A stretch of 64,000 nucleotides of DNA from Terramyces sp. JEL0728 (lineage: Eukaryota > Chytridiomycota > Chytridiomycetes > Rhizophydiales > Terramycetaceae), in contig JADIIU010000018.1 of NCBI GenBank assembly GCA_027603945.1, positions 62,001 through 126,000 of the forward strand. Reading direction: 5' to 3'. The notes beneath the pieces were generated by a model. The model saw only the letters and a list, made by a program, of their open reading frames with translations, ran no database searches and was not told where the DNA came from. Below, piece by piece: positions 1 through 64,000 of the stretch. A program made the translations under genes and the position numbers. Within the stretch, counting starts at the first letter, position 1, and each line of letters begins with the position of its first letter.

Positions 1-359
1 GATTACCAGCAGGAATGGCTGGACAACCTCAAAAGGAAGATCAGGAAAAGCAGAGGCAAATGGAGGATATGAGACACAATATGGTAATACGAATGTAACA
101 GCAGTTGGCGCAAATCTTGAGCGGTGAAGCTAGAGAACGTTTGGCTCGTATCCGTATTGTAAAGGAAGACAAGGCAAGAGGCGTGGAAGATATGATCATT
201 AGAATGGCGCAAACTGGACAAATCAGAGGAAAAGTATCGGAATCCCAACTAGTGGATTTATTAAGCCAAATCAGCGGGCAGCAGACGAAATCTACAAAAA
301 TCCAGTTTAGTCGCAGAAGATCTGGGGATGATTCTGAAGATGACGATTTTGGACTTTAA
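1..359 (+). CDS. PDCD5: PDCD5/TFAR19 family DNA-binding protein, 5' partial (copy 1)
   Basis: This is the C-terminal part of a programmed-cell-death-5 family protein, a small helical protein conserved from archaea to humans and linked in eukaryotes to chaperonin and nuclear functions. Coding is 3-83 and 105-359; a 21-nt intron lies at 84-104. The visible protein has the family core (ILSGEARERLARI, then KARGVEDMIIRMAQTGQI) and ends in a basic RRR stretch and an acidic tail with FGL. Exon 1 is missing because the window begins inside exon 2; the complete gene is in the second copy at 61681-62133. Relative to that copy it has three amino-acid changes (two in the linker near the window edge, one Gly/Glu near the end). 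The stop codon overlaps an AATAAA signal. Confidence 0.93.
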
Positions 360-378
360 TAAAACTGCTTGTTTTTAT

Positions 379-1271
379 TTACAATATTGAAATTACTCGC
401 CAGTAATACTCTGGTTCCCATTCAAATTCAAATTCACCGCCATAGGATATCAATAAGGTGTCTTTGCCGATATCTGATGATAAAGTTGCAATCCCACCAT
501 AGTTTTGGACGGCTATAACCATACTCTCGTCCTCATCGCTCGAATCCACAACAATTTTGATTTTTTCCCTTACTTCTGTCGGTACAAAACTCGATATTTT
601 TGACATGAACCCCCAACAACTGTTTGGATTCACCACGTACAGCCTAAACAGCCGCTACCGTTAAATATCGCTTACTTCTGGATAGTGGTCTCTAAAGATC
701 TCTATTAGATCTTGTAATTGTGCAAGTGAAGGATAGGTACCAATGTTTACCAGGTCCAAAACGATAGTGATTTTTTCTATTCCCTTGGGCATAATTCTGT
801 GTTAGAGATTGGATACCTAATGCATCTTTCTATGTGAAATGCTAATAAACGCGTTTGTAATTCAAATTTGATCCAGTGCAAAGGAACAAGGTAAAGTATC
901 GGATGTCCGCTGCTATCAAACCCATTAATGAATTGCTTCCCGTACTGCGAGGCGGCTTTATAATCCTCATAGCTGATTTCATTGGGTTTAAAAGTTCTTC
1001 TCCAACTCAATGTCTGTCCAAGTTTCCTTGTAGCTATTTTATGGCTCCATCCTGAAGAAAGTAATAGTCGCAGAAGGCAAAATGTATTACAATACGAAAG
1101 CTCTTGCTTCCTTTCCTTTATATCCGTCGACAATAAATTTATGCTAGCCTCTCTGAGGGTTTGGTATCCTTCCATCTGAGATTTATTTATAAACTGGATA
1201 TATTCTGGCTCCGCTGGATATTCACTCTTTGTCGCTGTGACAATAGGCAGGCTATTTTTGATCCCAAACAT
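379..1271 (-). CDS. CRAL-TRIO (Sec14-like) lipid-transfer protein (copy 1)
   Basis: A Sec14-superfamily protein, expected to bind and exchange a hydrophobic ligand such as a phosphoinositide precursor in the cytosol or at membranes. The model is complement(379..654, 676..796, 817..1271), 283 aa, with introns of 21 and 20 nt. The N-terminal CRAL-TRIO-N helices hold a ...LLRLLLSSGW...KLGQTLSWR pattern. The lipid-binding domain follows, with IMPKGIEKITIVLDLVNIG and then YPERLFRLYVVN after the second intron, and it ends with EYGG-like YGGEFEFEWEPEYY. I start at the ATG at 1271, because an upstream in-frame ATG would overlap GNL1. The divergent GNL1 start lies only 23 bp away, so the two genes must share a promoter. 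The ligand is unknown. Confidence 0.9.
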
Positions 1272-1294
1272 AGTCGTGGAGTGTCTTTTTTTAA

Positions 1295-2880
1295 ATGGCA
1301 AGTGTGAAATCCCACCACAAAAGTAGAGGTGCACCAAAGCAGGACAAGAAAAATGGAGAGACAGAGGTTAAAACAATGCCAAGGACAGAACCAAATCTAA
1401 CCTCGATATTTGCGAAACTGACTGTTGAACAAACTGAAGAGAAAAAGATGCTTTCACAACTACCAATTATTCGTAATCCATCCAATCTCCTGGTTGATAT
1501 CGACCCAGACAACACATTCCTCGATATCCCAAAGCGACCACCGTGGACTATGGACGAAACCGCGCAAGAATTGAACAAAATTGAAACCAACTATTTCCAA
1601 GATTATCTGGCAAATATCAATGTTGATTCGTACTTTGAAAGAAATCTAGAAGTATGGAGACAATTATGGAGAGTTGTGGAAATGTCTGAAATCATTCTCA
1701 ATGTAGTCGATATTAGAAATCCGTTAATCCACTTTTCGATTCCATTATATAATTATGTAAAAGATATGGGAAAGCGGATGGTACTTGTATTCAACAAGAT
1801 TGATTTGGTACCAGAGGCTAATGTTGAACTTTGGAAAAGATATTTCAGTGATAAATTTCCAGATATAGCCGTTACTTGTTTCTCATGCAATCCAAAAATC
1901 AATTCAAAGAATGTATCAAACCGATATTACTATTCGGTTGGAGTTACCGAGGTAATTGCAGCATGTAGAGATATGAATGTGGATAAAGTAAGTGTAGATT
2001 GGGATGGACTCGTCAAGTCTCTAAAAAATGATCTTGCTCAGAGAGAGAAAAAGGCTCTCGATGCTCTTGCGCGATTAGAAGCTGGTCGAGGCGGACTGAG
2101 GGAAGACAAGGTAAGACACGGCAGAAGAAGGCGGCAAAGAGAAGCAGATTCGTCTGAACAAGAATCAGAAAATGAGGAGTTGGCAAACGATACTATACAT
2201 ATTGACCAGGAGGATAATCTTGATAGCAATTCAAATGAATATATGACAATTGGCTTAATAGGCCAGCCTAACGTCGGCAAATCATCTTTAATCGTAACCT
2301 TTACTTGACTTAGAATGCACTGAAAGGCAGGAAACTAGTTTCAGTCTCAAGGACTCCTGGACACACTAAACATTTTCAAACTATTTATTTAACAAGCAAT
2401 CTACGTTTATGCGACTGCCCTGGATTAGTTTTCCCATCCAACTTGTCAAAACACCTGCAAATCCTGTCTGGCATCTACAATATTTCCCAAGTTCAAGATC
2501 CTTTCTCGTGCATTAGGTTTGTTGCTGAATCAATACCGTTAATTCAGCAGTTGAAATTGACACATCCAGAGCAGGATGAAAACGGATTCTTTTGGTCGCC
2601 ATGGACTATTTGTGAAGCATTTGCATTCAGTAAAGGGTTTCTTAATGCCAAATCCGGCCGCCCAGACGTGTACAGAGGCGCCAATCTAATGCTGAGAATG
2701 GTTATGGATGGACGAATTTTAATTTGCTTCAAACCAAATAGATATGAAGCGCCTGCCACGACACGCCAAGAAGAACCTGATTCTGAAGAAGATATCTCCT
2801 TCAATAGAAAATCAGACAAGAAAAAGTTGAAGAAAAAGGCAAAGCAAAGATTGCTGGCTGTATCATTATCCGACGAATAA
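1295..2880 (+). CDS. GNL1: GNL1-type circularly permuted GTPase (copy 1)
   Basis: A YlqF/YawG GTPase of the GNL1/HSR1 type, a family tied to ribosome biogenesis. The model is 1295..2293 and 2314..2880, 521 aa, with one 20-nt intron (gtaacctttacttgacttag) inside the P-loop region. The circularly permuted order is clear: WRQLWRVVEMSEIILNVVDI, G4 NKID near residue 167, then G1 GQPNVGKSSL near 322-331 and G3 DCPGL near 367. Between G4 and G1 is a charged, coiled insert with an RRRR run. The C-terminus is lysine-rich. Without splicing the protein stops just after G1, so the intron is required. A second, window-truncated copy begins at 63069. Confidence 0.94.
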
Positions 2881-2904
2881 TTTTTTTTGTTTTTCAAAAA
2901 TAAA

Positions 2905-4453
2905 ATGAAAAGAGCAAATGTTTTTGACTCACTTAGGAGTCTAAAAAAACCCAAAGAGTAGGATTAGACTAACAAAGAACCAAAGAAAAGGAAAAAGAAT
3001 TTGTATACCCAGACTTTTCTGCAACTTCAAACCAATTCACAAGGATCAACAACGAATATATTTTCAATTTAAAGCAAACGGAAAAGATTTCATTCCAAGG
3101 AGTAGTTGAAATTGAACCGCTAGTAGGATCAATAAAAATCAATGGACATACCACTTCCAACACAGTACGAGCACATTCTGGATTACTAGGCGTGTATACT
3201 ATTGAACCTGTGAAATCCAATCACAAGAGCGACCGCATCTTACCATTCAAGACTCTATTTACAGTGTTTGCAATCAGACCTGTGAAATGCGAAATCAAAG
3301 GGCTGGACATTCAGCATTTCAAAAATATTTTCCCCGATTTCAAATTAGAGTCATCGATATTACCAATTGAATTCAAGGATTCGCAAATACGGGACCTGAA
3401 TGGAGTTGTTTGTATTGTTGGGTCAAAGAATAGTGGGAAATCTACATTGGCAAAGTATATCAGTAATCAATTCGATAAGGTTTGCTTTCTGGATTGTGAT
3501 GTGGGACAACCTGAATTTACTCCAAACGGAATGGTTTCGCTGCATGTGTTGGAAGGGCCTATACTTGGACCTGCATTCACCCACCAAAAAGTTCCATATC
3601 ACGGTATTTTCATTGGGAGCTCGACAGCAAAACACGATCCTGATGCTTACTTTAACAGTTTAATAGAATTGATATCTATATATAGAAAGGAGCTCTCGCA
3701 CTTGCCTCTTGTGGTGAATACAAGTGGTTGGGTTAAAGGTGTGGGTTACGACCTACTTATTTCGTTAATCAGAGAGCTACAGCCTAATCATCTGGTTTCG
3801 TTGGAAAGCCAAGACCAAAGTAGAAATATTGACTTGATAGAATTTAACCCCTCCAAGGTTGAAGCTGTAGGTGAAGATTCAAAGTAATAATTTACTAATA
3901 TAGATTGAAAATTAACGCAAATGATCAAAGGATTCTGGTTACCGGCTCTTACTTTGTCAGGCAAAAAGATTTATGGGATTTCAAATCTTTGCCTGCTATG
4001 CAGCCATATAAAGTTAAATGGTCGTCAGTTAGGATAAAGTTTCTAAATGAACAGGTATTCTTGCTATTAAAACAGGTCCCATTCAGCCAAACACTAATTG
4101 CCCTCAATGCGCAAATCGTGGGTCTTGTAATTGATCATACAAACTACCACTCGGAAAGTAATGGCTTGTTTAAAGGGCTGGTTCCTACGCATACTCCTCT
4201 AAAGCAAAACTGTGTGGGGCTAGGGCTGATCAGAGCGATAGATCCCACTGATCAATGCTTCTACGTACTAACACCTGTACCGCAAGAGATATTACAGAAT
4301 GTAAATCTATTTCTTAAAGGTTCCGTCGAGTGTCCTCTCACATTATTCGCTAATGGCTACAAGAATGATCCTTATGTTTCTTTTGACAGCATAGAAGGTA
4401 TTGGTGGTGCAGAAACCAAGAATCGCCATCTAGGAAGGAAGCGATTACAATAA
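2905..4453 (+). CDS. GRC3: Polynucleotide 5'-hydroxyl kinase, GRC3/NOL9 family
   Basis: Grc3/NOL9 kinases phosphorylate RNA 5' ends during pre-rRNA ITS2 processing in the nucleolus. The model is 2905..2957, 2978..3883, 3904..4453, about 502 aa, with two 20-nt introns. An N-terminal beta-domain (FQGVVEIEPLVGSIKINGH) precedes the P-loop GSKNSGKST near residue 166 and the LDCDVGQPEFTPNG motif (Walker B/lid) shared with Clp1/Grc3. A C-terminal domain follows, with FVRQKDLWDF and QVPFSQTLIALNAQIVGL. The first intron restores the frame from the ATG at 2905. The stop lies 1 bp from the stop of the convergent rhodanese gene, an extreme tail-to-tail packing. Confidence 0.92.
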
Positions 4454-4454
4454 A

Positions 4455-4941
4455 TTAATAACCATAAGATATATTTTCAACGACAGACTTGTCTTGACCA
4501 TACAATCCTTTGAATTCCTCAAATCCTCCCCTTAAAATGTTAATTTCCTGTTCAAAATGGCCTCTAGCTTGGTTTATAAAAGTACAGTATTTCTGAGCGC
4601 TTCTTGGTCCTACCATTAATTTGGCTTACCTCTAACTTGAGAGAGTGCACAATGGAATATCAACTTGGCGGCATTCTTTAGCTCATCATGAACAGAGTTA
4701 ATTTCTATATCATCGTTAAAGTGATGAGATGGGATGTTCTTGCATCCAATTATGTTTCCACCAACGAAATCTGTATCTCGAACATCAACCACTAGATAAT
4801 CTCTACCTGCGACATGATTGGGGGCTTTAATGTACTGGTGAAGCTCTTGAGGAGTGATAAATGTTGGTACAGCCAAGAATCTTTTCTGTTTCTTTGTAGG
4901 TGAAGCTGGTCTATCTATTGTTAGTTCCACCTACCTCGCAT
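4455..4941 (-). CDS. Rhodanese-domain phosphatase, Cdc25/Acr2-like
   Basis: A small single-domain rhodanese phosphatase of the Cdc25-like type represented in fungi by Ibp1/Ych1 and Acr2. The model is complement(4455..4609, 4630..4914, 4935..4941), 148 aa, with two 20-nt introns; exon 1 is only 7 nt. It has the YLVVDVRDTDFVGGNIIG rhodanese start, IPSHHF, and the catalytic loop HCALSQVRGP, in which Cys-X5-Arg is complete. The second intron directly follows the catalytic Arg codon. The active-site cysteine means phosphatase or arsenate reductase activity is plausible; sequence alone does not choose between them. It ends tail-to-tail with the GRC3-like gene. Confidence 0.88.
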
Positions 4942-5063
4942 TTTCAAAAAAAAGGTAAAATAAATCCACAGCTCTCATTTCGTTTTATTTAATATTAATA
5001 TTATTGCGAAATACAACCAAAAAGTCGCCCATTTCAAGCCTGGCACTTTTCCAAAAATACAAA

Positions 5064-7083
5064 ATGAATTTTTCTGGACCAAAGTCTAATGTTTCTTCAA
5101 CCACAGACTTCTTTTCTAGAGTTGAATCGCAGAAAAAGATTGTAGTAGAGGATGAGGAGGAAGACACAAGCAAGGAGATTGCACCTATTGATTTTTACGG
5201 AGTATTGAATGTGAATAGAAACGTAAACCAAATTAATATAGGCGACTGATTTGGAAATCAAGAATTCTTACAAGCGGCTATGCATGACATTTCATCCTGA
5301 CAAGCATGGGGAAGATTCAAAGGAATTTGCAGAACATAAATTTCATTTAATTCAGGTAATTTGGGGCTAACCTAGAAAGCATACGACGGTTAGAAATTCA
5401 CTAATTTAGTGCTAAACGATCCAAATAAGAGACATATATACGACTTGTATGGGGAGCAGGCTCTGAAAGATTCTTGGGATTTATCAGCCCCGTTAGATAA
5501 GGAACAAGTAATTGAATATTAAACCAGATTCGCCAGGAATACGAGCGTAGAGCAAATTTAAAGAAGCAGCTGGAAGAACAAAACATGGTGAAATCAAAGG
5601 GGGAAATCAGCATTGCATTCGATGCCACTAGAGTATTTCAGTATAGAGAAAAGGGAAGCTTGCTGGATGTTTTGGATTTGGACGACTTGCCCGAAATTCA
5701 GCATGCAATGGTTGTTCACTCTTGGGAAACTAGAGTAAATGATGAAACTTCTCTAACTTTGAGAGGAAATGTAGTGACAAAAAATGGATTAGGATCAGGA
5801 AATATATCACTCACCACGAGACATGTGGTGTCTCCGATGCTTTGGGGAGAAGTACTTTTGTCTAATTCAGGTTACAGGAGCAATTGGTGACCAAAATGCA
5901 GTTGGATTAAAAATTGTAAAGAACTTTGATTCCGACACATTCTCAACATTCAATTTGAATTGCAACAATGTAACTAACATTGCTACTACGGCCATTATGT
6001 TTGGTCGTAAAGTTGCTGATCATACGACTGGCTTTATAACGTACAAACCGACCCTGCATCTCCCATGGTTCGACACTGGTGCAAACAACTCGTCTTGCAT
6101 GCTGGGATTAGTGCACGACATAGACAAGGTTCAATCTGGAGTTGATATTCAAGGTAGTCGGTTGCTAATATCAAGCTGGGCTGCAGCAGTCATTTGTTTC
6201 AATATATCAAGCCAGACCTATTGGAAGCATCAAGGCAAAAGTGCAGATGACTATTGCAACCGGATCCGGACTTTCATTAGCAATAAGTGGAGATAGAAGG
6301 CTAGATAAGTCTACCAGAATTGGCGTTGGTGTTGAATGTGCTTCAGCGCAAGGCGTGACATTTAGAATCAAGCTAAACCGCTTGGGACAGCGACTTACTA
6401 TTCCGATTTTAATCTCAAACCAATTAGATTTTCGACTTGCCGCATTAACATTCGTAGTGCCTGTTGCAGGATATATTGCGATCGATAAGACTATCCTTGG
6501 GCCTTGGAGAAAGGCAAGAGAGCAACAGTAATTGACATTAATTCTAGGAGGCTGGAAACTATTAGAAAAGAAAATGCAGAAACACTAGAAAAGAGAAGGG
6601 TAGAAGCTGAGCAAGCCTGTATGCTGCTGGCAGACTCTATAGCAAGAAAACTTGAAGCGGAGGAATCAAGGGATGGATTGGTCGTTATTTCGGCCTTATA
6701 TGGCAAACTCCCACCATCTACTCTGGAGTCTGTTCGAGTATTATCGCCGCAAGGCATTCAAGAGTTAGCAGCGTCCATCAAGGCTCAGTTTAAATTCCTT
6801 AAGAGCGCGGCTTTGCCAGTATCTCACAAACAGGAATATATCGATGTAACCATCCCAGTTCAAGCTCTGGTGTCTAACGGGCAGCTGCACATATCGGGAG
6901 GCCATAGTAAGAGCAATTTGATTGGATTCTACGATCCATGCTTTGGAGAAAAGAAGCAGCTTAGAATTACATACCAATTCCAAGGAAGATTGCACCAAGT
7001 TACTGTTGGAGACAAGATGCCAGTCGCTGCCCCTTTGCGAGGTAATTTTCATCTAATTTGTAGCTCATTTTGTGTGTGTCTAA
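5064..7083 (+). CDS. DNAJC11: DNAJC11-like J-domain protein
   Basis: Matches DNAJC11, an outer-mitochondrial-membrane J protein associated with MICOS/SAM complexes in animals. The model has nine exons: 5064..5222, 5242..5355, 5376..5388, 5410..5507, 5528..5851, 5871..6153, 6176..6527, 6548..7041, 7064..7083, giving 618 aa. Introns are 19-22 nt and exon 3 is a 13-nt microexon. The J domain spans about residues 43-110 with HPD at 71-73. The long middle region resembles the beta-rich DNAJC11 domain (many alternating polar/hydrophobic strands). A coiled segment (RRLETIRKENAETLEKRR) leads into the C-terminal DUF3395 region, ending with the short PLRAHFVCV. Every intron was placed by frame and family continuity, so small boundary errors are possible. 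Confidence 0.9.
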
Positions 7084-7192
7084 ATTTACATCAATGTAAT
7101 AAAGCAAATTCAATTTAAAAGAAAAAAGTTAGATTACACCAGAAGCCAATTGTTATTAAGAATCATTAACACTTCAAAAATACTTATTAGCA

Positions 7193-9264
7193 CTAATTTT
7201 GGCCATTATTCCAGTAACCGTTTTGTCTCTGGTTTGGATTCCCGTAGCCTTGTTGCGGTTGTTGGTATTGCATCATATATGGCATGCCGAACTGTTGAGG
7301 TTGGTTTCCATAATAGCTTTGAGGAATTTGGCCCTGAGGAGCTGGGCTAGCACCTGATTGTTGTAATTTTGAATCAAACCCAGGTCTTACATTACGGTTC
7401 TTGGAGTTGGGGGCGGTTTGTTTAAATTCCTTGTTGGGGGCAGCCGCGCCAAATGTTTGGTAGTTGTGCTGTGCTCCAAATTTGTTATAATCCATGGCAC
7501 CAAGGTCTTCATAAGCAGGATACATTGGATTGCCATACGGATATGCATTACCAGGCATCATCCCAAATCCACTAGTTAGTCCTCCAGTGACGGAAGGGAC
7601 AGTCTTTGCAGTTTGGGCATTGCCAGTTGCAGGGCTTCCTGATCCTGGCTGAGCTCCAGCTGGCTGTCCGTTAAACTGTCCATATCCAGCCTTTGCATTG
7701 TAACCGTAGACAGGCGCTTGGTAAGGCTGTTGGAATTGGTTGTGCATGTAGTATGGATAGTATGGATATCCTCCTTGATATTGTGGTAGGTGAGCTGTAT
7801 GTGCAGTTTGGGCAGTTTCGGTAGAATGCTGAGTAGCTGGAGACTGTGATTGGTTTAGAGTGGAAGTTTGGCTGCCATCTTGATATTTATTGCCATATTC
7901 AGGTACAAAATAGCCCTACAGTAAAATATCAATTACCATTTGTTGTCTATGTTCAGTGTCATACATCATTGGGTTATATTCCATGCCTCCAAGCCCATTC
8001 ATTCCAAACGGTGGTTGGAAATGCCCCATTCCTGGCGCACCAAAGCCAGCTGGAACTGATTCTGGCTGGATTGGTTTCCCGTTAAACTGGGAGAATTCTT
8101 CCTGTCTTTCTGGACTTTTTGGAGTTGGTTTGGCTTCAGCTTCATTCTTTACTCCAAATGATCCAAATTGAACGCCAGAGGCAGCTAAAACAGGATTTGC
8201 AGGAGGCATAACGACACCAGACTCTTGCTTTAATTTTCTTTGCCCTATTCTTTGATGACCTAATCCTGGTGGTAAATGAGATTCAGGTTGAGTTTGTACA
8301 GTTACGGTTTGTTCCGAATCTTGATCATTAAATGTGGGTTTTGGAGAAGGCTGCTGCTTTGCTTTAGGGGACGGGGCAACTGGTTGAACTGGCGATGGCT
8401 CTTTGAAAGAAACAGCTACTTCAGGCTCCTGAATTACGTCCCTTGATTTTTGCACTTTAACCACTTTCTTCACTTGCACCACAGGCTCCAAAGTTTGAGC
8501 TGGAGCAGGCTGCACTGTATCAGGTCTACCGTTAGAAGCCGCTTACCCTTTGACCACAGATGCCCAATTAGTAGTTTTGGTGACTTTGACTGGCGCTCCT
8601 TTTCCTCCAGCCTTCACAACAGTTATACTTTTTTTGGTGATGGTGAGCTTCTCAGTTTCCTTATCTAATGCATCAACTTCTTGCTTTTCACTCCATTCTT
8701 TCTCATCGACTTTTACAGCCGTTTGATTCCAATCTTCAGTGTTAGCAACAGTTGCATCTGGTTCAACCATTCCCCATGTATCCTGTGGTTCTGTTGGCAC
8801 GGCTGCTTCTCCTGACGACTTTTCTCCGCCATGTGGGATACCTTTTGTTAAGCTAATCGATACCTAATGTAAGATAAATAACAACCTCTTCCAGAATGTC
8901 TACCTCCTCTTCCTCCTCTGCCGCCTCCACGGCCACCTCTGGAAGACCCTCTAATAGAATTGTTTTCTTGGTAGCGGTAGTTGATTTCCTTCTTTGGCTT
9001 TTCCTTTTTGGTTTTCTTGCCATCCTTCCATTGCTCAGCTTGGCCTTAAATTAAGCAAAATCAATCACCTTCAGATATTCTAGATGCTGCTAATGTAACA
9101 TCGCCGTTCACTTCTTCTAATAATGCAATTAAATCCATATCTGTCCAACTTTCAAATATTCCCTTAAGGGTAGATACTTCTGATTGGTATTTTTTGGCTA
9201 ATTCTTCATCACTTTGTCGCAACTGCGATTTATTACTGGTCACTGCTGTTAACTTATCGATACT
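7193..9264 (-). CDS. DEF1: DEF1-type CUE/RGG protein (RNA polymerase II degradation factor-like)
   Basis: Resembles fungal Def1, which promotes ubiquitylation of stalled RNA polymerase II. The model is complement(7193..7915, 7937..8525, 8547..8841, 8886..9044, 9069..9242, 9264), 646 aa. The N-terminal CUE domain (LKGIFESWTDMDLIALLEEV, ISEGQAEQW) is followed by a Lys-rich and then an RGG-rich segment, and a long Pro/Gln/Gly low-complexity tail typical of the family. Two oddities stand out. The ATG is assembled by splicing: A at 9264, TG at 9241-9242, across a 21-nt intron. The gap 8842-8885 is exactly two 22-nt GT...AG units back to back, and only removal of both keeps the frame. The GNAT-like length variation of the tail is not informative. 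Confidence 0.85.
8842..8885 (-). other. Back-to-back 22+22 nt introns (or one 44-nt intron)
   Basis: Read on the minus strand, 8885-8864 begins GTTG and ends TTAG, and 8863-8842 begins GTATC and ends AAAAG. Each half has its own GT, branch-like TTAC/TTAAC and AG. Removing either half alone shifts the DEF1 frame or hits TAG; removing both gives a continuous RG-rich to IPHGGEKSSG junction. A zero-length exon between two introns, or a single unusually long intron that gained an internal splice pair, would both explain this. Confidence 0.7.
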
Positions 9265-9483
9265 TCTGATCTGCTTTGTAGAGGAAGAAAATCATAGCCC
9301 TGAATAAGGGCTAAATTTTTAAATCATGTGATTGCTACCCAAATAGGTTTTAAGCACACAATTTGTAAATCAAGAGTAACAGCGGAAGCTTAAGAGATAT
9401 AAAGAGCATCCACTGGAAAACTTGCAATCACAATGCGGATCAATCTCACTATTTTTTTGTGGTGCTGAAAATTTTCCAGAACA

Positions 9484-10439
9484 ATGCTTGGCATCAGACG
9501 ATCGTTTGCAACTACTGCAGCCAAGTCGTCTTCCAATACCTGGCTATTTTTGGGAGCTGCTGGATTAGTTGGAGGCGGTTATTATTTTTACAGCACTCAA
9601 AAGCCTGTTACTCGAGTTCCAGCATTGAACAAGGAATGGCAATCTTTTACCTTAAAGGAAGTAATACCAAATTAACTATGATTTTTCCTGTCAGCCATGA
9701 CACTAAAGGATTCAGATTCGCATTACCGCCAGGAGCAACCCACCTTGGACTTCCAATTGCATCTTGCGTCCTTACTAAATACCAAGATGGAGTAAAAGCT
9801 GATGGTAAACCAAACAATGTCATCCGTCCTTACACCCCAATTGAAGATCCTGCACAAAAAACCGACTACTTTGATTTAATTATCAAATGTTATCCCGACG
9901 GTAAAATGTCCAAACACATCCATAGCTTGAAGGTTGGTGATCAATTGGAAATTAAAGGCCCAAATCCAAAGTGGGACTACAAAGCCAATGAATTCAAACG
10001 TCTCGGCATGATTGCTGGCGGAACTGGTAATAATCAGTTAATTTAAGGGATCACTCCAATGCTTCAAGTCATTCAGCGTATTTTGTCTGACCCTGTTGAC
10101 AAGACCCAAATAGATTTGGTATTTGCCAACAATACCGAACAAGATATTTTGCTCAAAGATTACCTCGACGAACTTGCTACAAAGAGAGCTGATCAATTCA
10201 AAGTTCACTATGTTGTTTTGAAGCCTTCAAAGGAATGGAAGCACGCTACTGGTTATGTCAACGAACCAATTATTAAGAACATTATGCCTGAACCAAAAGC
10301 CGGAAAGGTATTCGTTTGCGGGCCACCGCCAATGATGGCAGCTATTTCTGGTCCAAAAGCCAAAGATTTTTCGCAAGGAGAAGTTGGTGGTTTGTTGAAA
10401 AAGTTGGGCTACTCTGAAGCAGATATTTACAAATTTTAA
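9484..10439 (+). CDS. MCR1: Mitochondrial NADH-cytochrome b5 reductase
   Basis: Mcr1-type flavoprotein that passes electrons from NADH to cytochrome b5 at the mitochondrial surface or intermembrane space. The model is 9484..9660, 9681..10026, 10048..10439, 304 aa. The N-terminus is basic, followed by a single hydrophobic anchor (WLFLGAAGLVGGGYYFY). FAD-binding RPYTP, GKMSKHI and the NADH motif GGTGITPML follow, and CGPPPM near the C-terminus. The second intron is a normal 21-nt GT-AG intron. The first, 9661-9680, restores KEIFPVSHDTKGFRF only if it ends in ATG, a GT-TG intron; the next AG (9694) is out of frame. A TATAAAG at 9398-9404 is a possible promoter. Confidence 0.92.
9661..9680 (+). 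other. Apparent noncanonical GT-TG intron in MCR1
   Basis: The 20-nt segment gtaataccaaattaactatg has the window's usual donor (GTAAT), branch site (TTAAC) and length, but its last two bases are TG instead of AG. Removing it gives the conserved MCR1 sequence; no in-frame AG alternative exists nearby. A base-calling error or RNA-level variant cannot be excluded. Confidence 0.6.
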
Positions 10440-10468
10440 ATAAACTGGCATTCACTTTGTGCTATTAT

Positions 10469-13400
10469 TTATTTTGCCCATGCATTTATATAATCAAGAT
10501 ATTCAGGTATTGTTGGGTCTTGAGGTTTCGATTTCTCCTCCTCATCTTTGACTTCATTTGCCACGAGAGCCTAAAATTAACTAGATCTACCTTTTGTCTT
10601 CGTTCCATACCGTCAAAAATAGCATCTTGATAATACTCCAAGTTGTGGTGCAAAATCGATTCTCTGATACCTCGGGTATCCAACCACGCCAAGAGTTGCT
10701 CAATCTAGGTTAATTTGCAAATGTACTTGCGTTGTGTCAGAGTAATATCTCCACTGCCCGTCTAATAGCCCCGTCCTTAGTTCAGATTGGTGAAAGTATA
10801 GCCCTGTATTCTTGCTTTCATCAGTTTCAGATCCAAAGAATTCTTCAACAAACAAATAGCCAGTGGAATATTCGTGTAGGATTTCTGGATCTGGAGCCAT
10901 ATTACCCCTGTCCGAAGCGGGGAATTTTGTTACAGCGTCTAACGAGATCATTCCATAACCCCCGTCAAACCACCAGTATCTGTTACAAAATCTATCTCTT
11001 CCCAACGGTTTTGATCGGATAATTGCTTGAGTTGCTCTTAGCTCAAATTCGATGATTTCTTCCCTGCGACAGTAGGTTCGATCTTTTTCCTCCATTTCTT
11101 CATGTTGCTTGTTTTAAATTTTGCCTACCTTTTTTAAAGTCTGCTGTTCATCAGTCAACTCAACTTCTTGTGCTTGCTCAACCTTCTTTTCCTTTTCGAC
11201 CTTCATCTTTCTTCTTATTCTTGCACTGCGGATAGGATTTCTGTGTTAGAAAATCAATACAGTTCGTTATCGGAATCGTTGTTGTCACTGTTATGGTCAA
11301 TCTCGTCATTTTCAACTGGTGCCTCGACATTGGCATTCTCGGCTAGCTGCGGATTTTGCTTGATAAATTCAGCAAGGGCTGCAGCGTTTTGTTTTCTGGT
11401 ACGCACTAATTCTCTTTGTTCCTTTTTTAACTCTGTGATTTTTTCAAAGGCTTCATCACGATAAACACGGATTTGATCGCAATCCGGTACTAGTTCGTCC
11501 ACCAAAAAAGCCAACACTTCAATTTTTTCATCGGCAGAAAGGGTAAGGAAACCTAATTCGGTCCTTGTGCATAATTCTTCAAACCCAAGTAAGCCAACTT
11601 TCTTTTTTGGCTTTGGAGGGGCTTTAGATTTAGGTGTTGCCTTCTTCTTGCTCTTTGGAGCTTTACTTGGCGTTCTCTTGTCCGGCTGCGACCTAGTTGA
11701 ACGAGTAGATCTATTTGATTTAGGAGCTTTTTCGGGTTCCCAATCTTCTTCTTCATCAGACAATTCAATAGTCTTTCTCTTCTTTGGGGTTTTTTGAACT
11801 TTGGGGGTTTCTTCTTCCTCTTCCAATTCATCAACTTCCTCTTCTTCGTTTGTTGTGCCAGAGAGTTCAACGTCAACCGGTGTGTCTACATCCATGCTTT
11901 CTTCTGCCTCTACAGGTTTTACTGCAGTTGGTTTTAGCAGCTTCAGTAATATTTGCCATTTAGAAGCAGCAACTTTGGGTTTGTAACAATCTTTAACAAG
12001 CCCAAACAAAGCAACCGACCATGCTTTTAGATTTTCAACTGGCGAGTAATTGATGTAGGCTTTAGTACCCTTTTTTGGTTTCTTTGCTGGTGCTCCCCAT
12101 TGCCCAGTTCTCCACTTAAACCATTGATCGACACCAACCTTTTCTGAATCATTGAAACTTTTGTAGTGCGTCGCCAGCAGTGTTATTAACTCATTCTGTT
12201 CGGCATCCTCTGAATACTTTCCATCTTCATTTAATTCAGGCACTCCAAAATATAATGGGTTAGTGTTGTTTACGTAGTCATATTTCGAATGATATTCACC
12301 ACAAGCAATGCTTAGCAAACTTGCAAATATTTCACAAATCAAATCACACGGAGGATCAACTTCACTGTAGGATAATGCTGCAAGGAAATCATGGAATTTG
12401 GAAGGATACAAACGCAAAGGCTTTCCATAGACTGTGATGAATGTGTAAACTCTAATGAGGTTGAATGCGTTTGCCGGCGACACTGCTCCATAGTCAGTAC
12501 TAAGTATAGGTCTTTCTGGCGCAGGTGTGTCAAGTTTTTTTGCATATTGTGGGTCGAATAGTTCAGTGTCTTCGATTGGAGAATTATACACTAGATTAAT
12601 GCAGGAACTACAATCCATTGGCTTTCTTTTTCCCCTCTTCCCCGAAGGATCGTCTTCATATTTTTGTTTGAGACCAAAATTCTCTGGAGGCTCACTTGGT
12701 AATCCATACTTGATGACAAGCGATGGCTATATTATAAATCAATCACCTTCACATGCCATGGACTGCCTATCCATTTATCCTTTGTAGCAACCTCCTTTAC
12801 ATACTTTTTAAATGTTTGCTTCGACAATTGCTGCCTCCCTCTGCGCATTTGGCCTGGCAAAACTATATACTCTTTGGATGGCATGCTGCAAAGTTGAATT
12901 CTGTAATGGTAAGGATCGTCTGGGACTCTGCTATTGTCCTCGCGGGCTTCTCTAGCTTCTCTTTGCATTTGACGCTTGTCTCCCACCCTTTTTTCTAAGG
13001 TAACCGGAACAGTTTGATCTATTTTTTCCAATATTATTGCTTTTTCAACTGATCTTTCGGCTCCAGCAGTTGGGACATCAATGTAAACATATTCATTCAC
13101 AAATCGAGTACCACGGAAATAATCATAAATGTGATCTACCAAGTCATTTAGAGAGAGACGATCTAGATTAAATATCGATTTACTGAAATGGATGAGTTCC
13201 AAAGTTGGTTTGATCCATACTGGAGGGAATTTAGCATCCAGTTTTGCAGTTGTTTTTCTTTCCGACTCCAAGGCAGCTTTGTATGTGAGGTTCTGCTTGT
13301 TTGTCATTTCGCAAGTCCACATTTTCTGTCGATATAGCACAATGCGGTCGTAATAATCCCTAAGGTTACAACAGGCTACTGATACGATGTGAAGATTTCG

Positions 13401-13504
13401 CCAGTATATGGGATATAAAACACTTTATCGTCTTCTAAAGCTTTCAGCGCTTCGTCAGAGGGTAATTCCGCTTGGGAATAGGCTGGATTGTTGCAAATGG
13501 GCAT
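10469..13504 (-). CDS. ITC1: WAC-DDT-WHIM chromatin-remodelling subunit (ITC1/ACF1-like)
   Basis: Non-catalytic partner of ISWI-type remodellers. The model is complement(10469..10570, 10591..10704, 10727..11107, 11129..11240, 11261..12726, 12747..13359, 13380..13504), 970 aa, six introns of 20-22 nt. The WAC domain is N-terminal (FYIPYTGEIFTSY, then LYRQKMWTCEMTNKQNLTY). A DDT-type region (AFNLIRVYTFITVYGKPLRL, FHDFLAALSY) lies mid-protein, followed by a WHIM1-like helix pair, a basic/acidic linker, and the WHIM2/3 signature GRDRFCNRYWWFDGG with WLDTRGIRESIL near the end. No PHD finger or bromodomain is present, as in fungal Itc1 rather than animal ACF1. The start at 13504 is the first ATG in frame and is less certain than the rest. 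Confidence 0.88.
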
Positions 13505-13550
13505 TCCACACGAACGTGATTGAAAGAAAAAAAGGTTCCATTCGCATTTA

Positions 13551-14552
13551 TTAAACCATCTCAATATCATTACTTAATAGACAAATAGCATCCTGCAGCA
13601 ATTCGTCGGGAACAAAGCCCTCACCCATCGCTTTAAATTTTTCATCCAACTACGTCAAACTTTTAATTACCTTTACAACTTGTTCAAGACACTCCTTTGC
13701 ATCCTGCTTTAAAATCTCGTTATCAGCGTCTAATTCTGACATTTTGAGATAACAGAAACCAAATAAATACCAAGATTCGGCATCTTCGTCATTTTCAGCT
13801 TGACAGGTTTCCAACACTGCCAATGCTCTTTCGAATAAACCCACCTCCATTAAAAACTTTGATAGCGCAATACGCGACGGATAAATAGGCCAAGATGGAT
13901 CCACCGCAGTGACTTTGTCTTCCTCTGGTTCTTTATACCAAAGGTCCATGCTTTGCTCGAGAAATTGTTTCGCTTCTGCGTCCCTGCATTGGGATAGCCT
14001 TACAGATGCAAGCATAGCATAGCATTCGGAATTCTTGCTGTCATTTTGGATTGCCAAGTGCATATATCCTTCGCATTTCGACTCTGCTTCAGCTTCATCG
14101 CTGCATTAATTTAACTTACCATAAATCCGTCATGTATATTTCTGTCAATGCGATCAGCGCGGTGGAATACTGTCTATAAATATCCTGCAATTAACTCAAA
14201 GTACTTTGTCCTGGGCCGACTTTATGTATTCTCCCAGCAGTGCAACTCCTTTTTCATAGAACCCCACTGCTTCTTTGCCAGAGTGCAATTGCCCCAGTTG
14301 TAAATACGCTCCGAAACTTTCTTTGATATTAATAGATTTCTTTAGCCAATCTACTGCTAAATGGACGGTGTTTGCCTCTGTTTCTTCTAATTGTAAAGTA
14401 TCCACCAGCAGTGTGCCGATTTGAGCGGCAATATCTCCCCGCTGTTCAATTTCAAACGCTCTTTCAAGAAATTTTACTGCCAGCTGTGGTTGGAATGAAT
14501 CCCGTGCCTTTTCTGCCTGCTCTAATAATTTGTCAATTGGGTATTGCTCCAT
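13551..14552 (-). CDS. ACL4: TPR protein, RPL4 assembly chaperone Acl4-like
   Basis: Acl4 is a TPR chaperone dedicated to ribosomal protein uL4 (Rpl4). The model is complement(13551..13649, 13671..14100, 14120..14184, 14205..14552), 313 aa, with introns of 21, 19 and 20 nt. TPR-type helices run from the N-terminus (AVKFLERAFEIEQRGDIAAQ, then AYLQLGQLHSGKEAVGFYEKG). The family hallmark IYMTDLCDEAEAE is created by splicing the 19-nt intron at 14101-14119. Further repeats (SWYLFGFCYLKMSE) and a conserved C-terminal LDEKF segment follow. It lies 46 bp upstream of the WAC gene in the same direction. The stop overlaps AATAAA. Confidence 0.87.
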
Positions 14553-14727
14553 CTTTGAAAAAAAAATTATAAAATTGGAAAATATATATCAGGAGAGCAA
14601 TCTTGGTAACTTTTCGGTTATATGGCCAGCGGGAGAGTGATAATTATCAGCTAATCAACCAGAGTGGCTGGTAGATATCAACTCGGCAATCCCAGATTAA
14701 AGAACCAAAACTACTAACTAAAGACGT

Positions 14728-15351
14728 TTATTGAAGCTTAGCAGCGGCATTCTTTTCCTTGATTTTCTGGTTATTGTATTTCAATAATATATTTTCAACA
14801 TTTTCAAAATCAATTCCCGACTTTTCAGGCTCTTCAACCGCCCAATAAATCGGCTCAGTATTATTCTCTAGTTCCTTTGGCGGATCCTGTAATACTATAA
14901 TTTTGGTGACCATTGGCGAAAAGATTGGGATTTTCATTTCCACTCCAGTTCCCATAATAACCGAGCGTAACGTTATATTTGACGCTAGGCCTTTGCTTTT
15001 TACGGCCATTAGTACTCCTGCGAATGATTTGCTTTGTGGTGATAGCCTTGAAGACACCTGTTCAACCAGCAATATTGCACCAGGTCTGACAGTTTTTTCT
15101 GATAAAAACATCTTTGTTCTTCCCTCTAGATCGTACCTGAGTTGGTTTTCGTAATCAATTGATCGCATTAATGTTTGTGGTTCCTTTCTGTGTCTTGGAT
15201 GTGGTGGTAAATTCAACTCGGCTGGATGAATTCCTTTGACATTTGGGAGTTTATCCAGAGGTTTCCTAGGAATGAAATACCCTAGCGGCTCTAATTTCTC
15301 TGCTACTGCTGCTTGAGGCTTTGCTGCGTATAATCTCTTGAACAACTTCAT
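14728..15351 (-). CDS. MRPL19: Mitochondrial large-subunit ribosomal protein bL19m
   Basis: An intronless 207-aa gene. The core (VRPGAILLVEQVSS, then KSFAGVLMAVKSKGLASNIT and VEMKIPIFSPMVTKIIVLQ) matches the bL19 fold, including the characteristic 'G.V.....+G....+T+R' pattern. An N-terminal extension beginning MKLFKRLYAAKPQAA is basic and lacks acidic residues at first, a likely mitochondrial presequence. Yeast IMG1 is the corresponding protein. It sits between ACL4 and the RasGEF gene in the same direction. AATAAA overlaps the stop codon. Confidence 0.9.
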   Translation of the reverse strand: MKLFKRLYAAKPQAAVAEKLEPLGYFIPRKPLDKLPNVKGIHPAELNLPPHPRHRKEPQTLMRSIDYENQLRYDLEGRTKMFLSEKTVRPGAILLVEQVSSRLSPQSKSFAGVLMAVKSKGLASNITLRSVIMGTGVEMKIPIFSPMVTKIIVLQDPPKELENNTEPIYWAVEEPEKSGIDFENVENILLKYNNQKIKEKNAAAKLQ

Positions 15352-15407
15352 CGAAAAAAAGATAAAAAATTTTAATCAAATAAATAATCTCTGCAGTTTT
15401 ATTGGCG

Positions 15408-18400
15408 CTATTCATTACTCCTACGGTTAAGGTTAACTACCTCTTTGATTCGCACGCAAAAGACATCCTTTCGAATTCAGCATCCTCATGATCAGTCATT
15501 ATCTCAACGCGCAAGAATCCAGTGATTTCAGGAACAGGCTTCAGCGAATATTCTGTGGAATAAGTCATCGAATCTTTGAGAATATCAGCTATCCTGCAAG
15601 ATTTTGCAAAATTTATCGAATTTGGATGGGTCGGGAGATTGTCTGGATATAAATCCTTGATATTTGACAGGTCAATCAAGTAAACACCTAAAAATGGTAT
15701 GCAGGGAGGGTTACAGCTCTTGATTGCTGCACGATATGCTTTGAAGTTCTCTTCTGGAGACATTAAATTTCGCAGTGCTTTTAAAACCTCCAAGTACTTT
15801 GGATTGATACTTTCCCAGGATTTGTGCAGTCTAACTATTGGAGTTGTATTGAACGCAGCCAAGATTGACATTAATCCATTAAAGTTGCTGAGCGCAGCAC
15901 AGCGCTAAGTCAGTAATTAATTACATCTGCAACAGCAATAAAGAATCCAAACGCTCTTGATCTCTTTTTTACATCAGTCACTCCCAGTATTGAATAAACG
16001 GCCCAGTTAGTAATGTGATTGGAAACATTAATTAAGAGCTCGACATGCATTGGCTTTAGATCTGGCCATTCCCAAGTCTTGGATAATAATTCCAAATTGG
16101 ACATATCCAGGTAGATGCTGCTCTCCCAGAGAGTAATTTGACGGGCAACTTCCAATGGATCCAACTCGTACACCTTGAATTTCTTTAAACTCTTTGGAAG
16201 AATTGGCGCTGGTGATTTCTCCATGATTTTCAATGCAGGCGGTTTGAAAGCTTGGTATCCTGATTTTTTCTTTCGTTCGATTAGCTTATATATAGATATT
16301 TGTGATATTGCAAGCACAGGTTTGACAACATTGTCTGCAAAGTCTGCGATGGCTTCTAACGCTTCCAAATCTTGTGGAGAACCTTCGCAGTGGAATTCAA
16401 CCCAGTTTTTAACGATGGCGCAAACTCTTTGTCGAACTGGTTTTTGTTTGAATTCAAACCACTGTTGCTGCTCTTCATCTGTCAAGTTATTGGGGATGGG
16501 AAGATTGAATCGAGCAAACAATAAATCAAAGAACTCTTTGTTGGCGGCGAACGTTTTGTAAGCCAACAAGAATGAAGTATTAAAATATTCATCGGTGTGC
16601 TGGTGGCTAGTCAAGTACTTTACCAGCACCTTTAGACTTGCGCCTTTTACTTTTCCATCTTGATTCAAAATCAGCTCCTCTGGCGAATAGTCAGCAGAGA
16701 GATACCAAGCATCAACAATTTCGTCTACTACCTGAGCGGATTTTATCAGAGAATAACGGTTGTTGTCACCTAATGCTTCGTTATACTTTTCTAAACCAGG
16801 ACTAATCGGCTGCAAATCAGACCCGCTTGCGGCTGATAGTCTGGAGTTGCGGATTGCAATTGAAAGCTTCTGCAAGTCAACACTGTTATCAAATCCAATT
16901 GATGATCTTCTGCTGTGTGGAGTTTCTTCGCCTTGGGGATACAAGACTGAAGATCTCGTAAGGAATGAAGCATCAGAAGTCGAGTTTCTCTGGTGGTCAT
17001 TGAAGGTTTGAGAAGCGGCTTTGTGCAACCCTTTCTTTGCGTTTTGTGGTGCCGGGGCTGAATAATTCTCGATGTACGACTTTAGGGTAGCGTGCTCCAT
17101 GTTTTCCTTTTCTTCAATCAAGAATTTAGTGCTAATTAGCAAATCCTTGGAAGCCTTGTTTACCAGATCAATTGCAATCATGATTTTTTCATGAGCCTGT
17201 TTGTCATCCTTTAGCCGAGCTGCAGATTGGGTAGACATTACCAAATCAGTGATACAATTCAGCAGTGCGAGTCTATTTACTTTGAAATCGATGGTCAAAT
17301 CTTCAAAAAGTGATTCAAGCGGTAGCTCGTCAATCAGAGTAAGGAATGAACCAACTTCCTTTACAACCTTTCTGATTAATTCAAATATTTCTGCTCTTTG
17401 TAGCGGCTCTTTTCCATCACTTAATTCTCCAATCTGATTGATCAAATTAAACAAATTCAAAGTGATTTCTTCCAATCTTTCCACTAATTGCGCGTCTGTC
17501 TTTGACTGTCCAATATGATCTGTATCAAACTGTGCATGTTGTAGTTGTACAAGATCTTCAGGTGCCAACTGATGCATCGGCAGTTTCAATTCAGAGGCTT
17601 CTGTTATGAAAAGTTTAATTGCTCCAACCAATTCATGAGCAGCCTGCAAGAAATCGTCAGATGCGTCTGGTGGTGGCCAGACAGTAGAAGATAACTTTGC
17701 CGACAAAATCAATCTTGATACCCAATTCAGCATTAGCGTATGTCCATGCTTGAGTTTGGGAGATAAATCCAAAGTTTCACTTGTCGAAGAAGCAGCGTCT
17801 GAAGCATACAGCATAGTTCTAATCGCTTCGACGGCAGTTGATGTATTAGAGAGGTAATTTTCTTTTGCTTTCAATTCAATATCTCTGATCAAGATACGTA
17901 ATTTTGCCAGCACAAATGCCAACATCCCGTCCCAGCTGAATTCCGCATTATTAATTGATATATCCGCATGTGCATCCTTATTATCAACATCATCTATTTG
18001 TTGGTGAATTTCCTAATATTAGCTGCAAGTACTCGCAGTGACCATTTTGTTTCATTCGTCAATATATTGAAATAATAGTGTTTGCCGTTTGATAACGATT
18101 TGATACCCCAATGATCCGGCAGCTATATTAGTTAACTGTACTGTTAAAGTTTCCTCTATTAGGGTGTTTTGTGTTTGCATTCCCGGTTGCTCCACAGGCT
18201 CTTGCTCAGGAATTAGTTCCTCTTGTTCAATTTTCAATTCAGGCAGAGTGACATGGTTTGAGGGAAACCTGGGTTATTGCAAGTTACCATCCACGAACAG
18301 CGTTTAGCTCTCCCAACCACCATCCTGACGGCAATCTAGTTATCACTCTGATGGTATCGCCTTTCTTGAATGACATTCCTTGTTGATCTGCCGAATCATA

Positions 18401-18433
18401 ATCGTATATTGCAACCACTTGGATTTCTTTCAT
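15408..18433 (-). CDS. Cdc25-type Ras guanine-nucleotide exchange factor (SH3-WW-RasGEF)
   Basis: A Ras activator. The model is complement(15408..15420, 15441..15904, 15925..18012, 18033..18122, 18142..18268, 18288..18433), 975 aa, with five introns of 19-20 nt. An SH3 domain occupies about residues 1-60 (VVAIYDYDSADQQGMSFKKG, GWWLGELN, RGWFPSNHV). A WW domain follows (LPDHWGIKSLSNGKHYYFN, then ETKWSL), visible only after splicing. The middle is helical. RasGEF-N is near the sequence LKVLVKYLTSHQHTDEYF, and the catalytic CDC25 homology domain follows (DPLEVARQITLWESSIYLDM, then CAALSNFNGLMSILAAF). The last exon of 13 nt is uncertain: without that splice the protein ends a few residues earlier. 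Architecture resembles yeast Cdc25/Bud5-group and filamentous-fungal RasGEFs. Confidence 0.88.
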
Positions 18434-18535
18434 ACAGGTGAAAGGAACTGGGGCTTTGATTGTTCCTGAGAAAGGGGCACTGATGCCTCATTCAATAAAA
18501 ATGGTTGATTCAAACTAAAAATTCTATATTGATTA

Positions 18536-19498
18536 TTAAAGGATCAACCCAAGAGAGATTATTCCTACTACCATCATCAAACCAGCAGCAACACTTCTGT
18601 CTCCTGAGAAGACTGGATATACGACCGGTGTGAATGTAGGGCATATCTTGTAGATAGTTGCATTAAATTGTTGCAGAGAAGATGCGAATAACAATGTTGG
18701 AGGAACCAATGGAACGGAGCGAAGCATTTGGTCAACTTCATACTGAATGCAGCTATTAACGCAAATTGCTGATGGGGTAGCTGCTACTAGTTTGGAAAAT
18801 GCAGTAAAGATTTGAGAGACTGGAACTCCCATTTGTTCAAAGAATTGCAATTGTGATTTTACGCAATACTTGTTGTCTACTGGATTTGGTTGGTCATCTT
18901 GAGTTTTTGCATCTTTAACGCAGATAACGTTTCTAGCTGCCTTTCCAATGTTTACCAGCGATTGGACTGATAGTGTGTTGACATAAGTTAAGAATTGGGT
19001 AGCTAGGGCTGCTTGTTGTGCAGCTGAAGAGGAGGAGGTGCTATCCTTTCCAGACCCTTTTGTAGAAGTAGTGGAGCTATTTGTCAATGCTGCAGAAGAA
19101 GTAACAGCTGGGGCAGCTCCAGTACTTGCAGAAGGGGTTGAAGGAATCAATGGTGCGATAAATGCCAACAATTCAGTGGCAATTGGCTGAGTAATTGCCT
19201 GGCTAATCAATACTTCGTTTTTGCACACAGTTACAACATCGTCTTGAATACTTTGAATAGCGTTAGTGCATGTCTGACTGCATAATGTTGGTAAGAAGCT
19301 GAATGATTTGACAAATAATGCATCCAAAATATTCGCTGGTGGGTTGTCGAAAGTACCCAAATCGTATGGAGATAAACAGCCAGACTGGAGTGTGTCCATT
19401 CTGGCATTCAATGCAAGCTGGCATTGCATTGACAGTTGCGGATTGAGCATTGTTGTAACATCAAATGCTAGTGCACTCTGAATCAGTAATACCAACAT
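18536..19498 (-). CDS. Secreted Cys-rich protein, probable GPI anchor
   Basis: An intronless 320-aa protein that I do not recognise. It starts with a signal peptide (MLVLLIQSALAFD), has two cysteine-bearing helical modules (for example FLPTLCSQTCTNAIQS and ATPSAICVNSCIQYEVD) separated by a Ser/Thr-rich linker around residues 125-160, and ends in a hydrophobic stretch (AAGLMMVVGIISLGLIL) right at the C-terminus, as expected for GPI attachment. A second, shorter protein of the same style is at 44570-45229. A TATAAAAG box lies 32 bp upstream of the ATG. A role at the cell surface or in host/environment contact is inference only. Confidence 0.7.
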   Translation of the reverse strand: MLVLLIQSALAFDVTTMLNPQLSMQCQLALNARMDTLQSGCLSPYDLGTFDNPPANILDALFVKSFSFLPTLCSQTCTNAIQSIQDDVVTVCKNEVLISQAITQPIATELLAFIAPLIPSTPSASTGAAPAVTSSAALTNSSTTSTKGSGKDSTSSSSAAQQAALATQFLTYVNTLSVQSLVNIGKAARNVICVKDAKTQDDQPNPVDNKYCVKSQLQFFEQMGVPVSQIFTAFSKLVAATPSAICVNSCIQYEVDQMLRSVPLVPPTLLFASSLQQFNATIYKICPTFTPVVYPVFSGDRSVAAGLMMVVGIISLGLIL

Positions 19499-19529
19499 TG
19501 TCCTGAATTTTCGTTTCGTTTGAACAGCG

Positions 19530-19537
19530 CTTTTATA
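19530..19537 (-). promoter_or_regulatory. TATA box of the secreted Cys-rich gene
   Basis: TATAAAAG on the minus strand, 32 bp before the ATG at 19498. The spacing would put transcription start almost at the ATG, giving a very short 5' UTR. The two ML-domain genes have TATA-like boxes at the same distance. Confidence 0.5.
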
Positions 19538-19800
19538 CGGCTAAGCCACAGGGGCATTTCAGGGGGCCTTGTACAAATCATACCTAATAGGTCTCGTGCC
19601 GAACAGAATTTCAACAATCAAAAGAAACTTGGAGATTTGAAGATTCTATTTTTAACCGTATTTTATCTCTCCGCTAATCTCGCAAAATAGTTTACGCTAA
19701 TCTGTGGGAACAAACTGGTTTCAAACAGTGGCTTCTTGCCAATTATTGGGCTTTCTCATTTATTAGTGTTGCCTCATACGAACGTCAACCTCATGACAGG
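19538..19800. other. Intergenic stretch, no gene seen
   Basis: Together with 19499-19529 this leaves about 300 bp between the secreted-protein start and the GNAT stop. I find no conserved coding, tRNA-like or repeat structure in it beyond the TATA box. It presumably holds the upstream control region of the secreted protein and the GNAT terminator. Confidence 0.5.
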
Positions 19801-20744
19801 CTAATATCGATCAGTCTTGAGAAATATGAATCTCTGGTTTTTCACGGATTCTAGAAACTCCATTGATGTCCCACTTACTTTTCGATTGGTGGTGAATGGT
19901 TTCATCAATCGCACCATGTATCCCTCATCGTCTTGTGTTTGCGATGGGCTAAAGAAATCTGACAACAGATAAGTTGGATACGTGATTTCAACGTTGGTCT
20001 TGTTACTGAACTTGCGCAAAATAGACTGCAATATGCGTAAATGATTTCCATCCGCAAAGAATTCTAGAATTTGAATTTGATTTCCATCTTGTTGCAGGTA
20101 CGCATACCCTTTGTCCGGACCATCTACAAACAATAATCTAGCTTCTTTGCGCGCAGTTTCTTTCCCCAAACCCCTCCAAAACGCTAATTCTCTTTTGAAT
20201 GATCCGACAGAAGCTTGTAAATGGCTTGAATGCAATTTTTGAATTGAGGATAAATCATCATTCAACAAGTCCACCTCCGCTGCATTCAAGGGATTGCCAG
20301 TGTCAATGTTTCCTACAGATGTCTTTAGTGGCCACGGTTGGTACCCTTTAGATTGATACAACTTGAACGCATTTCCATGGGCGGTAGTATGAAGCGTACT
20401 CAGCTCAAACTTTTCCATATACTCCAAAGCCAAGTCCAATAGTTGCTTTGCCAACCCCTTCCTAGTATGTTCAGGCCTTGTCGCTAAATTAGAAACAATT
20501 CACCAACATCTCCCACTGCACCGACTGAAATGAATTCTCCGTTAATTGACAGCACTCTGGAATATACTCGGACTGAAGACACAATCTTGCCCTGGTGCAA
20601 TGCAACGAATATCCCTCCAATATCCTTGTGAGGATCCAATTGCCAATGATCAACAAAAAATGTCCTTGGAGCTTTAAATACCGAATCTAAGTGATCAAAA
20701 AACTCTTCCAGTTGTTCTGTTTCCAGAGTCTTGAACTCGTACAT
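19801..20744 (-). CDS. GNAT-family N-acetyltransferase
   Basis: A 307-aa acetyl-CoA-dependent acetyltransferase of unknown substrate. The model is complement(19801..20483, 20504..20744) with one 20-nt intron (gtgaattgtttctaatttag). The GNAT core shows SVRVYSRVLSINGEFISVGAVGDVATRPEHTRKGLAKQLLDLA, the last part being the acetyl-CoA loop (R/Q-x-x-G-x-G/A equivalent RKGLAK), followed by NAFKLYQSKGYQPW. A second, less conserved half of about 170 aa follows, suggesting an Eis-like two-domain arrangement, but I would not assign it firmly. Its start lies 9 bp from the stop of the DUF952 gene. Confidence 0.82.
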
Positions 20745-20753
20745 GAAAATTTG

Positions 20754-21141
20754 TTAAATCTTGAATTCTTCTTCTTTATTTATGGTCAATACTTGCTCAA
20801 TATCGCTGCCCAAGTCAATAGGAGAATAGCAATGCGGGAATAATTCCGCAGTTTCCGTTTCTTGTTCTTGGAAATCTTTGTTTGGAGAGACTGGTGGTTC
20901 CCATTTCACTCCTGGCAAATCTTTTCGAATTAGCAAAACTTTTATTTGTGATTCGCCGGTAAAGTATCTGTTTGCGACCATGTTCGCCTGCTCTCTGGTT
21001 GACAAATGAATAAATCTGGTTAATGCAATAGTACCCATCTTGAATATCCAAAGCAGACCCGACCCATTTGTAAGACTCCTTTTGAATTTTATCTGCCAGC
21101 GAATCGTACTCTTTAACAGTGAGAATTTTGTACAGCGACAT
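20754..21141 (-). CDS. DUF952-family small protein
   Basis: A 122-aa protein, complement(20754..21015, 21035..21141), with a 19-nt intron (gtactattgcattaaccag). Splicing joins YKWVGSALDIQDG to FIHLSTREQ, recreating the family signature 'S..D..DGFIHLST..Q'. Later motifs (ANRYFTGES, VLLIRKDLPGVKWEPP, LFPHCYSPI) also match DUF952, a small alpha/beta fold common in bacteria and some fungi whose biochemical role is not established. It is divergent from the BSP peptidase gene across 146 bp and overlaps nothing. Confidence 0.83.
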
Positions 21142-21287
21142 TTGCAGGTGGAAAATTTTCACTTGGAAAATACTCTGGTTGGCATCCAAAGGGTTCGTTC
21201 GCCTTTTCAATTAGCTCTTATATACAAGTGTTATTCTTGGAATCTGTGAGCCAAAAATTTCACCATTTTTCCTCCCAAAAATACCCG

Positions 21288-22358
21288 ATGAAGCGATTCA
21301 AATTCCATGAAACTATCGCAAAAGTAAACAGCATATTAAAATCAAAACCAGTAATAATTGTAGTTGGAGATCATATTGAAATCTACGGGCCCTACATTTA
21401 CGTTCAAGATGCGGAAGAAGTAGAAGGAATATTTTGTTTCATGTACTGTAAATACCTTTTGAATACTACCAACGCTCCTAGTGCGGTTATAGACGGGCTA
21501 TGTGATTATATCAGAGCAGAATTAGAACTGGATTCCGCTTCGTGGAACCCGTTGCACATCAATAACTGGGATGATGGATTCGACAAGACTGCCTACTTTT
21601 TCAAATATATTGAACAGAGACACTCAGGGTTTATTAAATCACTAGTTGAAATCATCTACAATGACGCTTTCAGCCTGGAGTTTATTAAAGGATTTACTGG
21701 ATTTAGCGTAGAAGACTTGTTTGCAATGTATTTGATTTCGCTAGGGTTTGACGAGTATCCAAATATAAAAACAGACATAAAGGGCGACTTGACTGAATAT
21801 GATTTTACTGTGGAGCAATTTACAGGCATCGTAGAAGCAACGCTACTAGATTTGTACAGCGATCCCAAAGACGCACCGCACTTTTTGAAAAGAATTGATT
21901 TGTTTGTTGAAGAAATTGATGGTGTTGCTCACTGTAACGACGGCAGACTGGGAAAAGAGATTCATCTTTCATTGGGATATATTACAAAGTACAAGGAGCG
22001 CAACGGTCTGGAAGCTGCGAAAAGCGAGTTAACAGGTGTATTGAAACACGAAATGGTACATGCGCTTCAATATAACGGAAAGGGCACGCTACCGCATGGA
22101 TTGGTTGAGGGAATTGCTGATTATATCAGACTCAAAGCTCAATTGGCACCACCCCATTGGAAGAAAAGTAGGGGTGGGAGTTGGAAAGATGGATATTCGA
22201 CTAGCGCGTATTTCCTTGAATGGGTAGTAGAAAAGCGGCCAGATTTTATACAAGAGTTTAATCTTGAACTGAGAAAAAAGAGGTGGAACGAAACTGAATT
22301 TTGTAGCAAAGTCGATTCTTTGTGGGGCCAGTATCAATCGGAATTTAAAGACGAATAA
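21288..22358 (+). CDS. Basic secretory protein (BSP, PF04450-type) peptidase with degenerate duplicated domain
   Basis: A 356-aa intronless protein. The C-terminal half is a BSP-type metallopeptidase-like domain: a LTGVLKHEMVHALQYNGKG zinc motif (HEMVH), then LPHGLVEGIADYIRL and a conserved WKDGYSTSAYFLEWV. The N-terminal half repeats the same order (DGLCDYIRAELEL, NWDDGFDKTAYFFKYIEQR) but has no HExxH, so one catalytic and one dead copy sit in tandem within the protein. No signal peptide is evident from the ATG at 21288. In plants and bacteria the family is secreted and peptidase-like; whether this one is exported is unclear. Confidence 0.8.
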   Translation: MKRFKFHETIAKVNSILKSKPVIIVVGDHIEIYGPYIYVQDAEEVEGIFCFMYCKYLLNTTNAPSAVIDGLCDYIRAELELDSASWNPLHINNWDDGFDKTAYFFKYIEQRHSGFIKSLVEIIYNDAFSLEFIKGFTGFSVEDLFAMYLISLGFDEYPNIKTDIKGDLTEYDFTVEQFTGIVEATLLDLYSDPKDAPHFLKRIDLFVEEIDGVAHCNDGRLGKEIHLSLGYITKYKERNGLEAAKSELTGVLKHEMVHALQYNGKGTLPHGLVEGIADYIRLKAQLAPPHWKKSRGGSWKDGYSTSAYFLEWVVEKRPDFIQEFNLELRKKRWNETEFCSKVDSLWGQYQSEFKDE

Positions 22359-22426
22359 ATTTAATTCAATCCTGTGTTATTTCTGTGTTGTCACTTTAAT
22401 TTGAATGAAATTTTTTTGCAGGACAA

Positions 22427-23809
22427 ATGTTGAAATTCAAAACTGTTTTCAAAAATGTTTGCAATATCCATAAATCCGCAGTAATACTAAATAGCTCGAT
22501 TCTCAAACCAGGAGCAACAGCCCAGGAACCAAGAGCATCGCCTCCAACCTCTTTATTAATGCAGAGGAAACAGGAAGGAAAAGGGTTGAAACCCACGCAT
22601 GATGTTACCGACAATTCACCACCTAGAATGCGCTCCGATGGCTGGGATGACAGCTATATGACTGAATTTGACGTTATTCTCCCAAAAACAAAAATAGAGA
22701 CGAAACCAGACCCTCTTGTCTCTGAATTAATGAAAGCCAATTCATACGACGGAACGTTTGCCAAATCAGACCACATACCTGATATTAACGGGTTTAACTA
22801 TTGGATAGAACATGCAGATTTTGATTCTTTGGATTACATTGTGAAACGCATGGTTATTGAGGAAATCAAACCAAACCAAACAACTTTTAATCTATTAGCG
22901 TTGCAGATTCGTAAATCAAGAAAGGATTTGAAACTAGTTGTAGATCTATGTTCAAAATTTTCAGCAACCCCGCCAGCAGAGTTTTACCTTGCACTTGTAA
23001 ACAGTCGCGTAATCCAGCAGATCAATGCATTGGGTCAGATATCGCAAGAAAAAAGAATAGATCGTAAAGTGCTGTCTTCACTCAAGTTTAACCAGAACTA
23101 TGCAGATGACTGGATTTCGGACAAGCAATTGGTTGGGTTTGTCAACGAATACGCTGAAGCTCCCAAGCAGCTGATTGTTGTATACAATATGTTACTAGCT
23201 GCATATGCAAATGCATTCCCAGCTTACTACAAAGTCAATTCTGAGCAGTACATGTTAAAGAATGGTCCACATATCGCTAAATTCCAAGATTTGATTAAAA
23301 AATTGAACCTTTCGTCTGCAGTCCCAAATCTGGCCACCCTCGAACTAGCAGCCATCAACTCTCTTAATTTATTGGATTTGGAACATTGCTCTAAAATTAT
23401 AGACATTTTAGAAAACAAAAAACTGCAATACAATCCAGATATACTTTGCGGACAGTTTGTTGCTTATATGCTGATTAATGAATTTGAAAACGCTAACCAG
23501 GTCTTGGAAAAAATATCACAGCTAGACATTACTCCACCAGAGAACGCTTTGGTTCGACAACTGCTTGCATGCCTGGTTTACAATATTCCAACCACTAATA
23601 TCGACAAATTGCACAAGAAATATGATCTAACAACCAAACTGAACTCTGTCTTGAAACGAAAGTTGCTAGTCAATGATAATCTTATAGCGTACGGTCTATT
23701 TAACTGGATGTACGAGAATGGCTACAAGATATCTCCCAATGCTCATCATGTTCTTACATTGCGCTCCGAGGGAACTTTTATTACTATTCCACCTCGGAAT
23801 GCAGAATAA
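22427..23809 (+). CDS. Putative mitochondrial PPR-like helical-repeat protein
   Basis: An intronless 460-aa protein. The start (MLKFKTVFKNVCNIHKSAVIL) is basic and amphipathic, fitting a mitochondrial presequence. The body is a run of helix pairs; segments such as IEEIKPNQTTFNLLALQI and LENKKLQYNPDILCGQFVAY resemble PPR repeats in which a loop with Pro/Asn precedes the next helix. It could be an RNA-binding factor for mitochondrial gene expression or a mitoribosome-associated protein. No specific orthologue is recognised, so function is inferred from fold only. Confidence 0.7.
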   Translation: MLKFKTVFKNVCNIHKSAVILNSSILKPGATAQEPRASPPTSLLMQRKQEGKGLKPTHDVTDNSPPRMRSDGWDDSYMTEFDVILPKTKIETKPDPLVSELMKANSYDGTFAKSDHIPDINGFNYWIEHADFDSLDYIVKRMVIEEIKPNQTTFNLLALQIRKSRKDLKLVVDLCSKFSATPPAEFYLALVNSRVIQQINALGQISQEKRIDRKVLSSLKFNQNYADDWISDKQLVGFVNEYAEAPKQLIVVYNMLLAAYANAFPAYYKVNSEQYMLKNGPHIAKFQDLIKKLNLSSAVPNLATLELAAINSLNLLDLEHCSKIIDILENKKLQYNPDILCGQFVAYMLINEFENANQVLEKISQLDITPPENALVRQLLACLVYNIPTTNIDKLHKKYDLTTKLNSVLKRKLLVNDNLIAYGLFNWMYENGYKISPNAHHVLTLRSEGTFITIPPRNAE

Positions 23810-23837
23810 AATTTCCATTTTAAAAATCTAATCACTA

Positions 23838-25348
23838 ATGGTAAACATTTACTTACCAAGACTGTAACTATAAAAAAAAGAAAACTAAATGCGAAAGCAG
23901 ATTCAAATGATATCCAAGGTACACTCCATTAACACAGCTACCATTGATGATTTTGGACAAAAGTACCACTGCGATTCATGTTCAAAAGATATCACTCACT
24001 TGATAATTCTACGATGCGCAATATGTGCAGATTTCGATTTATGTATCGATTGTTTTTCAAAAGGAACGGAACTCAAAGATCACAAAAAGAATCACGATTA
24101 TAGAGTAATTGTACACTGTGTTTTATTTAGGATGTGCTTGATTTTCCTATTTTTGAACCGGATTGGGGTGCTGATGAAGAATTGCTGTTAGTTGAAGGAT
24201 TAGAAATGTTTGGAATAGGGAATTGGGAACATATAAGTGAGCATATTGGAACAAAGAATAGCAAGGAGTGTAATGATCATTATCAGAGGGTATATGTCGA
24301 TGCAGAGAGTTGGCCTTACCCGGATATGAGTGAAAGGTTTGAAATGTCGCCTGGAAAAAGGCTAAGAGCACGACCACCTGGATATCAGGTTACAAAATTA
24401 CCGAAATATCCAAGAGCACCTGCATCTCAGCCTGTTAATCATGAAATTGCCGGGTATATGCCTGGGAGAAAAGAGTTTGAACACGAATTTGAAAACGATG
24501 CCGAACAGATTGTAAAGGATATTGAAATCACAGAGGAAGATACAAAGGAAGAGATTGGTAATCAATACTTATAGTAGATTTAAAAGCTGTGGTGATGGAT
24601 ATTTACAATACAACCTTGGATCGCAGAGCTCAACGCAAAAAAATTGTTTTTGATAGAGGATTGACAGATTTCAAGCGAGTAACTGATAATAATGTAGATT
24701 CAAAGCATAGAAAAAAAGAGACCGAAAGAAGAAAAGGAATTATACCAAAAATACAGAATATTTGCTAAAATGATGACTCAGGAAGATTTCCACATTTTTA
24801 TGGAAGGACTTACAAGTATATTTTTCTTGACAAAGATGAACTAAGGCTAAGGCAAAAGATTTACCAACTGCAAGAATATATACGGATGGGAGTAACTACA
24901 ATGAAAGAGGCTAATGACTATGAAAAGGATAAACAAGCGCGGATTAATAGCAAGGCAGCTGGATACATGACACATATAGAACGATCAGCACTTCGACGAA
25001 GCTCCTCTAAACTGGATGACGTAATATTTTGTTAATCAGTTACCATTGACGCCGGTTCGGCACCCATTAGCGCAATCAATGTTACCACACAAAGTAGCCA
25101 ATGCACTAGATATATCCAAAGCCGATGGTGTAGATTTGCTGAGCGATGGTGAAAAAATGCTGTGCAGTACGCTCCGTATCTTTCCCCGAGCTTACATTTC
25201 CATCAAAGACACTGTCCTAAAAGAATACGCTTCGAAAGGTGTAATGCGTAAACGAAACTTTAGAGCACTTGTAAAGATTGATGGCAACAAATCTTCGAGA
25301 ATCTACGATTATTTTGTAGAAATGGGCTGGCTAACTAATAAAATATAA
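23838..25348 (+). CDS. ADA2: SAGA/ADA transcriptional adaptor Ada2
   Basis: Ada2 couples Gcn5 acetyltransferase to SAGA. The model is 23838..23840, 23861..23918, 23938..24110, 24131..24557, 24578..24678, 24698..24815, 24836..25020, 25040..25348, 457 aa, with seven introns of 19-20 nt. Exon 1 is the ATG alone. A ZZ zinc finger (YHCDSC, CAICADFDLCIDCF) is followed by the SANT region (IFEPDWGADEELLLVEGLEM, NWEHISEHIG), the central YQKYRIFAKMMTQEDFHIFM / QLQEYIRMGVTT block, and a C-terminal SWIRM domain (LLSDGEKMLCSTLRIFPRAY). An alternative start at 23889 would drop two introns but breaks the frame after the third exon less naturally; I prefer the spliced start. Confidence 0.9.
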
Positions 25349-25386
25349 TTTCGCAACTAAAATCGGATGGAAATTATAAATTCAGT

Positions 25387-26376
25387 TTATTTCTTTTTGA
25401 AGAATGAAGTTAGTGTCATTTGGCCCTTTCCCTTCTTTTTTGGTTTCTCGGATAGCGGTATTACTTCTTTTTTCTTTTCTACAGGAGCAACTACTTCCAT
25501 TTCGTCGTCGTACGACTCCCAATCTTCAACGTCGCGCGTTTCTATGTTAAATGGATTATGTACTCATGTATTTGCCGTCCATGAATGTTTCTGATCTGAT
25601 GATCTTTCTTTTCTTTCTGATACGTTTGATTTCTGTGGTAAAGTCTCTCTTTGGTTGCTCTGGCTCATCATCTGAATTAACATTCGGTTACCAAACATTT
25701 GTTCAAGTTGGTGCTGTTGTGCTTTGCTTTCTTTGTTTTGTTCAATCTTTTTTGGCTTTGGGTGCATCTTTTCTTCCTTTGGAGCTTTCTTTTCCGCCAA
25801 ATCTACTTTCTTTTCTGTATTATTTGAAGCTTCGCTGACTTCCATATCATCATCTTTAATTTCCACCTTTTTGTTTATCTTTACTACTTTTACAGGGATT
25901 CCTTTAGGCTCTTCTTTCTCGTTTTCATTCTTTTTGAATCGGGAAAAGAATGTAGCTTTCTTGACTTCCTTCTTTACATGCTGATCTGAATTGCTCTTTT
26001 TCATAACTGGTCGAGGTGCTGGTACACTTACTTGCGGGACTGATTTGCTCTTCTCCAGTGAAATCAAAATGTTTTTATTCACTCTAGCTCTACATACTTT
26101 CAGTGTATTCGCATCATCTTTAATTTTGAGTGGTAGTTGATCCCTATTTGCTTGAATTGAATAAATTTCATAATCATCGCCTTCCAGCTCTTGTTTCGAA
26201 AGTAATTTAATCTTGTTATCATGTCGAACTAGAAACAATGCAGGAATTTCTGGATTTTTGATATGGAATTCCAGCATTATCTGTTTTGCTTTTGTAACTT
26301 TAATCTCCAGCTTGCGAGAGAGTAGTTTGACTGTTACAGGTTGATTTTCAATCAGCAAATCATTCAGAGATTGCAT
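25387..26376 (-). CDS. POLD3: DNA polymerase delta subunit 3 (POLD3/Cdc27)
   Basis: Accessory subunit linking polymerase delta to PCNA. The model is complement(25387..25541, 25564..25671, 25692..26376), 315 aa, with introns of 22 and 20 nt. The N-terminal domain has VTVKLLSRKLEIKVTKAKQI, the usual first helices. A long Lys/Glu-rich linker leads to the conserved pre-C-terminal block SETFMDGKYMKTRDVEDWES and a PCNA-interacting peptide at the very end (GQMTLTSFFKKK, a Q-x-x-L/I-x-x-F-F motif). The two introns are essential: each restores frame across an otherwise stopped region. The ATG at 26376 is chosen because MQSLNDLLIENQ aligns with the family start. Confidence 0.87.
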
Positions 26377-26502
26377 TTCAAGATCTTCTGTCCAGAACCT
26401 AAAAATTGCACATATCTGAGGGGTTGGAATCAAGCCCAATGGTAAGTATAATTGAGATTTAAACCAGTGATACTCAACTATCAAGAATGTACTAATAGTT
26501 TA

Positions 26503-27076
26503 TTATCCAACAACGTGCTCCAAGACCGTCTTGGCAGGTAAGAAAGCCAGCCAGTCTGAGGATGTAGTCGGTAATAACCCCATTGATCCGCATTTCCAAA
26601 CTCCCAGCCCAAAGTTTGCCAAATTTAAAATTGCAAATACAATAATGGGTAGCGTTATCTTGGATTCTTTCAATCTCCTTATCGTTTCAAAGGTTGATCC
26701 GCCTACATCAAATACATCAATACCTAATACTGGCACTTTTTGGAACTGCTCGAATTGGACTATACATGAAATTATCGCATTGAAACTATTCCACAATAGC
26801 ATGACTGTAACCATAATTGAGAATATTTGAATAGCGTTCCCAGACATATAAAGCATGAATGCGTTCATTGGAATTGTTTTTGAAGGTGAGATTGCCATCT
26901 ACATTAACTCTATTTACTTCCCATGCCTTCTTAATTTTCAAATAATCAATGTCAACTTGTTCAACCTCCTTGTGCTCCTTTGACTCTGATTTATGCTTGA
27001 GACTAAAAGCAGGCGGGTTTGTCTTGCATTTTGCTGATTTGTCGATCGATGAAATGTCTAGATTCCAGTTTGGCAT
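26503..27076 (-). CDS. EMC4: ER membrane protein complex subunit 4
   Basis: EMC4 (DUF1077) is a subunit of the ER insertase for tail-anchored and multipass proteins. The model is complement(26503..26898, 26918..27076), 184 aa, one 19-nt intron (gtaaatagagttaatgtag). Splicing creates KKAWEMAISPSKTIPMNAFMLYMSG, the most conserved EMC4 segment, followed by two hydrophobic spans (IFSIMVTVMLLWNS and TLPIIVFAILNLANFGLGVW) and the terminal MGLLPTTSSDWLAFLP. It is divergently oriented to the meckelin gene with only 57 bp between starts. AATAAA overlaps the stop. Confidence 0.93.
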
Positions 27077-27133
27077 TGGATTTTCAAAAAGCTGTCTGTG
27101 GCTTTTGTTTATCTCATACGCGCTCAACACTTT

Positions 27134-30117
27134 ATGAAAATATTGGGGTTGATAGGAGTTGCATATTCATTCTATAATGAAGGATTTCAAGTTCCTCCTT
27201 TCAATTCACTTAACTGTGTGCAGTCAAGCTCCAGGATGTATGATCCGACCCAGGTATTGAATGGATGTAATGCCTGTCCTTATGGAAATACTTCAAGTAC
27301 TTGCAATTGTGTTGTTGGGATAAACCAGCAATCATGCGGTCCGTTAACATGTGCCGGCAACCAAGTATCATCCTTTGACGGAACTTTTTGTTTATCGTGT
27401 CCAAATGGTACAGCCAGCAACAGATGCAATTGCAATAGCTTTCAAATATTTATTGATAGAAACACTACGGGCAGCCCTCTTTCCACTGGAGTTTGTTCGA
27501 CTTGCCCTCGAGGCACCTATCCTTCTGCAGACTACTCGGAATGCATCTCGTGCCCAGACGCTGCAACAATGATTTCTTTGTTTGATGGGACAGCATATAC
27601 GTGTAGCTGTTCTGCTGCACTCGGATATACTCTGGCAAATGGAAAATGTGTTTCGACTTTAACGCTAAATTCAGTCCAGTCTACTTATGGATCAACAAAC
27701 TCATTCGTAACAATCCCAGATTTAATAGATGTTACAGGTGCTTCCCAGAGTGTTTCGGTGCAATCCGATGTATTTGAAGACAATTTCCTGTCCGTCACCA
27801 CGAAATGTCAAATTGGGGATTTGCAAGCCTGCCAATTTTTGGGGAACCTATGTGTAATGGCCCTATACAGCACATCGCATTATTCCTGTAAAGCGTATAT
27901 TGCTCTTGCTTCGCAACCAAGCAGGGCACCTATATTAGCAGATCCATTTAACGATGAACCCAATGGAATGCCTTGGCTATTTTGGGGGTTGTTGTCAAGA
28001 GAAACGTCTCAAAGCATTAGAAGAAGGATCCCAACGATTTCTATGAAAATAACTCAGACTCCGCAATCGATATTACAGTTTGTTCTTGGAGTTTATTCCA
28101 TTAACGGAACATTTTTAGGTTTCCAAAATGTAACCACACAATTCCAAGCCTGTTCATTTCACTATGTTTATGCTACACAATGGCAGCAGCCTGGAGTTGG
28201 CTACAATAATACTTGCACGATTAATTTAGCTCAAAAGACTTTTGGCACTACTCTGTTTTACGAAATCTTCCTGGTGCAGAGTACCGGCGCATACTATCCC
28301 ATACCTGTTCGTGTGATTACACCGTCGATGAATGTTGATGCCGCTCCAACTGATCAATCTTTGTTCTTTAGACGGTTTACTTTGGCAGACACGGTAGTTG
28401 GAGTGCAGAATGGAGTCATGAACTATATCCGAGTGCCAAAGACAATTAAAATCTGGATCAATATGGTTTCAGGAAGCGCAGGGTCTATTTATGTTCCTAT
28501 TTTAGACATTACTTACACCACAAGAATCGTTTCCACTCTCAGCCCTTCAGATTTTTCAATCGTATCTACTGTGCCAGTATTTACATTTAACCTAGTTTAT
28601 CTTTTCGGTTTTTTACAATCCCGATTTAAATGGTCCGTACCAGATAATTATGATTTTCCTGATCATATTATTGTCTTTTATGGCAATCCACGCATTCTAT
28701 AGGACACGAGGATGGTATCTAAGAAATATAGGATCAACCGATGTCATAGATATATTTGTAATTGCAGTTGACATAGTTTTTGATGAGATTGATAATCAGC
28801 TTATGTGGAAGTTTGGGACCAGCAATCTTTTTGTATGCACTTGTCGTTTCGGTATATTTCCTGATATTCTTCAAGTCGCAAAGTATTCTATTTATTCTTG
28901 TGCCGTCTGCGGATGCGGACATGCAGCTATTCCTCCTTGCATTACTCGCGATTGCGGGATTGGAGGTACATTTCTTTAATTTAGTTTATTCACATTGCAA
29001 GGGAATTTTACAAACAATGCACTGTTGATATTTTCTTTATTGATTGGGAGCAACCAAAAGTCCTTGATGGAAACTCGGAGCAGCCTTGTGTACAGCCAAT
29101 CAGTTTTTGGAGAACCATATTAATGTCCAATCAGTGGGCAAAGCTACAATTGTATCGCAAAGCAAGCATTGACTTGACTGTTCTTGGAATGATTACATTA
29201 ATGCAAGGAGCAGGGTTGAGGAATATTTCGACGCTTAAACCAAATTTTTCAGACTTGTCGCCTGGCGTGATTAATCCTTTGCTGCTATTTGCTCTAAATG
29301 CAGCTTTCTGGATGTTTTTGGATGGGATTCAAACTGCATTCAAATTTCTGCTCCAGGAACGATTTTACAGAAACACAGTATCTCAGTATGCTGACGTTTT
29401 ATCCCTGTCTAATATAAGTTTACTCTTACTGGATGAAAAATGCCACGGATACTATATTCATGGAAAGTCGGTCCATTCCACAGCGGATACAGATATGGAG
29501 GAACTGAACAACTGTCTAAAGAAGGAAGCAAACGATCTTGTGCCAAGAAGAGGTCTGGCAGATACCAATCAGCAAATATTTGAAGTTTTCCTCAACTTGG
29601 ATTTCCGAACACTATTTGATAAAATGAAATCAAATCCACAACCAGACACCGCTCGCACGTTACAAATGATGCAAAGATTGTCTTCGCAAACACTTCCTCT
29701 ACTTGATCCACAAAAGAACGAGAAAATATCTGTCTGGAAGCAAATGCAAAAGTTTTTGAAAGCTTTTCTGGACTCAGTATTACTAATTTAACGTAGAATT
29801 TGAAAGAGTTTAGTTTCACGATCAAACAAAAGACCTTTGTAGAGAAAATAGCGGGAGCCATACCAGATACCTCCAAAGGCCCCGTTTTCATGAATGATCA
29901 GAGTGGAATAATTTATTGCTTGTTGTACGGATTGGACACTCACTTGACCATATTTTACATCTCTTTGTATAGCGCTTTGGATTATTGGAGCAGCCCGGTA
30001 TTGGCCGGGTTTACGGTATGGATCATTGATAAACTAATATGTGCATTAAGAATATGGCTGGGCGAGAGAAACCTTGCAATCAAAGGACACCTGGATTCAA
30101 AGTATATGCTGGGCTAA
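27134..30117 (+). CDS. TMEM67: Meckelin (TMEM67/MKS3), ciliary transition-zone membrane protein
   Basis: Meckelin is a Frizzled-like receptor of the MKS module that gates the ciliary/flagellar base. The model is 27134..28636, 28653..28757, 28777..28965, 28985..29776, 29797..30117, 969 aa, close to the ~995 aa of the human protein. A signal peptide (MKILGLIGVAYSF) precedes a Cys-rich ectodomain to about residue 190, a large luminal region, and several TM spans. Diagnostic cytosolic motifs are FFIDWEQPK and HGYYIHGKSVHSTADTDMEE, followed by RRGLADTNQQIFEV. The first intron (28637-28652) is only 16 nt and ends TG rather than AG; the other three are normal. Its presence implies the organism makes, or recently made, a flagellum. 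Confidence 0.9.
28637..28652 (+). other. Apparent 16-nt GT-TG intron in meckelin
   Basis: The segment gtaccagataattatg interrupts the frame exactly before the first membrane span. Its removal joins RFKWS to IFLIILLSFMAIHAFYR. It ends TATG and is followed by ATTTTCCTG, nearly the same context as the MCR1 GT-TG site. A canonical 49-nt alternative (GTTTAT...CCAG) would also keep the frame but deletes a conserved-looking juxtamembrane segment and is twice as long as any other intron here. Confidence 0.5.
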
Positions 30118-30264
30118 TAATAAATTAATTTGTTCCAGTTCTTTTTCGGCAAGATAGGATCAGTCCGGACCCGGTCTTCAGTTTCGCATATGCGCTGATG
30201 GACCACAAATGAAGATATGTACTCACACCGTCAGGTGCCAATCATGTTACTCTGTGAACTCGAC

Positions 30265-30272
30265 TATTTAAA
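30265..30272 (+). promoter_or_regulatory. TATA-like box upstream of ML gene 1
   Basis: TATTTAAA, 33 bp before the ATG at 30305. The position matches the TATA-ATG spacing of the neighbouring ML gene and of the secreted protein at 18536-19498. Confidence 0.4.
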
Positions 30273-30304
30273 CTTGCAGAATTTCACGTTAATATCATAT
30301 AAAA

Positions 30305-30724
30305 ATGTTTGTTCTTTCCTTGTTTGCTGCTGCTATCTCTGCCCAAACTTTGCAAAGCTGCGGTACTGGTATCTACGATGTCACTAGTTCCAGCATTTCG
30401 CCTTATCCGCTTGTTCACGGCAGCAATGTAACCATTCACGCACTTGGAGTAACCAGCGCTCCAATCACCAATGGCTCAACAATCGATGTCTCGGTTTACA
30501 AGGGGAAAATTAGAATTTATCACCAGTCTATGGATTTATGCGCTCAATCCCTTAAGCAAACCCCTCCAGCCAGCTGCCCAATCCCTGCAGGTAACCAAAC
30601 TTTGGACGTTACTCAATTGGTTCCATCAATTATCCCTGCAGGAACTTACAACTTGACTATCGTTGCAACAAACGGCGACAAGACTTCTATCAACTGCATG
30701 ACCTCCAACATTCAAATTGTTTAG
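30305..30724 (+). CDS. Secreted ML-domain (MD-2-related lipid-recognition) protein 1
   Basis: A 139-aa intronless protein with signal peptide (MFVLSLFAAAISAQ) and one ML domain of the NPC2 / phosphatidylglycerol-phosphatidylinositol transfer type. It shows SCGTGIYDV, VHGSNVTIHALG, the DLCAQ cysteine, the SCPIPAGNQTLDV segment and the terminal GTYNLTIVATN...INCM strand. Such proteins bind sterols or phospholipids in the secretory/endosomal lumen or outside the cell. The tandem paralogue at 31363-31782 is about two-thirds identical by eye with no gap in the core. AATAAA follows two bases after the stop. Confidence 0.88.
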   Translation: MFVLSLFAAAISAQTLQSCGTGIYDVTSSSISPYPLVHGSNVTIHALGVTSAPITNGSTIDVSVYKGKIRIYHQSMDLCAQSLKQTPPASCPIPAGNQTLDVTQLVPSIIPAGTYNLTIVATNGDKTSINCMTSNIQIV

Positions 30725-31362
30725 AATAAAACTCATTTCCTTTAACTGTCAGCTAACAATTATTCTTTGGGGCTGATCCGCAAAGCCTTTTTGTGCCGGA
30801 ATATTCTTCTATGTGGGTACTCGGAAGAACCGATCTGCAAGTTCGAGTTTGGCGCGGTCCTCGTGCAGTCTTGGCTGAACGGACTGATACTTTCATGTAT
30901 TATAGTACTTTTAATTTCAAGCTATGTGCAGTACCGCACTGCGTTCCTATGGCTTCACTTCTGGGCAAGGCTGTGGACATTAAGAAACAAACCATATCAG
31001 GACCCTGTTTATTATTAGATCAAACGACCATTTTCTCTTACCAACGATAATCGGGTTTAGAGAAAGGCAGCTGTCGAAACCTGGTTGTTCAGAAGGTATA
31101 TTTCTTCCTTGCCTGTAAGCAATTTGAGTTGGATTCAAAGTATACTCTGGTTCGAACTGAAAGTACTATAGACATTCTCAAAGGCGATTTATAGTTTAAT
31201 ATTTGAAGGGAGGTTCCAATTCGATAAAGCGCTCTGCCTCTTTCCTTAATAAAAGCCCCACGATCTCGTAGAAGCCGATCTCTTTGTAATTGTCATTTCG
31301 TTCGCGCATATCATCCGGCTAAAGAGATATAAATAGGATAGAAAATTGAGAGATGAGTCTAA
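30725..31362. other. Intergenic stretch between the ML paralogs
   Basis: About 640 bp. Two overlapping plus-strand frames are open here, 30767-31018 (with a hydrophobic stretch around SCIIVLLISSY) and 30793-31050 (85 aa), but neither shows a conserved motif, and they contradict one another. I see no tRNA or repeat. The last 40 bp carry the TATA box of the second ML gene. It may hold a decayed gene, but the evidence is insufficient. Confidence 0.4.
31328..31335 (+). promoter_or_regulatory. TATA box of ML gene 2
   Basis: TATAAATA, 27 bp before the ATG at 31363, implying a near-leaderless mRNA with transcription starting at or just before the ATG. Confidence 0.5.
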
Positions 31363-31782
31363 ATGATTGCCGCTTCTATTCTTGCCGCCTTTGTATCTGC
31401 GCAAACTCTCCAATCTTGTGGAGGAGGAATCTACAAAGTCAAATCATCCAGCATCGTGCCATACCCTTTGGTTCATGGTAAAAATGTTACAATCCATGCA
31501 GCTGGAACAACTACAGGCGTCATCAACAACGGCGCAACCATTGATGTTTCCGTATACAAAGGAAAGATTAGAATCTACCATCAAACATTAGACTTGTGCG
31601 CACAGTCTGCTATGCAAAAACCACCAGTCAAATGTCCAATCCCAAAAGGCAATCAAACTTTAGATGTCACTCAATTAGTTCCTGCCATTATCCCTCCTGG
31701 AACTTACAATATGACAATTGTAAGCACTAATGTGGATAAATCACCAATCAACTGCTTGACTTCAAACATTAAAGTTGTTTAA
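31363..31782 (+). CDS. Secreted ML-domain (MD-2-related lipid-recognition) protein 2
   Basis: Tandem paralogue of the gene at 30305-30724, also 139 aa and intronless. The signal peptide (MIAASILAAFVSAQ) is followed by the same ML framework: SCGGGIYKV, VHGKNVTIHAAG, KGKIRIYHQTLDLCAQ, KCPIPKGNQTLDV and GTYNMTIVSTN with a final INCLT. All four core cysteines are kept. The repeated local duplication suggests a lipid-binding secreted function under selection, but ligand specificity cannot be read from the sequence. A TAAATAAAA motif at the stop supplies a polyadenylation signal. Confidence 0.88.
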   Translation: MIAASILAAFVSAQTLQSCGGGIYKVKSSSIVPYPLVHGKNVTIHAAGTTTGVINNGATIDVSVYKGKIRIYHQTLDLCAQSAMQKPPVKCPIPKGNQTLDVTQLVPAIIPPGTYNMTIVSTNVDKSPINCLTSNIKVV

Positions 31783-31954
31783 ATAAAAATCGCATTGACA
31801 GATTTACCACTGTTCATTGAGGACCAAGTATGCAGGGACCTTCGAGTTTGCCGCGTATCCTTCGCAGCTTTGCCGAAGCGAATGAACTAGTAGGATCCAA
31901 CAATCAGAAAGCCTACCAGGAACCAACACCGATTCATAAAAGAACACTTTTATT

Positions 31955-34209
31955 TTAAACAGTTAATCCACTAAATTGCTTTTTAAGAGCTAATAGCTCG
32001 TCAACAGCAGCTTGAATAGCACTAGCATCGGCTTTTTCTGTCTTTAGTTTACGCACAACTTCTCCTTGTTGAGTAATCTTTTCGTGAACTGCTTTCTGCT
32101 CGTCATTCATGTTGTCAGGAACAGCAGCAGCAGGTGCTGAAGACTTTTTCTTCCTTTTCTTTTCCTTGGTGTTGGCAGATGCATCGGCTGCACTCGCATT
32201 TTGCTTTCCAGAGTATTTTTCACGCAGTTGTTCAATTCTCGCATCTTCAATTTTTGTAAACAAGTATTCAGCCTTGTTGATGGTGTGCCCAGCAATGAGC
32301 TCATTGTTTTCCCAAATATCAGTGATCTTGCGATGGGAGAGGTTCAACTGTCTGAGGATACCGTCAGTAGTTGACGGCATGTAGGGGTAAATCAAAGAAG
32401 AAATCAAGTAGGACAAGTTAAGAGCAGTTGCCACAACAGTATCACAGCGTTTCTTGCTGTTTGTGAACAAGGTGTTATCAATCTTGTTGGATTGAAGGTA
32501 GGTATTCCCTTTGGTAGCAATGTCCATAACCAACTTCAAACCCTGTCTTAGTTTGACATTTTCCAAAGCACTAATATACTGTTGGAGCAATTCGTTGACT
32601 TCCTTGACCAACTCTTGTTCAGGTTCTTCAGGGGAATAGTCAGGGATTACATTCTTGTACTTGGAATTGACAAATTTGACAACACGGTTAATAAAGTTGC
32701 CCAGGTTGGCCAATAATTCATTATTGTTTGCAGCTTGGAATCCAGCCCAGGTGAATTGCGCATCACTGGATTCCGGACGAAGAGAGAGCAAGTAGTACCG
32801 CCAGACTTCAACCGGGATGCCGCTTTCCATTACATTGTTGCCAAATACACCGACACCTCTGCTCTTACTGAACTTTGTATTTTCGTACTGCAAGTATTCT
32901 GAGTTAAATTAAATTACCAGTGGTGGAAAGGTGGTGCAGCATGGTCCAGTTGTCTTTAGTTCCTAGCAAAGTTGAAGGGAACATTACTGTGTGGAACGGA
33001 ACGTTATCCTTACCCATGAATTGATATAGCTTTACATTTTCAGGATTCTTCCACCACTTTTCCCAATCCTTAGTGTAGTTGGCGGTAATAGACGGATAAC
33101 CAATTGGCGCATCAAACCAGACATAGAACACTTTGTGTTCGTAACCATCTTTTGGAATAGCAGTGCCCCATTTGAGATCTCTTGTGATACATCTTGGTCT
33201 TAGTCCTTCCTTTAACCAGCTTGAAGTAATGGTTTGACTGTTTGCCGACCAGCTACCATCAACCGAAGCTTTCTTGTACCATTTTTCAAGTGCTGGCTGT
33301 TGTTCTTTCAAATCCAAAAACATGTGCTTGGATTCTTTAGGAATTGGGGTAGCCCCGTCCAATTTGCAATGGGGTTTAATTAATTCAATAGCGTCAATCA
33401 GTTTACCACATGCATCGCACTGATCACCTCTAGCATCTTCGTAGCTACAGAAAGGACAAGTGCCTTCAACGTATCTATCAGCCAAGAACGATTGGTGCTT
33501 TTCACAGAACAGTTGGGTGACTTTGTCTTCAAAGATGTGACCATTCTTATCCAGTCTATATTAAAACAGTGTACTTTTTGTAAATATCCTGGGTAATTTC
33601 AGTTTGTTGGGGAGTGGCAGTTCTTCCGTAGATATCGAAATCAATTTGGAACCACGAATAAGTTTGAGCATGCAAAGTGTGGTATTTGTCACTCAATTGT
33701 TTAAATGTCAAGCCTTCTTCAATGGCTTTGGTTTCGGTAGTAGTTCCGTATTCATCAGACCCGCAAATATACAGCGCATTGTATCCTCTAATTCTACAGT
33801 ATCTAGCATAGACATCGGCAGACAACACACATCCGATAATATTTCCAAGGTGCGGAATATTGTTCACTGAAGGTAAAGCAGAAGTAATCAAAATATTTCT
33901 CTTGTCCTTTTCAGGCAATACAATTCTTTCGTGGTGATCTAATTTAATTGTGACGGAGGACTTTAGCTGCTTTATCACTGGCTCAGCTTCCAAGGTTTTC
34001 TTGAAATTCTGAATATTTGGATAGCCGTCAGTATTCAAATCCTTCAAGGAAACATAAATGAGATACTTTGCAGGTCCAGTTAACTTTGAAATCGATTTTT
34101 CCAAAACATCCAAATCCAAGCCATTAAAATCCATTTCAATGAATTGGATTTCAAAGTCATTCGTTGTGAGCTTTCTACCATCAAAATAAGTTTTACTTGG
34201 CAAGGGCAT
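31955..34209 (-). CDS. MES1: Cytosolic methionyl-tRNA synthetase
   Basis: Charges tRNA-Met in the cytosol. The model is complement(31955..32898, 32918..33555, 33575..34209), 738 aa, with two 19-nt introns. A short N-terminal GST-like region precedes the class I catalytic domain with the HIGH-equivalent HLGN at residues 120-123, the zinc knuckle [28 protein letters not shown], and the KMSKS-equivalent KFSKSRG near 433, just after the second intron. The anticodon-binding domain is followed by a Lys-rich linker and a C-terminal WHEP domain ([16 protein letters not shown]). The ATG at 34209 is used; an upstream ATG at 34264 could not be joined in frame by any GT-AG splice. Confidence 0.93.
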
Positions 34210-34398
34210 GTGCACCCAAGTCGCTCTTTACTCCATATACTTGTTGCAGAACTTTGTTTTTCATTTTGCAAGATTAGGAAAGAACTGAGAGGCGGCAATA
34301 AATATGCACCCTGACTCGATCGACAAATTTGATATTTGGTGGTCCATTGCAATATGATTCGACCATTAAATATCCACCAAAAAGAGTTTCCCTTTTTC

Positions 34399-34848
34399 AT
34401 GTTTAAATTTCTGATCTGCTTCATTTCAGCATTTGCCCAAATTATTCTCACAAACAACGACTACAAGGAGCTGTATACCGGCGAATGGAGAATACAAGTA
34501 TATCGTACAGACCCACTTTCAATTAATTTCACGACAAATTACGCTCTGATTCACACAAACGAAACAGAGCTGCTGTCCCTGCTGGAAGTTAAAACAATAC
34601 CATCCTTGAAATACTTGAATAATGGAAAAGTATATACGTTTGAAAAGGATTTAAATGACGAGCATTTGGTGCAACAGTTTCTGGAAAAGCCGGTTGAAAA
34701 ATACTACAACTACCTTCCACTAACTTGGTCTTACTATACGAAATGGCAGTTGGATTTGTTCTTTTTCTGGTGGGATCTGCAAGACTATCTGTTGCAGGCA
34801 TTTAAAGAATATACTGGCTTTGGTCCAACATACCACTCTGAATTATAA
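34399..34848 (+). CDS. Thioredoxin-like ER protein without CxxC
   Basis: A 149-aa intronless protein with a signal peptide (MFKFLICFISAFAQ) and a thioredoxin-fold pattern: a beta-strand ending WRIQVY, then NYALIHTNETELLSLLEV and the cis-proline loop TIPSLKYLNNGKVYTF. The usual CxxC redox motif is absent, so a redox role is unlikely; a chaperone or cargo-binding role as in redox-inactive PDI/TMX relatives is possible. Two aromatic-rich stretches (LTWSYYTKWQLDLFFFWW) near the end may be a short membrane-associated segment. Exact orthology is unknown. Confidence 0.65.
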   Translation: MFKFLICFISAFAQIILTNNDYKELYTGEWRIQVYRTDPLSINFTTNYALIHTNETELLSLLEVKTIPSLKYLNNGKVYTFEKDLNDEHLVQQFLEKPVEKYYNYLPLTWSYYTKWQLDLFFFWWDLQDYLLQAFKEYTGFGPTYHSEL

Positions 34849-35753
34849 TAAATCAAGAAAGGGAATTTATCATTGTACCAATACCATATTTGTGAGCACT
34901 TTAGGAGCTATAAATTTATGCCAATGTGCATACTTAAGGTTGAAACTGCCGATAAAAGTAGCAATAATTCCAAATGCTTTCCATTGGTTTCCATAAGATT
35001 ACAACACAAGAGAATCAATGATGGAACATTATAACCAATGGAAAAGCATATGGAATTATCGCCGATACTATTTTCTGGAGACGCTCGTGTATCCAATGCA
35101 ACTCCAGATCAAATCAAAGCGATAATACCAAACGATAGAATCTTAAATGTCTCACTTGACTGATATTTTTGTACTCGAGAATCTCAAGGGCTTGTCAAGT
35201 TATTAATTTGGACTTTTTAAGATCAGTTGGATTAAGCCGCATTTAGATGAGCAAAGGCAAATGTTTCTGCCAGCAACTTGACGACTTTGTTACTTTGCAA
35301 AGACGGCTGGATTTCTTTGCTTGTTCCATGATCAAGAACCGTCTGTGCTGTAAACTCTTTGGTAACATTGCCTATTTGGTACTCGAGGAATAACCGACTA
35401 AAATTGATCAAAGGATCCAGTTAGCATCTGCTATTTCCAAGGCTTAAATTTAGTACTATTGTCCGAGTTTCGTTCATCAAAGAATCGGGGCAAGATCTTT
35501 TGTCTTTAACACAAAGCCGAAAGCAGTATCGAAACCTGATTTAGTTGCTATTTCAAAGGATTCATAAAGAATTGATTACAGCAATTGAATAACAGTGGCT
35601 TTAATCATCTTTTGGTTGATGTCATAGCCTTCGACCATCTTTTTCATTGGCGAAGCTTCGGAAAAATCTGCCCCCGTAACGCCTTTCGTTCGGTTGCAAC
35701 GTAAAGAGCAAAAAACAGGTATAAATGGCCAGCCATCCCCACTTTCGAAATAA
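34849..35753. pseudogene. Gene-poor stretch with decayed coding remnants
   Basis: About 900 bp without an intact gene. On the minus strand (roughly 35740 to 35232) protein-like text runs in pieces: MKKMVEGYDINQKMI, stop, SILYESFEIATKSGFDTAF, stops, then LFLEYQIGNVTKEFTAQTV in another frame, ending LLAETFAFAHLNAA and TAA at 35232-35234. A single-base shift around 35400 and at least two in-frame stops separate them and no 20-nt intron fits. On the plus strand 34918-35164 another coding-like stretch (ILFSGDARVSNATPDQIKA) is broken by one TAA. I do not recognise the family. A degraded gene is the simplest reading; unusual introns are an alternative. Confidence 0.4.
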
Positions 35754-36353
35754 ATGGAATACAAAATAGCAGGAAAGTACACAGTCCAAGAACAAACTCC
35801 TCCTCCAGAATATAAACCTCAGCCTCTGCCAACTGGTTCAACTCAAACTGCAGAATTCCTAGGGTTTCTAATGTACAAAATCTGGCATTCAAAAGGCGGC
35901 CAAGAACAGCAAATTTCTCTAGATCAAAACAACAACGTCTGCCTACCAGGAACCGAATCTTGGTTTGCAGATTTTGTATTGAAAACAAGGAGAATTTTAA
36001 AGATATCAAGAATACCATTTCCAGTCATTTTCACTGCTTTCCTATACATTGCGCAATTACGTAGAGTTATTCCACAGCATATCGGCTCTGGATCTGAAGT
36101 CCGGCTATTGATTGCCTCGATGATGATATCCCATAAACAAAACACAGATCATACATACAAGAACTCTGCTTGGGCTAATATGACTGGCATCCCGCCTCAA
36201 GCCATCAATTTGATTGAAATTGATTTTTTGAAAGGCTTGAATTGGCGCACTCATGTTCCTTCTGCCAAGTACAAGCAGTGGATTGTAATCATTGATAAAC
36301 TGCACAAAGAATATACCAACTGGCGTACTAATGGCGAAATTATTAATTTATAA
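35754..36353 (+). CDS. PHO80/PCL-like cyclin
   Basis: A 199-aa intronless cyclin. The cyclin fold is supported by IPFPVIFTAFLYIAQLRR, LLIASMMISHKQNTDHTYKN and the very typical WANMTGIPPQAINLIEIDFLKGLNW, where a Lys/Asp-containing cyclin box helix contacts the kinase. Its size and motifs fit the Pho80/Pcl/Clg1 group rather than B-type cyclins. These partners activate Pho85-like kinases in nutrient and cell-cycle control. The kinase partner is not in this window. AATAAA overlaps the stop codon. Confidence 0.82.
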   Translation: MEYKIAGKYTVQEQTPPPEYKPQPLPTGSTQTAEFLGFLMYKIWHSKGGQEQQISLDQNNNVCLPGTESWFADFVLKTRRILKISRIPFPVIFTAFLYIAQLRRVIPQHIGSGSEVRLLIASMMISHKQNTDHTYKNSAWANMTGIPPQAINLIEIDFLKGLNWRTHVPSAKYKQWIVIIDKLHKEYTNWRTNGEIINL

Positions 36354-36371
36354 TAAATTGTATATATACCT

Positions 36372-37166
36372 TTATTTGGCTTTTGTTACAATTGCTCCAA
36401 TTAAGCTAGCAGTTTTTGGATCTGTGATTGGCAGGATGTCAAGACCATTAATTGGCTGGATATTTGCAACTGATTCTTGTTCCAGGAATTGCACCAGCAC
36501 TTTCCCTTCATCCCTAATATACCTTTGTAAATTCGCAATCTGTGTTTTGTCAAACTTGGTTTGTTGGCTGAATATCAGCAAATGCCGGGAATGAAATTCA
36601 TTCGCGTGTGTGCATTTGAAATTGCCCAGACCCGCTTTGGTTCTTAGCCATTCAATCGCAAAACATAAATCATTATCACTAGTAACTGTGCGAATATTCT
36701 TTGCAAAATTAAGTAAATACACTGACGATGTAATTGATTGGGGTTCGTAATTGATAATCACATCACCGAATGGGATATATTCGCTTATGTATGCTTCGAA
36801 ATCAGTATTGAAGCCGTAATCGCATTCCAAAGATAGTTTGTTTTGCAGATACAAATCCGTTTTACTCGTACCTGATGTTACAAATGTTTTCAGCGATTGG
36901 CAAGTAGCCCGCATTGAATAAAGAATCGCTAATGGCTTGACTTGAGGAAAATCCGAATGCGGGATGGCAACTATAGTCTTTTCTGGAACTGCGAATACGA
37001 AATACCCCGATATGCACAGCATCGCAACCATCAGAAATTTGATGTATGGAAAACAGCTCTTGATTTTCTTGCGGAATATAAAGTAAGTGATGAAGCTGCC
37101 TATAAACAATTTGCTGGCTGGTTTCATTGAAAAAAGTTGAAATTGATGACGTTGCGTTGATGGCAT
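36372..37166 (-). CDS. Uncharacterised single-pass membrane protein
   Basis: An intronless open frame of up to 264 aa (ATG at 37166, or 251 aa from the ATG at 37127). After a short basic N-terminus it has one hydrophobic segment (FLMVAMLCISGYFVFAV) and a soluble remainder of about 200 aa with scattered cysteines, motifs such as DLCFAIEWLRTKAGL and HLLIFSQQTKFDKTQI, but nothing I can assign to a family. A type II single-pass topology would place the large domain on the luminal side. It is convergent with the cyclin gene, 18 bp apart. Confidence 0.55.
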   Translation of the reverse strand: MPSTQRHQFQLFSMKPASKLFIGSFITYFIFRKKIKSCFPYIKFLMVAMLCISGYFVFAVPEKTIVAIPHSDFPQVKPLAILYSMRATCQSLKTFVTSGTSKTDLYLQNKLSLECDYGFNTDFEAYISEYIPFGDVIINYEPQSITSSVYLLNFAKNIRTVTSDNDLCFAIEWLRTKAGLGNFKCTHANEFHSRHLLIFSQQTKFDKTQIANLQRYIRDEGKVLVQFLEQESVANIQPINGLDILPITDPKTASLIGAIVTKAK

Positions 37167-37381
37167 GAAGCTATTGTACCATAGAAATATATTTAACAAG
37201 TCCCATTAGTATAGTTCCAAGTTGAGTAGAGCATGGATTCAATCAACTTTGAATACACCGATTTAATTTGGTTCAAAGTGCAAACTCGGCATATAGTTTC
37301 AACTGATAGTGTGCTTGCCTTTCACTCTTGATTTCCTCAGCAGTTTTCGGAGTTGGCAATCTCGCAAAATTAGAAGCAAAA

Positions 37382-38814
37382 ATGATACTTAGACGTTCAG
37401 TACATACTACTAACCCAGCTCATACTACTAATACTAATAACAATAACCGCAATGGTAATAATCTTCAACGTATATTTCCCAGCAACTGTGACAGAAAATC
37501 TAAAATACGTAATATCGCTTTCAAGTATTATTCTCTCTGGAATTATCGGGGCAAAGTGTGCAATATATTTAAAGATTGATCAGATGCTAGGGATGCTAGT
37601 ATCTGGAATAATAGTGCGAAATATCTTGCCCACTGTTATTATTGATCTTCCACATACTTGGACAGCAGTAATCTGGACAATCGCTTTAGCATCAGTTGTT
37701 TCAAGGGCTGGTACGTTAAAATAACATAGGATTATCACTGCAACAGAGTGTGGTGTTTCATAACTGGATGGAGTCACTTTTATTAGGAACCTTGCCTATA
37801 TTGACTGAAGCGTCATTGCTGGCTTATGTGACCAAAGCCGCTTTTAATTTACCTACCTCTTGGGCATTTACTCTTGCTTTTGGAGTAGCAACAATCAGTC
37901 CTGGTGTTGTTGTTCCCCTGCTATTAAAACTAATGGATAATGGATGGCAAAAGAGTAGATTGCCGCCAATGATGTTGGCAGGAGTAGGTATGGATGTATT
38001 ACTAGGGACATGTGGGTTTGGAATATCGCTAGCATCGTGTTTTGGACATAGTCATGAAATTGAACACGAAAGCTGGATCATTAGAGGAATTGAAGAAATT
38101 GGGATGGGGTTCTTGCTAGGAATTACACTTGGATTAACTGCGTTTGCTTACAGTCGGCTAAGGATCCCAGAAGGCATTTCAACACCAATTGTTTTTGTTT
38201 GCAGCTGTCTGACAATGTTTTGGTGTAAAACTCACGGATTCACTGGTGCAGCGTCTTGTTCAACATTCTTAACTTGGAGTGCGATCGGTAATAGTTGGCT
38301 CAAGAAAGACATTGAAGCTGCCGATGACAAGTACGTTTAAAGTAACTAGATTGAAACATATTTGGAAAATGTTCAAGTATGGGCTATTTCCTGTCATTGG
38401 AGCAACGATATCATTTGACAAAATCTCACTTGCACTACTGTTTAGGGCACTACTGATTGTTCTATTTTCAGTTGTTGTGAAAATGAGTGCTGCGTACCTG
38501 ACAGCACAACTAGCTGATTTGTCAGAAGAAGAAGCATTCTTTATAGCTGGTATCTGGACAGGCAAAGCTAGCATACAGGTAAATAAAGGTAATGCTAGGC
38601 GACATTGTGCGGGGTTGCGTTGGAAAAGGTACATGAACATCATCTGGAAGGAAAACCGGAAGAGAAATACGCACAAATAGTATTTTTATGTCTAGTTTGT
38701 GCAATCATTATCGGGGTTCCATTCGCATCGATTTGGGTTGGACTGTTTGGCAAAGTGCAGATTGGCCCAGATCTTGTAGATACAATTCAAGAGGTTAATA
38801 AAGAAGAAGGCTAG
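37382..38814 (+). CDS. NHA-type (SLC9B-like) cation/proton antiporter
   Basis: A multi-spanning membrane antiporter. The model is 37382..37399, 37419..37710, 37730..38330, 38350..38578, 38599..38814, 451 aa, four introns of 19-20 nt. Splicing the first intron creates an uninterrupted first span (LILLILITITAMVIIFNVY). The CPA2 core follows: DQMLGMLVSGIIVRNILP, TEASLLAYV, then FGVATISPGVVVPLLLKL and MMLAGVGMDVLLGTCGFGI, matching the 'SPG...P' and 'D' region of NHA2. It likely exchanges Na+ or Li+ for H+ across an internal or plasma membrane. Late spans (IVFVCSCLTMFWC, IVFLCLVCAIIIGVPF) are complete. Confidence 0.87.
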
Positions 38815-38865
38815 TTCAGGCTGGACGTATACCGCACTCAAACATGGAAAATAGAGATAATATAT

Positions 38866-39348
38866 TCAACCTAGGATACCATTCAATTCCTTTTTCATTT
38901 CAGCTATTTCTTCTTCCGATCTCCACAACTCCTTTGGAATATTGAATTTAGTTCTAATTTCATGATAATCCTTGCACTGCTTAATATGCCAAGCGACAGT
39001 TCTGCATCCAATATCCAACAGCCCAGGTATATCCAAGTAATTAGCTGCAAGAATAACATCCGCCATGATATTGAAATCCAACTTCATCAATTCCTTGTCT
39101 TCTTCAATCATATCATCTACCGCTTTTTCCACTGGCTTTTCAGGTGCTGGTGGATCGTCTTTATGGATATTCAAGTATTTAACTACAAAGTCGAGGATGC
39201 TGCTGGATACATTTGGGAGTGGAATTGCCGAATCGAAAACGTCCAAATCGGTCACCATGTTTTTGATTAGATTCGATTGGAATATCAGATCTTTTTCTAG
39301 AATGTATTCCTTTTCATCGGAAGTCGTTAGTTTCACTGTTGTGCTCAT
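38866..39348 (-). CDS. SKP1-family protein A
   Basis: A 160-aa SKP1 paralogue, intronless. SKP1 bridges cullin-1 and F-box proteins in SCF ubiquitin ligases. It shows the BTB/POZ part (VKLTTSDEKEYILEKDLIFQ, IPLPNVSSSILDFVVKYL) and the SKP1 C-terminal helices (MADVILAANYLDIPGLLDIG), but the final F-box binding helices read ELWRSEEEIAEMKKELNGIL rather than the canonical [10 protein letters not shown]. The same altered tail occurs in paralogue C, so A and C are sisters. The upstream ATG at 39372 adds 8 residues and is considered less likely. Confidence 0.88.
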   Translation of the reverse strand: MSTTVKLTTSDEKEYILEKDLIFQSNLIKNMVTDLDVFDSAIPLPNVSSSILDFVVKYLNIHKDDPPAPEKPVEKAVDDMIEEDKELMKLDFNIMADVILAANYLDIPGLLDIGCRTVAWHIKQCKDYHEIRTKFNIPKELWRSEEEIAEMKKELNGILG

Positions 39349-39436
39349 TGGCAAGTTTTTTGGTTTTTGCACAGCACTTTATAGCCTGAATGAGTCAGCA
39401 AGATAAACTGAAATCAGGACAAGATGAAATTAAAAT

Positions 39437-39987
39437 TTACATTTTATTAAGCTGCTGATCCATTAGCCCATTTAATTTCCTACAGTTAACAACAACTACC
39501 TCATCAATAAGCTTTCTTTGTTCTGGTGTATACCATCGTTCCTGCGGTACATTGAATTCCTCAATGACTTGATCAATCGATTTGCCTTTAATCAACAATG
39601 CGACCGTCTTGCATCCAAGATCTAGTAATCCAGGAATATCCAAGTAGTTAGCAGCAGTAATTATATCAAATAAGGTTTGGTTGTCTACTTTGAGCAACTG
39701 GGAATCCTCCTCGCTTATATCGTCAAGAGTCTTGTACAATGGTGGTTCTTCCGGTACTGGATCATCTTTGTGCATTTGGGCATACTTGATTACTGGATTA
39801 GAATAGCCGTACCGATTTCAAGGATCTTCGAAGATACGTTTGGAAGTGGAATCACTGCATCGCTGATATCCAAATCCATCAACATGTTCTTGATCAAATT
39901 CGATTGAGTCACTACATCCTTTTGCAGTATGTATTCCACATCATCGCTGGTCTTTAATTTGACTTGAGTTTGTGGGTCGAAAGCCAT
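39437..39987 (-). CDS. SKP1-family protein B
   Basis: A 176-aa SKP1 paralogue, complement(39437..39792, 39813..39987) with one 20-nt intron (gtacggctattctaatccag) between the POZ strands (IPLPNVSSKILEI) and the following YAQMHKDDP loop. The AANYLDIPGLLDLGCKTVA helix is conserved, while the C-terminus (VPQERWYTPEQRKLIDEV) has lost the canonical WCED ending. Probably still dimerises with a cullin, but F-box specificity may differ from the canonical copy E. Confidence 0.86.
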
Positions 39988-40172
39988 TTGAGAAAAAAGA
40001 CAAGAAATTAAATCAGATTTGGAATGTGTGCTTCAAAACATTGAAGATTTGAGAATGCGCATCAGACATGATTCCCATTCGGAGAGTGTACTGAATGGCA
40101 TGAAAGTAATCCAATTGCTCTCAAAAGCCATCAAACCCGATTCTTAAACCAAGGTAAAAGTCACAATATTTA

Positions 40173-40655
40173 TTATCCAAGGATGCCATTTAATTCTTTC
40201 TTCATTTCTGCAATTTCCTCTTCAGATCTCCACAACTCTTTGGGAATATTAAATTCCTGTCTGATTTGATGATAGTCCTTTCCTTTGATTTTCATTGCAA
40301 CGGTTCTGCAGCCAATATCCAATAATCCAGGAACATCCAAGTAATTTGAAGCGAGGATTAAATCAAACATGACTGGATACTCTAGTTTCATTAATTCCTT
40401 GTCTTCGTCAATCATATCGTCAACAGCCCTTTCAATTGGTTTTTCCGGGACTACTTCTCCTCTGTGGATTTCCATATACTTTAGCACCAAATCAAGAATA
40501 TCTGAGCGGACGTTTGGCAGTGGAATAGTAGCATCAGCAACATCCAAATCCGTCACCATATTCTTGATTAGGTTTGATTGGAAAATCAAGTCTCTTTCAA
40601 TAGAGTACTCCTTGTCATCCGATGTTTTGATTTTGATGGGTGCACCTGGATTCAT
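40173..40655 (-). CDS. SKP1-family protein C
   Basis: A 160-aa intronless SKP1 paralogue closest to A. It has the POZ segment (IKIKTSDDKEYSIERDLI, ATIPLPNVRSDILDLVLKY), the PVMFDLILASNYLDVPGLLD helix, and an ending identical to A over the last two dozen residues, including WRSEEEIAEMKKELNGIL. This concentrated identity indicates a recent duplication or gene conversion between A and C. Function as above is inferred from SKP1 homology only. Confidence 0.88.
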   Translation of the reverse strand: MNPGAPIKIKTSDDKEYSIERDLIFQSNLIKNMVTDLDVADATIPLPNVRSDILDLVLKYMEIHRGEVVPEKPIERAVDDMIDEDKELMKLEYPVMFDLILASNYLDVPGLLDIGCRTVAMKIKGKDYHQIRQEFNIPKELWRSEEEIAEMKKELNGILG

Positions 40656-40877
40656 TTAGGCAAAGAATCTGGCCGCCACTTTTCGATCCTAGCTTGATGT
40701 CAACCTTAATGCAGCAGGACCAGTCCTTTTGCCGGCCAAAACTAATTGTTTCACCGATTTCTTGCACATATTCTGCATTGGGTTGTTTATTGATTGCAAT
40801 CCTTCGCGGTTGGCATATGAAACAAACCTGGGACAAAAGTCTCGTTCGGCAAAACAATAATTTACCCAATAGAAGCA

Positions 40878-41287
40878 ATGGTGAGCATCATCTGCAGCGA
40901 CGATAAACCAATTCAAATACCACCAAAGATGGCAAAGCTGTCAAAATTCGTTCAGCGTAACGAATCGCTTTCAGAAATCACAGTCCCTGAATTATCCTCA
41001 TCAGCTCTACTCAAAGGCAAGTAAAACTAACAATAGTCCTCGAATGGGTTGATTTCCACTCTGAGCATACAGAGCATGACCAAGAAGAAATTGACTGGGA
41101 CAAGAAATTCCTCAAAGTTGATACTCTAGTATTATTTGAAATTATTGAAGCTGCAAATTCATTGGAAATTGAAGAGTTGACTCTTTTGTGTGCAAAGAAC
41201 ATGGAAGATTTCCTTGGAGAACATGAACACGATTTGGATGCCGTATGCAAGGAATTTGAAATTCCTGTAGATTTGCAGGGCATGTAA
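40878..41287 (+). CDS. Divergent short SKP1-like protein D with GC-AG intron
   Basis: A 129-aa diverged SKP1 relative on the opposite strand to its neighbours. The model is 40878..41016, 41037..41287. The 20-nt intron gcaagtaaaactaacaatag begins GC, not GT; only this cut joins SSSALLK to VLEWVDFHSEH in frame. POZ-like IICSDDKPIQIPPKMAKLSK and the helical WDKKFLKVDTLVLFEIIEAA are recognisable, but the loop between them is short and the C-terminal F-box helices are missing. It may not act as a standard SCF subunit. Confidence 0.72.
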
Positions 41288-41521
41288 TAAAGGCAATTAG
41301 AGGTCGTTGAATGATATTTATGATTTTTGTACAGCCAGATATTTTTGTGTTGTGATTCACTCCAGTCATAGCTGCAACGAATGGTCGAGTGCAGTGCGAG
41401 TACTATTCTTGTAACTCTATCTCGCTATGCCGAGGTGTTGGTCGGGATATTTTATCCCTGGCACAATATTTAGGAACTTAACGACACTCGATATTCGGTT
41501 AAACAGCAATTAAGAATTTAT

Positions 41522-42015
41522 TTAACGGTCTTCGCACCATTCATTTTCCTTGCGGATTTGCTCTTCTTCTTCAGGAGTAAAGTCGTTAGTAATATTGAAA
41601 GTCTTTCTAATTTCTTCTACTGATTTACCCTTGATCATATTGGCAACAGTCTTGCATCCTAATTTTAAAAACACTTACCAAGATCTAATAAGCCTTGCAT
41701 ATCCATGTAGTTGGCTGCGAGAATAATTTCAAAAAGAGTTCCTTGATCGACTGCAATAAAATCTCTATCCCATTCATCAATATCATCAGAGGATTTTGCC
41801 TTCATTTCGTCTTCTAGAGGTGGAGGAGTATCATTCTTGTGGTGAGTGGCATATTCAATGATTTTGGTGAGGATATGAGCAGTAACATTAGGGAGTGGAA
41901 TTGCAGCTTCACCAACTTCCAAGTCGCTGAGCATATTTTTAATTAGCTGAGACTGGGTGATAATATCTTCGGCGACATTAAACTCTTGACCGTCACTGCT
42001 TGTTAACTTTACCAT
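41522..42015 (-). CDS. SKP1: Canonical SKP1 (protein E)
   Basis: The most conventional of the five, 157 aa, complement(41522..41658, 41679..42015), one 20-nt intron (gtaagtgtttttaaaattag). [37 protein letters not shown], then [39 protein letters not shown] and the diagnostic C-terminus [15 protein letters not shown]...[10 protein letters not shown]. It is very likely the housekeeping SKP1 that links cullin-1 to F-box proteins. The other four paralogs cluster within 3.1 kb of it. Confidence 0.95.
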
Positions 42016-42269
42016 TGTGAGATTTTGGGAAAATTAGAAAAAGTCCCGCCACTGGCTTTCAACAATGTGACTGAGTAAACAAATTTGAAAAGAGTCATTC
42101 ATACTTTAGTTATTTTCTCTTTCATTTGAGTCACAAAACGGCACCACTACATCTTTACTTTTGCCGAGTAATTCCACAAAACTGCATGTTAAATATCACG
42201 GCGCCATACATTGCCAATTTCCTTATTCAATGAAACATGAACCAAAACAATATTGGGCGATAAGTTATA

Positions 42270-43404
42270 TTAAAAGAATACCCGGACTGCCTGTGCAGCA
42301 GTGGAATCAACAGGACAGTATGGACACTTGAACCTTGAATTCAAGCTGCCTTTGCTTAGCCTAGTCAAACTTTCACCAGAAATAACGTGTCCACATACCA
42401 TCATCATGGGCGGATTGGTTTCCGTGCCTTGTTCTTTTGTAACTGGGCAAACAAACACAGAATGGTACTTTTGCTTATCTAGCAACGGGATGGTTACGGG
42501 CAATTCACCTGATTGAGACCACTCTAATGCTTTGTCTTTCATCAGCGAAGATATTTTCATGATCATTGGGAGTGCGGTAGACCCAACTGTAACACAAGTG
42601 AATAGCGGCGATTCACAAGACTGGCCCAATACATTACAAAAGTCTCTAGAGAATTGAGATTGGATATCGCTCCATAAATGGTTATCTGCAAATTGGGGAT
42701 AAGGCGAATTTGCTAATCGTTTATGGTAGAGAATCGAACACATTAGTTGCTGAATATCTGCATTAGCAACAAATACCTTTAATATGTTTGGTAGCAAATG
42801 GCGCAAAATGTTGTTTCGCGTACGCTAATGCCTGTTTGATCTCTCCTCTTTTTACAAATCCAAGGTATCGAAGTTTATGAAGGTTAAATTCAAAGGTAGA
42901 TCCGCTTTCAACAAGTGATTTGCGATGCAAAAATGCCCAATCCAATGCCAGCGAAATATCTTCATTTCTTAAAGCTTCTTGAATATGGAACATTCCTTCA
43001 AATTGAGCATGTAATCCTTCTTCAAATTCTATGCCAGCTTCCTTGGCAAACATTTTAGCAAGATCAAATCTTCCTTCGCGTACAAAATGCATGACCAAGA
43101 TCTGGTATACAATATACTCTTTTCCTTCCAGCGCTTTGGGATCCCAGATTCCATCCAAATCGGTTTTAAACTTTTTCTCAATTGCTTTTGAATATTTGCC
43201 TATTGTATTGTGGAAATCTTTGGCGCTTTCTGTTAATTTTGAAGCCATTGCTCGTGTGTTTGATAATAATTGCGCTACTGCCTGTGGGTTGTCTTGACAA
43301 GAGTTGAGATTCGCAATCATTGCATCCAAACATGAATCTGTTTCTACTGCCAACAAGCGCTGTTTTTTGGCGACTTTTTCAAATGATTCCGTGATTGTAT
43401 TCAT
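42270..43404 (-). CDS. RMD5: GID/CTLH E3 ligase RING subunit (RMND5/Gid2/Rmd5)
   Basis: The GID complex ubiquitylates gluconeogenic enzymes and other targets. The model is complement(42270..42757, 42777..43404), 371 aa, one 19-nt intron (gtatttgttgctaatgcag). LisH/CTLH region: VYQILVMHFVREGRFDLAKM, then FEGMFHIQEALRNEDISLAL and KRGEIKQALAYAKQHFAPF. C-terminal degenerate RING: FVCPVTKEQGTETNPPMMMV, CGHVISGESLTRLSKGS, KCPYCPVDS, matching RMND5 rather than MAEA. Regulation by nutrient state is family knowledge. Confidence 0.92.
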
Positions 43405-43623
43405 AAGGGTAACTTTTCCGTCACGAAATTTCAGTCAACAGTTACACATGAACGCTAGTATAAGCAGGAACTTGTGAGCTAGCTGGATAGTTTTGATATG
43501 CAATAATCAATAATACCAGATGCAATTAGACATAATGTAAGTCGACAACGAATCCTGATTGCGATCACTAGATAACTTTGGCGTTGTTATCGTAACTGTC
43601 TGCATATCAGCAAATTTCTGGTG

Positions 43624-44446
43624 ATGGCGCCTCAATCCTTTCGCGAAATGTTTGAGCAAGAATCATTGATTTCAGTTCCTCTCAAAGAAACTGGATTGGA
43701 GCTTTACGAGAACTACGTTGAAAGGTTTGTAGCCGAGCAGTCTGTAATATCCCACCAGGCTGCCTACAAAGATCCATTCAACCAACCAATGGAGTTTGAA
43801 TATTCCTTGTCGTCGGATTCCAGCATTCAAATAGTCAAGAAAGTGATAAAGAAACCAAAAAAGACTTTGCGTAAAGAAAAGAAAGTCGACTCTCTGAAAC
43901 TGCTAAAGACCAACAAGGTAACCATCGTTCACGTAGAATTTCCAGACTACATTCGCAAAACGGTTAACCATCAAAGCACAGTTTCGTTCACAAACAACTC
44001 AAAGAATGCTTGCGCTTTCAACAAAGCATACTCCAAATCCTGAATGTCAGACTATGAGTGCAAATCCAATCCAAGTTGACCAAAGCGAAAGCGAGCCGAA
44101 ATTCAACTATCAAGATAACGAAGCAACTGGAATGGGTTGGGAAGATACTGAAAATATTATGGAGGAGCCTGTATTTGATCAAATTGTAATTCCAAGTCCA
44201 ATCACGCACTTTTGTTCAAAATCTCTCTCCACCTTTTGGGACACTGTAAGAGATGTTATTGATGAATCTGTCAGCATTTCTTTGAGTACCAAGAGTGTTG
44301 ATCACTATATCCGCCCTAAAACCGATGGTTCTTCAAACTACAACACAAAGAGCCTGTCTTCTGAAAACTATAATTTCAATGAAACAGAATCCACAAGATC
44401 ACTGGACGACATGCAGTTCTCATATCCAAAGCATCGATTACACTAA
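43624..44446 (+). CDS. Uncharacterised 267-aa protein
   Basis: Not recognised. The model is 43624..43962 and 43982..44446. A 19-nt intron (gttaaccatcaaagcacag) reads the two open frames into one protein; without it both halves end prematurely. The first half has a Lys-rich segment (KKVIKKPKKTLRKEKKVDSL), the second is acidic and Ser/Asn-rich with no obvious fold, apart from STFWDTVRDVIDES. The basic patch may act in nucleic-acid binding or nuclear import. Likely intrinsically disordered. TAATAAA sits at the stop. Confidence 0.6.
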
Positions 44447-44569
44447 TAAATTTCTTTCGTGAAAATTGAGCAGCTCACGACAGACTGCGCTGTAGTCCAC
44501 ATAATTTGAATGCACAGAAATTCTCTAGGTGCCTTCAAGCTAAATTAAGAATTAAATGTAGAATTTTAT

Positions 44570-45229
44570 TCAAATAGATGCAGCGAAAATGGCAAATGGC
44601 AAGAGAATTGCAAAAAATGAGGAAACAGCTGCTTTGGTACCAGCGGTGACAGTGGCAGTAGGAGCGGCGGTCTTGGTAGAGGTTCCACATGCTTTCATCA
44701 ACAAACCTCCAGCAGATTGAAGACTAGGTCCAATTGAAGCATCCAAATCATTAAGAGAAGAAATGGCAGTGAATTGCTTTTGTACACAGGTGGAGCACAA
44801 AAGAGTAGTGTTGGAAGTAAGGTAGGTTACAACGTTAGTGAATGCATCAGGACCAGTAACTTGGACTCCGGCTGATTGAATTGTCGCCATTTCTTGAGTG
44901 TAACAGTAAGACCCACTGTCCTTTACGCAAGCGAATGCATTAATCAATTCAACGTAAGAGTAGAATAAAGTGCCATTGGTACTGCTAGAAGGGTCTAAAA
45001 CTACGGTACCACATGTTCCTAAGGTGCTTTTGAAGGTGGAAATGGCGGATGAGCAGTCGCTTCCGCAGAGCTGGTCGAGGTTGGAGGCAGTTACAATCTC
45101 GCTTGTTGGAAGAGAGGTTGAGCCATAGCATTTGTTTGCAATGTTGAGGGCAGCTTGGGCACAGACAGTTGGGATGGTTGGGACAGTTCCAGTTACCCCT
45201 CCAGAAGAACCTATAGTGTTGTTGGACAT
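44570..45229 (-). CDS. Cys-rich surface-type protein with GPI-like tail
   Basis: A 219-aa intronless frame. Cys pairs (AQAALNIANKCYG, QLCGSDCSSAIST, LLCSTCVQKQFTAI) are arranged as in the secreted protein at 18536-19498, and the C-terminus is hydrophobic (AAVSSFFAILLPFAIFAAS), as in GPI signals. The current ATG gives no signal peptide (it begins MSNNTIGSSGG), so an upstream short exon encoding one may exist; I could not find it with confidence. Function unknown; probably displayed on or released from the cell surface. Confidence 0.6.
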   Translation of the reverse strand: MSNNTIGSSGGVTGTVPTIPTVCAQAALNIANKCYGSTSLPTSEIVTASNLDQLCGSDCSSAISTFKSTLGTCGTVVLDPSSSTNGTLFYSYVELINAFACVKDSGSYCYTQEMATIQSAGVQVTGPDAFTNVVTYLTSNTTLLCSTCVQKQFTAISSLNDLDASIGPSLQSAGGLLMKACGTSTKTAAPTATVTAGTKAAVSSFFAILLPFAIFAASI

Positions 45230-45574
45230 TTTTGCAGAGACATTTTTTGGAATCTCTTTTTGGATATTTCCTGTGGCGCGGTTACGGAAGGTACCATGAA
45301 CTTACAATTTAGGATATAAGGAGATAACTATGAATGGTGAGTTGAATTACAAGGAGCAAAGGAGATAACTATGAACGGTGAGTTGAATTACAAAGGAGCA
45401 AAGGAGAAGGGGACTGCCCACTAATGACACAGCTGCATATGGCACTATGGGGTTTGAGCCGTAGCATGTCCAAACCCTATGATTCGATTAAATAGATTAA
45501 TTGCCAGTGCAATTAGGTGATCAAAAACGGCAATATTTGACTAATTTTTGCGGTAATTTTCAAGTTAATCTAAA
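45230..45574. other. Intergenic region with small repeats
   Basis: About 345 bp between the surface protein and aminopeptidase 1. Apart from the tandem repeat (45320-45402) there is a weak inverted repeat, 45447-45456 against 45471-45480 (one mismatch in 10), either side of a short loop. I find no convincing RNA gene or TATA box here. Confidence 0.5.
45320..45402 (+). repeat. Two-copy tandem repeat, 41/42 bp
   Basis: Unit 1 is 45320-45360 and unit 2 is 45361-45402; each starts ggagataactatgaa. They differ by one substitution and one extra A. The sequence then continues with a partial third start (ggaga). Likely simple replication slippage in the upstream region of the surface-protein gene. 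Confidence 0.85.
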
Positions 45575-46762
45575 ATGCTCAAGTTGCTTTTTGCTTCAAT
45601 AATTTCTGCTTCACCTTTGCAACAGCGACCTTTATTCTCTCCGGAAGATCGTTTAATTTCCACCAGCGAAGGACAATCACAATGGATGTCGGAAATGCAA
45701 GTAATGCTTTGTTTAACGAGATTTTTGAACTATACAAGGACGGCGTAAAGTTCATTGACTTGACTGATGGTGATTTCGATTATTTGGAGCAGCACGCTGC
45801 AATTAATATTGCTTCCAACCCTGGTAATTTTTAGTTTATCAGATTTCCCAACTAAACCATCGTACCAAAACATTGCAAACCCGCTTATTGAGAAAATTGA
45901 TACAAATAGAATGGAAGAGTTTTTGACTGCATTTTCAGGATTTCATACTCGTTACTTCAAGTCTGATTCCGGAAAAGAGTCTTCCCAATGGTTGTTTGAT
46001 CAATTGGAATCGCTCGCTGAAAATAATCCTAGAGACGATGTCAAGTTTACTGTTACCAAAGTTATCCACACCTGGAAACAATTCTCTGTTATTGCGCGAT
46101 TTGAAAGCGTAGAATCTGACAAAGAGGATATTGTTGTGCTCTCTGCTCATCAAGATTCCGTCAACCAATGGAATCCATGGTTTGGTCGCAGCCCGTAATC
46201 CTTGCTAATCTAGTGGTGCAGATGACGATGGTTCCGGAACAACAACCGTTTTCGAAGCATTAACTGTTTTGTGGAACCACGGATTTGTTCCAAAGCGTCC
46301 ATTGGAATTCCACTTTTACTCTGCAGAAGAAGGCGGGTTGCTTGGAAGTCAAAAAGTAGTAGCGCAATATGTCAAGGAAAAAATTCCTGTTTACGGAGTT
46401 TTCCACAACGATATGACTGGATATCAGCCAGAGGATACAAAGCCAATTGTTGCTGTTAATACTGATAACGTCAACGGCCCACTCACAAAGACTTTTGAAA
46501 TGATTGCAAGCACTTATGCTGGAGTCCCGTGGGAATATACAAAGTGCGGCTATGCCTGCTCTGGTAATTATATAATGACCTAGATCATGCTTCATGGACC
46601 AAGGCTGGCATTCCTTCTACATTTACTTTTGAAGCCAAGTTTGAAAAACATTCGCCATTTATTCACACCACTCAAGACACAGTTGAGCATATTGATTTCA
46701 AGCACATGGCTTCCTTTGTCAACAACGTTATTGGGTTTGCTGTAGAGTTATCCTACTACTAA
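45575..46762 (+). CDS. Secreted M28 leucyl-aminopeptidase-type metallopeptidase 1
   Basis: A 369-aa zinc aminopeptidase of family M28. The model is 45575..45700, 45721..45823, 45843..46194, 46214..46563, 46584..46762, four introns of 19-20 nt. It begins with a hydrophobic signal peptide (MLKLLFASIISASP). The two-zinc site is complete: HQDS in [20 protein letters not shown] in [13 protein letters not shown], then D in NDMTGYQ and [12 protein letters not shown]. The splice at 46195-46213 builds GADDD, and at 46564-46583 it joins CS to DHASW. A tandem paralogue follows at 46945. Expected to trim N-terminal residues of extracellular peptides. Confidence 0.88.
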
Positions 46763-46944
46763 AGATAATCCTTAAATTTTGTTTTACACCGTGTGCAGTG
46801 GGCAAGTCTATGGAATTAAACTATTGAGTGCCGCAGAACTTATTGCGGAAGTCCAAATCTTTATCACCCCATATTATCAATATTCACCCAATGTGAGTGC
46901 AGTGACCAGGCTTATCAAACAGCGTGATCAATTAAACTTTCAAA

Positions 46945-48146
46945 ATGAAGCTGCTCCTAGCATACTCAATTCTAGCCGCACCAGCACATCGTCCACTCTT
47001 TTTCCAAAACGATAATTTAGATGTAGGAGTCACCAAATTCAATCCCAATCACCGCTTAATTTCCACGGCACCAGGAAAACAGGAATGGATGACCGAACAA
47101 CAAGTATTTGCTATTAACTAGATCTTTAAACTATACCGATCAAAGACTAAATTTATTGATTTGACTGACGGCGAATATACTTTATTCAATCAAAAGAAGC
47201 GCAATCCTGTGTATCCAACCAAAACAAACGAAGCGCAATCAGTAAACGATCTGATCAAGCAAGTATCTACTGATCGCATGGAAACCTTCCTGTCGTCATT
47301 TTCTGGTTTCCATACGCGCTACTACAACTCCAAATCCGGTAGGGAATCAAGCCAATGGCTATACGATCAATTATCAGATATCAGCGGTAGATCCGATGTT
47401 ACGTTAACTGTAACTAAATTTGAACATTCCTGGGAACAATTTTCTGTAATTGCTCGATTTGAAAAAGTTGGTAATACGAACGACGAGATTGTGATCTTGT
47501 CCGCTCATCAAGATTCCGTCAACCAATGGAATCCATGGTTTGGTCGTAGCCCGTAATCCTTGCTAATCTAGCGGTGCTGATGACGATGGATCTGGCACTA
47601 CAACTATCATTGAAGCATTGACTGTTTTGTATGAAAATGGTTTCGTACCTGATAGACCTTTAGAATTTCATTTCTACTCTGGTGAAGAGGGTGGTCTGTT
47701 GGGCAGCCAAAAAGTGGTTAAAAAATACACTGACGATGATATCAACGTTTACGCTGTTCTCCACAACGATATGACTGTAATAATACATTAATTTAGGGCT
47801 ACCAGCCGGACGGTATCTCGCCAGTCATAGGGATATCGACGGATAACGTTGACAAGAAGCTCTCAAAAGTTCTTCAAATCATTTCCGAAGAATACGCTGG
47901 GATAAAATGGGTAAACACTAAATGTGGTTACGCATGTTCAGATCATGCATCTTGGACTAAAGCTGGTATACCTGCTGCATTTACTTTTGAAGCTGCGTTC
48001 GAAAATCAAAGGTACCAATCATTAACCAAAGCCCATTCTTGCACACTACTCAAGATACAGTCGAACATATTGATTTTGACCATATGGCTTCGTTTGTGAA
48101 TAACGTTATCGGGTTTGCGGTTGAACTGTCGAAATTTCAGCAATAA
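46945..48146 (+). CDS. Secreted M28 leucyl-aminopeptidase-type metallopeptidase 2
   Basis: Paralogue of the gene at 45575-46762, 374 aa: 46945..47103, 47122..47552, 47572..47776, 47797..48011, 48032..48146. Signal peptide [13 protein letters not shown]. Introns are 18, 19, 20 and 20 nt; the first (gtatttgctattaactag) is the shortest canonical GT-AG intron in the window. All M28 zinc ligands are present ([25 protein letters not shown]). Its second intron and the ~45 bp of coding sequence before it are identical to the paralogue, though the proteins elsewhere differ widely, indicating gene conversion. The two copies share only some intron positions: the intron near 45824 of copy 1 has no counterpart here. 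Confidence 0.88.
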
Positions 48147-48669
48147 GATTTTTTTGGTAATCTTTTTTTCAATTTGCCTTTTAAAGCGAATTTGCGAAAG
48201 CTTAATTTCGGAGATGCTTTGTAATACTTGCACCACGGCAATCAATTGGTTTGGTGATTTATTGCACTTTCACATTCCAATTTCAATATTTATCAGTCCC
48301 CCACGTGTCGCTTATCGGGCAGCTAAACGTTCAGCAGCTAGTCCTACGTGTATATACCAGGGGTATCGTATTTCCTGGTGTATGGTGGTTTGTTCCTATA
48401 CTAGTATTAACAATGCACTGGCGTCTTTGTTTTGACCAAAGTTTTGGACTCTGCTTCTTGCAAGTAGCCAGTATCGGATATGCTATGCACGCTCTAGCAC
48501 AATTAATTTGCAATTAATCCTCCAAATTTCAATATTATTGTTGTGCTATCCCCCATCTGATTGTTTCAAAAATGATTTTTGGCGAAGTCTGTTACCCCCT
48601 GTGCCAGCAGTCACCTGACATAGTCATCTGCTTGCAATTAATCGCAATAATTTTTCAAAAAAACAAAAA
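48147..48669. other. Intergenic stretch with an unassigned open frame
   Basis: About 520 bp. A plus-strand open frame at 48251-48517 (88 codons) has a coding-like C-terminal half with membrane character (VWWFVPILVLTMHWRLCFD, then IGYAMHALAQ), but no start in a good context and no family match. Another frame overlaps it, and both cannot be real. It might be a decayed membrane protein. No RNA gene is evident. Confidence 0.35.
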
Positions 48670-49166
48670 ATGAGTTCGTTGTTATGGTACAAGGTAAATA
48701 TCTTTAAAACCAGGATTCAAGCTACGATTCAGAAGAAGATAAGCAAGATTTATCTGAACAAATGCTTTCAATTACGATAAATTCCCCAACGATGACTGTA
48801 CAACCCTCCATGCCAATCCCCATCACTCCAACTCTGAAGCGAAGACAGTCAGCTCCCTACCACGTCAAAAAACTATCTGCATCCAAAAGCCCGCCAAACG
48901 ATTTTGGATTACCGACACCTTCATCCTACAGCCCAAAAGACAAACTAAAACAGAAATGGATTTGTGATGCCTGCGGGAAGACTTACAAGCATCCAAATTG
49001 TCTTTCTAAGCACAAGTGGGAACATACGGATTATTGGAAGGAAACTTCTAAATTGGCAATTTCGAAACATGCGCAAGTTCAATTGTTAGAGGCTGCGTCT
49101 GTATTAATTGGATTTCAGAAAGATGAAGATTTAGAATATGTTAATGGGCAAGTATGGGATAAATGA
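48670..49166 (+). CDS. C2H2 zinc-finger protein (fungal type)
   Basis: A 158-aa protein, 48670..48693 and 48714..49166, with one 20-nt intron (gtaaatatctttaaaaccag) after an exon of only 24 nt. One C2H2 finger, ICDACGKTYKHPNCLSKHKWEH, is followed by DYWKETSKLAISKHAQVQLL, an arrangement resembling a conserved group of fungal C2H2 proteins with a KHxQVQLLEAA tail. The N-terminal half is Ser/Pro-rich with basic KRR, and is presumably disordered. Probably a transcription factor, though DNA target and role are unknown. Confidence 0.75.
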
Positions 49167-49411
49167 TTGTAAATAAAAACCTAATTTCTTTTGTAGTGGC
49201 TCGCCTCTCTATTAGCTGTATTGCCATAAAGATGCAGCCTGTATGCATCCTACAACTTTAGAGTGTAGTTGGTTTCGGTGTCAAGAGATACCGCGCAAGT
49301 TACAGTGGCCATACAGCCCGCCCTGAAACATTGGCAAGAACGCTATGCTTAATATGAATAGCCAATCCTTGCATGAGTTATGGCCAGTGATGCAAAAATC
49401 CTCTTAAAAAA

Positions 49412-51319
49412 ATGGAAATCAAAGTAGAAAAAAGTTTAATGTAGAACGTTCGAATAGATCAAATAAAACCACCGCAGTCAATAAACGGAAACCTGCAGAT
49501 TACCAAACACCACCTGATTCTGGACGAATACCAAGTACTTTTACTTAACAAAAGCTACCACATTCACTCCTGCTCTCAATAATCAAAAAGCCCTGTAGCA
49601 TTTATATTACTTATCGGCACTTTCTCGCAATCATTATTACATTCCAAATGGAGAGAGAGGTCAATGAAGCCTTTCAGCTAATTCAGAAATACATCAATAT
49701 CAGTAACTATCGTTAACAAAAGGTTCTATTGAGGAACTGTATTGTTTTGAAAAACAAGTTATTTACAATACTCCTTGGTATGTGTTTGATCCAAGAGTAG
49801 ATTTTGCCAGGATGGGATTAGGCGTAAACACAAACTGGAGGATTTCAACCATTAATGAAGCTTACAATTTCTCATCAACTTACCCCAGATACCTTGGAGT
49901 GCCTCAGAAAATTAGTGATAATACTCTTCGACATATTGGGAAATTCCGAAGTAAATCTCGTATCCCTGCGCTGTCATATATACACAAGAATCAAGTAAGT
50001 AGGTTTAATATAGGTTACTATAACTAGATCAGCTCAGCCAATGATTGGATTAAAACAGAACCGTTCAATCCAGGATGAAAAGTTAATTGAAGCCATATTC
50101 AACACTAGCACTTGCCAATCGGACGGGATGCATCTGATTATAGATGCCCGACCTTTGGCAAACGCATTAGCACAGACTGCAATGGGTGCAGGAACAGAAA
50201 ACTCTGACAATTACCAAGCCAAGATTGTGTTTCTAGGTATAGAAAACATTCACGTTGTGCGAGATTCATTAAACAAATTGTATGATGGTAATTATTTTTA
50301 ATTGCAGCCTGTGTTTCCTTTGATAACCCTGTTATATCAAAAAGTGCTCTTGAGCGATCTGGCTGGCTAAAGCACATTAAAAATATTCTTGACGGCACAT
50401 TAATGATTGTGCAGAGTGTCCATGTGCAGAACGAACACACCCTTGTTCATTGTAGGTAATATATTTTAATGAAAGCGATGGATGGGACCGCACAGCTCAA
50501 TTGTCATCCCTGGCGCAGGTGTGTTTAGATCCATACTACAGGACAATCGATGGCTTCCAAGTGCTGTTAGAAAAAGAATGGATATCCTTTGGACACAAAT
50601 TCCAAGACAGATGCGGCCATTTGTCGAGAGATTCAATGACTACTGAACAAACACCAGAAAAGTCTTGGCAGCAGGCAAGTAAAAGTATGCTAGGAGCTGC
50701 AACAAAGTTATTTGGAAATACATTCAACGCCCCATTAAACAATAGCACCATGTCTTCAGAAACTTCAACCCCAAACAATTTGGCACCCAAAGAAATATCT
50801 CCAGTGTTTTTGCAGTTTTTAGATTGCATGTACCAAATATGGACTCAATATCCAACTGAGTTTGAATATGATCAACGATTATTAGAATTTCTCTTTATAT
50901 CTGCTTACTCTTGTCAATTTGGAAACTTTTTATTCAATAATGAACGCGAATTGCGGCAATTCACAAAAAAACCTGGCTATGGCGTCCAATCCATAGAAGA
51001 ATGCACAGTATCCCTTTGGCAGTATCTCCAAGCACACAAAGGGACCTACTACAATGCAGTTTATACGCCTTCGGATGAAGAGAAAATCCTATTCCCAAAC
51101 ACAAATAATCTAAAATACTGGTCTAAACTATACAAGCTGTCTACTTTAGAAGAGCGCATGGAAAAGGCAGAGTCTCCATATGCTACACGGAAATCAACTT
51201 TTAGCGAAATGGACACCACGCCAAGAATGGAAAATGAGCCGCAAGTTGAAATGATTGATTTGCAAGATGCAAGCATACCTTCGCACCCTTTGATGACTTC
51301 TGATAATCCTTGGCAATAA
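49412..51319 (+). CDS. YMR1: Myotubularin-type phosphoinositide 3-phosphatase
   Basis: Dephosphorylates PI3P and PI(3,5)P2. The model is 49412..49423, 49445..49534, 49555..49702, 49723..50002, 50028..50287, 50308..50455, 50476..51319, 593 aa, six introns of 20-25 nt. The PH-GRAM domain lies in the small first exons (GNLQITKHHLIL, RHFLAIIITFQ) and would be missed without them. The phosphatase domain holds NWRISTINEAYNFSSTYPRY, FRSKSRIPALSY, SRSAQPMIGL, and the active site HCSDGWDRT with a complete Cys-x5-Arg (Cys near residue 312), the splice there lying inside the Ser codon. No FYVE or coiled-coil tail is visible. The 25-nt intron at 50003-50027 is the longest I placed. Confidence 0.87.
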
Positions 51320-51463
51320 ACTACTACCATATATTGATTTTTTTGGAAAGAAGCAGCAGTCAGAATATAGTATTACCTCCGGAAGCGTACAATCATAATT
51401 ATCCATAGTTCATTGTGTGTATGTGTCAACTCGATTTTATCGAATGACGTGAATTTACCTAAA

Positions 51464-52046
51464 ATGCACAAGTCAGAAAAGCACACTGTCCAGGAATGGC
51501 TAGCAAAAATCAACCTGATCAATCTAGTCCCAATATTTGAAAAAGAGCAGTTATTGGGCTGGGACACACTCCAACTTGTCACCATTGCACAACTGCAATC
51601 AATAAATATTCCATTAGGAAACTGCTTACTATTTCAAAAACTATTTGTGGGTAATTTGTCTTGACAAAGAAATGTATCCAAAGAGCAAGCTGTCACAGGA
51701 GCCTGTCAAAGTTCTTTTAGATTGGTTGAAAGATCAAAATAAACCTGAAAGGAAAGCACTGAAACGACCGCCTTGGTGTGGGACATTGGATAGGACCCAT
51801 TCATTGCCGATAATGGAGGCAGGAAAGACGGAACAGAAGCGCAAAGCCAAAAAGGATAAAGCACTTGAAAATCCAGGAGAAAAAGCACATATTACCAAAG
51901 TACTTTCTTTCCCAGAGACTAAGCTCACTGTCGTGCAAGAAGATATACGGGAAGAAAGTGTTGCTTTGGCAGCAGAAAGAAAGGAGGAACAGCCAATCGA
52001 AATGGTTTCGCGAAAGGGCCATCCTAAAATCAGTAATGCAATTTAA
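51464..52046 (+). CDS. SAM-domain protein
   Basis: A 187-aa protein, 51464..51650 and 51670..52046, with one 19-nt intron (gtaatttgtcttgacaaag). A SAM domain fills about residues 1-70: VQEWLAKINLINLVPIFEKE, then LLGWDTLQLVTIAQLQSINI and a Gly-rich turn before the last helix. The remainder is Lys/Glu-rich and probably disordered, containing PPWCGTLDRTH. SAM domains mediate self-association or adaptor interactions (for example in Ste50-type MAPK adaptors), but no partner can be inferred. An alternative upstream start within 51413-51463 is less plausible. Confidence 0.65.
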
Positions 52047-52117
52047 CCTAGTTGATCCTTTTAAAAAAGTACCAAGAAAATAAAATTATGGTGTTATATT
52101 CAATTACTATTCTATTT

Positions 52118-54237
52118 CTAAACCTTGTCTGCCAATTCACCTGCTAAATCGAGCTTGGCTATGACGGAATGGTACAACCTCTTGAACTCCCAGATATCAC
52201 CACTGGTCCTCTTCAAGTCAACAATCAACAAGCCTTCAAGATTCTTGATCCTATGCACCATTACAAAGAATTTGAGGTCTGTTGTAGCTTCTTTGCGATT
52301 TTGATTGAGAATAGGAGGTAATGCACTTGTCCCATCAAACCCGCGATTATATTGTAATCCAAACTGTCTAATATATCGGAGTTTCAGCATCATATTTGTG
52401 AATGGAGACCCAGCTTTCTTTTTCGGTTGGCGTACATCAGCGTGTTTTAACACACTCAACTTGTACGGATTGTCAGTCATAGCAACATCCAAATCCATTT
52501 GTTTTAATGTCTGCACAACAATGGTTAACAGTCGGCTGGGAGGCAAGGTAGAAAGCGCATGTTGATCAATCGGTCCGGAATGATATTTGATACTTCGAAT
52601 AGACTCCATGGAGCCATAGTGAGAAAGAGACTTGCTTTCACTACGAGAATAAGATCGCGAATTCCTGTTCGCATAATCTATGGTTAGTTAACTATTACCT
52701 GTGGAGAATTTTGGTCTGTGGTCCATACTCTGCGCTCTTTTTGCTTCTTCTTGGAACTTTGATCGTTTAGAATCAAGTTGAACACTATTTCTTGAAGTTG
52801 CTTGTTTTGGACGGCTATAATTAATTTCACTCTGGGTAATTGCTGGGGAATGTTTAACTGTGTCTGTGGTCGAAATGGAGGTAATACTTGCATTTGATTT
52901 ACCGCTAACAAACGACACCTTACTCTTTATGTCTGTTGGTAGCTCAGGCACTAAATCGTCAGTCTCCACGGCAACTGTCATTTCGGGTACAGCTTCTGCA
53001 ATATTTTCTTGCTCGCTGCCAGCTTCAGGGACTGTTTCCAATGGATTCAAAGCAGGCTGCACTTCCACAACCTCCACTTTGACTGGCTCTTCTTCCAACA
53101 CCATCATATCTTGCAGGGAATAACTGATGGTAGGGATATCTTCCTCCATGTTAACAATAGACAGATCTTCATCGAATTCAACAGGCTCTTCAGGAACTTC
53201 ATGTTGACGCACTCCATTAATTGGGATTGGTGAAGCGGGTACTTCTTGAACACCATATTCTACAGGTTTCAGTAGTCCAAGATGTTCAGGTAACGGAGTA
53301 AACATAGCCCAATACGGCTGCAGCCACCTACAATTAAAGAACTATTACTTATGAGACTTGATTTCTTCCATGGTAGCTCTTTCATTCGGGTTGGTGTTCA
53401 AAATTCGCTTCAGCAAATGCTTGCACTCTGACGTCAGTTTGACCGGGAAGGTCAATTCGGATTCGTAAATGTGTTTGTACAACTGTGCCATGTTTTCGCC
53501 ATCCTCGTTTTCGGGATCATCGTCAAAAGGCAACGAGCCACAAACCATTGCATACAAGATAACACCACAACTCCAGATATCCGCTAGCTCCCCAATGTAT
53601 TCGTCATTAACCACCAATTCTGGCGCGGCATAAACCGGCGAACCGCAGCTAGTGGATAATATACGGTCGCCCATAGGCTGATAAAAATTTGCAAACCCAA
53701 AATCTGTGATAATCATATTGCGGTTTTTGTCCAAAAGCAAGTTTTCCAGTTTCAAATCACGATGAACGTATCCGTTGTGGTGCAAAAAGGATACACCTAA
53801 GATTAAATCTATCGAGAACCATCAATCAACTGGAAAAAGAATTTGGCAGCTTCTTTTTCAGACAGGTTTTGTCTCGACAGGATATATTCAAACAGTTCAC
53901 CTCCGGATGCATATTCCAGAACCATTCCAATATGAGTATCATTTTCAATTACTTCAATCAGGTGAACCAAGTTGGGATGGCTCACAGTTCTTAGAATGCC
54001 AATTTCTCTTTGCAATTTAAATCTCTTTTCTGTAGTAGTAACAGAATCCTTTTTGATAAACTTGATGGCAACCTAAATTTAAGCGCCAACTACTTCTTCT
54101 CCGCTAGTTATATGATATCCAAGTTTAACTTTTCCGAATTCACCTTCTCCGATAGTTCTGCCAAGCCTGTAAGGGCCAAAGGTCCCTGTATTTTTATGCG
54201 AGTATGCTAAGTATAAGTTTGCGGACTTACTAGACAT
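52118..54237 (-). CDS. CAMKL (KIN1/Kin4-like) kinase with KA1 domain, paralogue 1
   Basis: Ser/Thr kinase with a C-terminal KA1 membrane-binding domain. The model is complement(52118..52677, 52699..53327, 53349..53796, 53820..54072, 54094..54237), 677 aa, introns of 21-23 nt. Catalytic motifs are intact: GEGEFGKVKLG, VAIK, HRDLKLEN, DFGFAN, AAPELV. A long acidic, Ser-rich linker leads to KA1 (YHSGPIDQHALSTLP, then FGLQYNRGFDG and GDIWEFKRLYH). A further GT...AG segment of 24 nt at 54207-54230 near the start contains no stop and keeps frame; I leave it coding. It is one of four tandem paralogs in the same direction. Confidence 0.85.
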
Positions 54238-54402
54238 TGAAAGTACTGTCAAAGGCGATGATCAATTGGCCAATTCAAGAACTTTTTCTGGTCTGCTTTT
54301 CATGCCCCTTTTAACGGAGGACGCCACCCACTTTGGCTGCGATGGTAGTAAATGAAAACTGTAAATGGAAAGTGATGGATATGGTATATTAAGAGGAAGC
54401 GC

Positions 54403-56167
54403 TCATATTTCTCCCTCAATTTCAAAGACAAAGTCCTTGTAAAATCGCTTGAATTCCCAAATGTCACCGTCGTACCTTTTCATATCGACAGTGAAGAGAC
54501 CATCCAAATTTTTCAGTCTGTGAATCGCTACCGTGAATTTCAAGCCGCTTTCTGCAGCTGTATTGGTTGGCTTGTCTGGTATTGGCTTTCCATCGTATGC
54601 ATGGTTGAACTGGAGACCAAATTTCCCCATGTATATCAGGTTTTGAACCATTATTCCTGGAAAAGACATTAGCGAGTTGGCCAGTTTGTTTTTAGCCTCA
54701 GATCTTGGATGGTCGGAAGATTTCTTGACTTTAATTTTGTATGGATCTAGCGTTTCTCTGTACTGTAGCTGCATATGCTTGAGCACTTTGATGATCTTGA
54801 GTTTGATCTCATCTGGATGCATCTTACTTAGCGTTCTTTGATCGATTGGACCAGAGTGGAATTTTAGATTTTCGGTCGTTGACTTTGAAACGACGCTGTC
54901 CACCGCAGTATTTGTCCAAGCAGGAATATGGTTCTTGCTCAAGGTCGCACTGCGGATCAGCTCTGATTTTTCTTTCACTAAATTAATAAGAAATACTTTG
55001 GAAGACCGCGCTGTTACTTTCGTCCATGCTCTTAGACCGGATCGGTTCAGGGATATCTTCCACATTGGCTTGGACGTGAGGAACCTCCATAGGCAATACA
55101 GACGCTTGGCCAATCAGCGACATCGGCACAATAGAACTTTCGCCGACTGATTCTTCAATTTCGCTATCAAAAGGAAAATGTGACTCTTCATCCCATACAA
55201 GATCATAAGGAAAATACTTTACGTAATACGGCTTGCACCATCTAGGTTAGAATTGAGTACGGATGATTCTTGATTCCCTCTATATTAAGTCTGTATTTTG
55301 GATCAGGAACCAAAATGCTGCTGGCTAATGATCTGGCACTGGTTGATACATGCGATGGGTACATTAGAGTTGTGTTCATTATATACTTGTATAGTTTAAC
55401 AGCATCTTCGCCATCCAAATTTGTGCTGTCATCGTCGTATGGCAAATAACCACATAACATTGCGTACAAAATAACTCCGCAACTCCAAATATCAACGGTT
55501 TCTCCCATATATTGGTTGTTCATCACCAGTTCAGGGGCTGCATAATGCAAACTACCGCAGCTCGTAGACAACAGGTCTGCAGACCCCTTTTCAAACCAAT
55601 TAGCGAATCCAAAATCAATAATAACAATATTCTTATCCTTGTCCAACAGCAGATTTTCCAATTTCAAATCACGGTGTGCAATACCCACACTTAGTAAGTA
55701 TTCAACACCTTGAATTAACGAGAAATACCAATGATTAGCTGTGAGAAATATTTTGCAGCTTCATTCTCTTTCAGATACTGGCGCTCCTGCGAGATCATGT
55801 ATTGAAACAGTTCCCCACCACAGGCATATTCCATAACCATTCCTACATACCTCTCCGTCTCCAATACCTCATATAGTTTAGCTACATATGGATAGCTAAT
55901 TTGCTATGGTTAAATATGAATACCCTCAGGATTTCTATCTCCCGAACTAGCTTTTTGGTTAAATCCGGCGTCTTGATATCCTCCTTTTTCACCAATTTAA
56001 TTGCAACCTGCATTAGAAGCTGTTACTTCAGTATTGGTATCGAAATGGTACGCAAGTTTAACTTTTCCAAATCCTCCCTGTCCGATTGTTTTCAGCAGCT
56101 TGTAAGGACCAAATGCATTGTAATGCATCTTGCGAGGCTTCTGCTCTGGAGTGCTGTGATCAACCAT
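54403..56167 (-). CDS. CAMKL (KIN1/Kin4-like) kinase with KA1 domain, paralogue 2
   Basis: A 555-aa paralogue, complement(54403..54977, 54997..55241, 55261..55708, 55729..55903, 55924..56007, 56027..56167), introns of 19-20 nt. The glycine loop is GQGGFGKVKLA; VAIK, AHRDLKLEN, DFGFAN and AAPELV are present. The linker between kinase and KA1 is the shortest of the four. KA1 spans FHSGPIDQRTLSKM to GDIWEFKRFYKDF. Introns after '...E|VAIK' and before the Trp following the kinase domain are at the same positions as in the neighbours, confirming common descent by tandem duplication. Confidence 0.86.
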
Positions 56168-56281
56168 TTGAAACTTTCTGTATTACCCGACGCATTAAGT
56201 GTCTTTGTGCTCAAGTTGCACAGACTCGTAAATACAGGAACTGGGGAACTGGAACCGCCTCAAAATATAAAGAAATTCAGT

Positions 56282-58218
56282 TTATTCTTCCTTCAAATCT
56301 ACTTTTTCGGATGCTTTTCCCTTTTCTAGTTCTATTTGTAATCGACCGATAAAGTCGTTGTAGAGATGCTTGAATTCCCAAATATCTCCCTTCAATCTCT
56401 TGCAGTCGACAGTATAGAGTCCTTCCAGACTCTTTATCCTATGAATGGCCACATAGAATTTCAGTTTCTTCAGCACCGGGTCCCTATTAGCTGGGACTGG
56501 AGGAATTGGTTTCCCATCAAACCCTCTATTGTATTGGAGCCCAAATTTCCCCATATACATTAGATTTTGTAGTATTAGAGCAGGGAATTCAGCCAGTGCA
56601 GACGCAATCTTGGCGCTTTTTGATTTACCCGAATAGTTTGATTTAGCATTTGCACGGATCGTATGCGTTACTGGTGCTGCAGTGGAGCTGACCACAGTAG
56701 ATTCAAAATCTGATTCTGAATCTTCTCCAAAATCTTTTTCAGTGTGCTGAACGATTTTCATCTTGTATACATTTGCAGTCAATAAAACATCCATCCCCAT
56801 TTCTGTGAATACTTTTATAACGCGCTCCATTATCAATCCCGGCTCCAAGCTGGAAATAGCACGTTGATCAATCGGTCCCGAATGCAATTTAATCTTGTCT
56901 GCAGTTTCTTTTGCAGGAGGAATAAAGGTGACCACGTTTCTGGCAGCTCTGCTAACAGTGCTGGAGCGAGACATGAAATCGTTTGCTGATATTAAATCAA
57001 AAGTACTTTTTGGAACAAAATTGCCTCTGTCCAAGCTCATTGCTCTTATAGGTAAATCAGAGTCGTCAGTGCGAGTAGCTTTAGACTTTTCTGGACCAAA
57101 TTGAAAGTTTTCCTTTTTGGTTTGAACCTGCATGACAGGGATAGCAGCTGGCTCATCCTTGTCTTCAGTTGTTTCTTCTAGTGTGTTTATATCCGTCTTT
57201 GCAGCCTCTGCTGGCAATTCCTGGGCCGCAACAGCTTCTTCAGGTACAGGAGAGATTGACTGCTTTGAAATTTTATATTTTTCATAGTACAATTTGATCC
57301 AGCTAAATTAAATCAATTTACCTATGGGTCTTAATTTCATCAATGTTGGCCCGAATGGTTGGATCCGGCACTAGAATCCTGTTGACCAGAGATTTGGCTC
57401 CGTGGGATACATGGCTGGGAAAAGTGAGCTTGGTTTCCAAAATATACTTGTAAAGCTTCTGAGTATCTTCAGAGGTATTTGGATCGTCGTCGTACGGTAA
57501 ATATCCGCACAGCATTGCGTAAAGAATAACCCCGCAACTCCAAATATCCACTGAAGCTGCAACATAAGAATCATTAATAACCAATTCCGGTGCTGCATAG
57601 CATAAACTGCCGCAATTCGTATTCAACATATTCTTTGTCTCTTGTCCAAATTTATTGGCGAATCCGAAATCAATAATTACAATATTCTTGTTTTCATCTA
57701 GAAGCAAGTTTTCCAATTTCAAATCCCTGTGGACAATCCCAAGATTTAAGAGATATTCCACTCCAACTACTAACTGCGCAAAGTATTTTGCTGCTTCGTG
57801 CTCTTTTAGATACTGCCGATGCTTTTGGGTAATCATGTATTTGAACAGCTCACCTCCGGAAGCAAAAGCAGTGACAATCCCTACGTATCTCTCTGTCTCC
57901 AACACTTCGTAAAGTTTTACAATGTATGGGTTGTCCAAACTCTACAGTTCAAGTTTAAAGTACCTTGAGGATGTCGATTTCTCTGATTAATTTTTCTGTT
58001 CTCCCGGGTTTCTGAATATCTTCCTTTTTTACAAGTTTAATAGCGACCTATATTAGAGACCTGTACCTCGTTGCCAGTGTTTACATGGTGTGCCAGCTTA
58101 ACCTTACCGAATTCTCCCTGTCCGACGGTCTTGGAAAGTCTGTATGGCCCAAATGAATTGTAATGCACCTTACGAGGAGCAGCTTTGTTAGTATCTCTGT
58201 ACCTTGCTCCACTGGCAT
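56282..58218 (-). CDS. CAMKL (KIN1/Kin4-like) kinase with KA1 domain, paralogue 3
   Basis: A 618-aa paralogue, complement(56282..57302, 57322..57941, 57964..58047, 58067..58182, 58203..58218), introns of 19-22 nt; exon 1 is 16 nt. GQGEFGKVKLA, VAIK, VHRDLKLEN, DFGFAN and AAPELV are intact. It has lost the intron found at the 'G|VEYL' position in paralogs 1 and 2. The KA1 domain contains LHSGPIDQRAISSLEP and GDIWEFKHLYNDF. The kinase activation-loop has NTNCGSLCYAAPE instead of the LSTSCGSPxYAAPE of paralogs 1 and 4, a possible specificity change. Confidence 0.87.
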
Positions 58219-58313
58219 AATGAAAGTGAAAAGTTCAAAAGCGGTTTCCATGTTTCAAGGTCCCAGACCCGATATGGAAGTGCACAAACGAAAAAATCAT
58301 AGAACTATTTATA

Positions 58314-60649
58314 TTACTTATTTTCCACTTTTAAATTCAACAGCGTTATAAATTCGTGGTACAGCTTCTTGAATTCCCATATATCACCACGGTATCTCTT
58401 TAAATCCACCGTCAGGAGCCCATCTAGATTCCTAATCTTGTGCACCATTACGTAGAATTTCAGTTTCTTTTCGCTTGGAACATGTGCGGCAGATGCACCC
58501 GGTAATGGCTTTCCATCATAACCGCGGTTGTACTGCAATCCAAACTGGCCGACATTCTTTATACTCTGCACCAAACTGAAGGGAAACGAAGCCAGGACAT
58601 TACCAATTTTACTTTTTTTCTGAGGTACTTTGGGGTTAGCATTCACTAGCCTAGTGGAAGGCGCTGTAGAAACCACTGATCGGCCAACACTAAAGTTTGA
58701 TTCCGCAAAATCGGATTCAGAATTTGAATGGTCATCAATGTGTTCATCGCCTTGACGCACCGCCTTCAGTTTGTAAGGGTCATCAGTGTACAAAACTTCA
58801 AAGCCCATTTCATTCAAAACCTTTACAATCTTTACCAGCAATTCGCTAGCAGATGCGCTAGAGAGTGCTCTATGGTCGATTGGTCCAGAATGGTGCTTCA
58901 TTCTTTCTAATTCTGTGGTGGTGAATGGGAATGCTACTCCCATATCAGACTTCAAATGTGCACGAGTGTTGTTTGAGCTTTTCCGTCCATATGTACTTTT
59001 AACAAACTCTTTGAACGATTGGGCTATGTTAATTAACAATTACTTTCTCCTCTAGTACTGTAACTTCTAGGCTGGTCAACACTTTTGGCCCTTGTAAAAT
59101 CTTTAGGTAATTCTGGCTCCTGTGGAATTTCTGGGACTTTGAGCTTTTCTAATTTTTCTAGGGATTGCCGTAACTTTTCCAACTTTTCTTGTGATTTTTC
59201 TTCCTTGATTTTGGAAGCGATGAGGTTATTTTTCAGCAAGTCGGATGATCTTGGCATATCTTCCCTAGAGAGTGTTCTAGAAATTCGTTTGCTCTTTGAT
59301 TGAGGTCTTGCAAGCTTCTCATCCGACTGCGATTTCACTGCTACTGGCTCCTTTTCTTTGGGTTGTTCTTTTGATGATTTGGCCGGCTCTGTAGTGCTCT
59401 CTTGAGTCGCTGGTTCAGGGACCGACATTTTTTCTCTTGATTGAGGAGAAGCTATAGGTGATTCTTGTTTTGGTTGAGGTTCTACATTTTTAACATCTTC
59501 AAACTTGCCCCCAGCAATTGAGTTTGTAGGAGACGGTTCTTGCAATTTTACAGCATCAAAATTCTCCACCACAGTATCCAAGCTCGAATTCATAGGGACT
59601 GTCGGTTGCGCTCCAAAAAAAGGTGTCTTTACAGGAATCGGAGCGACTAACGGAACATTTGAATTGTTTACAACGTCAGGCACGATAGCAGAATCGCTAG
59701 TCTTTGGCTTAACTGTTTTAGGATCAATGAACAAATGACGAAAATCCTGCAGGAATGGATGCTGTTTCATCTGCTGCATATTTGCACGCAGCTTAGGGTC
59801 GGTAACTAATATGATGCTGATCAAGTGTTTTGGAATTGAACGGACATGCGGCGGATAATCCAATTTGGCTTCCAGAATGTACTGATACAATTTGTTTACA
59901 CTGTCTGCTGCATTTGCCATTTCATCGTCAAATGGCAGATATCCGCAAAGCATCGCATAAAGAATTACACCACAACTCCAAATATCCGCGGATTCTCCAA
60001 CATAGCAGTCGTTAACAACCAACTCTGGTGCGGCATAACATGGACTGCCGCAGCTAGTAGAAAGGTATTCTTTTCCGCCTCCCCTGGAAAACCTGTTTGC
60101 GAATCCAAAATCAGTAATTATAATCTTCTTGTTTTTGTCCAACAGTAAATTTTCCAATTTCAAGTCTCTGTGCACAATTCCGTTATCATGCAAAAAACTA
60201 ACACCAACCAATAGCTGAGCAAAGAAATTGGCTGCTTCAAAGTCCTTCAAATAGGTCCTGGCAAGGATATGTTCAAACAACTCGCCGCCTGAATTAGCAA
60301 CAACAGTACCTGAGGCAAACTCCATTACCATTCCAATGTACCCTTCGGTTTCGATTACTTCATACAACTTAACTACATGGTGGTGGTTAATTGATTTCAG
60401 AATGTCAATTTCCCTTATTAACTTTTCCCTTCGAGTGGGATTCTGGATATTTTCCTTTTTGATGAGCTTGATTGCAATCTTGCGTTAATTAATCCTTACC
60501 TCTTTGTTTGTTCGAATATGGTATGCTAATTTCACTTTGCCAAATTCTGCTGTTAGTTAATTATCACCTCCTTGTCCAATGGTGCGGGCAAGGCGATACG
60601 GCCCAAAGGCATTATAATGAACTTTACGAGGCCCTTCTGCTGTCTGCAT
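58314..60649 (-). CDS. CAMKL (KIN1/Kin4-like) kinase with KA1 domain, paralogue 4
   Basis: The largest paralogue, 750 aa: complement(58314..59023, 59044..60288, 60310..60478, 60500..60546, 60568..60649), introns of 20-21 nt. GQGEFGKVKLA, IAIK, VHRDLKLEN, DFGFAN and AAPELV are intact. It lacks the intron before the post-kinase Trp and instead continues into a long Ser/Glu/Lys linker with a coiled coil (EKLEKLRQSLEKLEKLK). KA1 runs HHSGPIDHRALSSAS to GDIWEFKKLYHEF. The intron at 60289-60309 is 21 nt, in frame and lacks a stop, so a retained-intron form would add 7 residues inside a conserved kinase motif. Confidence 0.87.
60289..60309 (-). other. In-frame stopless 21-nt intron in kinase paralogue 4
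   Basis: On the minus strand it begins gtactgttg and ends ctaattcag. It splits ASG from GELFEHI; the other three paralogs read SGGELF or GGELF continuously, so it is intronic. It translates as seven residues (TVVANSG) if retained. The other 3n-length introns I read all carry an in-frame stop. Confidence 0.75.
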
Positions 60650-61254
60650 GTACAAGATAGAGTTTCCCTAGTTTTAAAAAGAGGAAGATGGCTGAAGTCA
60701 GTTCCTGCCCCCTCTCTGTAAACCAAGGTGGCTAATACCCTTCTGCCCCGCACTTTTAGTCCCAAAGAAAATTGAAGGGGAAGCCCTCGCCTCATCTCTA
60801 ACATGAATCAATTTGAAACATACTCGAAAAACTATTATTTTCAATTAGATTATAGTAGGTATGGACCATTGACAAGGCATGTGAACAGTGTGAATATTGC
60901 GATTGCTGCGTTAGGTTGAGCCACGGTGGGACAAGAACCAGATGACTGAATCACAACTGGCGAGCAAAAAATTTGTATTTGGGTGATTGCAAACAAATGC
61001 TCGACTTTATTGAGTTGGCTCTGCTAGGATACTCTTAACCAATCTGTGGACAATGCCCCGACGATGACTTGAAACAGGTCCAAACCCAGTCATTATTGTG
61101 GCAACTGCAAACCAGAACCTAAAAGATACCGACTTGACTAATAATGGAATACAGCCGAATTAGATCAGAATCAGATCTCTAGTAATTTAAGCCTGCTCCA
61201 TTTAATGGTTCTTTTGAAAAAAAAAGTACAAGAAAAATCTCTACAAATCTGAAA
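60650..61254. other. Intergenic region upstream of RPB9
   Basis: About 600 bp between the divergently oriented kinase 4 and RPB9. Open frames here are antisense shadows or lack motifs. I looked for tRNA arms and box C/D-like motifs and found nothing convincing. Presumably a shared upstream regulatory region; it is the largest gap in the right half of the window. Confidence 0.5.
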
Positions 61255-61636
61255 ATGGCATCCGTTCTATTTTGCTCAGAATGGTAATAAATCAATTTAA
61301 ATCAGTAATAATATGCTATATCCAAAGGAAGACAGACAAACCAGACATTTACTTTTCGCATGTAGAAATTGCGACCATCAGGAGGATGCAGCACAATTTA
61401 CAGTTTTTAAGCATGTAATTACACATACCCCGTTAGAACAGAGTTCAGCTACTGTAGATTTATCTGGAGATCCAACGTTTCCTAGATCAAATAAACCATG
61501 TCCAGTGTGTGGACACCCCGAATCTATATTCTTTCAAAGTAGAAGTAAAGGAAAAGATGCCACCATGAAGCTGTACTTTGCCTGCTGTAATAGAGAATGC
61601 AAGCATCGGTGGGAAGAAGGTGGTGGTTTAAATTGA
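61255..61636 (+). CDS. RPB9: RNA polymerase II subunit RPB9
   Basis: A 119-aa subunit with two zinc ribbons. The model is 61255..61283 and 61306..61636 with one 22-nt intron inside the first ribbon; splicing makes the family start FCSECNNMLYPKEDR. Ribbon 1 cysteines are C7, C10, C29 and C32. The C-terminal TFIIS-like ribbon has CPVCGHPESIFFQ and ACCNRECKHRW. Rpb9 contributes to start-site choice, fidelity and transcription-coupled repair, interesting next to the DEF1 homologue elsewhere in the window, though they are unlinked by position. It lies 44 bp upstream of PDCD5 in the same direction. Confidence 0.95.
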
Positions 61637-61680
61637 ATAATATAATCATAATTTTCCTTTTGTTTTTTCTTTCAAAAAAG

Positions 61681-62133
61681 ATGGATGATGAACTTGCGCA
61701 ACTCAGAGCCAAAAGAATGGCAGAAATGAAAGCTCAAGTAGTTTAGACTTGATATTAGAGCGGACAAAGCATGGGATTACCAGCAGGAATGGCTGAACGA
61801 CCTCAAAAGGAAGATCAGGAAAAGCAAAGGCAAATGGAGGATATGAGACACAATATGGTAATACGAATGTAACAACAGTTGGCGCAAATCTTGAGCGGTG
61901 AAGCTAGAGAACGTTTGGCTCGTATCCGTATTGTAAAGGAAGACAAGGCAAGAGGCGTGGAAGATATGATCATTAGAATGGCGCAAACTGGACAAATCAG
62001 AGGAAAAGTATCGGAATCCCAACTAGTGGATTTATTAAGCCAAATCAGCGAGCAGCAGACGAAATCTACAAAAATCCAGTTTAGTCGCAGAAGATCTGGG
62101 GATGATTCTGAAGATGACGATTTTGGACTTTAA
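61681..62133 (+). CDS. PDCD5: PDCD5/TFAR19 family protein, complete (copy 2)
   Basis: The full-length version of the truncated gene at window position 1. The model is 61681..61737, 61759..61857, 61879..62133, 136 aa, two 21-nt introns, both containing in-frame stops. Start MDDELAQLRAKRMAEMKAQ, then a Gly/Pro/Gln linker and the conserved core LAQILSGEARERLARI, KARGVEDMIIRMAQTGQI, ending in KIQFSRRR and an acidic tail. Differs from copy 1 at three codons. Likely the functional gene for this small chromatin/chaperonin-linked protein. Confidence 0.94.
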
Positions 62134-62152
62134 TAAAACTGCTTGTTTTTAT

Positions 62153-63045
62153 TTACAATATTGAAATTACCCGCCAGTAATACTCTGGTTCCCATTCAAA
62201 TTCAAATTCACCGCCATAGGGTATCAATAAGGTGTCTTTGCCGATATCTGATGATAAAGTTGCAATCCCACCATAGTTTTGGACGGCTATAACCATACTC
62301 TCGTCCTCATCGTTCGAATCCACAACAATTTTGATTTTTTCCCTTACTTCTGTCGGTACAAAACTCGATATTTTTGACATGAACCCCCAACAATTGTTTG
62401 GATTCACCACGTACAGCCTAAACAGCCGCTACCGTTAAATATCGCTTACTTCTGGATAATGGTCTCTAAAGATCTCTATTAGATCTTGTAATTGTGCAAG
62501 TGAAGGATAGGTACCAATGTTTATCAGGTCCAAAACGATAGTGATTTTTTCTATTCCCTTGGGCATAATTCTGCGTTAGAGATTGGATACCTAATGCATC
62601 TTTCTATGTGAAATGCTAATAAACGCGTTTGTAATTCAAATTTGATCCAGTGCAAAGGAACAAGGTAAAGTATCGGATGTCCGCTGCTATCAAACCCATT
62701 AATAAATTGCTTCCCGTACTGCGAGGCGGTTTTATAATCCTCATAGCTGATTTCATTGGGTTTAAAAGTTCTTCTCCAACTCAATGTCTGTCCAAGTTTC
62801 CTTGTAGCTATTTTATGGCTCCATCCTGAAGAAAGTAATAGTCGCAGAAGGCAAAATGTATTACAATACGAAAGCTCTTGCTTCCTTTCCTTTATATCCG
62901 TCGACAATAAATTTATGCTAGCCTCTCTGAGGGTTTGGTATCCTTCCATTTGAGATTTATTTATAAACTGGATATATTCTGGCTCCGCTGGATATTCACT
63001 CTTTGTCGCTGTGACAATAGGCAGGCTATTTTTGATCCCAAACAT
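62153..63045 (-). CDS. CRAL-TRIO (Sec14-like) lipid-transfer protein (copy 2)
   Basis: Second copy of the gene at 379-1271: complement(62153..62428, 62450..62570, 62591..63045), 283 aa. Both introns keep their splice sites, with one substitution inside the intron nearest 62574. Three amino-acid differences from copy 1 (Ser/Asn in the DSxDEDE acidic loop, Ser/Pro before YGGEF, Ala/Thr in the DYKxASQ segment). Both copies look functional, so if the repeat is real this gene is duplicated with early divergence. Confidence 0.9.
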
Positions 63046-63068
63046 AGTCGTGGAGTGTCTTTTTTTAA

Positions 63069-64000
63069 ATGGCAAGTGTGAAATCCCACCACAAAAGTAG
63101 AGGTGCACCAAAGCAGGACAAGAAAAATGGAGAGACAGAGGTTAAAACAATGCCAAGGACAGAACCAAATCTAACTTCGATATTTGCGAAACTGACTGTT
63201 GAACAAACTGAAGAGAAAAAGATGCTTTCACAACTACCAATTATTCGTAATCCATCCAATCTCCTGGTTGATATCGACCCAGACAACACATTCCTCGATA
63301 TCCCAAAGCGACCACCGTGGACTATGGACGAAACCGCGCAAGAATTGAACAAAATTGAAACCAAATATTTCCAAGATTATCTGGCAAATATCAATGTTGA
63401 TTCGTACTTTGAAAGAAATCTAGAAGTATGGAGACAATTATGGAGAGTTGTGGAAATGTCTGAAATCATTCTCAATGTAGTCGATATTAGAAATCCGTTA
63501 ATCCACTTTTCGATTCCATTATATAATTATGTAAAAGATATGGGAAAGCGGATGGTACTTGTATTCAACAAGATTGATTTGGTACCAGAGGCTAATGTTG
63601 AACTTTGGAAAAGATATTTCAGTGATAAATTTCCAGATATAGCCGTTACTTGTTTCTCATGCAATCCAAAAATCAATTCAAAGAATGTATCAAACCGATA
63701 TTACTATTCGGTTGGAGTTACCGAGGTAATTGCAGCATGTAGAGATATGAATGTGGATAAAGTAAGTGTAGATTGGGATGGACTCGTCAAGTCTCTAAAA
63801 AATGATCTTGCTCAGAGAGAGAAAAAGGCTCTCGATGCTCTTGCGCGATTAGAAGCTGGTCGAGGCGGACTGAGGGAAGACAAGGTAAGACACGGCAGAA
63901 GAAGGCGGCAAAGAGAAGCAGATTCGTCTGAACAAGAATCAGAAAATGAGGAGTTGGCAAACGATACTATACATATTGACCAGGAGGATAATCTTGATAG
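63069..64000 (+). CDS. GNL1: GNL1-type circularly permuted GTPase, 3' truncated by window (copy 2)
   Basis: First 310 or so codons of the second GNL1 copy, ending at the window edge before the G1 P-loop. The WRQLWRVVEMSEIILNVVDI block and NKID (G4) are present, as is the basic RRRR insert. One amino-acid change from copy 1 (ETNYFQ to ETKYFQ) and one silent change near 63176. Whether it is complete cannot be told from this window. Confidence 0.93.
   Translation, partial: MASVKSHHKSRGAPKQDKKNGETEVKTMPRTEPNLTSIFAKLTVEQTEEKKMLSQLPIIRNPSNLLVDIDPDNTFLDIPKRPPWTMDETAQELNKIETKYFQDYLANINVDSYFERNLEVWRQLWRVVEMSEIILNVVDIRNPLIHFSIPLYNYVKDMGKRMVLVFNKIDLVPEANVELWKRYFSDKFPDIAVTCFSCNPKINSKNVSNRYYYSVGVTEVIAACRDMNVDKVSVDWDGLVKSLKNDLAQREKKALDALARLEAGRGGLREDKVRHGRRRRQREADSSEQESENEELANDTIHIDQEDNLD

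Follow-up and report, generated by a model that had tools for sequence, protein, structure and literature searches.

Uniform populations of very short introns have been described in several eukaryotic lineages. The nucleomorph of the chlorarachniophyte Bigelowiella holds more than 800 spliceosomal introns of 18-21 bp, and mikrocytids (Mikrocytos, Paramikrocytos) are described in the same source as having uniform, sequence-conserved introns of 16-17 nt, with 224 in M. mackini (PMC10245619). Stentor coeruleus and other heterotrichs are reported to have introns of 15-16 nt in 18% of genes, with the branch A mostly at the tenth base, no strong branch consensus and conserved snRNAs (PMC9505925); in Stentor the active-site ends of Cwc25 and Isy1 are described as altered. 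Paramecium and Nyctotherus are reported to contain very short introns only, of around 25 bp (PMC5014332). A survey of 644 fungal genomes terms a mean intron of 63 bp relatively short and gives 3.93 introns/kb for the two species of Chytridiomycota that it covers (PMC8476143). Among the literature matches listed, there was no report of tiny introns in any fungus.

Here we analyse a 64,000-nt stretch (hereafter the window) of the 15.0-Mb assembly of the chytrid fungus Terramyces sp. JEL0728, together with a larger sample of 264 kb made up of the window and 100 kb from each of two other contigs. From the genome sequence we confirm that a near-uniform population of predicted introns, almost all of 19-22 nt and much below the usual fungal length, interrupts Terramyces genes in great number. 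These are very probably GT-AG (U2-type) spliceosomal introns of ~20 nt genome-wide, with a length set by two nearly fixed spacings. The narrow length distribution below 30 nt agrees in all three sampled contig stretches, and single loci outside the 264 kb, predicted with a model restricted to 15-30 nt, likewise gave mostly 19-21 nt. Terramyces resembles the Bigelowiella nucleomorph in having spliceosomal introns in a narrow tiny band, but the nucleomorph is the extremely reduced genome of a remnant endosymbiont nucleus, whereas this is a 15-Mb fungal nuclear genome. With Stentor, as described in that source, it shares uniform tiny introns and a near-fixed branch A; unlike those of Stentor, its introns are 19-21 nt long with the A at +14/+15 and a strong YTAAY motif, and they occur in 139 of 187 gene models. 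The uniform, sequence-conserved tiny introns described for mikrocytids are also similar, but belong to intracellular parasites with a highly reduced spliceosome, and the ciliates reported to have very short introns only have them at ~25 bp rather than ~20 nt. Ordinary fungal introns, other chytrids included, resemble Terramyces introns in their YTAAY branch, in their GT-AG ends and in their high density (3.93 introns/kb for the two surveyed species of Chytridiomycota against 2.2 introns/kb of coding sequence here, prior to decoy correction), but at ~20 nt the Terramyces introns have one third of the 63-bp length that the survey terms relatively short.

Comparative and statistical evidence establishes the identity of these introns; their lengths and spacing, the U2 sequence and the presence of the splicing factors named below are likewise shown. 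The length peak appears without any gene model: GTA[ACT]...TRAY..[ACT]AG pairs in the window were counted 32, 30 and 16 times at spacings of 19, 20 and 21 nt, where 20 first-order Markov sequences gave 4.8, 4.3 and 4.2. Over the range of 12-60 nt most remaining spacings were close to chance, and modest excesses stood at 40 nt (11, with 4.7 in the Markov sequences) and 55 nt (13, with 3.8). We also used a motif-free, self-trained gene model with a flat intron prior of 10-200 nt, the span of this length test, and with the terminal dinucleotide pair as its sole signal. GT..AG gave 31 introns of 18-22 nt in the window against 1-6 for 15 other dinucleotide pairs, and 131 over the 264 kb, where eight other pairs gave 7-22. 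For the two sets of controls, the codon model had been trained on GT..AG models, a training that somewhat favours GT..AG. The 19-22 nt peak arose with GT..AG only, both in the window and in the 200 kb of the two other contigs. At 26-200 nt in the 264 kb, GT..AG showed no excess over the control pairs that would point to a longer intron class.

A motif-aware model confined to the 15-30 nt range overcalled introns of 24-30 nt. We then built a refined model whose spacing terms were added after the homologue checks described below had been seen, the alignments themselves not being used. Several calls of the 15-30-nt model were rejected: both checkable 26-nt introns proved to be 20 nt against homologues, homologues spoke against three introns of 15, 25 and 30 nt at the 3' end of the gene for methionyl-tRNA synthetase, and splicing out a 27-nt call within Prp8 would remove residues present in solved homologues. 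The refined model predicts 503 introns in the 264 kb, 478 of them of 16-25 nt and 25 of 27-60 nt; in the window, 36 of the 49 genes together receive 106 introns of 16-24 nt, with 31, 41 and 23 at 19, 20 and 21 nt. GTA begins 100 of these 106, and they end in TAG (63), CAG (27), AAG (15) or GAG (1). Over the 264 kb, three decoy motifs yielded 98, 114 and 58 introns in the 16-25 nt range, against 478 with the real motif, so that ~12-24% of single refined-model calls may be false. Decoy calls likewise crowd at 19-21 nt, since spacing is part of the refined model, and the length peak therefore rests on the Markov pair test and both motif-free runs. In another set of calls, introns of 3n length may be scarce (125 of 480), a count for which the predictor is less sensitive to stop-free 3n introns.

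These results bear out most of an earlier note on this DNA, which had described a near-uniform ~20-nt population in a fungus-like nuclear genome, about 100 non-redundant introns in some 35 genes, and a pattern of GTA(A/C/T) starts, TAAC/TAAT/TGAC-like branch sites and TAG/CAG/AAG ends. The genome is a chytrid nuclear genome with one population across the three contig stretches, the refined-model introns carry that motif, and they number 103 in 35 window genes when the duplicated end of the window is left out. A 16-nt exception that the note had made was called again by the refined model, in a weak gene model and with low confidence, and is not confirmed:

41021..41036, plus strand: possible 16-nt intron

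A mixed population, in which a real minority of conventional introns missed by the models accompanies the ~20-nt ones, is unlikely but keeps some plausibility. Our length tests reach only to 200 nt, and longer calls do occur: beside the 25 refined calls of 27-60 nt, a motif-aware run with neither spacing nor length restricted put 309 of its 454 introns into the 17-24 nt range, and the remaining 145 were scattered between 25 and 197 nt. Set against these calls, GT..AG at 26-200 nt falls below each of the eight control pairs, and above 26 nt the decoy motifs return 84-156 calls where the real motif returns 25.

We compared predicted junctions in four of the 49 window genes (the Itc1-like, ADA2-like and methionyl-tRNA synthetase genes and SNF1-like kinase B) with homologous proteins. 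Of 18 junctions tested, 16 aligned with no gap to a solved structure or to a protein of Boothiomyces, and the remaining two became gapless once the intron was taken as 20 nt; one more methionyl-tRNA synthetase junction, beyond the 18, was gapless against Boothiomyces. The names LSG1-like, M28-like and PDCD5-like, here and below, are our own readings of the respective sequences.

Itc1-like chromatin-remodelling gene, minus strand:
10571..10590: 20-nt intron, gapless against Boothiomyces P0242
10705..10726: 22-nt intron, gapless against P0242; in deposited Terramyces P0241 the reading frame continues into the intron and ends early
11108..11128: 21-nt intron, gapless against P0241 and P0242
11241..11260: 20-nt intron, gapless against P0241 and P0242
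12591..12611: 21-nt intron, not in P0242/P0243; 7 residues kept in deposited P0241
12727..12746: 20-nt intron, gapless against P0241 and P0242
13163..13183: 21-nt intron, not in P0242/P0243; 7 residues kept in deposited P0241
13360..13379: 20-nt intron in the refined model; an earlier 26-nt call was two residues short of P0241/P0242
ADA2-like gene, plus strand:
24111..24130: 20-nt intron in the refined model, earlier called as 26 nt
24558..24577: 20-nt intron, gapless against solved ADA2 chain 9ynv_M
24679..24697: 19-nt intron, gapless against 9ynv_M
24816..24835: 20-nt intron, gapless against 9ynv_M
Methionyl-tRNA synthetase gene, minus strand:
32899..32917: 19-nt intron, gapless against 5gl7_A and Boothiomyces P0121; the deposited Terramyces protein is without 32 residues here
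33556..33574: 19-nt intron, gapless against 5gl7_A, 1rqg_A, P0121 and deposited P0122
34175..34196: 22-nt intron, gapless against Boothiomyces P0121
Further gene beside the four compared, presumed LSG1-like GTPase, plus strand:
2294..2313: 20-nt intron with junction KSSLI|NALKGRK; the open frame stops at 2308

In two of these genes, deposited Terramyces models splice five of 11 compared introns correctly and miss or mis-splice the other six; deposited protein sets may therefore hold false insertions, truncations and losses.

Four SNF1-like kinase paralogues have one intron position and phase common to all (column 57, phase 0), with lengths of 21, 19, 19 and 21 nt, and three further positions are common to two or three of them. 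Shared introns differ in length by 2-3 nt, the protein alignment having no gap at those columns; kinase introns elsewhere are mostly private to one paralogue. The positions below rest on the paralogue alignment and, where stated, on additional checks, and are followed by matched introns in a peptidase pair that we take to be M28-like and in a presumed PDCD5-like gene at the duplicated window end.

54073..54093, minus strand: kinase A, 21-nt intron, column 57 phase 0
56008..56026, minus strand: kinase B, 19-nt intron, column 57 phase 0; gapless against 3h4j_B and 3mn3_A
58048..58066, minus strand: kinase C, 19-nt intron, column 57 phase 0
60479..60499, minus strand: kinase D, 21-nt intron, column 57 phase 0
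55904..55923, minus strand: kinase B, 20-nt intron, column 85 phase 0; also homologue junction check
57942..57963, minus strand: kinase C, 22-nt intron, column 85 phase 0
53797..53819, minus strand: kinase A, 23-nt intron, column 144 phase 1
55709..55728, minus strand: kinase B, 20-nt intron, column 144 phase 1; also homologue junction check
53328..53348, minus strand: kinase A, 21-nt intron, column 294 phase 2
55242..55260, minus strand: kinase B, 19-nt intron, column 294 phase 2; also homologue junction check
57303..57321, minus strand: kinase C, 19-nt intron, column 294 phase 2
46195..46213, plus strand: peptidase paralogue 1, 19-nt intron
47553..47571, plus strand: peptidase paralogue 2, 19-nt intron; same column, phase and intron sequence as its counterpart
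84..104, plus strand: PDCD5-like gene, 21-nt intron of the gene model, copy 1
61858..61878, plus strand: PDCD5-like gene, 21-nt intron, second copy, one base different

Copies that are 99% identical differ by 111 substitutions and no indels over 13,434 exon sites, and by 4 substitutions and 2 one-base indels over 696 intron sites, both indels stemming from one locus pair; intron substitutions per site are not above the exon rate. Elsewhere in the non-coding sequence of these copies there are 6 gap events, of which one or more is an alignment end.

Within the introns, the motif-free set shows a YTAAY-like branch motif whose spacing is fixed: of 120 introns, 98 have the branch A at +14/+15, and in 97 the A is followed by 5 or 6 nt. 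Intron length would accordingly be composed of two near-fixed rulers, 14-15 nt from the first G (counted) to the branch A and 5-6 nt after it, which sum to 19-21 nt. The first ruler may be close to the minimum that accommodates pairing of intron positions 1-6 with U6 plus a full U2:branch helix, the two joined by a linker of ~3 nt, and under such a minimum-distance geometry a strong YTAAY motif would therefore be retained. SF1 and U2AF1 could still recognise the branch and the YAG. As there is no space for a pyrimidine tract after the branch, U2AF2 placement would have to differ: the protein might bind the U-rich stretch upstream of the branch, bind less RNA, or depend mainly on protein contacts.

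The earlier note had asked how recognition fits on 20 nt and proposed a search for U2AF1/U2AF2, SF1, SLU7 and the snRNAs, and our results supply part of the answer. Several main factors of intron recognition look ordinary. The genome contains each of the six proteins searched for (Prp8, SLU7, SF1, U2AF1, U2AF2 and a Yju2-like protein), the U2AF2 match scoring under the curated cut-off because its gene is broken up by introns. Prp8 has up to 82% identity to other fungi and, in a tree of the query and 109 of the 120 matches listed (11 near-duplicates left out; no named Rhizophydiales among the matches listed), falls among fungi beside Phlyctochytrium with support of 96; the assignment to Terramyces was settled by the methionyl-tRNA synthetase comparison. 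U2 snRNA is canonical (140 bits) and carries GUGUAGUAUCU, the matching branch-recognition sequence. The donor GTA(A)TT is compatible with U1 and U6 pairing; the U1 and U6 genes themselves were not found in the genome by family or pattern searches, which are lossy for these RNAs. Two weak Rfam U6 matches (27 bits, below the gathering score) were rejected, as they lie inside a protein-coding gene for which five short introns are predicted, those at the aligned site being 21 and 20 nt, and typed U6 patterns gave no match or one stretch without a U6-like core. A typed U1 5'-end pattern occurred at four places, below the reversed-control count, and cmscan identified U1 in none; two of the four were inspected by eye, and one resembles a phospholipase C gene. 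It is improbable that a strongly reduced, mikrocytid-like spliceosome processes these introns: the missing U1 and U6 matches, and a protein check that covers six factors, would be in keeping with that idea, but U2 and all six proteins are present and a missing match in lossy RNA searches does not show that U1 is absent.

Translational bypassing, in which the segments would remain in mRNA and ribosomes would hop or frameshift across them, fits the observation that most segments are 19, 20 or 22 nt, so that reading through would shift the frame; it is nonetheless very hard to reconcile with the GT..AG specificity over control pairs, the branch motif at fixed spacing, a U2 with the matching recognition sequence and the presence of branch and acceptor factors. 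That the segments are DNA elements excised from a working genome, like ciliate IESs, or sequencing errors is scarcely credible, for although they are short, AT-rich (31% G+C in 478 refined-model introns) and interrupt genes, they have GT-AG ends and motifs not expected of errors, share positions among paralogues and recur on three contigs, in a genome whose Prp8 and methionyl-tRNA synthetase are fungal rather than ciliate.

Read as spliceosomal introns, the predicted ~20-nt segments would be spliced and would have shrunk from longer ancestors. It is reasonably probable that Terramyces introns collapsed genome-wide onto a floor set by the two rulers (14-15 plus 5-6 nt), with high density and the U2AF/SF1/SLU7 set kept. 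SLU7 is thought to matter at long branch-to-3' splice site distances. If such a collapse took place, tiny introns would need no reduced spliceosome, U2AF2 would operate with no pyrimidine tract behind the branch, and SLU7 would have been retained though long branch-to-3' splice site distances are few or none. In the literature found, tiny uniform introns are so far known from ciliates, from reduced parasites and from nucleomorphs. To these groups Terramyces, as a chytrid with branch and acceptor factors, would be an addition, and it would uncouple intron miniaturisation from spliceosome loss. Terramyces would let the limits on 5' splice site-branch and branch-3' splice site distances, tract-free U2AF function and SLU7 function be probed.

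Without any gene model, spacings of the pattern GTA[ACT]..TRAY..[ACT]AG peak at 19-21 nt, with 32, 30 and 16 occurrences versus 4.8, 4.3 and 4.2 expected. A motif-free gene model, self-trained on codon statistics with a flat length prior of 10-200 nt and the dinucleotide pair alone as intron signal, returned 31 introns of 18-22 nt in the window for GT..AG compared to 1-6 for 15 other pairs, the codon model of these control runs having been trained on GT..AG models. When the sample was extended to 264 kb (the window plus 100 kb from each of contigs C1 and C2), GT..AG calls numbered 28, 58, 28 and 15 at 19, 20, 21 and 22 nt, respectively, versus 0-7 at each of these lengths for eight control pairs. 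At 26-200 nt in this sample there was no GT..AG excess, with fewer calls than for any of the eight control pairs. With learnt motifs, lengths to 200 nt and no spacing term, 309 of 454 introns measured 17-24 nt and the remainder were spread thinly over 25-197 nt. Pattern-pair spacings in the window also show small excesses at 40 nt (11 versus 4.7) and 55 nt (13 versus 3.8).

A refined model, which includes spacing terms and allows lengths to 60 nt, called 503 introns in the 264 kb, 478 of them of 16-25 nt (122, 187, 111 and 36 at 19, 20, 21 and 22 nt). Three letter-swapped decoy motif sets gave 98, 114 and 58 calls at 16-25 nt, which likewise cluster at 19-21 nt, since the model has the spacing built in. 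Decoy subtraction leaves approximately 364-420 introns, and simple scaling to the assembly (15,016,339 bases, 231 contigs), in which the window occupies C18:62001-126000, would give a genome total of some 21,000-24,000. At least one intron is present in 139 of 187 gene models, at a density of 2.2 per kb of coding sequence before decoy correction. Of the 49 window genes, 36 carry a total of 106 introns in the refined model, with lengths of 16 (1), 18 (1), 19 (31), 20 (41), 21 (23), 22 (6), 23 (2) and 24 nt (1); removal of the duplicated end leaves 103 in 35 genes, which bears out the earlier note's estimate of about 100 near-uniform introns of roughly 20 nt in some 35 genes. Singly tabulated introns number 32, mostly those with independent support, and the other 74 are listed by start.

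Starts of the 74 remaining window introns (refined model)
655, 797, 2958, 3884, 4055, 4610, 4915, 5223, 5356, 5389
5508, 5852, 6154, 6528, 7042, 7916, 8526, 9045, 10027, 13650
14101, 14185, 15421, 15905, 18013, 18123, 18269, 20484, 21016, 22997
23841, 23919, 25021, 25542, 25672, 26899, 28577, 28758, 28966, 29777
37400, 37711, 38331, 38579, 39480, 39793, 41659, 42758, 43918, 45824
46564, 47104, 47777, 48012, 48694, 49424, 49535, 49703, 49995, 50288
50456, 51651, 52033, 52678, 54978, 56986, 58183, 59024, 60289, 60547
61573, 61738, 62429, 62571

Other window features
1-2226 and 61775-64000: near-identical stretches (99.1-99.2% identity, as for 2227-12228 and locus L032, C18:126001-136000)
1034-1090 and 62808-62864: 57-nt GT-AG call of the refined model in both copies of one gene near the window ends; probably false, its length being a multiple of three
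10469-13504: gene of deposited protein HDV01_002446, mis-spliced at tiny introns
31804-34264: gene of deposited protein HDV01_002459, mis-spliced at tiny introns
38866-42015: gene array that we take to be SKP1-like, some members intronless
52118-60649: four SNF1-like kinases in tandem

Junctions predicted by the 15-30-nt models were compared with homologues in four genes. In SNF1-like kinase B, four of five junctions lie within the aligned part and all four are gapless against two solved kinases, while the methionyl-tRNA synthetase core has two of two gapless against 5gl7_A and a third gapless against Boothiomyces. Four of seven junctions of an ADA2-like gene are aligned and three of these are gapless; at the fourth, the called length of 26 nt opens a gap of two residues, and the motif-free model's 20-nt intron closes it. 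Similarly, seven of eight junctions in an Itc1-like gene show no gap in the comparison with the 87% identical protein of Boothiomyces sp. JEL0838, the eighth being another 26-nt call whose gap a 20-nt intron closes. The refined model, made after these results were known without use of the alignments themselves, chooses the 20-nt form at both sites. Introns of 15, 25 and 30 nt at the synthetase 3' end conflict with homologues and are no longer called by the refined model, and a 27-nt call inside Prp8 would remove residues that solved homologues possess.

Paralogues were also informative. One intron column and phase is common to all four SNF1-like kinases, with lengths of 21, 19, 19 and 21 nt, and three more positions are common to two or three of them (21/19/19, 20/22 and 23/20 nt); the protein alignment is gapless at the shared columns, and the remaining kinase introns are private. 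Near-identical stretches (the window ends, the window versus C18:126001-136000, and loci L001 and L002, 3.1 kb each on contigs C199 and C111) differ by 111 substitutions and no indels over 13,434 exon sites. At 696 intron sites there are 4 substitutions and two indels of one base, both of these in one locus pair, and at 1,101 other non-coding sites there are 4 substitutions plus 6 gap events. The repeated sequence spans at least 12 kb and recurs about 61.8 kb onward on the same contig, reflecting either duplication in tandem or an assembly that joined two haplotypes; two methionyl-tRNA synthetase entries on one deposited contig fit this repeat.

Terramyces, a free-living soil saprobe, is classified in Chytridiomycota, Rhizophydiales, Terramycetaceae, and Prp8 independently places the sequence among fungi. 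In the aligned columns examined, the window's methionyl-tRNA synthetase is identical to the deposited JEL0728 protein HDV01_002459, splicing differences aside. Across two genes, deposited proteins agree with our predicted splicing at 5 of 11 introns, so the tiny introns are already partly embedded in public annotation. Of the other six, two 21-nt introns are retained as seven-residue insertions, a 22-nt intron truncates a protein, the synthetase lacks 32 residues at a 19-nt intron, and two further introns at gene ends are missed. Among the matches listed in the literature searched, we found no published description of the phenomenon, and the available passages of PMC5364385, PMC6572847, PMC13391722 and PMC11649378 contain no chytrid intron lengths.

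The earlier note proposed a search for recognition factors, and U2AF1, U2AF2, SF1 and SLU7 were all found. SLU7 and SF1 each appear as two pieces above cut-off. U2AF1 is split into four pieces that overlap and differ in reading frame, which is what short introns would produce; in its second half the 15-30-nt model predicts two 19-nt introns, with the first missed. U2AF2, in which four introns of 19-20 nt are predicted, reaches 251.7 bits and stays under the curated cut-off of 310.3, a consequence of reading through stops and introns. A Yju2/Saf4-family protein is also encoded, as is Prp8, whose open frame of 1409 aa shares up to 82% identity with other fungi. The proposed snRNA search succeeded in part: U2 was recovered at full length (140 bits) with GUGUAGUAUCU intact, and U1 and U6 genes were not identified in the assembly by the searches made, a result that for U1 does not show absence. 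An Rfam U6 match of 27 bits in L001 and L002 lies inside a protein gene and is false.

The motif-free model gives 136 introns of 18-23 nt, 120 of which have a scorable branch site. The branch A is at +14 or +15 in 98 of these and is followed by five or six nt in 97, leaving 3-4 nt between A and AG, in keeping with the earlier note's branch motif near the intron end. The corresponding counts in the refined set, 414 and 429 of 478, are consistent with this, though partly built in. SLU7 is dispensable in yeast at short branch-3' splice site distances. U2AF2 binds about nine pyrimidines; in Terramyces T is frequent upstream of the branch (0.39-0.69 across positions 12 to 9, counted back from the intron end). 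U6 can pair with intron positions +1 to +6, and U2 with about six nt upstream of the branch A and one nt downstream. With A at +14/+15, both pairings would fit with a linker of roughly 3 nt, and the Terramyces floor may represent the shortest intron that keeps the U6:5' splice site and U2:branch duplexes whole. By contrast, the portion of PMC9505925 available places the Stentor branch A at +10 without a strong branch consensus, where we infer that the two footprints would overlap.

Tiny introns are described, in the available text of PMC10245619, for nucleomorphs (18-21 bp), heterotrichs (15-16 bp) and mikrocytids (16-17 bp). Judged from genomic sequence, both the observation and the earlier note's reading hold: Terramyces appears to be a fungus whose introns are about 20 nt long in every stretch sampled. 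Its tiny introns are of an already-known type, and are surprising given where Terramyces sits in the tree and given that recognition factors have been kept beside them.
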